NCBI GenBank assembly: GCA_029204225.1
Contig: CM055101.1
Coordinates: forward strand, 45,382,180-45,446,179
DNA from: Diphasiastrum complanatum
Lineage: Eukaryota; Streptophyta; Lycopodiopsida; Lycopodiales; Lycopodiaceae
Length of the DNA stretch: 64,000 nucleotides
Reading direction: 5' to 3'
The position numbers and the translations under genes were made by a program. This document shows positions 1-64,000 of this stretch, piece by piece. The notes below the pieces were generated by a model. It did no database searches and was not told where the DNA came from. It was given only the letters and a program-made list of their open reading frames with translations. How positions within the stretch are numbered: the stretch's first letter is position 1; every line of letters begins with the position of its first letter.

Positions 1-45
1 AAAAATTCTGTGTTATTTTCGCAAAAAAAAAAAAATTTTTTTTTT

Positions 46-130
46 GGTACCGCGGATCAATATGGATCCACGGTACCAGTATGGATCCGCGGTACCGGAA
101 TCCGCGGATCCTGGTACCGCTGGATCTATG
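46..130 (+). mobile_element. Right end of a hAT-like element (word GGTACC), rest off-window
   Basis: An A/T homopolymer block is followed by four GGTACC words (46-51, 72-77, 91-96, 113-118) interleaved with three GGATCC words (64-69, 83-88, 106-111), and then CTATG at 126-130. The order (AT-rich core, palindromic words, CTATG) matches the ends at 11612-11701 and 44600-44696. The element body would lie left of the window. The next 8 bases, ATTCCAAG, would be the target duplication, which cannot be tested here. Confidence 0.55.
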
Positions 131-138
131 ATTCCAAG

Positions 139-639
139 TATGGTCTAATTTAGAAAGCATAAAGCATCTCTGAGGAGAATTTGTAACAATTAACAATAAA
201 CTAAGAATAGAAGATAAAAAGACGATCAAGATAAAGAGCCATAAGAGAACTCATAACAAGAGTTCCCATGAACCATATATTGGAGCCAGCCTAACTAAAT
301 GATAGCCAACATGCCATCTCATGAGATGAGCGCCCAAAAAAGACCAATGGTGGAAGATCTAGGTGTCTTAAGTTGTGGAGGCCATGTGCGAAGTTGTGAA
401 GCCAGTTGTGTAGGTCTGTGCCATGCGTATCAATACCTGGGAATATGGTCTTTGGCCTTGGTGTTTAAAATGAATAACGACTCATCCTCTGACTCTACCT
501 TTGTGCGGACATGAAGTCTATGTCTGGAGAACAAGGACGTAATATAGGACTGTTAAGTACTCATGTTGATGTTGCTGCCGCATTATATATCACTCCTCAG
601 ATGGAACATCTCTTGTACCATCAATTTAACTGGTCAACA
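139..639. other. Unassigned sequence
   Basis: No recognisable coding or repeat structure. The short open frame at 299-514 has no motif that I recognise. Confidence 0.4.
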
Positions 640-1250
640 TAGGATGTCAATGAGCGAAGAGTAACCAACTAATCATGAAAGCGATAGTAATACCCTCCTT
701 TGATCTCATAATAGAGAGGACATTTGAAGAAAAAATGTTCCTCTGTCTCAACCTCGCCAAAAGTACACAAATAACAAAATCTATCTTCTCGGGAAATACA
801 TTAGAGATGGTTATTCTCACCATGTAGCTGATGTGAGGAAACCCAAAGTTGCCCCCAAGTGAACTTGAGGGTATGTGATAATCTCGGGTCTAAATTATGA
901 GGTAAAATCAAGATCCCAACTATATCTCTCTCTAAAAAGTGAGGTTGAGAGCAGTCCCGAATGACCCTCACTAGTGGGCCCGCCCATACACTCTAAGTAT
1001 GTACATGATGTAAACCATAGTATATAGTCATGTACTCTCAAAAAGGTGAGATAAGGATATGCAAAATGAGTCCAATAATCACGAGACTTGAGAGTACCAA
1101 GATGAGTGACAACCCTACCAAGTATAGATATTCCACCCATTCCTCCACATTCATGATCAGTGGATTATGGAAACTCGGAAAGCTCCTTGAAGTTTTGAGC
1201 ACAAATTGCCTTTTCTACATTTCGATGCTACATACATTTGCCTAGCCATA
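640..1250 (-). pseudogene. LINE 3' relic (zf-RVT region), decayed
   Basis: Read on the minus strand, this stretch parallels the better preserved LINE tail at 58930-59300. Both carry a segment about counting intact frames of the reverse-transcriptase zinc-finger (zf-RVT) region and its downstream sequence, with matching phrases such as a run reading TGATCTCRTAATA and one reading CTCGGG near the cysteine-rich part. Many stops and indels are present. It is a 5'-truncated, old LINE copy; no function is expected. Confidence 0.5.
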
Positions 1251-1386
1251 CTTTTTATTCTTTCGATATGTAAAATATGTAGACCCAGGAATTTTCCTTC
1301 CATCATTTTCATATTGTCATTGCAACATAAGAATGTCAGTCACACTCTTGGATTCATAAAGATATTCTAAGAAATCGCAAACCTCC

Positions 1387-2165
1387 TTAGTTTTCTTTGT
1401 AGCTTGTGCTTGAGCCATTGCAATATCTCCCAAAGAAAAAGTGATAGCAACATATGAGAGAGTGGACATACGAGAGAACCAACCACAAAGAGATCACTTG
1501 AACTTCATGAGGATCCAGGCGAATACGACCGTTGGAAATGACAAAACCAAGGAAAGATATCTCAATAACTGCAAAGGAACGCTTAGATCTCTTGGCATAT
1601 AGAAGATCGGTAAGAAGGAGATGAAAAACGGAACGTAAATGGATAACATGGTTGTGCAAAGAAAGACTAAAAACAAGAATATCATCAAAATGAATAATGA
1701 CACAAGCACCTAATAAAGAACGAAAAAGATGAGTCATGGCATGTTGAAAAATAGGGGGATTGGTAACACCAAAAGGGAGAACCTTGAACTTTTACAAGCT
1801 AGAATGGGTACACAAAATCGGGATGCATATGTATCTGATGGTAACCAGAATGAAGGTCAATCTTAATAAAGAACTTGGCTTCACCCAATTGATCAAACAT
1901 GCCATCCATATGAGGAATAAAAAACTGGCTACGAACGGTGAGTTTATTGAGGGCAGGATAATCAATGCAAAGGTCTCTTAAAACCATCTTTTCTATCAAC
2001 AAGGAGAACAAGAGCACCAAAAGGACTATGACTAGGAAAAATATGAACTTGTTGTAAAAGGGCTCGAACTTGACGTTCAACTTCAACACGCTTAGATAAA
2101 CACATACAATAAGGAGCATGAGAGGGAGGAGAAGAACCAGAAAGCAAGTCTATATGGTGAGTCAT
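1387..2165 (-). pseudogene. Ty3/gypsy reverse transcriptase relic
   Basis: Three overlapping minus-strand frames read in order as a gypsy RT. First comes HIDLLSGSSPPSHAPY followed by SPFGALVLLVDRKDG. Next is LCIDYPALNKLTV and IKIDLHSGYHQI. Last is the catalytic box FDDILVFS followed by FLGFVISNGRI. The FDD/YDD box, GYHQI and LGFVIS are diagnostic of Ty3/gypsy pol. The frame changes twice, so this is dead. A primer-binding-site-like sequence at 2617-2628 on the same strand suggests that the 5' LTR side lay to the right and that most of gag-pol between them is deleted. Confidence 0.85.
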
Positions 2166-2616
2166 GTCTCCTTATGGCAGCAATGAAGTTGGGGTCTATC
2201 AAACATAGATGAAAATTCACTCAAAAGGTTAGAAAACACTTGAGGAACCAATATATTTGTTGGAACTAGGTCAGGTTGGGGCTCCTTCAACACAATGAGC
2301 CTTGGGTAGGCTAAGTATGAACTACTTACTAGAAATCAGCTCGTAATCCGGTGAAGAGTCAATGCTTGTCAAGGAATATGGGCTGCTATCATGAGTAAAT
2401 GTGAGAGTTTGCAAAATCTGCCTGCAAGTTTAGCGGAGAAACTGTTGCTAACTGTTCGCTAAAGATCCACTAGAAGATCCACCAAATTTTTTTTTTGGGG
2501 AATCTGCTCCTAACTTTAATGGAAGAATTGCCACTAATGTCCGCTAAAGATCCACCAAAAAATAGAAATCTGCCAAGTGTCGAGAAAATGTAGCACTCCA
2601 ACTAAGGTAGAAAAGT

Positions 2617-2628
2617 GCCTTGATACCA
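2617..2628 (-). other. Degenerate tRNA primer binding site of a gypsy element
   Basis: On the minus strand this reads TGGTATCAAGGC, one or two changes from the plant initiator-Met site TGGTATCAGAGC and identical to the site at 35928-35939. The bases just right of it (GTTAGGGA) resemble the LTR edge GTTACGAA seen at 52852. The preceding leader has phrases about CCGCTAAAGATCCACC, similar to the leader of the 47.7-53.2 kb element. Confidence 0.45.
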
Positions 2629-2639
2629 AGTTAGGGACT

Positions 2640-3560
2640 AAAATCACCAATGAAGTAGCTCATGAGGGTAGAGACCTGATAGAAATCCACGCCAAAGCCC
2701 TAGCTGGGGCATTAGCAACTGAAGTCTCCAAAATCATACACTAACAAATGAACAGCTTTGATGGCTATTTTACTAAGCAAAACCTACCTCCCTTCAATTG
2801 ACTTGTAGGGAATATGAAAATTTAAATAATAAGGGCTCAAAATATGAACCATGCCTATCAAATGTGATAAAAAGTGCGAGTCTACTAATAATCACATCAA
2901 AAAATATGCGACTATTGAATGTACTGTACAAGTAAATGGTACCATTATAATATTGTATCAGTGATGCATGTGATGGCCATCATATGGACAAATGTGTCCA
3001 TAACAAGCATCAAATAGTGGACATGAATGTTCCTTGCAAATGGGAACAAGGCCACATGATATCTTCTTACAAACTTTTCACGAGGTGTGCAGTCACATGG
3101 ACCCAATTTTACTCAACTGTCACCTCATTCTCGACTTTCCGAAGGAGTATTAGCTTGAGGTGCATTGCACTCGGCCACACTTTGAAGAAAGGAGTAGTAG
3201 GCTCTTAAGCAAGAACCTAAGAATAAATCTTCGGCTCCCTTTCAAAAGAAAGGGAAAAAGATGTTTTCCAACACTGGTTTCCAAGCTAAAAGGAAGAAAC
3301 GCCCTAAGTTGGACAAGGCAAGGCCATTGACTTTGACAAGGCCAAGAGCAATGGACTTTGCTTCTATTACATGGAGAAGGGACGCCGAGTGCGATCGCCA
3401 GTAGTATGAGATGCTGGTTATCGTAGGAGGCTTGATTAGGCCAGTTGTAGGTGAGTCAGTTGTGACTCTATTCAGGAGCATGGAGAGGAGATCCATGAGC
3501 CAATAGAATAGCCATTAAGGTTTTTTTTTTCGAAATAAATGCCTATTTTATCCGTTTAGG
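2640..3560. other. Probable LTR/retrotransposon debris, unassigned
   Basis: This lies outside the PBS-like site and may be the decayed LTR of the minus-strand gypsy relic, but no second LTR copy was found to confirm it. No convincing coding frame was seen. Confidence 0.3.
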
Positions 3561-3578
3561 CTTTATTTATTTGTAACT

Positions 3579-4412
3579 TTGAAGCTATGCCATCATTACT
3601 TTAATACAAGAGTTTTTGGCCCCCATGACATCATTAATATGAATGTGTTCGAGAAGGACCAAGCCATGAATGTCTTATTTGACGATGGATCCACTCAAAA
3701 TTCTACAAACTCCGAATTGGTGCAGAGACTTAAGTTGGCCATTGTGTCAAGTGACCATAAGTATGTGGTCAAAGATGGTGACAAGCGAGCAACGTGAAAC
3801 CTAGGAGGAGGTCGTCCCTCACTTGTCATTGAAGATTCAAGACTATGTAGATGGGCTTATCTTTCACATAATGAATCTAGATAAGGTAGATTTATTTTTT
3901 TGTAAGGAATGGTTTTATTCTAAGAGAATGTGACTCACACTTTGAAGTTCTGGCACAATTGCTCCTTAGAGTTAGAGGGAGAAGCAAATGCTTTTGATCT
4001 GCCTTATGTAACTACTTTGGAAGCTAATCAATGTTTGAAATGCTCTGAGTACCATTCTTTCCTTTGTTATTTGCAAGATAGTTCAGGTATGAGTGAAGCC
4101 ACTATTCCATAAAATGTCCACAGAATTATTACATTTGTCTATTTATGTATCCTCAAATGATCCTAGCGTAGAGGATTCTTTGGTAGGAAATGTTTTTGGA
4201 GATATTGAACAAAAATTTGCTGATATCTTTCCAAAGAGGATGTATCTCCCTCTAGGGGTGTAGATCAAATAGAACTTCCCAATAGTTCTCATGTATTGCT
4301 TTTTCTATATAGGATGAGCTCGAGCCCTAGAATTATTTATGTATGGGCCCATATTAGACCCATTAAAATTGCCTTGGGGGACACCAGTTCTATTGGTCAA
4401 TAACAAAACAGG
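3579..4412 (+). pseudogene. Gypsy protease-to-RT relic interrupted by the hAT element
   Basis: At 3579-3797 a frame includes VLFDDGSTQNS, an altered retropepsin D-S/T-G box. Downstream, with frameshifts, comes the RT entry region: LPLxxGVDQIELPNSS at about 4240-4290, then LPWGTPVLLVNNKTG at about 4365-4412. The similarity stops abruptly at about 4412, inside the RT finger domain, where the hAT-related sequence begins. That implies the hAT copy, or a truncated part of it, landed in a pre-existing gypsy copy. Confidence 0.7.
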
Positions 4413-4529
4413 GGCTACATCTTTATGTAGACTACTGACTTGCTTCGCCCTACCTTCGCCCATTTTCAGCGTCTCTTCAACAGTGAACCCTGCTGTTTTT
4501 TTTCCAGCAATCCATCCCTCATTTCATCT

Positions 4530-4718
4530 GCAATGGTGCAATCCGACCTTTCCGGTCTGTGGGACGAGGTAGACATTGTCAGGCGGGTTGCCGACAAGGC
4601 CAACAAGACCGGTCAGAAGATCGTGCGCTGCCGATACTGTCTCGTCGAGTTTGCTACATCCCTCACTCACCTTAAAGGCCATCTACTCGGTGCACGCGCC
4701 AAAAATGGTGCACCTTGA
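4530..4718 (+). CDS. BED-type zinc finger, N-terminal part of hAT transposase
   Basis: The frame reads LSGLWDEVDIVRR, then VRCRYCLVEF and LTHLKGHLLG. C-x2-C followed by H-x3-H is the BED zinc finger that most plant hAT transposases use to bind element ends. The frame ends with TGA at 4716-4718. The rest of the transposase continues in another frame from 4715, so one base was lost or gained near 4712. The start codon is unclear: ATG at 4440 and a later ATG near 4533 are both possible, and the upstream bases belong to the insertion border. Confidence 0.75.
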   Translation, partial: AMVQSDLSGLWDEVDIVRRVADKANKTGQKIVRCRYCLVEFATSLTHLKGHLLGARAKNGAP

Positions 4719-6414
4719 ATGCTGCCCCTTGTGGCAGCATGACCGTCCCCGACAGGCAGCGACTACTGGACACCTACGGGCCGCGGCTCGTGGCAGGGGA
4801 GAACACCATTTCGGAGGGCATTCTCCGATTTTGCACCGCTCCTTATGTGGCTGACCCAGAGTTGCTGCCTGCTTGGCTAGCACGCACGAGGAGAGGGAGT
4901 GCATCCTCCTCCGGTCCCTTTGCCCCTCATCCCCCTCAGACAGTTCTGCCTCACGCACCCCCATCTGCTCAGATTCCGGTGGATCCCGTCCCATCGCATC
5001 CGCTAGTTGCCACTGCGGTTCCACCACCACCCACTGTTGCTCGCACTCCACCAGTCTACGACTTTCTCATGGACTCTCCGCCACCCGAGCAGGCCCAGGA
5101 TGCTACTGGGCGGGCCTTCGAGGATGTGGAAGAGATCCCTTCTTCCTTCCCTTCCCATCCGGATGACCTCCTCAGCCAGCAGTTTTTGTACCCCATGCCA
5201 GATGTTGCCCCTCCACCAGTGCACCCCACCTATGCTGCTGCACCCATCCCTGCCAGTGCATCCCACTCTCCCCATTCCACGTCTACAGCCGATGCATCCA
5301 CCAGTGCCCAGCCTGTCGCGTCATCGTCCATTCCCGTCACGGTTGGTGCACCGTGCTGGAGGTCCACCACCCGTCGCCCACCACGGAGAGCCCTTGTGCA
5401 GCAGACCATTCGCAGCGCGCATCAGCCGCACATGGACAGAGAGGCCACACAGGCCGTGGCCAGTCTGATTTACGAGCTGAACCTACCCTTTGCCATCATC
5501 GACTCTGAGCCCTTCAGAAGGGCCTTCCGCCTTGCACAGTCTGTCAACCCTAGCTGGAGAGTCCCTAGTTCAGAGGTTGTCCGCACACACATGCTGAGGG
5601 ATAGGGTCAAGTCCTTGTCTAGAGAGATGGAGCCTCTACGTCGGCACTGGGCCACTTACGGTTGCAGCATCATGTCCGATAGCTGGACTAATGTCAGGAG
5701 GAGGCCGATCCTCAACATACTGGTCTCCAGCTGCATGGGCACACAGTTTTTGAGGGCAGTGCATTGCAGCAGGGGGGGGAGAGTCATATCTGCAGAGTTC
5801 ATGTTTGATGTCATCAGGTCTTCCATCCTAGCCATAGGCCCACAGCATGTCGTCACGATGGTGACAGACAATGCCATGAACTACATTCAGATGGGTGTAC
5901 TGCTAGAGGCCGAGTTCCCTCATATTGTTCATACCCCCTGTGCAGCCCACGACATAGACCTTCTGATGGGGGACATTGGAGCACTTCCCTGGGTTAGAGC
6001 CATCGTCCGGGAGGCCCTCTTCCTGGTGACTTTTGTCACCAGAAAGAGGCGTGTTCTTGCCATGTTCGGGGTGTTCAGCCATCTGGACCTCCGTAAGCCA
6101 GCCCCCACACGCTTTGCATTCAACTTGGTGGTCATCGACCGTTTGATCAGGTGCAGGGCCCAGCTTCTACAGATGGTTGCCAATGATCTTTGGGGTGCCA
6201 GTACATTTCCGCACACTGAGGATGGGGAGCACTTTTCTTCCACGGTGAGGGGAGACCAGTTCTGGAGGGATGCACAGACATTGTCAGGACTGCTTCGACC
6301 ACTCTACATTGTGCTCCGCATGGCTGACAGCGAGGGGTCGACACTTGGACTGGTGTATGAGCTCATGGACCGGATTGGACAGTTCCTGCAGCTGCCCATC
6401 TTGCAGCCAGAGAG
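4715..6414 (+). CDS. hAT transposase, copy 1 exon 1 (DUF659 catalytic core)
   Basis: A 566-codon open exon. The first 230 residues are Pro/Ser/Ala rich linker. The core from about residue 260 has FRRAFRLAQSVNPSWRVPSS, SDSWTNVRRRPILNI, VVTMVTDNAMNYIQMG, then TPCAAHDIDLLMGD, and the downstream RKRRVLAMF. These are the DUF659 and RNase H-like hAT core, in which the D of TDNA and the HxxDL motif are family hallmarks. The exon ends at a good donor (GAG|GTAAGC), phase 2. Unlike copy 2, this exon has no internal stop. Confidence 0.85.
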
Positions 6415-6528
6415 GTAAGCGGTATAGTGTTGTAATTGACCTTTATCTTTTCAGTACTTGCTAGTTTGTTTTTCTTTCAATGCTAAGTTTTCTCGTAATG
6501 CCCTAAACCACATGCCCCTCACCTACAG

Positions 6529-6808
6529 GATGACAGAGCTGAAGTTCATCTGGGAGACGCGGTGGAACTACTTCCACAGGAGTATCCACAGCGTTGCACA
6601 CATACTGCATCCCCTCTTCCTCTCTCCGACACAAATCGCAGACAGGGAGCTCGAGGCCGATTGGCTTCAGTACATTCACAGAGTGGGTCCACACATGGGT
6701 TTGGATCCTATCAGGCTTATGGAGGAGCTCGTTGCATTTCGTTTCGGCATGGGCACACTTGGCCACCCGGCTGCCCAGGATCCACAGAGGAGGCAAAGAG
6801 TGGTTTAG
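6529..6808 (+). pseudogene. hAT transposase copy 1, exon 2, truncated by rearrangement
   Basis: It follows a 114-bp GT-AG intron (6415-6528) and restores the frame as MTELKFIWETRW, HRSIHSVAHILHPLFLS. The homology to copy 2 ends at about 6795. From there to 6889 the sequence instead matches 9021-9114 from the tail-coding exon, but out of frame, giving a stop at 6808. The hAT dimerisation block is therefore missing from copy 1. Confidence 0.8.
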
Positions 6809-6889
6809 ATGCCCCTCCCGCAGATGTTTGGATGCGTGCAGCACAGAGTCATGGCCGTTACTACGACAGCACACCAGAGGAGGCACCTA

Positions 6890-7785
6890 CCTTCCGCCTT
6901 GCACAGTCTGTCAGCCCTAGCTGGAGAGTCCCTAGTTCAGAGGTTGTTCGCACACACATGCTGAGGGATAGGGTCGAGTCCTTGTGTAGAGAGATGGAGC
7001 CTCTGCGTCAGCACTGGGCCACTTACGGTTGCAGCATCGTGTCCAATGGCTGGACTGATGTCAGGAGGAGGCCGATCCTCAACATACTGGTCTCCAGCTG
7101 CATGGGCACACAGTTTTTGAGGGCAGTGGATTGCAGCAGGGGGGGGAGAGTCATATCTGCAGAGTTCATGTTTAATGTCATCAGGTCTTCCATCCTAGCC
7201 ATAGGCCCACAGCATGTCGTCACGGTGGTGACGGACAATGCCACGAACTGCATTCAGATGGGTGTACTGCTAGAGGCCGAGTTCCCTCATATTGTTCATA
7301 CCCCCTGTGCAGCCCACGGCATAGACCTTCTGATGGGGGACATTGGAGCACTTCCCTGGGTTAGAGCCATCGTCCGGGAGGCCCTCTTCCTGGTGACTTT
7401 TGTCACCAGAAAGAGGCGTGTTCTTGCCATGTTCCGGGTGTTCAGCCATCTGGACCTCCGTAAGCCAACCCCAACGCGCTTTGCATTCGACTTGGTGGTC
7501 ATCGACCGTTTGATCAGGTGCAGGGCCTAGCTTCTACAGATGGTTGCCAGTGATCTTTGGGGTGCCAGTACATTTTCGCACACTGAGGATGGGGAGCACT
7601 TTTCTTCCACGGTGAGGGGAGACCAGTTCTGGAGGGATGCACAGACATTGTCAGGACTGCTTCGACCACTCTACATTGTGCTCCGCATGGCTGACAGCGA
7701 GGGGTCGACACTTGGACTGGTGTATGTATGAGCTCAGGGACCAGATTGGACAGTTCCTGCAGCTGCCCATCTTGTAGCCAGAGAG
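6890..7785 (+). pseudogene. hAT transposase copy 2, exon 1, broken
   Basis: Same DUF659 core as copy 1 (SNGWTDVRRRPILNI, VVTDNATNCIQMG, HGIDLLMGD). CAG to TAG at 7528 creates a stop where copy 1 has glutamine. A second CAG to TAG lies near 7773, and a 4-bp insertion (GTATGTATG against GTATG) sits near 7727. The exon lacks the N-terminal BED finger and linker because the duplication starts inside the core. Confidence 0.85.
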
Positions 7786-8165
7786 GTAAGCGGTACAGTG
7801 TTGCAATTGACCTTTATCTTTTCAGTACTTGCTAGTTTGTTTTTCTGTCAATGTTAAGCTATTTCGTAATGCCCTAAACCACATGCCCCTCACCTGCAGG
7901 ATGACAGAGCTGAAGTTCATATGGGAGACGAGGTGGACTACTTCCACAGGAGTATCCACAGCGTTGCACACATGCTGCATCCCCTCTTCCTCTCTCCGAC
8001 ACAGATCGCAGACAGGGAGCTCGAGCCCGATTGGCTTCAGTACATTCACAGGGTGGGTCCACATATAGGTTTGGATCCTATTAGGCTCATGGAGGAGCTC
8101 GCTGCATTTCGTTTCGGCATGGGCACATTCGGCCACCCAGCTGCCCAGGATCCAGAGAGGAGGCA
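6890..8165 (+). repeat. Internal tandem duplication of transposase-coding DNA, copy 2
   Basis: This segment repeats 5523-6795 at high identity, intron included, with an offset of 1,367-1,370 bases. A roughly 94-bp linker (6796-6889) derived from the 9021-9114 region separates the copies. The 3' junction of copy 1 lies in a shared GAGGAGGCA, and the linker ends in GAGGAGGCACCT. Such short shared bases suggest slippage or microhomology-mediated rearrangement. Confidence 0.9.
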
Positions 8166-8244
8166 GCTACCCATTACCTGGTGGACCATGTTCGGTAGCA
8201 CATACCAATCTATACAGCGTCTTGCACTGCGTGTCCTTTCTCAG
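7900..8244 (+). pseudogene. hAT transposase copy 2, exon 2
   Basis: After an intron at 7786-7899, the exon matches copy 1 exon 2 but has lost one base near 7936 (GGTGGACTAC against GGTGGAACTAC), so the intact downstream frame is out of phase with its start. Past the copy 1 breakpoint it continues with LPITWWTMFGSTYQSIQRLA and RVLSQ, the entry to the hAT dimerisation region, and ends at a good donor (CAG|GTATGC). Confidence 0.8.
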
Positions 8245-8336
8245 GTATGCATCTCATTTTATCCTCCATTTTTGTGTTTCGTTGAAGTTTCACCTCTGCC
8301 ACAATGTGTTGAAGTATTTCAATGCACGCACCACAG

Positions 8337-8498
8337 GACTGTGCTGCCTCCGTGTGTGAGCGTAATTGGAGCACATGGGCACTGATTCACACGAGGAGAA
8401 GGAACCGGTTGTCAGTGAGTCAGTTGGAGCGGTTGGTGTTCTGTAGCACCAACGCACGTCTCGCCAGGAGGCTTCCGACCATTACGAGCGCATTGCAG
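8337..8498 (+). CDS. hAT C-terminal dimerisation exon
   Basis: This 54-codon phase-0 exon reads DCAASVCERNWSTW followed by IHTRRRNRLSVSQLERLVF. The S-x-CER-x-WS and RRNRL motifs define the hAT C-terminal dimerisation domain (Dimer_Tnp_hAT). It is bounded by an acceptor at 8336 and a donor GCAG|GTGATA at 8498. No disabling change was seen in this exon. Confidence 0.85.
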
Positions 8499-8600
8499 GT
8501 GATAAGCTAATCTTTCATAGCATGTTGGTTGACTCCTGGTATGTTGGTTTCATTACTTGATAAAGTTGTCTCTCTGACATGCAAATTTTAAACCTTGCAG

Positions 8601-9773
8601 ACAAAGATATTAGATTTGAAGCGCCAGGTTGACTTGCCTACGGACAGCACCCATCCCATGCCTGCAGATGACCTAGGCACACAGTTGATGGCAGAGAGAG
8701 AGAGGGAGCTTGTCGAGATGAGAGAGAGAGAGCTTGGGCTTGAGCACAGAGAGCCCCCATTGTATGAGGCAGACGAGCCAGTGTCAGAGGATGAGCATGA
8801 TGAGGATGAGCCCATTCGGGTTGTGTTTGCCAGTTCAGAGAGAGATGAGGCAGACCATACAGGTGCAGGGCACACGCCACGGGCAGGGGTCACAGGTGCA
8901 TCACGTGGCAGAGGTGGGACACATGGCACAGGTTATACCGGCAGACCGGCAGGGCACACAGGGGGGGGCAGTGGCATACCTACCTATGTCGACATGATGG
9001 AGGAGGCTCTTGATAGAGGGCAGAGTGGTTTAGATGCCGGTCCTGCAGATGTTTGGATGCGTGCAGCACAGAGTCATGGCCGTTACTACGACAGCACACT
9101 AGAGGAGGCACCTGATGACTTTCATTGCACAGATTGGGAGGCCATGCAGGGTCTACAGGGTGCACATGATGAGGCACGGGATGAGGCTTGGGTTGATTCA
9201 GGGGTTGGTGCACAGGATGATTCAGAGGTCGGTGCACAGGATGATTTAGAGGCTGGTGCACAGGATGAGTCCCAGAGCCCAGAGCATTTGTATTCGGATG
9301 CCCAGCTGGCCGACTTGGTTGCCACATTGGATTCAGAGGCCCAGCAGATGCCGAGTGTCAGGGCGCCCCCATCATCTCTTGCCAGCATGCCATACACAGA
9401 GTCCCAGCCAGAGCAGCTACACGAGGTGCCTACAGTTCCTCCAGCTCCTCAGAGGGTGTATGTGCGTCGCACAGCTCCTCCAGTGCCACCGATGCCATTT
9501 AGGCCTGCAGCCCCTCCATCGCCGTTCACTTCTGCAGCACCAGGTCTCCATGGCAGGCCACCATCTGTGCCCAAGTTTTCGCTTGCAGCGCCCACATCCA
9601 CAGTGGCTCCTCCAGTTGCAGCACCCACGTCACATCCTCCTCCTTTGGCAGCACCCACGATGTACCAGTACCGGCCACCACAACGCCCCTTTCAGTACAT
9701 ATCTCCACTGTACTCACCTCCTGCACAGCCAGTTCCTCCACCTGCAGCAGCCCCACGGGCACACACTCCATGA
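8601..9773 (+). CDS. hAT transposase C-terminal disordered tail
   Basis: It is joined in phase to the dimerisation exon after an acceptor at 8599-8600 (TTGCAG). It begins TKILDLKRQVDLPTDS, then has Glu/Arg-rich repeats, an acidic EDEHDEDEP block and Gly/Thr-rich sequence. Four short repeats of the type VGAQDD follow at about 9195-9270, then a long Pro/Ala-rich segment. The TGA at 9771-9773 is probably a mutated CGA, because the frame continues beyond it into the AT-hook segment. Confidence 0.65.
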   Translation, partial: TKILDLKRQVDLPTDSTHPMPADDLGTQLMAERERELVEMRERELGLEHREPPLYEADEPVSEDEHDEDEPIRVVFASSERDEADHTGAGHTPRAGVTGASRGRGGTHGTGYTGRPAGHTGGGSGIPTYVDMMEEALDRGQSGLDAGPADVWMRAAQSHGRYYDSTLEEAPDDFHCTDWEAMQGLQGAHDEARDEAWVDSGVGAQDDSEVGAQDDLEAGAQDESQSPEHLYSDAQLADLVATLDSEAQQMPSVRAPPSSLASMPYTESQPEQLHEVPTVPPAPQRVYVRRTAPPVPPMPFRPAAPPSPFTSAAPGLHGRPPSVPKFSLAAPTSTVAPPVAAPTSHPPPLAAPTMYQYRPPQRPFQYISPLYSPPAQPVPPPAAAPRAHTP

Positions 9774-10229
9774 GCTCATCCTCCTCGCTCAGTTGCATAG
9801 GGAGTTCCCTCTTTTGCTTCCCTATCCCAGCCGGCCTCAGCTTGGGCCCAACCTAGCCAGCCAGGTGATTTGCATGGGGGTGACGAGGCATTGATAGCTC
9901 CTCTTGTCCGCAAGAGACCAGGCAGGCCCAAGGGTGCACCGAACAAGAAAGGCAAGGCACAGAAACTGCCAGGGAGGAGAGGACGACCACGCAGGGCTCC
10001 AGGTACAGGTAGAGGTGCAGTATCACAGCCAGTTGGAGCAGGTGTTGTTGGTTTGGCTTGCTTGGGGGCTGATGCGGAGGCTGATTTGGAGGATGAGGAT
10101 GACGAGTCTTCCCCCTCGGATACACAGCCCATGCCAGTTCCAGACAGGCAGAGATATCGGCTGCGCGAGTCAGCTCGGGGCCCTGAGTTGTCTCCAGAGC
10201 ATTCGTCTGAGTCACAGCCAGAGCATTGA
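9774..10229 (+). CDS. AT-hook tail, in the same frame as the transposase tail
   Basis: The frame is the same as 8601-9773 but is cut off by TGA at 9771 and TAG at 9798. It contains two AT-hook cores, RPGRPKG and RRGRPRR, with PNKKGK between them, then an acidic stretch (LEDEDDESS). AT-hooks bind the minor groove of AT-rich DNA, which is what surrounds the element ends. It may be the original C-terminus of the transposase or a separate ORF starting at 9870; the shared frame favours the former. Confidence 0.6.
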
Positions 10230-10749
10230 TTGTGGCTCTGTTGTTTTAGTTTCAGTAGTTTGTCTCTAGCAGACGGTCTACCATTGTACTCAGATGATTT
10301 TTCACATTATATACAGTGTTTGGCCTACATTATTTGCTGCACATTGTGCGTATGTCACTCTGTACATGTGATGCTTTATTTTATGTCGAAAAATTCTATG
10401 TGTGTGTCTGAATCCTGTTTTCATTTAATTTCGTTTGAAGTGAATGCTAGCTTCACATATATGCACCTACATCATGAGCACAACAATCACCCCTACCCCA
10501 AACGACATTTCATAAACACATGTAATACATCTGCATTTAAAAAAATTACAAACATTGCATCTTACATGACCAGGCTCGCGTTGCACAAAAAACATTATGT
10601 ATATATTCAACCGTTGTATCAGGATAACATCACATATACTGTCATTTTTTTAAGCAGCAATCTAGTTATTTGCTGCACCATAAACTGCCGAAAACTACAT
10701 AGCAACAGTCCGCCACATACGGCTGGACCTCATCTATTCTAAACATCTC
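10230..10749. other. Intergenic 3' region of the hAT element
   Basis: AT-rich sequence lying between the convergent transposase and the minus-strand gene. It presumably holds their 3' ends. The open frame at 10230-10742 is low complexity and is not convincing as a protein. Confidence 0.4.
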
Positions 10750-11157
10750 TCACTGATCCTCCACCGACTCCTCGCCCTCATCTGGTGCATTGTTTTGTCG
10801 CTCTTGCTCTGCCTCTCGGTTAGCCCGAGCTGCCTCCTGGTTAGCCCGACGTCTGGCCGCCCTTTCCCTGACCATGATGAGTTGCCGTCGTGTGAAATTC
10901 ACTCCGATCTGCTCATCCAGATCCAGCTCGACAGTGGGGACAGGACCCACAGCGGGGGCGGGTGGCTCCGGTTCCGGATTTCTCTGTCGAGTTTGTCGCA
11001 GCATCTCTCGGATATCTACCTCTTGATTCCGATGCCTCTCGTTGTGCCTTCGGATATCTTCCTCAAGCTTCCTCCTGGCTTCGCCCTCGGGCTTCGGTGG
11101 TATGCGCTCTGCCATCTCGATCGACCTTCTCCTCACAGCACCCTGGTCCTTGAACAC
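10750..11157 (-). CDS. Small charged coiled-coil protein, second gene of the hAT element
   Basis: A 135-codon minus-strand frame, convergent with the transposase. It is rich in Arg, Glu and Gln, with predicted helical blocks (RRKLEEDIRRHNERHR, VRERAARRRANQEAA) separated by a Pro-rich linker, and an acidic C-terminus. I do not recognise the family. It is unlikely to be chance, because a homologue with the same start (MAERI) and RRHNERHR block lies in the same position in the element ending at 56198, with an intron. A DNA-binding or transposition accessory role is only a guess. Confidence 0.6.
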   Translation of the reverse strand: MFKDQGAVRRRSIEMAERIPPKPEGEARRKLEEDIRRHNERHRNQEVDIREMLRQTRQRNPEPEPPAPAVGPVPTVELDLDEQIGVNFTRRQLIMVRERAARRRANQEAARANREAEQERQNNAPDEGEESVEDQ

Positions 11158-11159
11158 CC

Positions 11160-11611
11160 TCTCACAGCACCCTGGCTCTCAAACAGCCTCTCACAGCCTG
11201 TCACTGGCTCTCGCTTGCTCTCTCACTGTCTATCACTAGCTCTCTCACAGCCTCTGAAAATGCCAACCACAATGGCATTGTGAGTGCCTATTTATCCCCA
11301 CAGCCTGATCGGCCATGTGGATCCCCATCATCCCTCCATGTGCCTCTGTACCTGCCCCCATGTGATGCTCCCCCCTGTGTTGGTCTCCCATTGGGCCCAT
11401 GGTCTGCTCACCCACAATGCCCATGTGCCTCTGTACTTGCCCCCATGTGATGCTACCCCCCTGTGTTGGTCTCCCATTGTACCCTCTTTTTTTACACCCA
11501 AAACCCCCTTTTTTTACTTTTTTTTTGTCCTTTTTTGGTAGTTAATATGCAAAAAAACATTATTAAAGAAATATTAAAAAATAAAAAAAATATTAAAAAT
11601 GGTACTGCCCT
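11160..11611. other. hAT subterminal region with AT-rich core
   Basis: This is the probable promoter side of the minus-strand gene. It has repeated CTCACAGCCTCT phrases at 11160-11260 and two near-identical segments (around 11341-11375 and 11430-11475) reading CCATGTGATGCT with a following C-run. A poly-T/A block at about 11485-11600 leads into the GGTACC words. Confidence 0.5.
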
Positions 11612-11701
11612 GGTACCGCGGATCCCAGGGCGGTACCGTGCCGGCGGTACCACTGATATGGTACCGGCGGTACCATACCAGCGGTACCACGAGGTACTAT
11701 G
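11612..11701 (+). repeat. Subterminal word array GGTACC and hAT right terminus
   Basis: GGTACC occurs at 11612, 11632, 11646, 11660, 11669 and 11683, mostly as GGTACCGCGG or CCGGCGGTACC. The array closes with CTATG at 11697-11701. The same word occurs in the element ending at 130. Subterminal repeats of this kind are known transposase-binding sites in hAT elements such as Ac. Confidence 0.7.
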
Positions 11702-11854
11702 ATGTATATATATCCATCTAAGATCACAACAAATCGAATTGAATCACAAGGAACCATACTGAACCATATTGAATCGTACTGAACCAAACTGAATCATGGC
11801 TGAAACCATAATGAACCATACTGAAGAGATACGACACATGTTCCCTCTCTGTCA

Positions 11855-11871
<17 letters not shown>

Positions 11872-11907
<36 letters not shown>
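11872..11907 (+). repeat. (CT)n microsatellite at the LINE 5' junction
   Basis: An uninterrupted CT run lies immediately before the first LINE sequence. A second LINE in the window also starts beside a CT run (58172-58225 on the minus strand). Confidence 0.9.
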
Positions 11908-11910
<3 letters not shown>

Positions 11911-11955
11911 GAGATGGCGCTACTGTAGGGCCTCGCTTCTTCTCTACCGCTGTCT

Positions 11956-13109
11956 ATGGCCAAGAAAGGGAAGGGGAGCCCACACACTTCTGCCCGTGTC
12001 CAGGCTACTTCCCTGTTGGCCCATCCTTCACCTCCATCGCTGGCTGGCCATGACCCTTCCTCGCTGGTCCCTCCATCACCCCAATTGCTGGTCCCCTCTT
12101 TGTTGACCACAACAACACCGATGCAGACTCAGGGTCTACCAGCGCTGCATCCCCCGTCAGTACTATCTCCACCAGCGCTACAGATTCCCGTCCTTCGCTG
12201 TCCGCCAGCGCTGCAGATCCCATCATTGAAAAGTACCTTTTTCGTTCTCCACCAGCGCTACAAGGTCCATCACTGTTGTTTCCAATTCTTTTGCAACAAT
12301 TTCTGATGCTGCTCAGAGCCGTAATGATGGTACTGCTGCTGTTACAGATGGAGCCTTACGCAAGGTGAAGGATGAGTCAGTGTTGCCTACAGTCCATACT
12401 CCTTGCCCTCCACCTACTGCCTCCTCTTTCTTGATACCCGAGATCTACACACTTGCCAAGTCATTTGAGCAATACATTTTCTCTTACATCGAGCAAATAA
12501 AAAACGAATCCACCTCTCTACGAAAGGAAATGGGACAGCTTCAAACGATCATTCAATCAATGGCCGCTGACGAGAGATCATGTTAACCCGGATTACTTCT
12601 TTGGAGGCAGCAATAAACAAGGAGAACCTACAAAGATTCAAGAGTTGGAAGAGAAGATAGAGCAACATAAGGCTGAAACGAGATCGTGGGCTTCTCTTTT
12701 GAAGGAGGATGTTAAGGAGGGTACACCATCCTTCAACCGAGTCATTTCAGCCACCATATTTGAAGAGCGAATGCGAGAGTACAAATCCTTGAATATTAGG
12801 GTCCGCGGAGTTGAAGACACCAACGATCCAATGACCGAAGCAGCCAGCTTTCTTTCAAGCACACTCTCCCACCACTCCGAAGGGTTAAATAGAGCTTGGA
12901 AAACCAAGAGAGACCCTTATAAACTCATAGTCTGCTTCACGAATTTGGAAGAGAGACGGGCAACCCTCAAACTGCGGGCCAAGCTTAGAAGTACACTTAT
13001 ATTTATGGATGATGATCTCACTCCCATACAGGTTGCGGATCGGAAAAAAGCATTCAGTGAGGCAAAAGCTTTGAGGAAGAGGGTAATTTATCGGGATGGC
13101 AAGGCTTGA
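11956..13109 (+). pseudogene. LINE ORF1 protein, frameshifted
   Basis: A Pro/Ser-rich N-terminus (11956-12306) is followed, in another frame, by a coiled-coil segment (12450-12560: FEQYIFSYIEQIKNES, RKEMGQLQTIIQSM). A last frame (12645-13109) has LNIRVRGVEDTNDP and LIFMDDDLTPIQVADRKKA. That last part resembles the RRM-like and C-terminal part of L1-type ORF1 proteins, which coat the element RNA. At least two frameshifts break it. Confidence 0.65.
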
Positions 13110-13190
13110 TACATTGATCCTCCGAATCCTGACAAATAGGGATTAAGGCCCTTCGGACTAGGTAGCGGTTCGGGGGGCCTTTCTTGAGCA

Positions 13191-14938
13191 TTGCGGTTGA
13201 GGTTATGGAACTGCAATGGCATTCACTCTTCAGCTACTGCCGGCGATTTTAGATATTTTTGTGCGGAGGGTGATATCTTACTACTCACCGAGACACATGA
13301 GAGTCTGAAAAGAGGTCTACCGGTTGTTGCGGGTTTTTGCTGGAACTCTGCACATCGGAGGTCGACGAGAGCATTGATAGATCGGGGTTCTGGTGGGGTG
13401 GCCTGCTTAGTCCGCGACTTCATTCGGCCTTGGGTCGAGTTGGTGCATACTGATGAGCGAGCTCGCTATATTTGGATTCTGGTGGACCGGACTTTGATGG
13501 GACTAAACCGTGACCTCTTTCTAGTCATTTGTTATTTTCCACCGGACACATCAGTTTTCACATCAGATGAGGAGTCACCTTACATGGATATCTCTTCAGA
13601 CATCATCAGATACGAGAAGCGGGGTTATATTCTTTTGGCTGGCGACTTTAATGCCAGGACTGGGTCCAGGCCGACAGAGTTCCATAGAGTAGAGGATGAT
13701 CCACAGCGGATACATGCTTTAGACTGGGATGATCTTGGCCTCCGGCGACGATCAGCACATGCAGAGGGTCCAGTTACGGCATATGGAGAGCAGATGCTTC
13801 AGTTGGGCGAGGCTCATGGATTGGCCATTTATAATGGCTTACTGCAGTGGCCTGATTCTTACGAAATCAGCCAAGGGAAGAAGATGATGGACCTTCTCTT
13901 TAGCTCCTCGTCGCGATCATTTTGGCAAAAATTCCTTTCACGAGCACCTCCACCCCAGATCACAGATCTTAGCACATGGGTAACCTATGCCACATCGTTG
14001 TACACTGTACCTGACACTCCTCCACTTCCCACACACCCATACACACGCACTTCTGATATATTCTCCCCAACCATAGTAGAAGAGGCCATCGACCGATTAA
14101 ACCTCCATAAGGCCAAAGACATTGATGGTCTAGAGGCTGAACTTTTGAAGCAGGCCATTGACATCCTCTCACCCTTCCTCTCTTTCCTCTTTAACCACGC
14201 TATCACATCTGGTTTCCCCTCCCCTTGGTCCACAAACCTTATTCATCCTATCCATAAAGGTGGTGATCCCATGAAAGCCGACAACTATTGTACCATCATG
14301 ATCAGCTACCTCTTTGCCAAGGTTTATGGTTCTATTCTTCAGTCAGAGATCAGTACAGAGATGGATACCAGAGCACTGCATGCCATAGGTCAGGCAGGTT
14401 TCAGAACATGATACACTACACCAGATCATATTTTCACCTTGAGATCCATCATTGAGGAGGCTAAGGCCAGGAGAGAGCGTGTATACTGCTGCTTTGTGGA
14501 TTTCCGCAAAGCCTTTGACTTTGTGCCTCGACATTTACTGATACAGAGACTTCGGGACCGTGGCTTCCAGGAGGATATCATACAGGCAGTTGTGGCATTG
14601 TATAGACAAGTTATTGGGTGGATCTGAGTATCAACAGTTGTATCACCAGCGATAGAGAGTACCATTGGGGTTAAGCAGGGATGTCCTCTCTCACCTACAC
14701 TCTTTGGTTTATATATAGATGAGCTTGAGCAAGTTATACAGACAGAGGGAGGTGAGGGATGCACATTGGGTGACCTCGTTATCGCTATTCTATTATATGC
14801 TGATGATGTGGTTTTGCTTTCGAGGACGAGGGAAGGTCTGCAGCGGCATCTTGATGCGCTTCACTCTTTTGTTACTTAGTGGGGATTATCAGTGAATGTG
14901 GCCAAAACCAAAGTTATGATGTTTAACCCAGATCCTTC
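13191..14938 (+). pseudogene. LINE ORF2: endonuclease and reverse transcriptase
   Basis: The N-terminus reads RLRLWNCNGI, LLLTETHE, then LLAGDFNAR, the exonuclease-endonuclease-phosphatase fold of LINE endonucleases. After a deletion junction at about 13905 (LLFSSSSRSFW) the RT begins with FLSRAPPP, LHKAKDIDGLEAELLK and AIGQAGFR. The polymerase motifs follow in the same frame: FVDFRKAFD (14495), GVKQGCPLSP (14670) and the catalytic YADD (14799). The frame is broken only by TGA at 14409, TGA at 14625 and TAG near 14877, then by a frameshift near 14935. The frame opens at TTG rather than ATG, so its true start is unclear. Confidence 0.85.
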
Positions 14939-15640
14939 ATGATGCGACAGGTGCTTCTATGGGAGGGGCATCCACTTGAGGCAGTTGACTCCTACACATA
15001 CCTAGGCGTGGTATTTTCTGGTCCCACTGTCAGCATGCGACGGGCGGCATTTTCCCGGTTACGGAAGGGCTATGCATCGTTGGTGGATTTGGAGAGACTA
15101 TGTTTCAGCTCACACATCAGAGATGTGACTAGTAAGTGTCGACTCCTTGACACTATGGTAGTTCCCTCAGCTCTATACGCATCAGAGACATGGAGTACTG
15201 GCTTGACGGCTACCGAGTGGGCGCGCATCTCACGACTTCAGATTCATATGCTATCTCGGATGATACGGGCTAAGCCCTCTATACCACATCACATTATATT
15301 GGCGGAGTTTGCCGTCCCCCCTATTTAAATAGAGGCATTGTTCCATATTGTCACATTCATACAATGCCTGGAGGATCTTCAAGGTAGAGGCACACACTAT
15401 GCTGCAGCAGCTTTGTCGTCATCCCAGCACCTACATTCTGAGGTATTCTCAGGCCTGTCGTCTCCTCTCCTCATTGAATACTCACATTATGGATCTACCA
15501 GCTGGTACTCATCAGTATGTTCGAGGACATCTGTATAGGGCATATCTTCAGAGCACTTGGCAGGATTCGCCTGGGGTGAAGATGCAGTTTTATCGGGCAC
15601 ATTTTCTATCCTCCCACATCATAGCTCGCTTGAAGCGCAA
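14939..15640 (+). pseudogene. LINE ORF2 C-terminal part
   Basis: It continues in shifted frames with DSYTYLGVVFSG, CRLLDTMVVPSALYASETW and SRMIRAKPSIPHH, the thumb and downstream region of the LINE RT. The same blocks occur on the minus strand at 59542-59904. The downstream part to 15640 lies in yet another frame. The zf-RVT tail present at 58932-59165 is absent here because the next LINE piece takes over. Confidence 0.7.
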
Positions 15641-16664
15641 GCTTCCTTCCTTACCACAACACTCCATACGGCTGCCGCTGCTTCCTTCCCTATAAACCCC
15701 ATCATAACAAACAAAAACAAAACACCAAGCCTAGATCGGTGCGCCCACCTTGGTATGACGATGAGTGTCATTCCCACCATCACCTTGTCACACATGCTCG
15801 CATACACACACCTCATCTCTTCCACACGTCGTCTCTTTACCCGCTTATTCCGTCGTAAGAAATGGGCATATGATAGTTTGGAAGAGCGACGACTTATTGG
15901 TCTACTCTATAGTTCTTCCATAGGCGCATTCTGTCGTGTATTCATTCCCCGTGCTCCACCTCCGCTCCTTGATGATCTGTGCATTTGGACTGATTATGCC
16001 ACTGCCTTATATACCATTGATACTGACACACCTATTTCCATCTCCCCTAGACCTTCTAAGTTTATCTTCTTCACTACTGATATGGTCCACAATGCCATCA
16101 AGAAACTGAACACCAGTAAAGTCAAGGATATTGATGACCTTGAATCTAAACTTTTAATCCATGCTGCTGATTTACTATCACCTCTCCTGGCCACTCTGCT
16201 CAATCAAGCCATTGTCTCCGGGTTTCCTTCTTCTTGGTGCACCAACATCATCCATCCCATACACAAAAATGGTGATCCCATGCATCCTAGTAACTATCGG
16301 ACTCTTATGATTGGGCACGTTATCACGAAGTTGTATGGCATTATTCTTCAATCAGCTATGAGTATTGAGGCAGAGACCAGGAGATTGCATGCTATGGGCC
16401 AGGCTGGATTTAGAGCCCATTATTCTACTACAGATCATATCTTTACTACAGATCATATCTTTACTCTCAGAGCCATTATTGAGGAAGCTCGGCACCGGCA
16501 AGAACGAGTTTATTGTTGCTTCGTTGACTTCAGGAGACCCTTCTACTCTGTCCCACGCTCTTTACTCATTCAGCGGATACGAGACCTTGGTTTCTCTGAT
16601 GACACAAGTCCTAGCAGTGATGGCTCTTTATGAGAGAGTATTGGGATGTTTTCGGAGAATTTGA
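15641..16664 (+). pseudogene. Second LINE fragment (RT half), directly after the first
   Basis: The segment starts near the conserved PWYDDEC region between endonuclease and RT. It then reads KKWAYDSLEERRLIGLLYSS, FIPRAPPP, LNTSKVKDIDDLESKLL, AMGQAGFR and YCCFVDFRRPFYSVP. An 18-base direct duplication repeats TTDHIF (about 16427-16462). The frame stops at 16631 after a frameshift, and homology is lost by 16664. The sequence differs enough from the first LINE to be a separate subfamily copy. Confidence 0.75.
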
Positions 16665-17349
16665 ATATAATGTCTTGTTTAAATTGTGTGAACGTTGTCT
16701 AGTCGTGAAGAGCTTCCGCACCATTTCAAATTAGACATTTATGCACAAGTAGCAAAATTAAAACGCGGCTTTGCACTGAAGCCAGCGATCTCTTTGTCAA
16801 AGGAGGATTTGTTGAAGAACATTCACGAAAGCCTGTCTAGCTATCTTCAATTGCATTCGAAATGTACAAGCAAAACGTCTTTAAGGAGCCCAAGACCAGA
16901 ATTTGCATTGATAGACAATAGAGCCAGTGAATGAGTGGAATTAGGGAGAGTATGAAAGATTGATGATATTAAATTCCAGTATGCATGCAGAGAAATGCAA
17001 ATACAAACTATGGTAGAGATTACTAAAGTAAAATCGATTACCTGAACAGTTTGTGCTGTCTATTCCTGAATAAGAATGCAACGCAGCAGAGTGCGCAATT
17101 CCCTCTTACATCTCCTCAGAAGAAAAAGGATCATCCATCAATATTATAAGAAGAGATCATCCATCAATATATGGATATGTATCCGTCCATGGATGGCTGA
17201 AATTGCATCGGTAGGCGATGACGACGATGGCGAGCAATGCCTGTGCCCCCCCCGAAACCAGCACGATATTGTTGTGAATGGTGCTTTCGTTAAATGTATT
17301 TTTTGGCTTCATGTCCTCATTTGTGGGTAGACTTAATTGAACTTGCACT
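16665..17349 (+). other. Unassigned; short hypothetical frames
   Basis: A 79-codon frame at 16695-16934 (SREELPHHFKLDIYAQ, LSKEDLLKNIHESLSSYLQ) looks helical and not low-complexity, but I do not recognise it. No splice partner was found. An 84-codon frame at 17076-17330 is weaker. Confidence 0.3.
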
Positions 17350-18060
17350 GAGGGCATTCCCTTGTCTAGCATGGGCAAGTCTCATGTGTTTATTATAAGC
17401 CTCCTACTCGGTTAGAGATGTCAAGGGGTGTAGTTTGTAGACATCTTATATGCCCATAGAGATCAATACACCTTGTCTCAGTTTCTTTTGATTTCGAATA
17501 CCATGTGTCTTGATTATATAGTTAGTGCTTGCTTGTTGGTGATTTAAACCTAGCCATTGGCCTTAGGGTGAAAAGTGATTGTCTCATACTTGATAGTTAG
17601 TTGTTTTGCTCAAGAAGTGTGTTCCCTTGTCTAATATCAACTCCTTAGGAGCATCAAATTTTCTTATCACTTGCTCAAACAATTATAACACAACTTTTTT
17701 AAGCATTGTCCTTAGCAATTGCACGTGCCTCTTAGGGGTCAAAAAAGGCATAGAGTATTGGCCCTACAAAATTGACTTTCAAAATTTTAAAAGGTAGGCA
17801 TGCTTGAGAGCATGATTTATCCTCTCGGGTATTCAACCTCTCACAAATATCACAACATTTCACATGTGCATGAGAGTCTTTGAGTAGTCTGGGCCACTAG
17901 AAACCAGCGTAGTATCTTTGCCATGTTAATTGCCCAACAAAGTGGCCATCCACCCACAAGCCAACTCATGGCATTCTTCTAGTAAAAATGTCACACATCG
18001 TTGATAAATCTCGCATTATATGACTCCTCCTATGAGGGAGAATTCAAGCTATAGTTTGAA
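17350..18060 (-). pseudogene. Gypsy integrase relic
   Basis: On the minus strand, with stops and frameshifts, the integrase zinc region (WPRLLKDSHAHVKCCDICER) is followed by a core reading near EARAIAKDNA, a degraded YELVISDKGT-type segment, and then NKxLIRIIxK-like sequence. These belong to gypsy integrase. No intact frame longer than about 60 codons remains. Confidence 0.6.
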
Positions 18061-18411
18061 GTATTCACTTTTTTGAAAAGTCACATAGATTGAGACTTCT
18101 AGAAATTTTGATTTTTGTTAACACTTTATGAACCAATAAATCTTGATTTATCATGATTCAATTTTCTAAGTGAAATTCATTATTTGTATGCAATAAATTT
18201 GTAGACTTTGGCAATAAAAAATAGACTTATCATCGTAAGAGAATAGCACTCTTGCATTTTTTGTGTTTCATGTGAATGACAAATCATTGTGAGCCTCAAT
18301 GGAAAACATTGAAATTGCCTCTCTCTTTGCATGTTGGTCAGATCGATTCTTGTCAAAAAAAACTAGCTATTGATCATGCTAATTCACTTTTAGAATGGGG
18401 TGGGGGTTGTC

Positions 18412-18560
18412 CTCTGAGGGCGTACCCAGAAAGGGTGTCTGCTTGAAGGCTGTAACTCTGAGGGCGTTCTACCCAAGAAGGGTGTTTGCTTGAAGGCTGT
18501 AACTCTGAGGGCGTTCCACCCAAGAAGGGCTTCCGGCCAACCAAGAAGGGCATCGGACTG
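18412..18560 (+). repeat. 44-47 bp tandem repeat, 2.7 copies
   Basis: Units begin with CTCTGAGGGCGT at 18412, 18456 and 18503. Each carries an AAGAAGGG or GAAAGGG block and GCTTGAAGGCTGTAA. The third copy degenerates into GAAGGGC-rich sequence. Confidence 0.85.
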
Positions 18561-18720
18561 AGGGCGGAAGCCCTTCCTCAGGTGGAGGGGCTCGAGGAAG
18601 GGGCCTTCCCTACCGTGATTTCGTTTTCTACATTTTTTTTAACATGCAATTAAAAAAGAAGAAGGGGAGGCACATAGTTTCCGCGCAGGGAGGCGCCTCC
18701 CTTTTCTTCATTAAAATGTT
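18560..18720. repeat. GC-rich inverted-repeat cluster
   Basis: GGAAG, CTTCC and AGGGGC words surround an AT-rich core. They are followed by a perfect 14-bp palindrome, GGGAGGCGCCTCCC, at 18688-18701. This resembles the word-cluster plus AT-core layout of the hAT-like ends elsewhere in the window, but no CATAG terminus was found. Confidence 0.4.
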
Positions 18721-18920
18721 AAAAATGATATTACGTGGTGGTCAAAGATCTTTTGAAAGCAACCATTGATTGTTGTCAATTTTCTCTTAGTTTTCTAGAT
18801 TTATCTCACTATGCTAGAGCAAAAAATTTTGCAACTCTAAAAATTTGAATAATGTAAGATTTCAACAAGGCACTTGAACTCTTTAAGTCTATTCAAAAAT
18901 TTTGACCTTTAGATTTAAAG

Positions 18921-19040
18921 ATTCTAATTTTTGGGCATAAAAATGAAATATTTAAGTGAATATCATACCAAATATCTTTCATTCTAAATTTTGGGCATAA
19001 AAATGAAGTATTTAAATGAATATCATACTAAGTATCTTTC
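18921..19040 (+). repeat. 60-bp tandem duplication
   Basis: Two units (18921-18980 and 18981-19040) share ATTCTAAWTTTTGGGCATA and the following AAAATGAA and TATCATAC blocks, with only a few substitutions. Confidence 0.9.
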
Positions 19041-20839
19041 ATTGAGGATGCTCGGGTAATGAGGGTAGCAATTTGAGTCTTAGGAACATTAGGATGTAGC
19101 CAACTATTGGATGAAAGATATTTGACATAGCAATTGCACATGTACGATTGCCATGTGTTTACTTTTCGCCTTAACCAACCACAGCCACGTGTTTACTTTT
19201 CGCATTCACAGATGCTTACTTGTTGGGTATGTGGACTAAAATGGCCTGAATAAATGCCTGCCATAAGCACAATAAAATGGAAGAAAAGAAACACACAGGA
19301 TTTTGTGAGACGAGATGAGAGAGAGGAGAGGACAGCCAACCAACTCAATCTTTCCTCTCGGCTCTTCCCATCCATCCATCCATCCTTCTGCTCCTTCACT
19401 TCTTATTCCTCTTATTCTTCTATTCATTTTGTGATCCAACCCCAGTTTTCTTCGATGGAAGCCACCATAATCGTCCAGCCCGCAAGCTTTTTTCATCAGG
19501 CATGCATTATCACACCTCCTCCTTCTCTCAACCTGCTTTGCTCGCGAATTGATGACGACGTCGATGATGTTTTTGGATAATGCATTGGCGACATTTTCAC
19601 TCTTTCTGATATCTAAATAGAATTTGATTTGTTGGTGGGTAGGTAGTTCAGAGCCGTCGGCGATACTGTTTTCATCAATTCCAAGTTGGACGGATGCTGC
19701 TGCATGGAAATTCACTTGGTGGCGACATTGGTTATAATCCTTAATCTTCTTCAGCTCAGACATAGATTTCATTTGTACTAACAATAAAATTCTTTCACAT
19801 TGCTTTCGTATGGGTGGGGCCTTCCCTGCTGAATAAAAGTCCTTGCCTTGAATGCTGTTTATCTATCTCGTCTGTCTTGTGGTCTTGGGTAAATGAGTTG
19901 CATATTAATTATTCTCTAATCCTCACAATGGTCTTGTATGTTATCATCCATCCCCTGTAGGGTCTTGGTCTTGGGCATGCATGCTTAATTGCATTTTGCT
20001 GGGTTAAGCTGATTTACAATTTCAAGGACACAATCTGCAATATGGCAAAATTCTGAGCAGCTGAAATCAAGTATGAGGCAGGAGTAGTTGTGAATCTCTA
20101 TACGCAATAGGTAGGAATGTTTTGAACGCATGCCCTTGTCTCCACCTTACTACATAGGTAGGAAGGTCCCGAAATTATCCCATTATAGGAGAATGAATTA
20201 TCTATTTACGCTGAGGGCTCACTCTAGCAGTTTTCTTCAAGAAAGTGGTGCATCCGCTTAGAATCAAAATTTTCAGTTTCGATTGTCCGAAAGTAGAGTA
20301 TGATCACCGTTTTAGCAAAACCATCATGCTTCCACAATAGAAGCAACTACTTACCAATATTGCGTCCCTTCTGATCTCATGCAAGCTTCCGAAATCATAG
20401 TAATCGTTTCTTTATATAGCAAAAAGCTGAAGTATACAAAATCGTCATAATATGAGCTAAGGAACCGATAGAAATGTGGGGATATTATGTTAAAGTGCTT
20501 CTTAGACAATCGGTACCCTTCATGTAGTGGAAACACATTGCAATCCCAGACGATGTCTACTTCATTGATTGTACTCTTGGCAATCTTATGCATTGTCTGG
20601 GTACCCAAAGACATTAGTAATTCTTTAGAAGTGAGGAATGCAATGCATTGTGACATTTTTTTTGCACTCATACAGTTCACTCACTCATTCTCTATTTTGA
20701 GTCGCTAACCTCCATTCATAAGTCCACATTGGAGACAATCCAATAAACCTTGACATTTGTTGATTTTATTGTAGAGACAGCGTATGAACCTGATTTACGT
20801 GTGGCTACTCATTTGTTTGAATGGAAATTTCAAAGATGA
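19041..20839. other. Unassigned, possible 5' region of the PP2C gene
   Basis: CT-rich sequence with (CATC)n at about 19368-19384 precedes a short frame from ATG 19455 (MEATIIVQPASFFHQ). This could be an untranslated leader or a first exon of the PP2C gene 3.9 kb downstream. I see no family signature, and the frame ends at 19578 unless spliced. The long minus-strand frame at 19236-19784 has no recognisable domain. Confidence 0.25.
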
Positions 20840-20880
20840 AGGGTCCAGACGCGCGTCCGCGTCCGGACGCGTCCACCTTT
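20840..20880. mobile_element. hAT-like end fragment, word GTCCGGAC
   Basis: AGGGTCC is followed by GACGCG, CGTCCGCGTCCGGACGCG and a poly-T tract. The words match the element ending at 56198 (GGACCCT at its right side). No CATAG terminus is evident and the opposite end was not found. Confidence 0.45.
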
Positions 20881-21484
20881 TTTTTTTTCATATATTTTAT
20901 ATAAATATATGAAATTATGCTCATATCACTTTTAAGTCTTACTTGGATTTCAGTCAACTACTTGTGCCATGTCATTTTTTCAAAGATCATGAGTATTTTT
21001 TTCTTGTCATTTAATAGATGCAGCTATAGTTGTTCAATAAGTTTCGGCATTAGCTTCATCCCTTTCCAGCTTTTCTAGAAGTGCAAAACCACTTTTTGTG
21101 GCACCTCTTCCTGCTTAGAATTTTTTATTGGTAGTTCATTTGTATTAAAGCTTAGAAAATTCTCTTTTACACATGCAATTGTCTAATAGCATGTTCAATT
21201 AAAGTAGTAAAGCGTACAGCTAGGCATACATCACCTCTATATGCTTGAGGAGCTCCCTTATGACCCTTCTTGAACACTTGGTCTGGCCACTCTGCAATTG
21301 ACCACCTCTTTTCTTAATCTCCAAGCCAGCAAGGGAGCTCCTGCAGTAAGTTGTCTTCTTATCTTTATTTTCAATTTTGAGAAGCCAGAACGTACTGTAG
21401 GTTCTATACAATACGGTCTGAAACGTTTTTTCTTTTATTAGCTCTAAATTGAAATGAACTAATATAGTTAAGATAGCCATCAAG

Positions 21485-21615
21485 TATAGTTGCAGCGCGA
21501 TTCTGAATCGCGATCAGAATCGCGATTCCGATTCGCGATTCGGGATTTTCCCAGAATCGTGTAGAATCGAATTTTTTTTTTTTTTTGAAATTCTTTTAGG
21601 CAATATGGGTATCTA
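21485..21615 (+). mobile_element. hAT-like left end, word GATTCGCGA
   Basis: It begins TATAGTTGCA (21485-21494), one base from CATAGTTGCA. It continues with overlapping words GCGATTC/GAATCGC through about 21570, then poly-T, then GGCAATATGGGTATC (21601-21615). That 15-mer also occurs in the complete element at 27127-27141, at the same place after the poly-T. No matching right end was found downstream, so it is probably truncated. Confidence 0.6.
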
Positions 21616-21619
21616 CACA

Positions 21620-23070
21620 TAAGATACAGCTGCATTTGATATACGGTTATCCATACTTGGCTGCTGAGTAATCGAACTAATATGCAGTAAAATATGTAAA
21701 CAAATGCTTTTTGATAAGCCAACTTGAAAAGTGTTGTAGAGATTTAAATCAATGGAGTTTAGATATGGAAATAGCTGCCAAGAGTAGAAAAAGGAATCAG
21801 ATTCATGGCCATTTAGTCCTGCTTCGCCTAGGCTACATGATTAAAGTGCCACCTGCTGGTCATGATCTTCCTTCTTCTTGCTAATACATTGAGGGAAGCT
21901 TGATAATACATTAGGGACGCTAGATATCAGAAACACTGGATGAGCGACCTCCATGGCCCGCCAACACTCAATTTTAGAAGAAGTGGAATTTAACTGGTCA
22001 TTCATGAAAGAAAAGGGCTTCATAGTCATAATAACCCGTATGAGAGGGTTCTCATATGTTTTTAACTAGCATTACAAATTTTAATAACTCTTTTGTGAGT
22101 TTTTGTATGGACTGCTAACAAAGGATGCTTATGTAGCAAGTTGCAACTGACAACATGAATTTTGGTGGGTCAGACTCTTTTGCTGTTGTTTTAAAGCCGT
22201 TGGTTTTTCAAAATAATCATGTAGATTTAGTATACTTTCAATTAGGAAGATCTGACTTTATGATGAGTAAAGTATTCATATTGAAGGTTTATTCTTGCAA
22301 TAACAGTAATAATGTTTGACCAAATGGGAGTATGGTTGGAATTATGCTTCTTCAGACAGAATTTAATCTCCAGATTATCCAGAATAAACTTTAAAACGAT
22401 CTTTCTGGGTTAGGGTTTCTTTTGAAGGGTAACCTAAAGCAAGATTTTTTTGCTGCAGTGCATATTATTGAGCTTAGACCTAAAACTATTATTGTTATCG
22501 CTTTGTTTGTCCTCAATTGACTGTCGGAAATCAAGCAAGCACCAAATAGTCAAGGTATGATGGTTAAGATCAAATGCATATGGTGGTTAAAATGTGGCAG
22601 TATGCAAAGCCATGAGTGTTTGCTAACTTTATGTTCTCCTTTCTTTTGCCATAATGTTGATTCCCCAAAATATTACACTTAGCTGATTGATGTTGGTCTT
22701 GTGATTTTAGTATCAAGAGATATCGGCATTTCAATTCATTCATATTAGGACATTTTGTGCATCACCTTGATGCAACTAATGTGTTGTACATGATTACCAT
22801 CAGTTGTAGATGTAACGAATTTATATAAAATTTTACTTTACTTGCTCAATGATATGACTAGAATATTTGACTGCAGCTTGTAATAGAGTGAGTTGGTTGC
22901 AGCCAGAGTTAGAGCTGTAAAATACTTACGACAAAAGAGAACAGTACAAGCGGCTGCTGTGCTTGAGACGTGGTCAGTGGTTGAATGCATTTATCTCTTC
23001 CAGAATAGTTCAACTACTAATATTTTCAACAGTTTCATGTTACATAACTTTTCCATAAGAGATTAGATAC
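21620..23070. other. Unassigned intronic or intergenic sequence
   Basis: AT-rich, with no convincing coding frame or repeat structure. It may contain an upstream PP2C exon, but none could be identified. Confidence 0.3.
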
Positions 23071-23077
23071 CTGGTAT

Positions 23078-23317
23078 CATAGTTGCATGGGGCGTTCCGG
23101 AACACGTTAGGAACTCGTTCAGGGAAATCCCATTAGAGTTTCCTGGAACATTCACTAAATTTTTTTTTTTGAGTTTTTGTAATGAAAAAGAATTTTTATT
23201 GTTTTTCTTTTTCTGAATTTTTCAAAAAAAAATAGTGTTCCGGACAGCGGAACGCTGTCCGGAACGAATGTTTTGGAATGTACATGCAGTGGAATGCATT
23301 CCGCTGCATATATGCAG
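23078..23317. mobile_element. Small hAT-like element, word GTTCCGGAAC
   Basis: The left terminus CATAGTTGCA (23078-23087) is followed by GTTCCGGAAC-type words, an AT-rich core and a second word cluster (GTGTTCCGGACAGCGGAAC at about 23235). The right terminus resembles TGCATATATG (23305-23314). The flanks CCTGGTAT (23070-23077) and GCTGGTAT (23318-23325) match at 7 of 8 bases, or CTGGTATC matches 8 of 8 if the edges shift by one. Three extra bases (CAG) sit between the terminus and the flank. Confidence 0.65.
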
Positions 23318-23359
23318 GCTGGTATCTATGCCACAGCTATATAAAGAATGCATTTGCAG

Positions 23360-23530
23360 GCCATCTTGGTCACACAATTGTCTTTGGTGGTATAGCTATG
23401 GAGCTGCTACCTGTCAAGGTACTGGACGCCCAGATATGGAGGAGACTTATAGTGCTATATTGAGCCCAAGGGACTCACAGCCATCTTTCTTTGGCGTATT
23501 TGATGGTCATGGTGGAATTGCTGTTGCAGA
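23360..23530 (+). CDS. PP2C exon: metal-binding motif and FGVFDGHGG
   Basis: Acceptor TTTGCAG ends at 23359, and the donor GA|GTAAGC lies after 23530, phase 2. Translation includes YSYGAATCQGTGRPDMEET and PSFFGVFDGHGGIAVAE. The DGHGG motif contributes metal-binding Asp and Gly. In most family members the upstream motif is RxxMED, whereas here it is RPDMEE, so the usual Asp is Glu. The exon starts 42 bases after a small hAT-like element, leaving little upstream intron. Confidence 0.85.
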
Positions 23531-26500
23531 GTAAGCATTAGATGTATCCTTCCTCATTGATATCTTTCTGCGCTAAGTCTTTTTTCTTCAAGATGTAAAA
23601 ACATAGATTAATGGGAAGTGCTCACAGAGCAAACTCTTCAGTCACCTTTATTCAAAAAGTTATAATTTTCTCCCAACAATAAGATTTCATATTTTGCACA
23701 AGTTGTACATGCAACATTCACAAATGGCCTGGCACTTTAAATTTCTGTCTTGGAATACTTTAGTAGCTACCTGAGGTTTACTGAAATTAGCCAGATTTCT
23801 TTAAGGTACTTAGCTGCTTTAGCTATTATGATGCTTTCAGGATGTTGAAGACAAGCCTGTGGCCTATTTATAAAGAGAATCTTTCAGGTTTTGAATCTAC
23901 TTTCTCTCACCAGTCTTTTGTGAAGTACCCATTCTAGTAGTTACTACAATTGTTTCATAAATTCATGTATGTTTTTGGTGAAAGAAAATAGAAAGTGGGC
24001 CTTTTCATTAAAAGCATTGAGTTTCTTGAGATCCACACCAACATCTTAAATTGTAAATGGCTAAGTCACCAGCTTGTGGAGACAATTGTTAATTACAATA
24101 TAAATATTTGTTTTAGTGATTAATTCTGAGATGAGTCACCAGCTTGTGGAGACAATTGTAAATTACAATATAAATATTTGTTTTAGTGATTAATTCCGAG
24201 ATGGCCAAGGGGGTACTAGGTCTCATGAGAGTCTACTGGATTGACCTCCTAAGAAGTAGGAAGGGTTGACCGGTCAATGTGACACGTGTCATATGCTCAC
24301 TGAGATACTTGGTCCAATGTATGAGTGACACTTGTCGGACGGTCAATGGACGGGTCAACAGGACCTGTCATATGCTCATTGGGACACTTGGTCCAATGCA
24401 TGAGTGACATGGGGCAGACTGTCCACCTACTATACTAGCTTGCCTATGTGTCAGGGTACTGCCAAGTGGCAAGTGTCGACTGTCAATGTATGAGTGACAC
24501 TTGTCGACGGTTAGTGGACGGGTCAACAGGACGTGTCATATGCTCATTGGGACACTTGGTCCAATGCATGAGTGACACGTGGCAGACTGGTCCACCTACT
24601 AGCTTGCCTATGTGTCAGGGTACTGCCAAGTGGCAAGTGTCGACTGTGCATGGAGTTTGCCATGTGTCGACGTTAGGATGTGTCAGGGTGTAGGGGTGCT
24701 TGAGGGGATATAGTGTGAGCCTTGTTAGGCATTCCCTATGGTGTTCCTATGCAGCTATGGTTGAGAGGAGACTTGCAACAGAGCTCTCATGTTTGCTTGT
24801 TGATCTATGTACATTTGCTTGAGATTAATCAAGTGACAAATTTGTTGGTTAATTCAGTGTATTTACTTAGGGTTTGTGAGCTTGTGTGTAACAGTTTGGT
24901 ATTAGAGCAGTTGCTTTTGAGACTTGTGTGGGATTTGGCATCATTGGCATCTTCAGTTAGGGTTTGGTGCATTCTTGGAGATCCAGCGCTCTACTATAGG
25001 TGTTCTGTTGGCAAATTTGGAGCCCATAAGATAGCAGATTGAAGCCCTAAGGTGGATTGCTGATCTTCTGGCAGCCTTTTAGCATTTTCAATTACATGGC
25101 TTGATTATTCTCTTTGCATTTGTGAAAATCCAGCCCACATAGGATTTGTGAATCTGTTTGTAACTTCTTCAATATTCAGTATTTTTCAGATCTGTCAGTT
25201 GCAATAGGCTTCTTGGGGTAGGTCGCTGCTAGGGTAGGGCTTTTCGCTTTCCGATTCTGTGATCATCCATTGTTCTTTGCCAATTTTTAGTTTGAAACCC
25301 TAGTTTGCTGATTTTTGGAGAAGTAAGATTCTATGTGTAGTTAGAACTTGGCTGTAGGAGGTCTATTCTGTCCAATTCTTCTAGGAATTTAGGGTGACTT
25401 ATCTGTGTAGTGATTTGAGGTGTTGAGAGCTTGTTTTTGCTTTGTTTCAAGAACTTTAGTTGCTTGATTTCGCATGCTTTGTTTCTGCTACCTATTCTTC
25501 TGCTATGGCATCCGCAAGCAACAACAGTCAAGACTCACAGAGATTAGATGCAGTATGTTCCAAGGTGGATGCTATCGAAGCCACTCTTAAGCCGATGCAA
25601 CTCAAAGGTACAGGGGCTAGTGTTCTTGAGAGAGTCAGTGGTACGGTTATGGAAGCAGAAAGGACATTGTCAATGGGCCATGAAGCTGAGTTGGGGTTTT
25701 GAAAGAGGAAGTTGCCTACTCTCAAGGATCTAAAATCTCCGAAGTTCATTGGAGCATTATCTATGAGAACTATAGTTATGGCAAAAACAAGTATGTAGGT
25801 TGCAATGTAGATTATCATTAATCAATGATCAATCTTGAATCTTGAGTCCTGGCTTGGGAGTTGGAACTCCTGAGTCTTCTATTGTAATTTGTCACAATCC
25901 ATCATTCAATGATTCTAGTTTTCATACTACATAGTACATACATTGTCATGATACATTGATGGTCAAGAGTCAAGAGTCAAGCTCAATGGTCATGTAACAT
26001 TGAAAATTGATAGGTTAGATGTTTAAACTTTAGGGTTAATAATGCTCATGCCTACAGATCATTAAAGACTATAATTTTTAAGGATGTTGTAAGATTTGCA
26101 AAATCTTTGATGACAAAGTTCAAACTCAAGTTGCAAAATGAATGATGTCACACATAGATCATAGTTCCAGCTTTGGAACTTCCAACTTTGGAACTTCCAA
26201 CTTCCATTTTTTATAAATGTCAATAGAAAATTACAATATCTAATATGTATTAGTCTATACATTGTAAACAAACACCTCAAAGTTAAAATTCATGGAGTAG
26301 GGCTGATAGCTAAAGGCTAATGTCTACGGTCTAATGTAGCCTCCTTCTAGTCACCCGTGATGCAGGTGCATGCTCAGGAGCCTCATCATTGTCACTCTGA
26401 ATCTCAACAGTCTCATCACCCCCCAAGGACTTTGAGGACTCTTTCGTCCTTGACAACCATCATCATTTGGTTAGATTCAACACATGCATCTAACTTGAAT

Positions 26501-29500
26501 AACTTGACTATTATCCTCACTCTCTGAGGCCATTGTCTCCTCTTCTTTCCCCTCTAGCATCTCTTCCTCGACTGCTCGAGAGATCAGACCTACAACACCC
26601 GCTACCTCTACCCTACGACGTGCAACAGTTTGAGTGGTAGGTCTTGCGTGCAAGGATGGGCAAAGGTTACAACTTGCAATTTACAAATTAATTCTTACAA
26701 GTTACAAGTTTGAACTTTGAACTTTGAACTTTCAGACTTTGTGAGTTTATAGTGAATACCAAGTACCAAGTTGGAATAAATATGCAAACAACAGGGCCTC
26801 ATTGCAGAGCAATGTGTAGACATCCTTCTCTTGTGACTTTGGTGGCAGATCTGGAACCCTGGTGAGCTCATTATCATTTACCTATAGAATTCCACCAAAG
26901 TTTAGGTTTGAGTTTTAAGTAGTAACTTTTGACCAAAGTTCAAATTTCAAAGCTCAAACACGATGCACATTACAAATAAGAAGTTATAACTCAAATCATA
27001 GTTGCACTCTGATTCCCGTAACATGTTTCGAAATGCGTGCCGAAACGCGGTCCAGAAACGTGTTTCGGGTTTTTGGTAGAAACGCTCAGAAACGGGTTTT
27101 TCTTTTTTTGATTTGTTTTTTTTTGGGCAATATGGGTATCAGATGAAAGCTCTAATTAAGAGCATTATTAATGTGTAGTTTGCCGAATGTTTCGGGTATA
27201 GGATGGTCCAGTTTAGGTGCATTAACTCCCAAGTTTATGCTTTAGATCCTTTTAATATAAAAATTAATAAAAAATTGAGAATGCGAATTTCAGTATGAGC
27301 GATAACAAGCGAATGCCGTTAGCATGGGAGTCTGTGCAGGCGTAAAGGAGTGCAGTGTATGCCTAAACCATGCCCCAGGCAGATGCTTGCACGATGCTCC
27401 ACGCCTAAACCCTAAAAAACATGGAATTAGGGCATGGAAATTGAAATTTGTGAAACAGGCAAAAACGGGCGAAACGGAGGTCTCAGGAGTCTCTGCAGGC
27501 ATCTGGAAATGCATTCTAGGCTTAGACATCACCTCAATCCGTTGCCTACAAGTCATTTTGTGAAAATGGCAAAAAAACACATGCATTTGGAGTGTGGCGT
27601 TCAAATCTTCCTGGACTCATCGTAACGGCTGAAATTGACGCTATAGGAATTACCGTGGGCATGATGAAAGGTGGTCTAGATCCAAACTTCACTCGATTTG
27701 GTTGCCTACAGCTCAATGTCAACACTTGCAAAATATCATGCCTACACTTACCAAAAATCGAAAATCGATGGTTTTGCTCCCCACGAAGCTCAAACCCCCT
27801 GGCACCATGTGCACCACCTCCGTATCGTTGTCGACTATTCACACGCGAAGATCCAACTCCTATAGCCCACTGCAAAAAAATTTGCCTCATCCATGACTAG
27901 CGCGTTTCTGGCCGCGAGGAGGGGGATATTTTTTCATATATTCTGGTTTTTTTTTTCATCACGTTTCGCGTTGCGAAACGCGTTCGCAGTGGAACGTGTT
28001 GCTGCAACTATGACTCAAATTTTGCGTAAATGAGCACCCTTGCATTCCTTAGCTTTTGTAGAAGCTACAAGTTGGAATTTCATTCACCAATTTGTCTAAT
28101 TGTGCAATGAAGAGTCTATTCCTCTTCATATGATTAAGAGAGAATAAACTCCAATCCCTCTCGCATGCAGTTGCTATGACAATCCTATGACGAAATGTGT
28201 ACGACAAGCCTTTGTAGCCTCGGAACATCAATTTCATGATTGTCCTACCAGGAGATAGGCTGCAATTGTCCTTCTCGACGTAGGGCTCCTAGACACACAA
28301 ATTCCAGTAGTTCACGCCCGCACACATTGAAATCCGTTCATGAGTGTTTGTATGGCAAGATCTCAAGAAAGACCCGATGAAATTATGAATGTAGTTAGTA
28401 GTTACTTACAACCTACTAATAGTGTGGGAGTGTTACCAGACCGTAACAGTACCGACCCAACAGTACATCTGGGAACAACTAACCACCAGGGGGCAGAAGA
28501 TAGTGTGAGTCAGAGGCATGCATGCATACCATGCAGTTGGTATGAGGGCCAGTAATGCCCATGCGGACACATGCATACGCATGCAGATACATGCGGACAG
28601 TCAGGGGGCATGCAATCCATCAGTGATGCCCCACATGCAACAGTAATCTAGTGCATGCAGCATGTATAGTGGGTGTTGGCAGTAACTACCACCTACCACT
28701 CCCATGCAAACTCACACTGGGCTAGGAGGGGCATTCTATAAAAGAGTGCATTGGCTGGGTGGATCAGACTAGCTTTGCCTTCCTCGTGGTTATGCTGTTC
28801 CTAACACTGGTATCAGAGCCATCTTGTCATCCTGTTTTTCGAGAATCAATAAGAGGATTTCAATTGCCCTCCTGGAGGACAGTTTTTCTTCTTGCATGCA
28901 TGTTTGTTCTTGCAAAAAAGCAATTAGGAGTCATTTGGGTGCAGTGTATTGGATCGTGCAAAGAATCTGAATAAAGGCCATAGGATTTCATCGCATTGAG
29001 AGGAGGTTCATCAGCTCATTTTAATGAGTTCCAACTAGTGCACTTTCTGGTGCCATTTTTTTTTCAGTTTCACACATTTAAATTCAATAGATAGTTTTAC
29101 AAATAGAGGTGAGGAAGTCCTCCAAATCCAAGGTAAAGCCTCCAAATGTCCTCCAAGCAACCTGCAAGCTTCAAGATGCTCCCCAACTCCAAGCTAGGAT
29201 GCCTCCACCTGCAAGTAAGGATCTGCAAGCCTCCAAGGATCTCTCCTCCACCTGTGTCCCTACTCTTTAAACACAAAGATAGATAACAAGCTGGCCTCAA
29301 GTATTCACCACCCAACCATAGCTAGATCCAAGCTCCAAGCAAGACCTATCTAGCACCCCCTTGCTAACCATAAACAAATCACAAGCATACCACAACACTC
29401 CATAGCATACTCAAGATCCAAACCCTACTTATGTCCCATACCATAAGCAAGATCCAAACCTTAAGCATACTACCACAAGAAAGCACTCTACACACCAGTA

Positions 29501-32500
29501 GCAACACTAGAGCATAAGCAAAGCAAACAAAAGAGATCTCCCCCCTCCCAATGGGCGCCTTACTACCCTCATATAGATGGCCCATGGACCCCTCCAATGC
29601 ACTATGGAGTTCCATGCTCATCCAATGAGAGAGAGAGAAGCTTAGGGGAGTTAAAGAATCTCCAAGAGCCTCCATAGGCTTATGGAAGGTCAAGAGACTC
29701 CTTCCATAACCTATGACTCTTTGAATGCCTTTCTTGTGGGAGTTGGGAACTCAATGGACACTTTAGAAGGGCGCCCTCCTACTAGGTCCCATTGCCCAAG
29801 TTGTGCATATATACTTTGGTCCTAGACCAATTAAGTGATATGGTTCAAAGTTGAGGCCCAAGGTTTAGAAAAATAGTCATCCAATGACTTTCTAACACCT
29901 CTCTAGGTTCCATACCTCCGGTACCCCTTAACCAAGGGTCATGTGACTCCATACCTCCAACTAAGGTATAGTCACTTGCCTGCCCTTATACAAGGGCACA
30001 TACCCTTAATCCTAAGGGTACCTTGCCATTTAGCCCCCAACACTAAATGGACTATTAGGGGTTTGAAGTACTGCTAGTTACATAGGTATGTAACAGATAG
30101 GGTGCCTATTTTCAGTGCAATCGATGGCTTCACCATCGACCCTCTTTCAAGGAATTATCAACGCACTTTCAATGGTGGGGAGAAAATAAATAATGGAAAT
30201 ATTGATATGCAAGTGAAAAAGAAAGTTGAAATTAGTGAACCAAATTTCCTTGCAAGTAGTTTAAGTGATTGGATTAGTTTTAAAGTGTTGAAAGAAAATA
30301 GTCTCTCCTTGAAAATTTTCAAGTATTTAGTTTACAATGAGCATTTCGTTTCGAATTGCTCAAAGTTGAATGCAAACTAGTTTTTTGCAAGTTGTAATTT
30401 GCATGTTTCATAAGCTGGATTGGAAACTTAAGGTGATCAATGAGATACTTAGGAGTAGCGTCTGGTGAACCATTTTACAGTATTTTAAAATGGTTTAAAA
30501 GCTTAGTCATTTCTATTCAAGTTAAAGAAGTTATGATCAGTCTCTTGAACTTTGATAGAATCCAGCAAGTTTTAAGTATAATCATTTGTTTCTCAGTACA
30601 AAGAGTTGTACATAGGTTAAGAACATGTAAAGGGGAAATGTCAGTAGGATCCTCATTTCTCCACAGTTTGGAATATAGTCCAAAGTAGAAATCTATAAAT
30701 TTCTATGATATTTCATTCAAGTATACAACAACTTTCGTTGAGAATGAAGAGTCCAAGCATACGTCTGATGACGTTGAGGATTTAGAGTCTGTAAAATTAC
30801 CCAAGTATACCAACAGTAGTTGAGGGTCAGTGTTGACAAGGATTATACTCTACAAACATGGAGTGTGAGTCCCTGATTTAAAGGATTTTAGGCGCCAATC
30901 CTAGTATGGGGCACCCAGGTATTTAGAAAGTTTATGAGCTTCTTCGGAGGCGTTTCTTTTGGCCTAGTGTTAGAGAGGACGTCCACCAGTATGTAACGAG
31001 TCGCCAAAAGTGTCAGACTAGTAAATCAGAGCGTCTTAGGGAAGACATGGTTATGGCAACCCTTAGAAATTTCGGCTGGTAAAAGGGAGAGTGTCTCCAT
31101 GGATTTCATAGTAGGCCTGCCAAAGATCCAGAAAGGTCAGGACATTCTACGGGTTTCAATTGATCGTTTGACCCCGATAGCCCGCAACCGTTACAGCAGC
31201 GCCAATTCTGGCACAGTTGTTAGCAGTGGGGGCTATTGAAACTTTACGGTCTACCTGCCGGCATAGTCGGCGACCCGAATAGTGAGTTTGATGGAGGTTT
31301 TCAGAGGGCAGTATTCCATCATCTCCATGCCAAACTAAATATGAGTACTTCAGACCATCCACAGACGACGGACGCTTAGACAGAATGAGTAAAGCAACTA
31401 CTTGAGGATATGCCTCGTGCAGACGTTAGCAAAAAACAGACTAATTGGAGGAATATGTTCTGATATTAGAGTTTGCTTACAATAGTGCCAAACATTCAGC
31501 TACGGGATACAGTCCATTTGTGCTAATGTATGGTTGCAGTAGGGTTCAAATAGGAAAAAGTTGAATCATCAAAAAAACTTTTTAGAAAACCTAAACCAAA
31601 TGGTAGAACACGCTAAGCATAGCATTAATCAAGCCCAGGATCGAGCTAAGCATTATGTAGATCCACACAGTTCTCCCCAGTCTCTCTTTGAGTCCCATCT
31701 GACTCTAGAACCCTCAAAAAACGAGGGTGTGCTAACTGTCTCCTAGGTATTGTGGTCTGTTTACCATTATTAGGAGAATATGCGAAGTTTCCTATGAGCT
31801 AGAACTCCCGACCAGTACTAAAGTCCATCCAGTTTTCCATGTTAGTCGATTACCAAGGGCTTTAACTAGATCAGATAATCTAGTCAGGGACAGTGTTCTA
31901 GTTCCTCTCGAGGATTCTCAACAACTTCCACGTGAGCTAGAAAGTATTCTCAGTGTTAGGGAGACACAGACTCATCATACCCTATATCAAGAATATTTAA
32001 TCAAGTGGAAGGATCAGCCAGTTGAGAATGCCACTTGGGAAAAAGGTAGTATACTTCGACAATTATATCCAGATTTTGTCTTAGAGGACCAAGACAGCTT
32101 TTAAGGGGGAGGGAGTGTTACGAGACCGTAACAGTATCGACCCAACAGTACATCTGGGAACAGCTAACCACCAGGGAGCAGAGGATAGTGTGAGTTAGAG
32201 GCATGCATGCATACCATGCAGTTGGTATGGGGGCCAGTAATGCCCATGCAAACACATGCGGACGCATGCATGACAGTCAGGGGGCATGCAATCCATCAGT
32301 GATGGACCCCACATGCAATAGTAATCTAGTGCGTGTAGCATGTACAGTGGATGTTGGCAGTAACTACCACCTACCACTCCCATGCAAACTCACATTGGGC
32401 TAGGAGGGGCATTCTATAAAAGAGTGCATTGGCTGGGTGGATCAGACTAGCTTTGCCTTCCTCGTGGTTATGTTGTTCCTAACACTAGGAGGGACATTAC

Positions 32501-35500
32501 CCGTACCTGAAGACATTGAGATCATTCCTAAGTGCATGTTGCACTATAGTATTGGTGTAGACGCTCTCAATGTAAGTGCACTATCCTCGTCTGCATCACA
32601 TAACTGCTCTTTGTTCCTCCATAGAGGGTGAAGAAAGCAAGCCATGGCATTCAAAGGCTGGTGGAATCACTCCCATTTGCCTTGCCACTTCCACAATATC
32701 TCCTCATGCCTGTAAAAACTTAGAATTCAAAAACTAGATGTTAGAGTTTGGCCTAAACTTAAAACTTAAAGAGCTGATACTTCCAAATTCTGATGCTACC
32801 ACTTTGACTCTGGGTTAGTAATTATCAATCTTAACTTTTAAGTTCCTGATTTCTGAGTTATAACATTAACTTCCTAAACTCTAAATAGTAATTTGACACT
32901 GGAAATTGTTGATGGATCATGGTTGAAAGTTCATAGTCCCAAATCATATTCAAACTTACTACAAATGGTAATTTTTGCATGAGCCCTATATAACTAAGTA
33001 TCATCTTAACTATAGGGCATAACAATTGTTGCACGAGCCCTATAGTTAAGACGATACTTAGTTATGTGCAAAAGACGATACTTAGTTATGCACGAGCCCT
33101 ATAGTTAAGATGATACTTAGTTATCGTCTAAAATTTCGCACATAACTAAGTATCGTCTTAAATTAGGCCAAACTCTAATATCTAGTTTTTGAATTCTAAG
33201 ATTTTGCACATTGTGTTGCCATGGAGAAGCTTGTATATGAAAAGTATTGTTAGAGCCTTTACTCCCTGTCCTAGTTATTTACAGTTTTCAGAGACACATG
33301 TACGTTTTGTAATTATTGTAATTACTGAAATGGCTAAGTCACTGGCCTGTGGTGACTTTTGTAAGTAAATTGTAAATAAACTGTCATTAGTTGGCATTGG
33401 ACCTCAGAGAGTCGTGCTCAGCTTTGGCATGGGGTACTGGGTCATTAATTAGGAGTGGCTGGACTGACCTCTTAAAAAGTAAGAGAGTTGACTAGTCAAC
33501 GTGACATGTGTCATATGCTCACTGGGACACTTGGTCCAGTGAATGAGTGACAAATGTCAGGGTTGACCGGTCAAACGTGGCACGTGGCACATGCTCACTG
33601 GGACACTTGGTCTAGTGTATGAGTGACACATGTCGGCCTACTCACTTGCCTATGTGTCAAGGTACTGCCAAGTGGCAACTGTCGACTGTGCATGGAATTG
33701 GCCATGTGTCGACATTAGGAAAGGTCAGGGTTAAGGGGTGCTTTGAGGATTGTGCATAAGTGAGCTTAGAGAGAGGCATTCCTGATGATAATCTATGCAA
33801 CAAAGGTTGAAAGGAGACAAGGCAGCCAGCTCCACCTTTTTTCGTGTGCTCTGATGATTGTACATGCAGGGAAATCGACAGGGATCGACATTGATGATTG
33901 TTGCGCACGGGATAAGCTAGGTTTTAAGTGAAGTTTCAGATTTGGAGTCTGACAAGTACCCTTAAATTTTTTGGTCCCCATGTGTTGCTCATTGTCTAGA
34001 CCTCTTATTTGAAGATATAGCAAATTGACCATGGGTGAAAGATGTGTTGGAGATAGGAGCACCTACATGCAATGGACATGCATTTCATTTATCACTACAA
34101 CGTGCTTGATCACAAGATTATTGGATGAGTAAATGTCACACTTGTCCACTCTGAATAGTCAGTACATTTAAGTTGCCCGTAGTCATTTGTAAGATGGACA
34201 ATACAGTTGTCTACCTGGTCGAGTATATATGCCTACCCTAAGCATTTGGTACATTCAACGGTTAATGTACACCCATGATATGAACTAGCCAGCCACATGC
34301 CTGTAAATTGTAGTCTTACATGGCAAACTATTCCCTAGTGTGTGCACACACCTTATTAATTGCCAAATTTTCTAAGAATCAATTTCGAAGTAATCCAAAG
34401 GTGTAACGCCATGGTGTGAAATATATGTTTTTTGATTATATAAAAAAAGTAAATTCTTGAAAATTTCAAATTTATGATTGAAGTTTTTTGGCCTCACAAA
34501 ACTTCCTAGAGAAGTTTCTAATTCAGTTCTTTTGTTCTTGTTTTGTTTTTGTTTGTTTGTTTTTTTGTGTTGGAAAATTAAAGTTTTGAAGGTCAACATT
34601 TGCAACGCGGTCCTCCCCATACATAAACATTTGATGTTTGATAGTAACTATGATTTTCAATGGCTTCCATACTGTCTCATGATAAGTTCTTCTCACCTTG
34701 TGACCTTAGCAATTAATCACACCGGATGCTCCTTTAGTGAAATAGCTTTATGAAAGTTGTACTCTTATGCTTGGATATGGCATTGGTCTACTTTTTAAAT
34801 GTAAAAATACAATCTTCCTGCTCATCCTTGATTATTTTGACATCTTTAGGATCAGATCTTGTAACAGCCACCATATCATCATACCTTGCTGCTGATCAAC
34901 TAGCCTTGGTACGTTCAGTGTTTGATAAGCTCTCCTTGTTGGAAGAATCAATTTACTATCTCTTAAATACATAAATTATATTGGATGAATTATTGAGAAG
35001 TTTGTAAGCTATTTCTTGGGCTATGTGGGAGCATGTACATTTAAGCAAAAGATTAGCTATATTTTTTACTTCTTTTGCAAGAAAATCTTCATTAAGCTCC
35101 CTTTGTTGGAAGATGTTATTTAAGGACTGCTCTTCTACGCATTGTTGTTATGATCAATGAGATTTATTCTGAAGGTAAAATATGATAAACTATGTATTGT
35201 AAACGAAACAACATGATTAATCTTTCCATTCAAATCATATATGGGATTAGTGGTGTGCATTATGTGCACAAATGCATGTCTCTCTCAAAAAATCTCAAGC
35301 TAAGTAGAAAGTACATCGGATCATGTACCCTTGAACATCTGTTTTGGTAACCATGAAAGGAGATACACGTGTAATTGTCATTACATAATTCTCCTTATCG
35401 AATATGCATTGGATGAGAAAGCTTCACTAGAGCCCTAGCAATATGTTTAGAGAGAGGAGCAAATAGCTATTTTCCTATGATTGGAAGGTGCAAAAGCACT

Positions 35501-38500
35501 TGTAGATCAAGGAGGAGATGTGTGTGACATAGTTATGGACTCAGCTCATTACATTCGCCACGTCCATTTACAATCACTTTACTTTATGCATAAGCAAGCC
35601 TTGGGCCCTTTTTTATTCATTATTGAGACTTAGACTTTATGGTTGGCCTTGGGCCTTATTATTCATTATTTGGACATTTGGACATATTACTGGAGAGTGA
35701 GGGCCTTCTTGGAGGGCGCACTATTATCTCTCCCAGTTGGGCCCTTTCCACTAGAAGCTTCCTTTAGGCTATATGTAGGGAATGTGTGTCATTTGTTATT
35801 CAACTGATGATATTGATCTCTCTCTTTAGTCTCCTTAATCTCTCTTTCCTGCTTTCTAGGGTTAAGTCTTGCTTATGTGATGCTTTCATAGCTTAGCTCT
35901 AGATCAGTCGTGGTTGTATTCGTAACTTGGTATCAAGGCACTTTCCTGATTGCTGAATTTCAGATCTGATTTTCTGATTGGGCGCCCATTTTTCTTGCTG
36001 ATTTTTTTTTTCTCGTTGCTGAGGGCTTTCATCTCTTTGCTTTAGCAACATTCAGCACAGCTTGGAGGAGGACCAGCTTCCATCAGAGCATTTTCCTTGG
36101 CGGAGCTTTAGCGGAAGTACTTCCACTAAATTTGGCGGCCAAAAAAAAAAAAAATTTGGCAGATTATTTTCGGCGCCTAAGTCCAGCTTGTTTGCATGCT
36201 GTCCAGTGCCCAATTCCCTCATCTCTTTCTTCCTTTTCTCCTTCCATTTTCAGCCCTCTCTTCACTTTTGTTTGCAGGCTGTCCAGCCCCTTCATACTTG
36301 TCACTTTCGTCCGTTTTTGTCTCCGTTTGTAGCCATTTTCCACATTTGATTGCAGGCTGTTCAGCGCCCATCTCCACCCTCATACTTGCTGTTTTTTCAG
36401 CCTACTTGAAGAATTTTTTTTTTCCAGCATCTCTTGCAGCATTACTTGGTGGCACTCAGCCAGATTTGAAAGGCCGCCAAGCTCGGTGGGCCGAGCTGAT
36501 GCAGGAATTTCAGTTGGAAATTCGCTTCCGAAGAGGGAAGGAAAATGTGGTCGCTAATGCACTATCTTTACTGTGGTTGACAGTGGTCTCATGGAGGAGA
36601 TTAAGAAGGCTCAAGAAAAAAAAAAAGGACCCGCATTGTCAGCATGTGTGGCCTAATGCGTGCAGGGTAGTCGACTAAACGGAAGAGTCAGTCGAGGCTG
36701 TCGCTTCCGCAGAGGCACACACCAGTACATATCTAACATACACCGTGAAGGATGGTATGTTATTGAGAAATGGAAGAGTTTTCGTGCCAGACGTGAAGGA
36801 TCTTCGTCATAAGATACTTCATGAATGCCATGATAGTAGTCCCTGCGCAGGGCACCCTAGTATTGATAAGACTAATGAGCTTTTAAGAAGGCATTATTTC
36901 TGGCCACGATTGAAGCGGGATGTAAGAGAGTACGTCCAGCGTTGCACGGCTTGTCAAGTGAACAAGAGTAAGTCCTCTGGGCTTGCTACATCCACTTGAG
37001 ATACCTATAGGAAGGTGGGAAAGCATCTCTATGGATTTTATTGTTGGGGTACCCAAGACCCAGAAGGGACTCAATTCCGTTATGGTAGTGGTAGACAGGT
37101 TTTCCATTGGCTCATTTCATCGCAACGACCAAGAAGGTCACAGCTCTGCAAGTTGCTGAGTTGTTTGTTGAGAATATTGTCACGTTACACGGCCTCCGTT
37201 TTCCATTGTTTCTAACACGGATCCCAAGGTTACGGAAAATTTCTGGATTGAGGTGTTCGCCAAGCTGGGAACACAGTTGCAAATGAGTAGCTCTGAGCAT
37301 CCTCAGACGGATGGTCAGACAGAGCGAGTGAACCAGATCTTGGAAGATATGCTTAGGGCATATGTTAGTAGTACGCAAACAGACTGGGTAAAGCATTTAC
37401 CACTATTGGAGTTCGCTTACAATGATAAGAGACATGCGTCCACTGGATTGAGTCCATTTGAGCTCAATTATGGTTTCAGGCCACTTAGTCCTACAATCAT
37501 AGGGATTCCGCATAGGGTACCTAGTGCTGTAGAGTTTTTGGCTCAGATGTAGCAGAAGCTAGAGATGGCACGAGATAACTTGTCCAAGGCTGTAGCTAGG
37601 GCAGAGAGTTATACCCGTGAGAACCGTACCTATCGGGAATTTGAGAATGGAGATGGGGTGTATTTACTAGTCCCTTTGAAGTCGAAGGTGCTACGCACAA
37701 GAAAGTGCGCCAAGTTATCTCCTAGGTATTGTGGACCATGGTTGATTATTAAGAAGGTGAGCCAAGTAGCTTATAAGCTACAGCTACTTGTGGGATGCAA
37801 GGTACAACCAGAATTTTATGTTAGCAAACTGAAGAAATGTTTGCACGATGGCGATAGCCTGGTGGAAGGTCTAGTGTCTCTAGAGGAGAAAGACACCACA
37901 GTTTATGGGCCAAAAAGAGTCCTAGATCGAAGGGAGCGACGCTTGCGTAATCGCCTACTTCAAGATTGTTGATGCCTCTCTGATGGCATGCGAAGCCTAC
38001 AAGTTGTTTGGAAGCTTTACCTCAAGAAAAAGTGTGCCTGGTGCTTTACTACCTGCACATGTGGATGATCTCACATCCTTCTATAGTTGTCAAACTCCTT
38101 TTTGAGCTCAACCTAGAAACAACAGTAAACCACACATAGATTGTTCTCAAAACTCAATCTTTATTCAATTCTCAGCAAGTAGCATGAATCCACCAAAACC
38201 ACAAGGATCTGGCTGCTTTGTCTCCACCCAACCTTTACTGCTTATGCACAATCCTCAAGCACCCCTTAACCCTAACCATTTCTAACGTCGACACTTGCGC
38301 AGTAACCTGACACATAGGCAAGCGAGTAGGCTGACATGTGTCACTCATACATTGGACCAAGTGCCCTAGTGAGCATGTGACTTGTGTCATGTTTGACCGG
38401 TCAACCATGACTTGTGTCACTCATTTATTGGACCATGTGTCCTTAGTGAGCATATGACACGTGTCTTGTTGACTAGTCAACTCCTACTTCTTAGGAGGTT

Positions 38501-41500
38501 AGTCTAGCCACTCCTAATAAATGACCCAATACCCCATGCCAAAGCTAAGCACGAACGTCGAAACTTTGTTGCTGAACTTCTGTCCACTTATTATTCTATA
38601 GCATATCAGTCAAAGGTGCAGTCATGAGTGAACAACACTTCACACCTTGCAATAAAACCCAACCAATCCAAGAAAGCCTCTTAGTACCGTCAAGTTTGTA
38701 GGTACAGGCCACGGAAGGGAGAACAACAACTTTTCTTGGACTCTGTTTAATGCCTTAAGCTGACACAATAAAACTCAAATACGCTATCTTTTGTTATCAT
38801 TAGCCCGTTATCATTAGCCCAACCAATCCAAGAAAGCCTCTTAGTACCGTCAACTTTGTAGGTATAGGCCACGGAAGGGAGAACAACATCTTTTTGTTGA
38901 CTCTGTTTAATGCCTTAAGCTGACACGATAAAATTCAAATACGCTATCTTTTGTTATCATTAGCAAACAAGATTTTATCCCTCAAGGTTAACAAACAGCT
39001 CTAAGGTGAGTTACATGCAACACGTCACCACAGCTGTAAACCAAAATGTCATCTATAAACGGTCTAAGTACATCATACGTGTTGTTGTGGCGTTCGTCAA
39101 TCTAAAAGGCGTAACATAAGTCAAAGTGACCGATACAAGTTTTCAAGGCAGCCATATGTGCATGCCCTTCACGAATATTGAGTTAGCCTTTCCATTTTTC
39201 GAACAACTTTGCTAAAATAGTAGCACCAAACGATACCAGATCATCAAAATGTGGAATAGGATATCGATGCTTGACAAACTCCTTGAACATTGACGTCTCA
39301 TATCGTCCTTTTCCCCTAGGGAGTTCAAGCATCGATAAGCCCACACACATATGCCGTCACCCGTCTATTGGTCTAGGTTCCTAGGTAAGTCAAGTCAATT
39401 TGTTCTTATCATATGTTGCAACCAGCAGTAAACATATCAAACAAAAACAAAAGCACAAACTTACAACGAACCCCCACATACTAAGCTGCCATGATCAAAG
39501 GTCCTGGAGGCACATTGGGCTGACCTTGAAGTGAATGGATTCTACCATCGCGCTGAGACTGATACACATGAGTACCCCAAGCGATGTAGAGCTTCTGTGC
39601 TACGTGCCAATATATCCCTAGTACCACATCAAAACACGCCAAACACATTATCTTCATATCCAACTTCTTAACCTAACTTTGAATGGTTCATGGCATACTC
39701 CCAACCCTTTCCATCAACCCTGATGACTGTGTACTAGTACAAGGATGGTTGTGTGCTCACATTCAACCTTTCAATCAGAGTCAAGTACGTTATGGGAGGA
39801 CCTAGTGTCAAGGAGAACACACTTTCTTACCACACAATTGTTCGGTCATAACAATCAAGAAGTACTTGGAAATTGATACACGTGTTGCATCGTTTTAAAC
39901 AATTGTGGCAAAAAGAAATAACATCAACCTTACCTAATCATCAACACTTTCACAAGATGAAGGGTACTTCCCTGGAGTTCATCCAGCTCCAGATCCTCAA
40001 TAGCCATAGGTGCTTGTGCCTGCTTCACTAGCAAATTGTATGAAGTCCGCATTGGAGTCCGTGGACATTCCTTCCACATGCATCCTACCAAGTAACCAAA
40101 GCAAACATTTCTCATTTGGAACAACCTTGGTCTTGCGGTATTAGCAACAAAGATCGTTGGCCCCTTCTGAACATTGGATTGCCCATACAATCTTTGTCAA
40201 CTAGTTGTCGCACTGAAGGACGTTGACCTCTTTGGACATTAGACCGCCCATACAATCCTTTGTCCTCGGAAGCCCCTACTCCTCCTTTCAGGTCACCTTG
40301 AAACTTGCCTTTGCACAAATTGACTCTTAAACCTTTTGAGCCTCTTCTTACCGCAAGGCCAAAAACCGCCTAAGTTCAGGGCTCACCACTAGAGGTTGAT
40401 GATAGGAAAGGTGTGTTTGCCCAAAAATCAGACTTAAAATTCTAAATTTCAACATGAGCCAAGTGTAATAGGCTTCACACAGATTTGAGAACAGGCTTTT
40501 TCCTCAAAACTGCTTGTAGTGGCAGTATTCCTAGACTTAGAGCAGCAATTTCCAGCCCCAAAAAGACTCCAAAACCCTGTTATCTAGAGATGCTCCTGCA
40601 GCCCTACTTTGCCCTCTGTATTTTGCTGTTCTACGCTGGTTTCGGATCCCAAAACAGTCCCTATTGTATCCTACTGTCTTGCGATAGAGCTGTTGTTGAC
40701 TGTGGGCAATTAACCCCCTGTTTTTCATGCATTTAATGCAGCCTCAGATCTGTCCTAACAGCTGCAGAAAAAACAATTTTTATTTTAGCTGAATTGATGC
40801 AAATTTCTAGCAGTACAGTGCTGGTAGGAGGGCACCCCACCCCAATCTGTAAAAAAAAACTCAGGTCTCCTTCTTGCTTGATCCATAGTGCTTGCATGCC
40901 TTAATCTCTTGCCTAAGCTCTGATACCAAATGTCAGACTCCTTTCTAAACTCAACCTACAAACAACAATAAACCACACATAGATTGATCTCAAAACTCAA
41001 GCTTTATGCAATTCTCAGCAAGTAAGTAGCATGAAGGCACCAAAACCCACCCAACCTTTGTTGCATAGAATGTGATGTGGAATGCCTCTCTCTAGGCTCA
41101 CTTATGCACAATCCTCAAGCACCCCTTAACCCTGACCCTTCCTAATGTTGACACATGGCCAATTCCATGCACAGTCAACACTTGCATACTGCTGGCACAT
41201 AGGCAAGTGAGTAGGCTGACATGTGTCACTCATACACTGGACCAAGTGTCTCAGTGAGCATGTGATGTGTCACGTTTGACCGGTCAACCCTGACATGTGT
41301 CACTCATTTACTGGTCCAAGTGTCTTAGTGAGCATATGACACGTGTCTCGTTGACTAGTCAACTCCTACTTTTTAGGAGGTCCGTCCAACCACTCCTAAT
41401 GAATGACCTTGTACCCCATGCCAAAGCTAAGCACGACTCTATGAGGTCCAATGCCCACTAATTACAATCTTTTTATAATTTGCTTACGAAGGTCACCACA

Positions 41501-44500
41501 GGCTGATGACTTAGCCATTTCAGTATTTACAATAATTGCAAAATGTACATTTGTCTCTGAAAACTGTAAGTAACTGGGACAGGGAGTAAAGGCTCTAACA
41601 GTAGTACAACTTACAATGTCCAATGATCTTTAGCCAAAGATATTGACGTCTGAAGTTTTGGTAGTAGAGGCAACATTTTTTAATAGTTTGACCAAGGGTA
41701 GAGTTAACAAAAAGAAGAAAGGGGGTCAACCTAGTCCACCTATTTTGTGGAACATGAATTGAATCGGTGTTCGGAGAAACTCAAAAGCATGATTGTTTTT
41801 GCTTCCTTGTTATAGATTGCAGCTTTAGACTAACCTTACATCGTGAAACCGACACAAGTGCTATTTTGTAGGTTAACTAAGCTAGCTACAATCGTTTCAG
41901 CTAAGTCAACTATAAATGCTTCAGATTTAGCTCAGATCTTTGTTGAAAGATTATTCAGGTTGTATGGGATTGCCGAGCAATATCATTAGTGATAGAGATC
42001 TGAAGTTCCTAGGTCACTTTTGGTTTCCATAAGCTTGAGACTTCCCTTAGTTTTAGTTCTACTAATCATCCTAAATCAAATGGACAGACGGAAACGACTA
42101 ATTAGACTATGGAAGATATCTTGAGGATACATGTTTCTCACAAGCAATCTCATTGGGAAAATTACCTCCCTTTGATAGAACCTGATTATAATAGTAGAAA
42201 ACATTCTACTATAGGTTATAGTCCATTAATTCTTATGTGCGGTTTTCAACCTAGATCTCCAATTAATGTGGAGATGAAATCTGTTAAGATTCAAAAGATT
42301 GTGGATTTCTTGCATCAAATGCAAGAAATGCTGCAATTAGCTCATGAGAGTATTTGTAGTGCTCAAGATAGGGCTAAGCATTATGCTAATGCTAAGGGGT
42401 CTCCTAGAGATTTCAAAGTTGATCTAGATTTTGTAGTTAATAACCTTGAGAGGGCCTATGCAATATAAGCATGATGAGGGGTATCAATAGTAACTAGTTA
42501 TGTTTGCTATACAGTCGGGATCCATGGCCACATGGACAGGCACTTTAGGGCCTATATAGGACCTTAGGAACTCACTCTCCTCCATGTTAAGCTTTCGGCT
42601 TCTGGTTACCAACTTCCTCTCCTCGTCTTCAAAAAATCCCTCGATATGTTCAATTTTCCAAGCAGGCCTACGTTTTGAATGCAAATTTTGTGTAACTAAT
42701 ACTAAAACAAAAGTATGTTCCAACAGAAGGACATTTGAAATGGGACGGGCCCATTCTGTATGTTGTGGATCTAGAGTTTTTGGATTACAACATCAATAGC
42801 ACTCTCCTTTGGTTAGGATAGTTGGATTGTGGAAAATTTTGGCCCTTCCTTGTATCACTTAAAGCATGAGTATGTCTATCAGAAGATTTTCGAAGCTTAC
42901 AACAATGCGATGAAAGTCCTTTTTTGGAATTCTGATTCTGATTTGCAACTTTAGCATATTCGTATGAGAAGGTCTTCGGGCGATATGATGCTGGATGCTG
43001 GTCAACAAAATGCTTTCTAAGAAGATCCTTTTTATGTTGTCTTATAGTTCTTGATTGTATGTTACCAACCAGCCTAAAGAAAAGCTATTCTAGTTGTGCT
43101 CTTTATGCTCTCTTTATCATGGCTGGATTCTGGCAATGACCACATTATTTAGACACCTTGAAACAACTCTATATTGATTATTGCACTATTTTCTCTCCCA
43201 GTTGACGCTTATCCTCTAGACCCCTTTCTAGGGCTTCCTATTGGGTATAAGTAGGGCTCTAGTGTCACTTTCATTTTAGCTTATGATATGGGTCTCTCTC
43301 CTATAGCCTCCTTAGTCTCTCTTTTTCTTGCTTTTTAGGATTAAGTCTTGCTTATGTGCTACTTTCTAGTTTAGTCTTGGATTACTTGTGGATCCGTTCG
43401 TAACTTGGCATCAAAGCACTTTCTTGAGCAGAATTTTTTTTTTTCTACCTACCTTCGCTGTCCCATCACCCTCCCTCGCTATTCCAGCACTCTTCCCTCG
43501 TTGTCCCTCCTACATTGCACCCACCTGGTTGCAGCTGTTCCATTGTCTTCTGCTTGGTGACTACCTACCTCTATTATGAGTTCTTGTGAGAGTCGCTTAC
43601 GTGGCTTTTTTTATGGCGTACCTATTTCTTGCTCTAGTTTCATTTCTCCTTCATTATGTCGGAAGCTCATTCTCCGACCATGAGTGATCACCCTCAGGAT
43701 GCTTTGATAGATCATATTCGTCAGGCCATGGATGCTGCTATTTCTAGCCTCTCTTCGTGTTTAGATATTGTCATGACAAATATTGCCTCATTTTAGTCCC
43801 AGATTGATGCATTACAGCCCCATGGTCCTGGCAAGGATCCTATGACGCCTATCCTTGGGACATCGTCGTCCTCCAGTTATCCTGGTGGCCATTTTGGTGG
43901 ATCTCCCATTCCAGCTCCTCCACCTCCTGGATTTCACCCCTTTTCCAGTACGACAGGCCCTGAACCACACTTTGCTCGCGATTTCCGTGACCGGATACAG
44001 CTTACTACCTATTCTGGTTCCTCTGATGCGAATCTTCTAGAGAATTGGTTTGCTAAGCTTGATACTTATTTCCAAATCTACCCTGAAACCGATGTTCAGA
44101 AAATCCAGTTAGCCGCCTTACATTTAGATGGTCGGGCTGTCACTTGGTGGCGAGTTTTTCGTTCTGATCCTGATCGAGAGGGGATGCATTTATAGACTAA
44201 GTCTCTCCATGGATCCGTTCGTAACTGTACACAATAGTTATTGTGTGGAAGTAAACAAGGACCTTGAGATGCCAATAAACCTCTTGTTTGTTGTTTCATG
44301 AGTAAATTTGATGTTATAGTCATAGAACCCACGGTTCTTGGAACCGTGGGGTGAACCGTACCACGGTTCATGAACTGTGGTACGATTCTTGTGATTAATT
44401 AATTAATCAATTAAATAATTAATTTTTTACCCTTTTCCCCCCAAAACCCCTCCCACGGATTTTTGGCCCTCAATTCACTGTTTTTGGCCCTCATTTCAGT

Positions 44501-47500
44501 GTTTTTGGCCCTCATTCTGGTTTTTTTTGGCTTTTTTTAGGGGTATTTTTGGGGGTGGGAAGGAAAAAAAAAAAGTAATTAATCAATTAATTACCATGGT
44601 TCACCACGGTTCTTAGAACCAAACTTTGTGAACCGTCCGGTTCACTCTACGATTCCAAGAACTGTGGTGAACCGTCCACGGTTCATGGGAACTATGGACT
44701 TATAGTTACTCAACTGGTTATGGGATTAAATTCCCTTAAATGATTTGGTTATCAAGGTATAGCCAGAAATATAGGGATTTCATTTTTGTAGTGATTAGAA
44801 AGTTTTTGTACTCATTGAAGTCCTTGACTAGATCATTTAAATTTTATAGATGAGTTTGGTATGTGCAAATGTTACAATACAAAATCAAAATCTCTTGAAC
44901 CAACAACGTGCCAGGATTCACCTTTTCATTTAGACTATGATCTAGTAAATAGTTTTACGAGGTAAATTGAAATGGCTCCTAAATATCAACTGACAAACAG
45001 GCACAGCCAAAAGGTTTTCTGGGTGGTTTAAGAGAACGGGGTTTAGGTGGATCCAGATGTGGAGCCACAGCTGCTACAGCTGTGCTGCTGCCTACAAAAG
45101 GTCATCTACACATACTTAAGCTGTTGTATGAGGCTATGCAAAGAAAGCAGATAGATAACCAGGTTTATTGAGCACTTGTCAGCTTTAGCTTATGGATCAT
45201 GTTTATTTACATTTGCTTAACTGTATGAGCATGAACTTTGTAAGGCATCTTAGATTTCTCAGTTACAGCTGTGGACCTATGTGGATAATGGATGTCTTGA
45301 CTTGCAATACCTCATGAGATTCATTGTGTTCCCTGCTGTGTGTTGAGATGGCAAGCGCTATCTTATATCTGCAAATGTTGGGGATGCACGTGTTGTGCTT
45401 TCAAGGGATAAGTGTGCCATTCAGTTGACGGTTGACCATAAGGTAAAATGGTGTATGTTTATGTTGACTAAGCAACTAATGTTTCTTTCATACATATCCT
45501 TTTGCGAGTTAGCCATAGCCGTTGTCTAGTTCTTAAGAATAAATGTGGATACTATTTAAGATTTGGAAAATTGCAACCCTAGGAGCTCTGAAATATGGCT
45601 AGAGATTGACTACATAGGTGTGTCACATATTAGTCCAGAGACATGTAAAATATGGCTTAAAAGTCAGAAAAATCAGTGTTTGAATGAGCAGTAATCTCCA
45701 AACTTTCCATATTGATTGTATTCTTACAAGCATAGATCGTTGTGAACACAGTGGGTAGTGGAATCAACTGCCTTCAATTTTTTGATCCGGCAACCATATA
45801 TGACAGATGAGAACAGATTGTTCTCACAGTGTCTGTTAGTAATTGCTACATTCAATAATTTCAGGCAGATCATTGCAGTATGGAGATGCCTACAATGATC
45901 TCCAGATCCGAGTATGAGTGCTCAGGCAGAGGTGTGTGGAGCAGTTTGCATGCATATAGAGGCTAACTGTGTGGCGGCGTTTGTAGCCAAAAGCGTGATA
46001 GTGGTGCGTGCCCCAAAATGCATCACTGCTGAAGGCATGTGATATACTAGCCTGCCCTCATGCCAGCGGCTGCTCTTCATGCTTAGTGCAAAGCTTGTGT
46101 CTGACGCCACTTCTATTAATTGGACCTGCAGATAGGTGATGCTGACAAAGATCTGCATCGCTGCCAAATTAGCTGAAGCCTGCATCAACATATCCACTTG
46201 TATTCTTGCTTGTTAGCTGCATGAAAAATGATGGTGGATAGCCGCAGTTGCACGGGGATGTGACTCCGTATGTTAGGCCAATATCAGGTGATATAGCCAC
46301 AGTAAGCATTCGTGGAGAAAGGAACTGACATGCACAGCATGTACCGCTCATGCATGAAAGCATGATTTACGTGGGAGGCTGATATAAGGAAGTCACATTT
46401 TTCCCTTGGCCCAATTCACACTTTTGCTTTGGTAGAAACAACCCCTTACCCAAGGATTTTACTCTTAAAGAGGGTGTCTTTGACGTTTTTGATGGATTTC
46501 TTTTAGCAAAGAGAACGTTTATCCAAGTTAGCACTAAGTTGGGGGATAGCGTTAGGACCTCAATATTCCCAGTATCTACGATAACCAATCTAGGGGCCAG
46601 AAACTTGTACTTGGGTTAATATGGCTCGATAGCCTCTTAACAGATGGTGCTAACAGAGAGTCCAAGTTTAGTGCAGTTAAGTAATTTTTTTAGCTTTAAC
46701 CACTGATTTATAGTGCTAACCAAAGTGTTCATGCTAGTGGAGCTGGACAGTTGTGGGGACTAGAATGGCCAATCAGTATTTCACCTGGTTACCACACATG
46801 GCAATTGTGACTGTGGAACTGCAAGAGAGAGACAGGCTTGCAAAATTTGAAATAAACAACTCAAGCAGTCACGTTGGAGGCAATAGTGTTCAGTAACTGG
46901 CAAGGGCATTAATGTTGCCTTGTTGTATTGAGTGAAAATTATTAATGCTAATAATTTGTAAACAAATTGTCTGATGCCCTCCTCTTCCTTGATAGAGGCG
47001 ATTCTCCAGTTCGTAATAAAATCATATCCTACTTGTAACTGTGTCTTCATTGCCTTCCTGGCATACGACTCCTGCTCTGAAGCAAAAAAGTCCTTGTCTC
47101 ATCCGACCTACAATTAGTCGATAGCATCCTCCACGCTATCATACTGCTATGGAAACATGCTATATCATCAGTTATCATCACTCGGCCTATTGCTTATGCA
47201 TTGATCAGGGCGGACCGATCCTTGGACTTTAATAAAGAATCAATACATCATTATCAGCTGGCTCATACAGATCATGATTACACACATATGATCAATAGCA
47301 TTATCATTCATAGTTCAGATTGAACCTATATGCCTTAACAGATGATAACCAATGGTTTGCATGAGCTCCCTCGTATCAGTGGCACATTTGAAGGCATCTG
47401 TCTTGACTTGCTTACACCAAGCGTCTATACCAGAAAACAGCACAACAAATTTGAGCTCAATGGAAATGTCATTGCTATTCATTGTTTAGCACTGCATTCC

Positions 47501-50500
47501 AATACGTGGCTTGCTTTACTGCTTATGCATAATATTGTCATAACTACCAAAATCTCTCATAAGAAAGTCATCTTTATTTAAAGGCTTCACGCCTCATGCA
47601 ACCTTGTAACGTCTTCACTTTCTCTCTAACATAAAAGCTTAGTTCCTTGCTCTCCTACTATCAACGCTTTAGTTACGAATAGAGCCACAGCTGATCTAGA
47701 GCTAAACTATGAAAGCATCACATAAGCAAGACTTAAGCTATGAAAGCAGCACATAAGCAAGACTTAACCCTAGAAAGCAGGAAAGAGAGAGATTAAGGAG
47801 ACTAAAGAGAGAGAGATCAATATCATCAGCTGAATAACAAATGACACAGTTTCCCTACTTATAGCCAAGAGGAAGCCCTAAAAGGAAGCTTCCGGTGGCT
47901 AGGGCCCAACTGGGAGGGAAAAGAGTGTGCCCTCCAAGAAGGCCCCCACTCTCCAGTAATATGTCCAAATGGCCTAATAATGAATAATAAGGCCAAAGGC
48001 CAACCATATAGTCTAAGTGTCACTAATGAATAAAAAAGGGCCCAAGGCCTGCTTATGCATAAAGTAAAGTAAATGTAAATGGACACGGCGAATGTAATGA
48101 GCCGAGTCCATGACTCTCCCTGGCACAAAAGAAAAAGACCCAACTGCCGAAAAGAAACTGGATCAAGTAGCAGCAAGCCCTGCTGCATCAACAGCTAGAA
48201 CAACATCTGATGTAGAGGAATCAACAAGTGCAGCAAGAGCACGAGCCTGATCTGCAAGTGATGGTGTATGATAAAAGACATCAATAGGCTCCCATGTGGC
48301 CTCCTCAATAGGACGGCCATCCCACTGGACCAAAAACTGAATCTGCCGGCGGCGTCGACTATGGTATAGACGAACCTGTTATATAGCAGCAGGTAAAAAT
48401 GGAAATAACTCTGGAGCAGTAGGAAACTCAGCATCACAAGGAGCGTCATCCTTAATAGCAGCACGAAATAAATTGACATGGAATACATCACAGGCGCGTG
48501 TGGAAGCAGGAAGCTATGAGCGATATGTAACTGGACTAAGAACCTCCAAAATTCGATAAGGCCCATAATAGCGTGGTGCAAGCTTCTCAGTAAAAGCACG
48601 GCCCTAGACAAAATGATGACGTGCAAACCGTAGGCGTAGATAAACCATATCTCCAAGCTGAAACTCAACATGGCGGCGGTGACGATCAACTGAGGTCTGA
48701 TAACGCTGCTGAACATGCTGTAAATGAGAACTGGCCCGGGTAATAAGCTCTCGAGCACCAAGGTATCCAAAAAGCCCGAGAAGGTAGAACTGCATCAGCA
48801 CCAGGAAGCCAATAAGGAAACTGGAAAAGAGATGGACACTCATCGCGAATAGCCACATGATACACATAACCATCAATCATATGCGCAAGGTGCCCCAAGA
48901 AAAGATACCAGCATCGGAAGACTAGCACCAAGGAGATCATCCTGACAAAGGATAGCTTAAAATGGAGAAATATGCTCCAACATGGTCAAAAGCCCAAGGT
49001 ATCCATAGGGCCCATGAATGAGAAGTACCAATGGCATACGCTACCCTCAAGGCCCATATCACGAGAAGAGCAACATGCCAAAAGCTCCAGAAGGTCCAAG
49101 AAATCAATGCATCATCTAAAAAGACATGATGCATGAAAATAGTAGCAACAAATCTAGAAATAGTAGAGGCCCCAACTGACAAACTGTAGCCGAGAAACTC
49201 ATCCAGAAAGGCCTCATATGGACATACCAATCCATCATAGGATACACCAAAAACGGATGGAGAATCGGATGACCCATCGGAACTGGCCACAAGTGTAATC
49301 CCAAAGTACACACCAGGTGCACAAGTGAGGAATAGAAGAAATGCACTGGAACGAGGAACAGGTTCCGCAACATCAGTAGCAAGCATCGGAGCAATATCCA
49401 CGTGTAGCTGGGAATGAGTATCAAAGCACATATGAGCAACACTGAAGTATATGGCGGCAACATCCCCAAAAACTATCCAAGAGAGGAGAAGGAATTCTCT
49501 CAAGGTACCCTGATGGTCTCGGAACACCAGAACAAAGTGGCAACTCAGCATCGGAGACCAGGCGATATGGAGCAACCTGAAATGACAAGGAACCTGAAGA
49601 TCACCCAGACAAACAGTAGCTGGAACGGAGGTAATAACCCAAGCCAACAGGATATGCCAAGCCTGACAATGAGCAACAATCCAAGGAACAGATAGAGAGC
49701 CACATGCATAATCATAGAGATATCTGCACCATAGGCGATCAGTAATATGGAAAAACCAGCACCAATCAACAGGTCCAAATGAAAACCAAGCTATATGTAA
49801 TAACCAGGAATGCCATATATCCATAGCATCGGCATGGACTGCAGCAAACCTATATGTAGAAACACCAGGACGGAAGGATGTCCGTGTACTCATCTAGAAA
49901 GATCCCAGCATATAAATACCCTAGATAAGTAATAGTGACCATCTGGCAAACATCCTCGGATGAAAAATGTGTAACAGTAAGGGCCAAAGGCGCATGAATC
50001 ATGTCAGGAACCGTAGAAATATCATGAGGCAGATCACAAACCTCAAGCAGAGATCCATGGAGTAAAGCGAAAGAAGATACAACCCGATCATCAATAGCGA
50101 GGGAACCATCAAACGTGGACCCATGAAGAACCCCATAGAAATCAGCAGGAACATCGGCCATAACAGACTCAAGAGATGGAGATATAGAGACCAATGGAGA
50201 AGATACTGCACCAACCACCGAACCAGGAGGGCAATCTGAAGTATGCGCAAAAGCAATAGTAGAAATACCACCAAGGTATACGGTCTCAATATCAATGAAA
50301 CCAGGAATGACCACTGAATACGATATCTGTGAATCAAGGCATATAGGCGCAAGGCACAGAGCAACAACCTGTAAATCCGAAGCAGCATCAACCTGAGGAA
50401 GAGGACCCACGGATGGTGAAAGTGAAGCAGCAACTGATGTACTCTGAATGGAAAGAAGAGCTGCATCGTCAGCCTTTGGCAGGCTACGCATAAACTGCTT

Positions 50501-53500
50501 CCCGGTAACCAACTGGAAGTCTCCCTGAGAATCAATGCCAACAAGTGAGCGTGTAACTGCATCAAGTACAAATGTCAATGTCTACTGTGTCAAGTCCAGT
50601 GTAACGGCTCCAAGAGATGCAAACCAATCAGCACCAAGGATAAGATCATAACGCTCCATAGGAATAATGTAAAGATCTGCCTGTCCAAAAAAATCTCCAA
50701 TGCGGTATGGTAAACGCTGAAACATCTGAGAACTAGGAAAAGAATGGGAACTGGCAACCTCAACTGTGAGAGGCTGTGAAGCAGGAACAGGTGAAGCACG
50801 TATCCAACTAGTGATATAACTGCTAATAAAAGAATGAGTGCTGCCAGTATCTACTAAAGCAATATACTCACGACTTGTAATACGTACACGTAACCGAATG
50901 GAGCGAGGACCAGGACGCCCTGTCCAAGTAGCATAGGCAAGCTGAGCATGGCAAGTAGCAGGAAGTAAATTAGTGGAAGGCTCAGAGGATAGGTCGGGCT
51001 CATCAGAAATATGAATGTAGATATCGGAATCATCTGGAGTAGTGCCCTCATGGTAAAAAATAGTAGTAGTAGTAGGGAGAGGCTGACGGCAATCATAGGC
51101 AAAATGGTCAGGACTCTTACAACGAAAGCAAAGACGTTGCTGCTGAAGGTCAACGAACTCTGTAGACGTGTAACGTCGGACAAAAGCAGGTCGAGGAGTC
51201 GGAGGACGAGGAGACGAAGGGACAATGGAGAGAGTTGGAATAGAAGGGGCAGGTGTAGGGGTGGACGCAGCGGGAAAAGATGAAGCAGAAGGATGTGGTC
51301 GGGAGAAGCGGGAAGGAAGAGTGTCAGAGTACTTATGCTGTAAAGTACTGGCAAGAGACATCGCCTCAACAAGTGTGGGAGGACGGAAGGAAGAAACATC
51401 ATAACGTAAAAGCACCACGAAGCCCAGCAATGTAACGAGAAATAAGCTCAGTAGACTGTAGATCTGTGAAAAGATAAGAAAGCTCCATAAACTGATCTGT
51501 ATAAGAAGCAAGATCAGTGGTCTGAGTGAGACTACGGAATGTATCATGTTGGCAGTCGAGCCACTGAGGGTCAATCATAGCATGACGGAGGTCACGGCGA
51601 AAAGTATGCCATAAATGGAGCCCTTCCCGATCAGGATCAGCTCTATAAACTCGCCACCACGTGGCGGCGCGTCCATCTAAATGTAAAGCAGCCAACTGGA
51701 TCTTCTGAGGATTAGTCTTAGGGTAGATCTGAAATATGTGTCAAGCTTAGCAAACCAATTCTCTAATAAGTTCCCGTCAGAGGAACCGGAATAGGTAGCA
51801 AGTTGTACCCTATCACAAAAGTCTCGAGCAAAGTGTGGCTCAGGAAGTGGGGGACGTGAAAAGAGAGCAGGAGATGGGTAAGGTGGAATGAACGGTCCAC
51901 CACCAGGCTGACTGGCAAAGGAAGATAGAAATCCAAATGGAGGGGGAGTCCCAAATGAAGGAAAAATGGGAGCTTTACCAGGACCATGAGGCTGTAAAGA
52001 ATCAATCTGTGACCGCATAGTAGCAAAGCCGGTCATAACGGTATCGAAGCGAAGAACGAGGCCAGAAAGGGTCTCGTCCATGCGACGAAACTGATCGGAT
52101 AAGGTTTCTTGAGTAGTCTCACTCGGGGTAGGTGAATGTGCCATAATGATAGTGGAAGGAATAGACGAAAAATTGAGAGAGCGGACTCTTGTCGTCACCC
52201 CAAATTAGTCTATTAAAACCACTATTATCACAACTAAGAAAGGACAACAATCAGCAAATGAAAAAAAGTGAAAATGAAGGCTGTAAAAATGCGCTGGACA
52301 GCCAGGAGGCAAGTGACAAATTGGAGTATCAAACGGAGTCGGAATTTCGTGAAATTTGGTTGAGGATGGGCAATGGACAGCCTGCAAACAAGGTGTGAAA
52401 AATGGCCGCAAATGGAGACAAAAACGGATGAAAGTGACAAGTATGAAGTGGCTGGACAGCCTGCAAACAAAAGTGAAAAGAGGGCTGAAAATGGAAGGAG
52501 GAACGGACGAAAGAGATGAGGGAATTGGGCGCTGGAGAGCCTGCAAACAAGCTGGAAATGGGTGATAGAGGGTTGGAACTTGGGCGCCGGAAATACTCTG
52601 CCCAAAAAAATAAAAAATAAAAAAATTTCGGTCGCCAAATTTAGCGGAAGTACTTCCGCTAACTATCTGCTAAAGCTCCACCAAGGAAAATGCTTTGATA
52701 GGAGCTGGTCCTCCTCCAAACTGTGCTGAATGTTGCTGAAGCAAAGAGACGAAAGCCCTCAGCAAAGAGAGAGAAATCAGCAAGGAAAATGGGCACCCAA
52801 TCAGAAAATCAGATCTGAAATGCAGCAATCAGGAAAGTGCTCTGATACCAAGTTACGAATAGAGCCACAACTGATCTAGAGCTAAACTATGAAAGCATCA
52901 CATAAGCAAGACTTAACCCTAGAAAGCAGGAAAGAGAGAGATTAAGGAGACTAAAGAAAGAGATCAATATCATCAGCTGAATAACAAATGACACAATTTT
53001 CCTACTTATAGCCAAGAGGAAGCCCTAAAAGGAAGCTTCTGGTGGCTAGGGCCCAACTGGGAGGGAAAATAGTGCGCCCTCCAAGAAGGCCCCCACTCTC
53101 CAGTAATATGTCCAAATGGCCTAATAATGAATAATAAGGCCAAAGGCCAACCATATAGTCTAAGTGTCACTAATGAATAAAAAAGGGCCCAAGGCCTGCT
53201 TATGCATAAAGTAAAGTAAATGTAAATGGACGCCTACCCCTGCTCCCTCCTCCTTCACCTTCCAAGCTATTCCCCCCCCCCCCCCCCCCGGCTGTCCTGC
53301 TCCCTCCTCTCTCGCTACCCCTGCTCCCACGTTGTCCCTCCCCCTACTCCCTCGCTGCCCCTGCTCCCTCCTCCTTCACCTTCCACGCTATCCCCCCCCC
53401 CCCCTTGTTGTCCTGCTCCCTCCTCCTTCGCTACGGATGCTCCCTCCTCATTCACCCAGACTCACAAGAACAACTTTTTGCAGAAGTTCATACTGCTTTC

Positions 53501-55724
53501 GGATTTCTCTGTTTATGCAAAATTGATCTCGGCTTCCATTGATGATTTCTCTATTGGTGAACACAGCAGGTTGAAGCATCATCGCCAGTGGACCGACATT
53601 TCTATGGACTTTATCCTAGGCCTCCCCCGCACCCGGCGTGGTCATGATTCATGTATGGTGGTGGTTGATAGGTTCTCGAAGCAGGCACATTTTATACCGG
53701 TTCGCAGTACTATCACAGCTGAGCAGTGTGCACGTTTATTCTTGTCAGAGATTTTCCGCCTCCATGGATTTCCTCGTACTATCCTTTCTGATCGGGATAG
53801 TAAGTTTACCTCTACATTTTGGACAGAGCTTATGCACATATTGGATGTTCAGCTTTTTATGGGTTCTGCTTATCATTCTACTGCCGATGGACAGTCCGAG
53901 GTCCTTAATCGGATCCTTGAGGATTACCTCCGCCATTTTGTTACTCCTTCAAGGAAGGACTGGGATCAACATCTATGTTTAGCTGAATATAGCTATAATA
54001 GCTCAGTTAGTACCAGCACTGGTGTCTCTCCCTTCTTATTATCTCATTGTTATGCACCACTGTTACCTGGGATACCTTTTCCTCTTGAGGATACGCCTGT
54101 TACACTTGCCTCTTTTCTATCAGATGCTCGCGAGCTTATTTCTCGGGCCAACACACATCTTCCGCACGTCCAGCAGCGGTACCAGACTTCTGTTGATCGT
54201 CATCGGCGGCATGTTCAGTTTCAGACTGGGGATATGGTTTATCTACGCCTTCGTTTTGCTCGACACCACTTTATTCAGGGCCATGCTTCTACTGAGAAGC
54301 TTGCAACACGTTATTATGGACCTTATCCAATATTGGAGGTCCTTAGTCCTGTGACATATCAGTTGCAACTTCCTTCTTCGACACGGGCCTGTGATATATT
54401 CCATGTCAGTTTATTACATGTTGCTATTGAGGATGACGCTCCTCGTGATGCTGAGTTTCCTACTGATCCAGAGTTATTTCCCTTCCTACCTGCTGCTATT
54501 CTACAGGTTCGTCTTCATCATAGTCGGCGCCGGCGGCAGATTCAGTTTTTGGTACAGTGGGATGGTCGTCCTGTTGAGGAGGCCACATGGGAACCTATGG
54601 ATGTGTTCTATCATACACCTTTGCTTGCGGACCAGGCTCGTGCTCTTGCTGCACTTATTGATTCCTTTGTTACAGTTGCTGATATACCAGGACCTGTTGC
54701 TTGATCCTATGCTGCCTCTTCATTTCATGGCGGGGCTTTCTTTTGTGTCGGGGAGAGTTATGGACTTGGCTATTCACATTCGCCACATCCATTCGCATCT
54801 ACTTACCGTTACCTTTTATGCATAAGCAGACCCTGGGCCTTCTATTTTATTGTTTACTGACATTTAGACTGTATGGTTGGCCTTGGGCCCTATTATTCAT
54901 TTATTGAGATATTACCTTGGACGGGGGCCCTCTTGGAGGGCGCACTATTTTCCCTCCCAGTTGACTCTTATCCTCTGGACCCCTTTTTAGGGCTTCCTGT
55001 TGGGTATAAGTAGGGCTCCAGTGTCACTTTCATTTTCAGCTTATGACATGGATCTCTCTCCTTTAGCCTCCTTAGTCTCTCCATTTATTGATTTCTAGGA
55101 TTAAGTCTCGCTTTTATGCTACTTTCTAGATTACTTGTGGATCCGTTCGTAACTCTTTCCTAGTCATCTTGCTATTTTTGTGGATGCTCTCTTCTCCCAT
55201 TTCATGTTGGTCTTGTGACCTCTTTCTCATCACACTTATGGTCTTCAAAATGATAGTAAAGATCTGAGATGCTACATGCAAGTCCTACTGTTAATCTCAT
55301 ATGCCTCATTAATGGTAAGAAAGGGTTTTTATGGAATCTGTGTTAGCTCTTGTAGACCTCTCTCGCTGATGAAATTCTATCGATGTATAAAGCTACCATA
55401 AAAATCTAGACATTATATGGGGCCCGGGTGTCTCTGCCGAGCCTGTCAAAGCATCTCTGCAATGTCTGCCTCTTGCTTCCGATGTCGTTCGTTGTGCCTA
55501 CGGACATCTTCCAAAAGCTTCTCCCTCTGCACACAAAGAAGCCCATCAAGCAATATACCATGATTAAAATAAACTATGAAAAACACAGAACAACATAAAT
55601 TGCGTGCGAACGGATAAAGAGTGAACGCTCACGTCAACTGATATGCGCTCTGCCATATCGACCGAAAGGGCCTCACAACACACTGGCGTCCGGGTACCAT
55701 AGGGTTCAGTCACTCCCCTGCAGG

Positions 55725-55773
<49 letters not shown>

Positions 55774-55805
55774 CCCTCCCTCCCTATACCCTATACCCTA
55801 AACCA

Positions 55806-55859
<54 letters not shown>

Positions 55860-55919
55860 AAGCATATCTCTCTTTCTGTTTCTCTGTCTCTCTCTCTCTC
55901 TCCCTCCCTCAACCCGATA

Positions 55920-55979
<60 letters not shown>

Positions 55980-55994
55980 AAACCATATCTCTCT

Positions 55995-56041
<47 letters not shown>

Positions 56042-58169
56042 TCTCTCTATCTATTGCGTGCATGTTTTGAGTGCGGTCAGACACGTATATTAAATATGCG
56101 TCCGCGCCGGACGCTGGACGCATCCAGCGTCTAAAAAAAAATTAAAAAAATGGGCGCGTCTGACCCCGCGTCCGCCCCGGACCCTCATGTCTGCTATGGG
56201 GTAACATGCATTTAACTGACCAAGGAAGGCCAAAATCTGAAAGGAGCACTTTAGAATCCTTTGAGATATTTTCAGGTAGGTGTATGCAGGTTATTTTGCT
56301 TTTTTAGCAAGTTCTGTACAGTTTTTTTAATATTTTCTTGTGTGCACCTTATGTATATGCTGGTTGATCACCGTAAAGTAAGCAAAGACTGCGTTATCCA
56401 GAATTTAGGTTTTGTACAGTCCTCATTTTCATGTTTGAAATCTTTCTCCCAACTTCTTACAGAGAATCAAATCCATTGGTGAAATGTATGGCAATGATGC
56501 TGATCTTGTTCACATGCCTGTATGTCAAACTTAAATCTCTTATCGTGAAATACTAGTTTTCTCTGCAGTGACAGTTTTCATTTTTTTTGTTCAGCCTGAG
56601 GTAGAAGCCGAGAGAAAGCGTATTGAGGCAAAGAATCCCACTCCAAAGAAACCATTGGTATAATCTCCTTGTTTAACTTTTTTACAATCGATTTCCAAGT
56701 CATTTATCTAATATGGTTTTTTTGACTTGAGTGCTCACTATATTTTTGGGTGTCGTAAAAACCTACACTTGATTTGGAATCGTAAAGAAGAATACATAAC
56801 TATGTAACCTCTTGCAAAAGCAAATCATCCTTGCCGGTAAATCTGTTGCATGCCCCCAAAAATGCATGTTTTAGTGTGTAATTCTGCTGAAAATAATCAA
56901 AACTGAAACTTTTGTGCATGTGCATGATTTTTCACAATTTTCAGCCCAAATAGAATGATATATCCTCATCTAGCGGCAAGTGTATGTGACTTCTCATAAC
57001 TCATTGAACTAGAGTTCTCAAAAATCCAAAAATGCATCCTTTATTTTGTGATTTCAGCCAAGACTGATAATGGTACACTCTGATCTTGTGCGATTCCCCT
57101 GGATTAGTTATGTACTAGCAATTTATGCTAGAACAACTCTGGCTGAACACTAAGAAGTATCGGTGGATTATATCATTTTCAAATAGTGTTGAATATAGCT
57201 CTACATAGTCTTTTGTTAGGAATGATGTCAAATGTGAAGCATGTCAGACCAGCACAAGATTATGGGTGCATTGAAGAACTCGCTTAAAAATACATTTGCC
57301 CTCTAAGCAAAACCGCTCTAGCTCAACAAGGGAGGAGTGTCCCTTCCCAAGTCGAGTGGTAGCTGCCTGTCGCATGATGAAGGTAGGACCAAAGAAAAGT
57401 ATCCCCAAGTAAGTGTAAGAAGAAACTACCTCTTAGGTCTGTTCGTCGAGATTGAGCTCCTGACACTGCATGAAAGCTCGAGAAGTGTTGAAGACCATAA
57501 CCTTGGTCTTCGCAATGTTCACCCCCAATCCCCATCTGGGGCAAAAGCCCTGTAAGCAATCCAGCTGCCTCTGTAGCCCCTCTCTGGTCGGAGATACTAA
57601 TACCACATCATCCACATAAAGGAGGATGGCAATCAAGATATTACCAAGTCTGCAACCAGCTCCACCACACTGTGAGATAACTCCAGCCAGCATGGTTCCA
57701 ATTGATTGCTCGAGTGATGTGACTTTTGCCTGCAATAGGTTCTTCTCATTTACCAAAGAGGCCACCATTCCCTTTTGCTGTGCAATTTCTTGCTTCAAAG
57801 TTTGGAAATCTACCTTGATCTTATCAATATGCCAAGCTGAAAAAAGTTCAGTTGATTTCGAGGGTGTGTACGGAATACTTACTGTAGGTTGTGATTCTTG
57901 GAGGGAGGAAAAACTGGCAGCAGTAGCATAAATAAGAGTGGGGAAAAGAGGAGCAATCCGGGAGGAGCAGATCCAGAGGCAGCAGTACACATAGCGGAGG
58001 CATCGGACGGGGGCAAGGGGTGCTGCCACACAGGCAGGCAGCGTTGCCTCAGCAGGTGCCTCAAAAGGTGGCAGCCCTACTGATGTGGCAGAGAATGCTG
58101 CCACATCAGCAGGAGTGTGGGTGGGGGAGCGGGCAGGTCGGCGGAGTGGCATGGCGCGCGTGCGCACGC

Positions 58170-58228
<59 letters not shown>

Positions 58229-61200
58229 GAATGTATTAATGTCTACAGAGTGCCCATGAAAAAAAAAAACCTACTAACTGAGAGAAAAACTGTGTGATTT
58301 GGTGTGAGACACATGGAGGTCTCGGGTGGAGAGCTCTGAATCTGGATGGCCAAGGAAGACGTTGGAGCTTCGGTCGTCAAGCTGGAATGTCAATCTCATT
58401 GTCTGAAATATCTTCTTTGAATCTTTTCTTAAAGAAAAGTGTAATATGTAGCTGGCTGTGGTCAACATCCCGATCCTCTGACAGAAGAGAAGGTCTCAAA
58501 GAGAGCATCTCTCATCTGGATAGCAAACCAACACATCTCGCATTTGGATAGGCAAAGAAGAAACCAAGTGTGAGTGGAATATCCCGAGAGAGAGAAAGAA
58601 AGAAAGAAAGAAAGCTTTATTAATGTCTTTTCCATGCCAAAAGGCATATAAGACTAGTAAATGTACATGTCAAGTATGTGGTAACCGTAGGAGCGTATGA
58701 AACGTCTCCAAGACTATAACAGAAATACAAATCTAACTGCTATGATCTGAAACTGAAAGCTGAAACTGAAAAGGATGCGATGATATATGAAACATGTGGG
58801 AGCATATATACTGCTAACTGTCATGAATACGGTATGACACTATCATCCAACCTTGTCTCGCTGATGCTATAAAAGGATGTAATACGGGATGGCTGAGAAA
58901 TATGACTCCGCTGGGCTGTTTGACATAGGCCCTATCGTAGAATAAACATTTCTCGTATCATGAGAGCGGCGCATCGAGAGTCCTCATAGGCTAGGAGGGA
59001 TCGTAGGGTGACAGGCGAATCACGAAACAGACAGTGATATATCCCTCTGATCTCGTAATACACCGGGCATCTAAAGATAAAGTGCTCCTCTGACTCCACC
59101 TTATCCAAGGAACAAAACTGACAAATTCGCTCCTCTCGGGGTACCCTGGAATCTCCCTGTCTCAATAGCCAACTGATGTGATGATACGCGGAGCTGTCCC
59201 AATGTAAATCTGAGGCTGTGTGACAATCCCGAGTCCAAATAGTGTGGCAAAACTGGGAACCCTACTATGTCAAGCTCAATGAAGTGAGTCCAGTAATAGG
59301 CGGGTTTAACCCCCAGCTGTCGCCTCCAAGTACGGTCGAGGTATGCTCTATATAAGAAGCGGCTGATATACTGTTGGGTGCCTGAGGGGGGCTCTGTGAT
59401 GGATATGCCAAAGGAATCAAGGAGGAAATGGGATGCCTGTGAGAACCACGACAGTTGGTAGCCCTGGTCATGAAGGAAGTGTGAGGATGCAAGTGAGGCC
59501 CATGTATACCTCGTGTCTGCATCTGGTAGATCCTGAACTCTCTAAATATATGCGATGAGTTGGAAAGCTGCAGCTATCTGAATGGGTGGAATGGCAAACT
59601 TTGCAAGAAGAATCTCGTGCGGAACCGAGGACTTTGCCCGAATCATACGAGCTGGCATGGTGGTCTGTAATCGTGAAATGCTGGCCCAGTGTGATGATGG
59701 AAGACCTGTACACCATGTCTCTGCTGCATACAAGGCTGTGGGAGTGACAATAGTGTCAAAAAGTCGGCACTTACTGTGAGCATCTTTGATGGACTTCCTG
59801 AAGCAGAACCGCTCAAGCTGAACAAGGGAGGAATGCCCCTTCCCAAGTCGAGTGGTGGCTGCTTGTAGCATGCTGAAAGTAGGACCAGAAAAGAGTATTC
59901 CCAAATATGTATACGAGGAAACTACCTTTAAGGCCCGTCCATCAAAGGAGCTCCTGGCGCTGCATGAAGGCTCGAGAAGTGTTGAAGACCATAACCTTGG
60001 TCTGCGCAGTGTTCACCCCCAATCCCCATCTGGTACAGAAACCCTGTAAACAATCTAGCTGCCTCTGTAATCCCTCTCTGGTCATGGATACTAGTACCAC
60101 ATCATCCGCATACAAGAGGATAGCAATCAAGATGGTGCCAAGTCTACAGCCAGCTCCTCCACACTGTGAGATGGCTCGCTCTAACTCATCAATGTACAAT
60201 CCAAAAAGAACCGGCGAAAGAGAGCATCCATGTTTCACCCCAATGGTGCTCCAAATGTGATCAGAGATACCACTACTGTCATGCCCATGAGTGGTCTCGG
60301 GTAGCATGTAGTGAGTCATTGGGGAACTGGATGACGTGGCCCAGATAGGCTACAGAGGTGTCCAGTGAGGTGTCACAGTGCACTACTAGTGGTGCATGGG
60401 CCTTGGAGGGTATAAGTATACCTATTGGGCTCTCACTAGTGTATGCTTGATAGCATGACCGGTAGCAGGATGCTGCTGGTGTGATGCCACACTCCTCTTT
60501 GTGATCGATCTATAGCTTGGGGGCTAGATCCGTTCGATCTAGGTTTGGTTGGGTTGGTTTGTCCACCATCAGGTTCCCTTGTGTTGCTTGTGATTGGCAT
60601 GCTTAGAATAGGATCCTTGGATTGAGGACTTTATATTGGTATTAGAGCCAATTCTGAGCACGTTTTTGCCATTGATTTGTGTTCAAGAGAAATCTCGAAT
60701 TGTGGGGATTTTTCCGTTGTGTGATATGGAATCTAGACACTTTTTCGAGAATTCAGTGGAGTAAGCAATGATGTGGTAAAAGTGCGGATTATGCTTCTGG
60801 TTGATTCCCTTGTTTGAAGTGTGATCGGTTGTGTGGTAAGCGCACTACCAGGTATACAATCGGTTCGATTTTTAGACACTTCATATTGGTTTTCTAGAAG
60901 TAAATTTCCGGTTTTCAATTCACTTGTGTTGTCGTTTACTTCATTAGGGACACTTTTCCATTAGCAACGGGATCAATTAGAGTGAGTGATGGTTTTTACG
61001 ATTTTTTGTTCTTTAAACAGTGATTTAGGTGGTTTTGTTGGCTGTCTTTTGCTTTTTATTGAGCCAGTCTTGGCTTGAATCAGAGGAAAAGCAGGAAAAG
61101 AAGCACAAAAAAGACTAATCACTGGCTGTGAGTGTTGGTGACTTTTTACAGGTTTTGCATGGGGATTCTTTATGGAGTTGCAGGTTTTTGTTGCATTTTC

Positions 61201-61790
61201 CAGCAAACTAACATGGGTTTCAGGTTAATGAGCCAGTAAGGCCATCATTGTGGTGGTTTGGGTCATTTAGAAGCCTATTCTGTGTGATGAATGGCCAAAC
61301 CTGCAAATTCTTAGTTCAAAGGAAAATTGGGCAGCATCTACCCTGTTCCTCAGACATAATGTAATCTAAGCCTGCTAAACTGTAAATGTATAATTGCTTA
61401 TGCATTTGTGAATACAAATGGAGGTTTAAGCAAACTTAGCCACATCCTAAAGCAATCCTTATTGCAAAAATAGCAGCAGAAGGCAATTTTTGCATAACGA
61501 AGGATAATTTATACATGATTGAACCAGAGTTCAAGCTTTAGGAGCGCCCATCATCTGTAAAATCGTCCTAAAAGCACTAGTAATCTACTGTAACAGTAGA
61601 AGGATTGCATTTGAAGCTTCGAGCATCTAAAATAGTTAAATAACTGCTTATTGGAAAGCTAAAAAATAGCAGTTATGGGCTTCCATTCCGCCCCTACCAG
61701 CGCCTGACACTGCGCCCTCCAATCTCGGTTCTTCCTGCTTGAAAACGAGTGGGATGGTGAGTGAAACAGCGCGTCTACCTCCATGACCAT

Positions 61791-61870
<80 letters not shown>

Positions 61871-62560
61871 GCTCGGAATGCAGCAGAAGGGGTTTTCTGC
61901 TCGGGCCCCGAAGTTTTTGCTTTGGGAGAGAGGGGTGGGTGGGTGGTTAAACATTTAGTAAACTTTGTGTTTAAGTGGAGTAGGTGGCCATGTTAGGTTG
62001 AGGGCGGGTGGGGAATTGGAAGTTTTTTTTACTATGGATTTTTTTTCGTTTTTTTGGAGTTTTCCATGGACATTCTTTTTAGTAGTTATAGACTACGTAA
62101 CTTAATAGCAATTAAATTCACTATGGAACGTAATGGCCAGAAAAATTTGTGTGAATTAGATTTTGATGCATACATTGGTTTTTCCGCATATTTGTTGCTT
62201 AAGATCCAGTTTGCAAAATCATTGGTATATATTAGATAGCAAGGTATCGTCCGTTAAAAACTACGTTTTTAAGGACATTGCTCTCTCGGAAAGTTTATAC
62301 CCAAAATGACCGAATGTGAGATTTCGGTTTTCATATGCAAATGGATGAATGTAATTCGGGTTAGGGGTGGCAATGTTTGATTGAGTTGAAGTTGGAATTT
62401 TTTATAAATTCCCGAGAACTTCATATACTTGTATTATTATTTGTGACACTTTGATCAGGAAGTGGAGGGCCTTCGTGGCGGAAGAATCTGTGGTATGGGA
62501 CACAGGCAATTCCAAAATGAAGATCTGAAACTAACTGGATCAGTTGACCATGGTATGGTC
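23360..62560 (+). CDS. PP2C-family protein phosphatase gene, partial, giant introns
   Basis: PP2C (PPM) phosphatases are monomeric Mg/Mn-dependent Ser/Thr phosphatases. Exons at 23360-23530, 23841-23924, 45047-45100, 45348-45442, 56463-56519, 56595-56657 and 62459-62560 give, in order, the RxxMEx metal motif, FGVFDGHGG, a helix, GATAATAVLL, the NVGDARVVL strand pair, LTVDHK, and a later GGRI block. Introns of 247 and 75 bp alternate with introns of about 21.1, 11.0 and 5.8 kb filled with transposons. The N-terminus, probably one middle exon before 45047, and the C-terminal catalytic Asp are not in the set. Expression cannot be judged from sequence. Confidence 0.75.
23841..23924 (+). CDS. PP2C exon: helix after DGHGG
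   Basis: It joins the previous exon in phase (GA + G = Glu) after acceptor GCTTTCAG. It reads MLKTSLWPIYKENLSGFEST and SHQSFV, plausible as the first long helix after the FDGHGG strand. The donor is either GTACCC after 23924 (phase 2) or GTGAAG after 23919 (phase 0). Family similarity here is weak, so support comes mainly from phase, the open frame and position. Confidence 0.6.
24050..24893 (+). repeat. LTR of the W-box-palindrome retrotransposon family, copy 1
   Basis: It contains the GACACGTGTCATATGCTCAC, ACACTTGGTCCA and TGAGTGACA phrases shared with LTRs at 33248, 38100 and 40931. It ends GTAACA at 24893, followed by a primer-binding-like site TGGTATTAGAGC at 24897-24908. The left edge is not sharply defined. 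Internal segments are themselves partly duplicated (24300-24420 against 24490-24600). Confidence 0.7.
24065..24203 (+). repeat. 70-bp tandem duplication in the 5' part of an LTR
   Basis: Two units start with GTCACCAGCTTGTGG at 24065 and 24135 and are nearly identical. Related LTR copies at 33.3 and 41.5 kb have this segment once. Confidence 0.9.
24897..24908 (+). other. Primer binding site (initiator-Met tRNA type)
   Basis: TGGTATTAGAGC differs by one base from the canonical TGGTATCAGAGC. It sits three bases past the LTR end, fixing the + orientation of this retrotransposon. Confidence 0.75.
25505..25800 (+). pseudogene. Retrotransposon gag N-terminus, truncated
   Basis: It starts at ATG 25505 about 600 bases after the PBS. 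It reads MASASNNSQDSQRLDAV, EATLKPMQLKG and TLKDLKSPKFIGA, in keeping with plant gag N-termini that carry a coiled segment. A stop near 25700 and the lack of downstream gag-pol show that it is a fragment. Confidence 0.5.
25803..26319. other. Unassigned intron sequence
   Basis: AT-rich, with short direct repeats such as CAAGAGTCAAGAGTCAAG at about 25963 and GGAACTTCCAACTT at about 26175. Nothing coding. Confidence 0.4.
26320..28340 (-). pseudogene. hAT transposase relic split by a hAT-type element
   Basis: On the minus strand at 28049-28237 the frame reads RHRIVIATACERDWSLFS and HMKRNRLFIAQLDKLV, a hAT dimerisation block. Lower down, at about 26340-26640, an acidic tail follows (VARRRVEVAGVVGL, EEEMLEGKEEETMASESEDN, EIQSDNDEAPEHAP). 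The 1,016-bp element at 26997-28012 lies between them and so inserted into this pseudogene's tail. Confidence 0.7.
26997..28012. mobile_element. Complete 1,016-bp hAT-type element, word GTTTCG/CGAAAC
   Basis: The perfect 10-bp terminal inverted repeats are CATAGTTGCA (26997-27006) and TGCAACTATG (28003-28012). They are flanked by a perfect 8-bp target duplication, ACTCAAAT (26989-26996 and 28013-28020), the hAT hallmark. Both ends carry clustered words of the GAAACG/CGTTTC and GTTTCGAAAT type. After the left words comes poly-T and GGCAATATGGGTATC, shared with the element at 21485. No transposase frame was recognised inside, so it is non-autonomous. Confidence 0.93.
28431..28806 (+). repeat. 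5' LTR of the 28.4-32.5 kb gypsy element
   Basis: It starts TGTTACCAGACCGTAACAG and ends CTAACA, near-identical to 32116-32484. TATAAAAGAG at about 28737 is a likely TATA element of the LTR promoter. Many CATGCA/TGCATG words fill the middle. Confidence 0.9.
28808..28819 (+). other. Primer binding site, canonical
   Basis: TGGTATCAGAGC, the exact complement class used by initiator-Met tRNA in plant retrotransposons. It starts one base after the LTR. Confidence 0.92.
29060..30060 (-). repeat. Unidentified insertion inside the gypsy element
   Basis: This block lacks gypsy coding sequence and has a distinct CCTCCAA-rich composition at its left. On the minus strand it starts TGTTGGGGGCTAAATGG (plus edge about 30045), which would suit an LTR edge. 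It may be a solo LTR of another family; the far edge could not be fixed. Confidence 0.35.
30102..30900 (+). other. Internal gypsy region, unassigned
   Basis: A 92-codon frame (30102-30380) has no recognised domain. Downstream sequence to about 30900 probably belongs to the degraded RNaseH-integrase junction. Confidence 0.3.
30900..31740 (+). pseudogene. Gypsy integrase relic
   Basis: Read with frameshifts: HPGI, FFWPSVREDVHQYV, CQTSKSERL (zinc-binding region), then SMDFIVGLPKIQKGQD (first catalytic Asp of the core), then TDDGR-like and PFVLMYG-like segments. A final frame (31561-31746) carries MVEHAKHSINQAQDRAKHYV. All catalytic boxes are disrupted by stops. Confidence 0.8.
31798..32104 (+). 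CDS. Integrase C-terminus with chromodomain
   Basis: An open stretch reads ELPTSTKVHPVFHVSRLPRA, then RELESILSVRETQ, EYLIKWKDQPVENATWEKGS and YPDFVLEDQD. E-x-IL, YLIKWK and ATWE mark a chromodomain of the chromovirus lineage, thought to direct integration to heterochromatin. The stop is followed at once by the polypurine tract. Confidence 0.85.
32103..32115 (+). other. Polypurine tract
   Basis: AAGGGGGAGGGAG immediately precedes the 3' LTR; it primes plus-strand DNA synthesis. Confidence 0.85.
32116..32484 (+). repeat. 3' LTR of the 28.4-32.5 kb gypsy element
   Basis: It starts TGTTACGAGACCGTAACAG and ends CCTAACA, with the same TATAAAAGAG box. It differs from the 5' LTR by scattered substitutions and by a few bases in length, so the insertion is not recent. 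Confidence 0.9.
32719..33200. mobile_element. Foldback/MITE-like element with 38-bp inverted repeats
   Basis: The left arm CTTAGAATTC... (32719-32756) and right arm ...GAATTCTAAG (33163-33200) are inverted repeats matching at 37 of 38 bases. The interior repeats GACGATACTTAGTTATG-type words in both orientations (33000-33160), forming several nested hairpins with GAGCCCTATAGTTAAGA. No transposase was found. Superfamily is unclear, and no clean target duplication was identified. Confidence 0.8.
33248..33830 (+). repeat. LTR fragment of the W-box-palindrome family, copy 2
   Basis: It starts TGTTAGAGCCTTTACTCCC and parallels the reverse complement of 41600 down to about 41030. It lacks the last part of the LTR, which ends GAGTCTGACA in the 41-kb copy. 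There are two palindromes, GTTGACTAGTCAAC (33487-33500) and TTGACCGGTCAA (33563-33574). No internal coding sequence follows. Confidence 0.8.
33831..35522. other. Unassigned intron sequence
   Basis: AT-rich. A 59-base open segment at 34850-34908 is bounded by AG and GT and reads SDLVTATISSYLAADQLAL, but its phase does not fit the PP2C exons. Otherwise nothing was recognised. Confidence 0.35.
35523..36420 (+). repeat. Gypsy LTR (35523-35926), degenerate PBS and leader
   Basis: The LTR parallels the minus-strand LTRs at 47672-48125 and 52852-53228 and ends TTCGTAAC. The PBS-like site TGGTATCAAGGC follows at 35928-35939. The leader then carries TTTGCAGGCTGTCCAG-type repeats at about 36191, 36268 and 36349, the same leader as in the 47.7-53.2 kb element. 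Confidence 0.75.
36421..37975 (+). pseudogene. Gypsy RNaseH-integrase pol fragment
   Basis: It opens with an RNaseH end (ELMQEFQLEIRFRRGKENVV). The integrase follows: HECHDSSPCAGHPSIDKT and RCTACQ for the zinc region, then a frameshifted SMDFIVG core. After that come SSEHPQTDGQTERVNQILED (the DE of DDE), FAYNDKRHASTGLSPFELNYG, and a C-terminus YCGPWLIIKKVSQVAYKLQL. It ends RRLRNRLLQDC without a full chromodomain. Frameshifts near 37000 and 37220 and stops near 36678 and 37550 break it. The leader upstream belongs to a different subfamily, so this may be a chimera. Confidence 0.85.
38090..38556 (-). repeat. Partial 3' LTR, W-box-palindrome family, copy 3
   Basis: It matches 40950-41410 in the same orientation, with palindromes TTGACCGGTCAA (38393-38404) and GTTGACTAGTCAAC (38468-38481). 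The LTR 5' portion beyond 38556 is missing. Confidence 0.75.
38658..38968 (+). repeat. 160-bp tandem duplication
   Basis: Units starting with AACCAATCCAAGAAAGCC at 38661 and 38821 are nearly identical for about 150 bases. They lie inside the minus-strand retrotransposon. Confidence 0.92.
38965..39400 (-). pseudogene. Gypsy RT relic
   Basis: On the minus strand, across frames: KHRYPIPHFDDL, HMAALKTCIGHFDL, then PFIDDILVYSCGD containing the catalytic DD. It is degraded, with several stops. Confidence 0.65.
39481..40380 (-). pseudogene. Gypsy gag CCHC and protease remnants
   Basis: At 39481-39663 the protease end reads CFDVVLGIYWHVAQK, similar to the D-V-I-L-G-M-x-W block that follows the retropepsin domain. 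At 39930-40190 a degraded zinc knuckle reads CFGYLVGCMWKECP. Two YGRSNVQRGQ-type repeats lie at 40180-40300. Not functional. Confidence 0.55.
40918..40929 (-). other. Primer binding site, canonical, minus strand
   Basis: On the minus strand it reads TGGTATCAGAGC, directly downstream of the LTR end (TCTGACA at 40931 on the minus strand). It fixes the element's orientation. Confidence 0.92.
40931..41600 (-). repeat. 5' LTR of the minus-strand retrotransposon
   Basis: On the minus strand the LTR starts TGTTAGAGCCTTTACTCCC and ends GAGTCTGACA, a standard TG...CA pair of about 670 bp. Palindromes GTTGACTAGTCAAC (41350-41363) and TTGACCGGTCAA (41276-41287) lie in the upstream promoter part. Confidence 0.88.
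41860..42470 (+). pseudogene. Gypsy integrase relic
   Basis: It begins with a frameshifted core (FVERLFRLYGIAEQ, NGQTETTN) and continues as an open frame at 42109-42468: MEDILRIHVSHKQSHW, YNSRKHSTIGYSPLIL and HESICSAQDRAKHYAN. This is the end of the integrase core and its C-terminal domain. The chromodomain is missing. Confidence 0.75.
42480..43150. other. Unassigned
   Basis: A 79-codon minus-strand frame at 42484-42723 (RKLVTRSRKLNMEESEFLRS) is not recognised. No repeats were noted. Confidence 0.3.
43150..44235 (+). mobile_element. Deleted gypsy element: LTR, gag, then LTR tip
   Basis: An LTR resembling that at 54746-55153 ends TCCGTTCGTAAC at about 43403, with a PBS-like TGGCATCAAAGC next to it. 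Gag follows (43660-44195): ALQPHGPGKDP, PEPHFARDFRDRIQLTTYSG, ENWFAKLDTYF, ALHLDGRAVTWWRVF. The frame stops at 44193, and only the last ~20 bases of an LTR (GGATCCGTTCGTAAC) follow at about 44211-44225. Gag end, pol and most of the 3' LTR are therefore deleted. Confidence 0.8.
44321..44696. mobile_element. 376-bp hAT-like element, words GAACCGTGG/CCACGGTTC
   Basis: It starts CATAGAACCCACGGTTC and ends GTTCATGGGAACTATG. Both ends have multiple GGTTCACC/GAACCGT/CCACGGTTC words around an AT-rich core. Flanks GTTATAGT (44313-44320) and CTTATAGT (44699-44706) match at 7 of 8 bases, with two extra bases between terminus and flank. The core holds a 21-bp tandem repeat. Confidence 0.75.
44460..44520 (+). 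repeat. 21-bp tandem repeat, about 3 units, inside the hAT-like element
   Basis: TTTTTGGCCCTCAWTTCAGTG-like units start near 44460, 44481 and 44502. The core sequence TTTTGGCCCTCA is invariant. Confidence 0.85.
45047..45100 (+). CDS. PP2C exon: GATAATAVLL motif
   Basis: It reads GSRCGATAATAVLLPTK and ends phase 1 (AAA G|GTCATC), which joins the next exon to make GAT (Asp). The GxTA-x-V motif is the conserved turn and strand before NVGD in PP2C. The acceptor is GTTTAG at 45041-45046, or alternatively ATCCAG at 45051-45056. The phase of the first choice does not fit the 23841 exon directly, so an exon is probably missing. Confidence 0.75.
45348..45442 (+). CDS. PP2C exon: NVGDARVVL and LTVDHK
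   Basis: It reads GKRYLISANVGDARVVLSRD and QLTVDHK, the classic ANvGDSRavL and LTxDHK motifs, with the usual Ser of GDSR as Ala. The acceptor is TGTTGAG and the donor AAG|GTAAAA, phase 0. Confidence 0.9.
45443..47671. other. Intron sequence, unassigned
   Basis: No recognised transposon coding sequence. Open frames on the minus strand (45922-46197, 46367-46588, 46781-47050) lack motifs I know. Confidence 0.35.
47672..48125 (-). repeat. 3' LTR of the minus-strand gypsy element
   Basis: It starts TGCCAGGGAGAG on the minus strand and ends TTCGTAAC. It matches 52852-53228, but with a roughly 33-base duplication around 47700-47770 (TATGAAAGCA, CACATAAGCAAGACTTAA repeated) that the 5' LTR lacks. 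Confidence 0.88.
48195..48880 (-). pseudogene. Integrase C-terminus and chromodomain
   Basis: On the minus strand, across frames, it reads HVQQRYQTSVDRHRRHVEFQ, GDMVYLRLRFARHHFV, RYYGPYRILEVLSPVTY, CDVFHVNLF, then FLVQWDGRPIEEATWEPID (chromodomain). The + strand copy at 54120-54704 is intact across the same stretch, which shows where this one has stops (TAG at 48604, for example). Confidence 0.85.
48881..50580 (-). other. Unrecognised 1.7-kb segment with two long open frames
   Basis: Two minus-strand frames, 242 codons (49850-50578) and 318 codons (48937-49893), overlap by 44 bases. They fill the place where RT, RNaseH and integrase should be. The first continues from the protease after one TAG. 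Its opening (TFVLDAVTRSLVGI, FQLVTGKQFMRSLPKADD) looks like the normal protease-RT linker. The rest has no YDD, DDE or zinc motif. The second is Trp/His rich with a repeated LLHIAW phrase. Origin unknown. Confidence 0.6.
50582..51574 (-). CDS. Gag zinc knuckle and aspartic protease
   Basis: A 330-codon frame. About residues 65-150 are Pro/Ser rich. CFRCKSPDHFAYDC is a CCHC knuckle that binds element RNA. IALVDTGSTHSFIS is the retropepsin active site, and LILGADWFASLG closes the domain. The N-terminal 60 residues are a shifted-frame read of gag, so the real frame enters later. It ends at TAG where the next segment continues in frame. Confidence 0.82.
   Translation of the reverse strand: MTLSGSTANMIHSVVSLRPLILLLIQISLWSFLIFSQIYSLLSLFLVTLLGFVVLLRYDVSSFRPPTLVEAMSLASTLQHKYSDTLPSRFSRPHPSASSFPAASTPTPAPSIPTLSIVPSSPRPPTPRPAFVRRYTSTEFVDLQQQRLCFRCKSPDHFAYDCRQPLPTTTTIFYHEGTTPDDSDIYIHISDEPDLSSEPSTNLLPATCHAQLAYATWTGRPGPRSIRLRVRITSREYIALVDTGSTHSFISSYITSWIRASPVPASQPLTVEVASSHSFPSSQMFQRLPYRIGDFFGQADLYIIPMERYDLILGADWFASLGAVTLDLTQ
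51399..52198 (-). pseudogene. Gag, one frameshift
   Basis: The N-terminal frame (52198 to about 51720) reads SDQFRRMDETLSGLVLRFD, PEPHFARDFCDRVQLATYSG and ENWFAKLDTYF. The C-terminal frame (51695-51399) reads AALHLDGRAATWWRVYRAD, TFRSLTQTTDLASYTDQFM and STELISRYIAGLRG, the retrotransposon gag domain. A one-base change near 51735 separates them. It is the same family as 43660-44195. Confidence 0.85.
52199..52838 (-). repeat. Leader with repeated TTTGCAGGCTGTCCAG motif
   Basis: Four copies of TTGTTTGCAGGCTSTCCAG-like sequence occur at about 52540, 52460, 52385 and 52300 (the last degenerate), roughly 80 bases apart. The same series occurs in the + strand leader at 36191-36360. Each copy resembles a 3' splice site or a packaging-type repeat. 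Confidence 0.7.
52839..52850 (-). other. Primer binding site, canonical, minus strand
   Basis: On the minus strand it reads TGGTATCAGAGC, directly beside the 5' LTR edge (GTTACGAA at 52852). Confidence 0.92.
52852..53228 (-). repeat. 5' LTR, truncated
   Basis: It lacks the first ~50 bases (TGCCAGGGAGAG onward) that are present in the 3' LTR. It stops at 53228, where + strand oriented gypsy sequence begins. Confidence 0.85.
53272..53404 (+). repeat. Two long C-runs in repeated leader units
   Basis: C-runs of 18 (53272-53289) and 13 (53392-53404) each follow CTTCACCTTCCAMGCTAT. They are part of a duplicated block of about 120 bases. They could fold as i-motif/G-quadruplex structures. Confidence 0.85.
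53556..54704 (+). CDS. Gypsy integrase with chromodomain, intact frame
   Basis: The frame opens from 53226, but recognisable protein starts near 53556 (SRLKHHRQWTDISMDFILGL). Core residues are the Asp of SMDF, the Asp of LSDRDSKF and the Glu of DGQSEVLNRILEDYL (DDE). The C-terminal part is RYYGPYPILEVLSPVTYQLQ. The chromodomain reads RRRRQIQFLVQWDGRP and VEEATWEP. About 380 residues have no stops. The integrase N-terminal zinc region is missing, and a start codon for an active protein is not evident. Confidence 0.88.
   Translation, partial: GEHSRLKHHRQWTDISMDFILGLPRTRRGHDSCMVVVDRFSKQAHFIPVRSTITAEQCARLFLSEIFRLHGFPRTILSDRDSKFTSTFWTELMHILDVQLFMGSAYHSTADGQSEVLNRILEDYLRHFVTPSRKDWDQHLCLAEYSYNSSVSTSTGVSPFLLSHCYAPLLPGIPFPLEDTPVTLASFLSDARELISRANTHLPHVQQRYQTSVDRHRRHVQFQTGDMVYLRLRFARHHFIQGHASTEKLATRYYGPYPILEVLSPVTYQLQLPSSTRACDIFHVSLLHVAIEDDAPRDAEFPTDPELFPFLPAAILQVRLHHSRRRRQIQFLVQWDGRPVEEATWEPMDVFYHTPLLADQARALAALIDSFVTVADIPGPVA
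54746..55153 (+). repeat. 3' LTR
   Basis: It starts TGTCGGGGAGAG and ends TCCGTTCGTAAC. It is homologous to the LTR ending at 43403 and, more distantly, to the LTR at 35523-35926. Confidence 0.85.
55154..55429. other. Unassigned intron sequence
   Basis: Nothing recognised between the LTR and the hAT-like right part. Confidence 0.4.
55430..55690 (-). pseudogene. Homologue of the small charged hAT gene, with an intron
   Basis: On the minus strand, SVDMAERISVD is followed by a 106-bp GT-AG intron (55632 to 55527: GTGAGC...TGTGCAG), then REKLLEDVRRHNERHRKQEA and EML. It aligns with 11157-10950, which has no intron at that place. A TGA follows EML where the other copy has CGA-type Arg. The C-terminal half is absent. 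Confidence 0.7.
55727..56050 (+). repeat. Compound CT microsatellite with CCCTAAACCATAT spacers
   Basis: Four long CT runs (about 55729-55767, 55809-55858, 55923-55976, 55990-56048) are separated by CCTAAACCATAT or CTAAAGCATAT spacers. A short stretch of CCCTATA/CCCTAAA resembles the plant telomere unit TTTAGGG. Confidence 0.9.
56199..56462. other. Intron sequence before PP2C exon
   Basis: It includes the polypyrimidine tract and TTCTTACAG acceptor of the exon at 56463. Confidence 0.5.
56463..56519 (+). CDS. PP2C exon following LTVDHK
   Basis: 19 codons, phase 0 at both ends: RIKSIGEMYGNDADLVHMP. Acceptor CTTACAG, donor CCT|GTATGT. It sits where PP2Cs have the segment after DHKP. The sequence is not strongly conserved, but the phase and splice sites are good. 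Confidence 0.7.
56595..56657 (+). CDS. PP2C exon: PEVEAERKRIEA
   Basis: 21 codons, phase 0: PEVEAERKRIEAKNPTPKKP plus L. Acceptor TGTTCAG, donor TTG|GTATAA. The E-x-ERKRIE block matches the E..RI element that follows DHKP in the family. Confidence 0.75.
56658..57322. other. Intron sequence, unassigned
   Basis: AT-rich and non-coding. It ends at the 3' border of a minus-strand LINE piece. Confidence 0.4.
57323..58171 (-). pseudogene. LINE with ORF1 fused to RT by deletion
   Basis: A 244-codon minus-strand frame (58167-57433) begins Pro/Ala-rich. It has a coiled-coil segment (FQTLKQEIAQQKGMVASLVN, LQAKVTSLEQSIG), then jumps in frame into the RT palm region (AGVISQCGGAGCRLGNILI, YVDDVVLVSPTREG, WGLGVNIAKTKVMVF). 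The endonuclease and RT fingers are deleted. The catalytic box is YVDD here but YADD in the 59.9-60.3 kb copy. The 5' end abuts the GA/CT run at 58172. Confidence 0.8.
58172..58225 (+). repeat. (GA)n microsatellite
   Basis: A 54-base GA run lies between the 5' end of one minus-strand LINE (left) and sequence like a LINE 3' end (TATTAATGTCT) on the right. Confidence 0.92.
58226..58585 (-). other. Possible LINE 3'-end fragment and unassigned sequence
   Basis: GTATTAATGTCTACAGAG at 58231 parallels TTATTAATGTCTTTTCCATG at 58618, the 3' end of the next LINE. The rest has no recognised motif. Confidence 0.35.
58932..59165 (-). pseudogene. zf-RVT zinc-binding region of LINE ORF2
   Basis: It reads VPREERICQFCSLDKVESEE, then HFIFRCPVYYEIR. 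C-x2-C followed by H-x4-C (HFIFRC) is the zf-RVT motif at the end of many plant LINE proteins. The open frame is 77 codons. Confidence 0.82.
59542..60276 (-). pseudogene. LINE ORF2 reverse transcriptase palm and thumb
   Basis: The frame to 59942 includes VKHGCSLSPVLFGLYIDELE, LLYADDVVLVSMTREG and WGLGVNTAQTKVMVF. The second frame (59904-59542) has MGILFSGPTFSM, CRLFDTIVTPTALYAAETW and RMIRAKSSVPHE. A frameshift near 59920 separates them. The same blocks occur at 14660-15328 on the + strand. Confidence 0.85.
60277..60633 (+). repeat. Gypsy LTR inserted in the LINE
   Basis: It starts TGTCATGCCCATGAGTGG. Its first bases match the LTR start at 63899. TATAAGTATA (about 60399) may be the TATA element. 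The right edge lies just before the PBS-like TGGTATTAGAGC at 60637-60648. Confidence 0.75.
60637..60648 (+). other. Primer binding site, one mismatch
   Basis: TGGTATTAGAGC, identical to that at 24897-24908. It shows a + orientation for the LTR at 60277. Confidence 0.8.
60650..62458 (+). other. Retrotransposon leader and intron sequence
   Basis: The first part is probably the untranslated leader of the element beginning at 60277. A (CT)n run lies at 61795-61868. No gag or protease frame was seen. The polypyrimidine tract and TTGATCAG acceptor precede the exon at 62459. Confidence 0.4.
61795..61868 (+). repeat. (CT)n microsatellite, about 74 bases
   Basis: A nearly pure CT run, followed by GGGCTCGGAATGC. 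No LINE sequence adjoins it, unlike the CT/GA runs at 11872 and 58172. Confidence 0.92.
62459..62560 (+). CDS. PP2C exon: GGRI block
   Basis: 34 codons, phase 0: EVEGLRGGRICGMGHRQFQN then EDLKLTGSVDHGMV. Acceptor TTGATCAG, donor GTC|GTAAGT, both good. GGRI fits the GGxV/I strand after the RIE block of PP2C. The later part does not clearly show the usual LAVSRAxGD, so this exon is less certain or divergent. It lies between two LTRs of one family. Confidence 0.55.
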
Positions 62561-63530
62561 GTAAGTCTTAGTGATGCCAAATACTATTGGTCATAAAACG
62601 GGTGTTTTGTCGGAAATTTGAGATATTGGTCATGACCCTTTTTGGATATCTCAAATTTACAAAACCGGAAACCCGGCAAGCTATTTCTTTGTAAAGATAT
62701 ATTGGTGAATTTTTTAACACTCATTGACCCAATTTTTTTGTGATTTCTTGGATGGTAATTCTGATTACCCGTTGACCTTGGACGATGTCACAAAAAAGGT
62801 TAATGACGTTTTTTTTTCTAAACGGTTTTCCTTGCTTAAATCTTTAAGAACTCCTTTTTTTTATTTACGGGTCAGTTCTATAGCTTGGTAATAAAGAAGA
62901 TCTTTTGTTAAGTCACTGTGCTGGGACATCATTGGTATTTGCTTACAATGATGCAACACTTCTTTGGCTTTCAAGGTTTTCTCGGATCTCTTCTTTAACT
63001 CATCTCCTGGGCAAATCTTGAATGAATGCGCCCCTTGGAATCTCGTGTTGTTTCCTCTTAAAAAGGGGGAGAAGTAGGAAGAAAAGAGAATTATCAAGGA
63101 GAAACATCGGTCAAAGATTCAAGGAGGAATCTGTTATATCGATGATGGACCTGTTTTATGAATCAGAAACGATAGGATATTTAGATATTACAGAAATCCT
63201 TTGTGGATTATAGTAGATATCTGGTTTGAAGATTTAAAGGGGAGAAATTTAGAAAGTACTCTTGCGGTAGAAAAGTGGCTGATAACAAGTCTGATTGATT
63301 TGTGTCAGAACTTGGAGTTCTATTGCAAGATGGGAGTTTGTTGAAAACTGTTCCTTGCTGGGAGTAGTCAACTTGATCTTAGTATGGACTGAGATCCGTG
63401 GGTTGATGCAAGGAATAATTTATGAGTCATTTTGGATTCATTTACAGATGGGTGTGCATAGAACGAGAACTTTTGGGACTTATCTTTTCCCATGCGGAAA
63501 GGATGGAATGCTATCCCAGAAAACTCAAGA
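62561..63530. other. Intron or decayed retrotransposon, unassigned
   Basis: AT-rich. The inverted phrases GGTCATAAAACGGG / GGTCATGACCC around 62590-62640 form a weak hairpin. Frames at 63022-63570 have no known motif; the sequence next to 63530 may be degraded pol. Confidence 0.35.
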
Positions 63531-63868
63531 GAGTTGGATAGTTGTTGTTTGCCAAAAGTTAGAACCTTAGCTTACCAATTGGAACTTCTGGAAGGATCAC
63601 AAGTGCATCCCATATTTCACGTAAGCCGTCTCAAGAAAAGTTTACGTGAAGGAGAGCATCTTGGATCTGGAGATCAATTGGACCTGTTGGATGAATCATC
63701 GGGTATGTCTCGTCTTGAACCCGTAAAAGATCTTGGATACAAGAACTAAACGATTAAGAAATCGTCTAGTTACTGAGCATCTGGTTCGATGGGAGGGATG
63801 TACGGACGATGATGATTCCTGGAAACAGGAAGGAAGCTTAAGGAGGATCTTTCCCAGTTTTAAGTTCT
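63531..63868 (+). pseudogene. Gypsy integrase C-terminus and chromodomain relic
   Basis: It reads LAYQLELLEGSQVHPIFHVS and RLKKSLREGEH, then after a frameshift near 63740 RTKRLRNRLVTEHLVRWEGC and DDDSWKQEGSL. HLVRWEG and SWK are a degraded chromodomain. It lies just before the polypurine tract. Confidence 0.75.
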
Positions 63869-63882
63869 GAGGACAGAACTTG

Positions 63883-63898
63883 AATAAGGGGAGAAGAA
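63883..63898 (+). other. Polypurine tract
   Basis: AATAAGGGGAGAAGAA immediately precedes TGTCATGCCC at 63899. Confidence 0.75.
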
Positions 63899-64000
63899 TG
63901 TCATGCCCATGACTGGTCTTGGGTAGCGTGTCCACGCTACGGACCGGTAGACCAACAACCCGTAAGTTAATTTTGACTATAAGGGAACTGGGGCCCTTAT
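63899..64000 (+). repeat. Start of a 3' LTR, continues off-window
   Basis: TGTCATGCCCATGACTGG matches the LTR start at 60277 for about 35 bases, then diverges partly. The remainder lies beyond the window. Confidence 0.75.

Follow-up and report, generated by a model that had tools for sequence, protein, structure and literature searches.

How a transposase changes its DNA site when dozens of sites per element must follow is an open question. It is raised by a 64-kb window (the whole stretch of DNA analyzed here) from the clubmoss Diphasiastrum complanatum, a species with a 1.74-Gb genome, in which short repeated words near transposon ends differ from element to element.

Word clusters and element ends

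We scanned the window, unguided, for repeated CG-containing 6-mers (at least five per 130 bp) and identified six clusters, versus none in each of five shuffles. Five of the six coincide with ends cited in a preliminary description: 46 (element A), 11612 (end C), 20840 (end D), 21490 (piece E) and the right half of the element at 44326 (element G). The sixth cluster (12087-12267, CAGCGC) is not at any element end, and the ends cited at 23088 (element B), 27020 (element F) and 56100 (element H) fall under the scan threshold. When each end was tested separately, its commonest 6-mer was equaled in 0 of 500 shuffles for A, C, D, E and the right end of G, in one for the left end of G, in 14 for F and in 29 for the right end of B. 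The left end of B is not significant (356 of 500 shuffles), and the value for H (8 of 500) is uninformative about its word because its commonest 6-mer is AAAAAA. The dense short palindromic words originally described are thus real clusters, and most are located at hAT-type element ends.

Hairpin z-scores against shuffles are −8.9 for A, −6.5 for C, −4.7 for E, −6.2 for the right end of B, −6.6 and −6.7 for G, −4.5 for H and −3.3 for F. The scores of D (−2.1) and the left end of B (−1.5) are close to those of three controls (−1.3 to −1.6). Among 1,421 folded windows, 12 of the top 30 overlap seven of the eight cited places (F excepted), and 18 fall outside them. The CpG observed/expected ratio is 0.75-2.47 at the cited places versus 0.50 in the whole window.

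Element F (26989-28020, forward strand), which had been cited as a single end, is a whole element of 1,016 bp (26997-28012) with GAAACG words at both ends, the terminal inverted repeat CATAGTTGCA and a perfect 8-bp duplication, ACTCAAAT. Only the right part of element A lies in the window (1-138); it carries GTACCG and GATCCG words, a CTATG terminus at 126-130 and the 8-bp duplication ATTCCAAG at 131-138. Adjoining DNA completes its left end (position 1062 of locus L031), again with ATTCCAAG, and identifies A as a MITE of 249 bp. Element G (44313-44706, forward strand; element proper 44321-44696) has GAACCG(TGG) words at both ends and duplication-like sequences, GTTATAGT and CTTATAGT, that match at 7/8 positions with the right copy offset by two bases. 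Element B (23070-23325, forward strand; element proper 23078-23317) has GGAACG/GTTCCGGAAC words, duplications that match at 7/8 positions (CCTGGTAT/GCTGGTAT) and a right terminus without CTATG. Piece E (21485-21613, forward strand) is a left end with the terminus TATAGTTGCA, eight GAATCG words and core sequence up to GGTATC. None of the 38 other scored copies of E (95-98% identity) aligns beyond query base 132 of 237, which is where the window piece itself stops (21613); E may be a short complete element.

End D (20838-20886, GGACGCG words) lacks the CATAG terminus and resembles element H (56078-56193, GGACGC words), whose termini were assigned by inspection as CAGACACG and CAGACATG. No target duplication was found for H, whose terminus is unlikely to be the CTATG at 56194. 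The family of D and H terminates differently: a GGACGC-word element in locus L068 begins with CAGAGGTG and has the duplication GTATATGT.

Among the loci examined, we identified 20 distinct CATAG...CTATG elements with perfect 8-bp target duplications, a count in which the two motifs at both ends of paired elements were also a search criterion and four duplications are low-complexity ATATATAT. Both the 8-bp duplications and the short terminal inverted repeats of CA...TG type are characters of the hAT superfamily. In the first F-family set, 12 distinct copies have an exact right end, and nine of these show a perfect duplication. CATAG is therefore a true element terminus, as the duplications of F and A indicate, but not of all eight ends for which it was claimed, since D and H terminate differently. 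Boundary guesses made from the window alone were set aside because the duplication scan was ambiguous. A longer shared terminus was also considered: 8 of 36 pairs of ends showed flank similarity beyond CATAG at p<0.05, with the lowest value (p=0.0017) for A and the left end of B. This idea was dropped because F-family flanks outside CATAG are unrelated.

Agreement of words within an element, another original claim, holds for the dominant word. Of 24 elements (the 20 above together with B, G and two further copies of the G type), 22 have the same dominant word at their two ends, versus a shuffled mean of 8.5 and none of 10,000 shuffles as high. These counts come from a sample biased by retrieval through F and DUF659 searches, and they are not counts of independent events because many copies are near-identical relatives. 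The agreement does not extend to L020 and L026, whose dominant words differ between ends, or to the mixed arrays of some copies: L015/L016, L020, L024 and L029 combine GAATCG or AAATCG with GAAACG.

Words of the autonomous lineages

End C (11598-11701, reverse strand), with seven GTACCG words and a CTATG terminus, is the right end of an autonomous DUF659 family whose members are 5.5-6.2 kb long and carry GGTACC words at both ends; the window copy is without its left end. This copy includes a candidate BED-finger segment recognized by inspection (4533-4711, forward strand) and, in a different frame, a transposase open frame with DUF659 (4676-6418, forward strand). A direct duplication of ~1.37 kb within the transposase copy (5523-8165, forward strand) corresponds to repeat families D3, D6 and D8. 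It is followed by an open frame (8592-9773, forward strand) that matches the C-terminal tail frame of the full-length copy at locus L062. A small charged companion gene of 121 amino acids (10750-11115, reverse strand) is present in both the window copy and L062. Its product shows 84% identity, at 92% coverage, to a protein of Diphasiastrum complanatum and matched no Pfam family.

The DUF659 match is strong (E 1.7e-40), and DUF659 co-occurs with PF05699 in many plant relatives. The Dimer_Tnp_hAT match (E 0.0018) scores 18.5 bits against a cut-off of 21.4. A BED-like Cys/His pattern is seen by eye in L062, L068 and L069. A Pfam search of the transposases, including a full-length relative, found no zf-BED domain at E values up to 1.

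CATAG together with four or more GGTACC words is located no more than 560 bp upstream of the BED start in 28 of 32 loci of the GGTACC lineage (the 32 are distinct loci with a readable BED start, from 35 loci of which three were fetched twice; one further locus has no BED start). L068 carries GGTACC and GGATCC words, and its BED segment is identical to that of L062 at 69 of 87 positions. L069 carries GAACCGTGG words, and its BED segment matches L062 at only 36 of 87. The window elements align accordingly with different lineages: end C with L062 at its right end (identity at 127 of 129 aligned bases), A with L068 (105 of 120) more closely than with L062 (94 of 113), and the left end of G with autonomous L069 (97 of 112). 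Judged from sequence, word type tracks transposase lineage in all three autonomous lineages in which word and BED segment were read together, two of them closely related and those of L068 and L069 represented by one copy each.

Word differences between related families

The words of the CATAG family are not arbitrary. All have the common frame GNNNCG, and the middle triplet varies (AAT, AAA, AAC, TAC/ATC, GAA). The wholesale switching proposed in the preliminary description is an overstatement, as the frame is kept and only the middle triplet differs.

E and F provide the closest comparison. They share the terminus ATAGTTGCA, the last 15 bases of the core and a gap-free block of 60 columns, 19 of which differ (alignment z 13.8). 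Unrelated cores in copies with different words, named at the outset as the observation that would count against a switch, are not what this pair presents, but they do apply to D and H with their other termini; B has no clear placement. We applied each of 18 one-base changes to every word copy and compared alignment scores. From E to F, the score rises with GAAACG only (+16; next −2), and in reverse GAATCG gains 16 (next 0). Of 22 distinct F-family left ends, 21 likewise favor GAAACG. When L053, with GAATCG words, was compared with right ends of the F family, all 10 favored GAAACG and all 10 favored GAATCG in reverse, with the right ends of L001/L002 and L011/L012 left out. No single word change emerged for A versus the left end of G, E versus B or F versus B, and the test fails for L015. 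By its nature, the test demonstrates a systematic difference between words rather than homology of individual positions. A GATTC near the F terminus was considered as a relic of the E word and rejected, as most left ends of the F family have it too.

Readings of the word differences and known systems

We consider it likely that the words are subterminal repeats of a hAT lineage, recognized chiefly through the BED finger of the element's own transposase, and that words and finger diverged together. The palindromic, hairpin-like layout would accommodate two BED fingers per dyad, and many word copies would raise affinity. Each family would retain its own GNNNCG word at both ends, with a changing middle triplet, and short non-autonomous copies would bear the same word as the autonomous family mobilizing them. 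Divergence of the BED finger could then lead to replacement of the whole array, because amplification would favor copies whose two ends both suit the new protein. The families' words thus probably differ because each family's own enzyme reads a different word. BED binding of the words, selection for array replacement and the order of these events are inferred. The co-evolution with a DNA-binding domain suggested earlier gains from the joint difference of word and BED segment in three lineages and from the systematic word difference of E and F despite a shared core, with binding as its predicted part. A stronger version is tentative: one clubmoss hAT lineage with several coexisting recognition dialects, in which the BED finger sets the GNNNCG triplet, every word at either end is rewritten upon a finger change, the transposase and MITEs of one family do not cross-react with those of another, and mixed-word copies are intermediates.

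Old, separate hAT families, each with its own repeats and no switch within a lineage, could coexist in the genome by ordinary divergence. The different termini of D and H fit this account, as do a CATAG terminus of five bases only and the low identity between the A/C and G transposases in their BED segments (36/87). We nevertheless regard it as unlikely, given that the systematic word difference between E and F accompanies a common terminus and core, that L053 and the F-family right ends behave alike, and that mixed copies exist. Moreover, when one-step variants of GAAACG are counted across 23 left ends, GAATCG (7) leads the transversion variants (at most 4 for any other).

Mutation bias alone, with template switching and slippage in hairpin-rich ends spreading one word by concerted drift and no change in the protein, appears improbable. 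Most ends do fold much better than shuffles, and one report describes template switching between short inverted repeats that homogenizes arms in yeast (PMC8604942). The arms match in 22 of 32 GAANCGCGNTTC palindromes of the loci examined, versus 15.6 expected under independence; homogenization is weak here, however, because the other 10 have unlike arms, including a recurrent GAACCGCGATTC in F-family right ends and GAATCGCGTTTC in L064. Word type also follows transposase lineage, and scored copies of GAATCG families show 95-99% identity. Local copying errors may still be the mutational route for word change. We give even less credence to the 121-amino-acid protein beside the right end as the reader, a VANC-like binding or anti-silencing factor acting instead of the transposase. 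Its gene is kept in both copies, an 84% identical relative exists, CpG is enriched at the ends, and short VANDAL motifs are described as evolving with an element-encoded protein (PMC5735166). On the other hand, it has no Pfam match, and elsewhere in hAT the transposase itself binds subterminal repeats, as reported for Ac (PMC3260210) and Hermes (PMC10368747).

Related families that use different words co-occur in one genome with MITEs, mixed-word copies and young copies that are nearly identical, which allows word and BED sequence to be compared directly and tested in vitro. If the word-BED match holds, these families would provide naturally occurring orthogonal BED fingers together with their sites.

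A search of titles and abstract openings for word switching in hAT elements and for Diphasiastrum or Lycopodium transposons found no description of switching. The earlier statement that no such system had been described stands for hAT within that literature, but not outside hAT, where VANDAL/VANC of Arabidopsis is an example (PMC5735166, PMC10398659), nor for the diversity of BED motifs (PMC8097297). Subterminal repeats of hAT elements, diversity of BED specificity and motif-protein co-evolution have been published separately; several such dialects inside one hAT lineage would be new.

The Ac terminus differs from CATAG, and the clubmoss elements differ further in their palindromic hairpin layout. 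Both systems are hAT, and each has numerous short repeats containing CG close to its two ends. The maize Ac/Ds report, as far as available, describes cooperative binding of Ac transposase to AAACGG subterminal hexamers, a single family hexamer versus at least five words in the clubmoss CATAG-type elements (PMC3260210). Non-autonomous relatives carry the hexamer, and the F word GAAACG includes AAACG. CGGBP and hAT-19 proteins are likewise BED-containing and hAT-type, with diverse motifs that differ between relatives and usually contain CGG or CGC; four hAT proteins have motifs that correspond to their own subterminal regions (PMC8097297). Those data are in vitro and mostly from domesticated animal proteins, and the part available does not describe array switching in ends. 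The Hermes BED domain binds cooperatively to a quasi-palindromic pair of subterminal repeats, resembling the paired words here, and adjacent AT-rich sequence matters (PMC10368747, in part). Hermes is a single insect element with AAGT sites and, in the text available, no word family.

Related clubmoss elements differ in a short repeated noncoding motif, as related VANDAL elements do. VANDAL elements have a MULE transposase and longer target duplications, whereas the clubmoss elements, with a DUF659 transposase and 8-bp duplications, are not VANDAL-type MULEs. In Arabidopsis, two reports describe an anti-silencing system with short noncoding motifs that co-evolve with a sequence-specific, element-encoded protein (PMC5735166, PMC10398659); there the motifs are tandem repeats with VANC as a separate reader, whereas here they are inverted end words with a presumed BED-finger reader. 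A word-BED match would make the clubmoss elements the hAT counterpart of VANDAL/VANC.

Word clusters and element ends in the window

The window maps to C10:45382180-45446179 of a 1.74-Gb assembly. We scanned the whole window unguided for CG-containing 6-mers repeated at least five times in 130 bp and identified six clusters, compared with none in five shuffles. Five of the six coincide with cited ends, bearing out the preliminary description of palindromic word clusters there. Per-end shuffle tests supported the words at A (1..138), C (11598..11701), D (20838..20886), E (21485..21613) and G (44313..44706), and more weakly at F (26989..28020) and the right side of B (23070..23325); the word at B-left was not supported in this test, and at H the commonest 6-mer was AAAAAA, which does not bear on its word. 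When folded against shuffles, most ends form strong hairpins, and seven of the eight cited places are represented among the top 30 of 1,421 folding windows (18 of the 30 lie elsewhere). CpG observed/expected is 0.75-2.47 at the cited places versus 0.50 for the whole window.

Two other repeats were also observed. A CCAGCGCT repeat cluster at 12087-12267, which precedes LINE-like frames at 12.5-16.6 kb, has words without element termini. A CpG-poor, strongly palindromic repeat based on TAACTAAGTATCGTCTTAA (32986-33165), second in the hairpin scan, is not a CATAG element.

The CATAG (or CTATG) terminus had been described as common to all eight ends. This stands for F, A and C and fails for D and H (56078..56193), which are not CATAG elements; the H end has CAGACATG-type sequence. 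Element F is complete (26997-28012, 1,016 bp): each end carries CATAGTTGCA and GAAACG words, and the 8-bp duplications, ACTCAAAT, match perfectly. Including the sequence immediately left of the window makes A an element of 249 bp, and C belongs to an autonomous family, whose right end it forms. B is probably in an intron, because a PP2C-like exon (recognized by eye from the sequence, about 23394-23533) directly adjoins it. Integrase core and SH3 domains, with a chromodomain match just below its cut-off, occur at 53226-54701, a predicted domain set as in a Ty3/gypsy retroelement.

Word agreement within elements

F-family copies are 79-100% identical among the best 40 of 476 candidates scored in the first F search of the genome, and sequence outside CATAG is unrelated between copies. 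Perfect duplications flank nine of the 12 distinct copies from this search with an exact right end; none was found at L014, L015/L016 or L025. Insertions of CATAG elements frequently lie in TATATA-like sequence near one another's ends, and several of their duplications are ATATATAT, ATATGTAT or ATCTATAT (L062-L065, L037, L054, L068), which suggests AT-rich insertion targets. A GGACGC-word element beside L068, which is evidence for setting D and H apart from CATAG elements, starts CAGAGGTG and has GTATATGT on both flanks.

In 360 kb of genomic DNA and two further pieces, we identified 20 distinct CATAG..CTATG elements with perfect 8-bp duplications; adding G, two more G-type copies and B gave n = 24. 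We scored GAAACG, GAATCG, GAACCG, GTACCG, GATCCG and GGAACG, leaving out the GGACGC family. The claimed agreement of words within each element held in 22 of 24, the ends of L020 and L026 differing in top word; shuffling right ends among elements gave a mean of 8.5 and reached 22 in 0 of 10,000 trials.

Systematic word differences between families

E and F align with a z of 13.8 against shuffles. Both have the terminus ATAGTTGCA as well as GGCAATATGGGTATC, and a stretch of 60 columns aligns without gaps at 19 differences. Among 18 systematic one-base changes of GAATCG, GAAACG alone improved the match of E to F, and the reverse test selected GAATCG. For 21 of 22 distinct left ends of the F family (exception L015) the GAAACG change scored highest, and the GAATCG end of L053 gave the same change against 10 F-family right ends, in both directions. 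We do not claim replacement for A/G-left, E/B or F/B, because the systematic-change test gave no clean answer there. The GAATCG families are large in their own right: E has 38 other copies at 95-98% (best 40 of 1,699 candidates scored) and the L053 end 39 at 95-99% (best 40 of 2,462). The CATAG-family words have one frame, GNNNCG, so the change lies in the middle triplet and is not the wholesale switch that had been proposed.

GAATCG or AAATCG occurs alongside GAAACG in some copies of the F family (L015/L016, L020, L024, L029), and the L037/L064 element contains a chimeric palindrome, GAATCGCGTTTC. The commonest one-step GAAACG variants in 23 left ends are GAAATG (17), GAAACA (14) and AAAACG (12); GAAATG and GAAACA are what CpG decay would produce. 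GAATCG comes next with 7, above other transversion variants (at most 4). Arms match in 22 of 32 GAANCGCGNTTC palindromes, versus 15.6 expected.

Transposase lineages and candidate word readers

Autonomous GGTACC copies (L062-L065; 5,452-6,247 bp, with duplications) have GGTACC words at both ends. They contain a 672-codon frame with DUF659, and the frame next to it gives a weak hAT dimerisation match; they also have a small gene on the minus strand and a long tail frame. Among named proteins, the closest to the DUF659 protein comes from Ceratopteris richardii (36%); with the companion-protein match given below, the source would be a lycophyte of the Lycopodiaceae, perhaps Diphasiastrum complanatum. 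Of 18,625 first-look candidates, a figure that is not a copy number, the 75 scored are 94-96% identical to the DUF659 query in all but the window copy and its duplicate; the family is therefore young and abundant. The window copy contains an internal 1.37-kb duplication. Contig C19 (around 28781053-28805859) carries a near-identical second copy of the window region (transposase and E piece 100%; F and flanks 99.5% over 3,156 bases), either a segmental duplication or an assembly duplicate.

CATAG and at least four GGTACC occur within 560 bp upstream of the putative BED start in 28 of the 32 distinct GGTACC-lineage loci whose BED start is readable. The exceptions are the window copy (neither CATAG nor a GGTACC cluster upstream), its C19 duplicate, L036 and L067 (four GGTACC, no CATAG). 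Two other lineages were compared through one copy each: L069, which has CATAGAACCCACGGTTCCC and GAACCG words upstream and whose BED segment agrees with that of L062 at 36/87 positions, and L068, which has GGTACC and GGATCC and agrees at 69/87. Window ends match these lineages (C to L062 right, 127/129; A to L068 left, 105/120; G to L069 left, 97/112). The preliminary observation is partly confirmed. Its interpretation, that words change along with the DNA-binding domain, is partly supported at the sequence level by the systematic E/F change and by word and BED differing together in three lineages, L068 and L069 represented by one copy each.

The simplest reading, by analogy, is that each family's BED would read its own GNNNCG word. 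The available text of the sources describes hAT transposase binding to subterminal repeats (AAACGG in Ac; PMC3260210), cooperative binding of a quasi-palindromic repeat pair by two Hermes BED fingers (PMC10368747), and diverse preferred motifs, usually with CGG or CGC, for BED-containing hAT-derived proteins (PMC8097297). VANDAL/VANC, where motif and protein change together, offers a published parallel (PMC5735166 and PMC10398659, in the text available). Selection among copies might produce concerted word change, as might template switching from one inverted word to another (a process treated for inverted repeats in the accessible part of PMC8604942), or both might act. Reading by BED leaves room for a putative second word reader, the protein of the small companion gene (10750-11115, minus strand). 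This charged 121-aa protein has no Pfam match; its single database match, from Diphasiastrum complanatum, is 84% identical over 92%.
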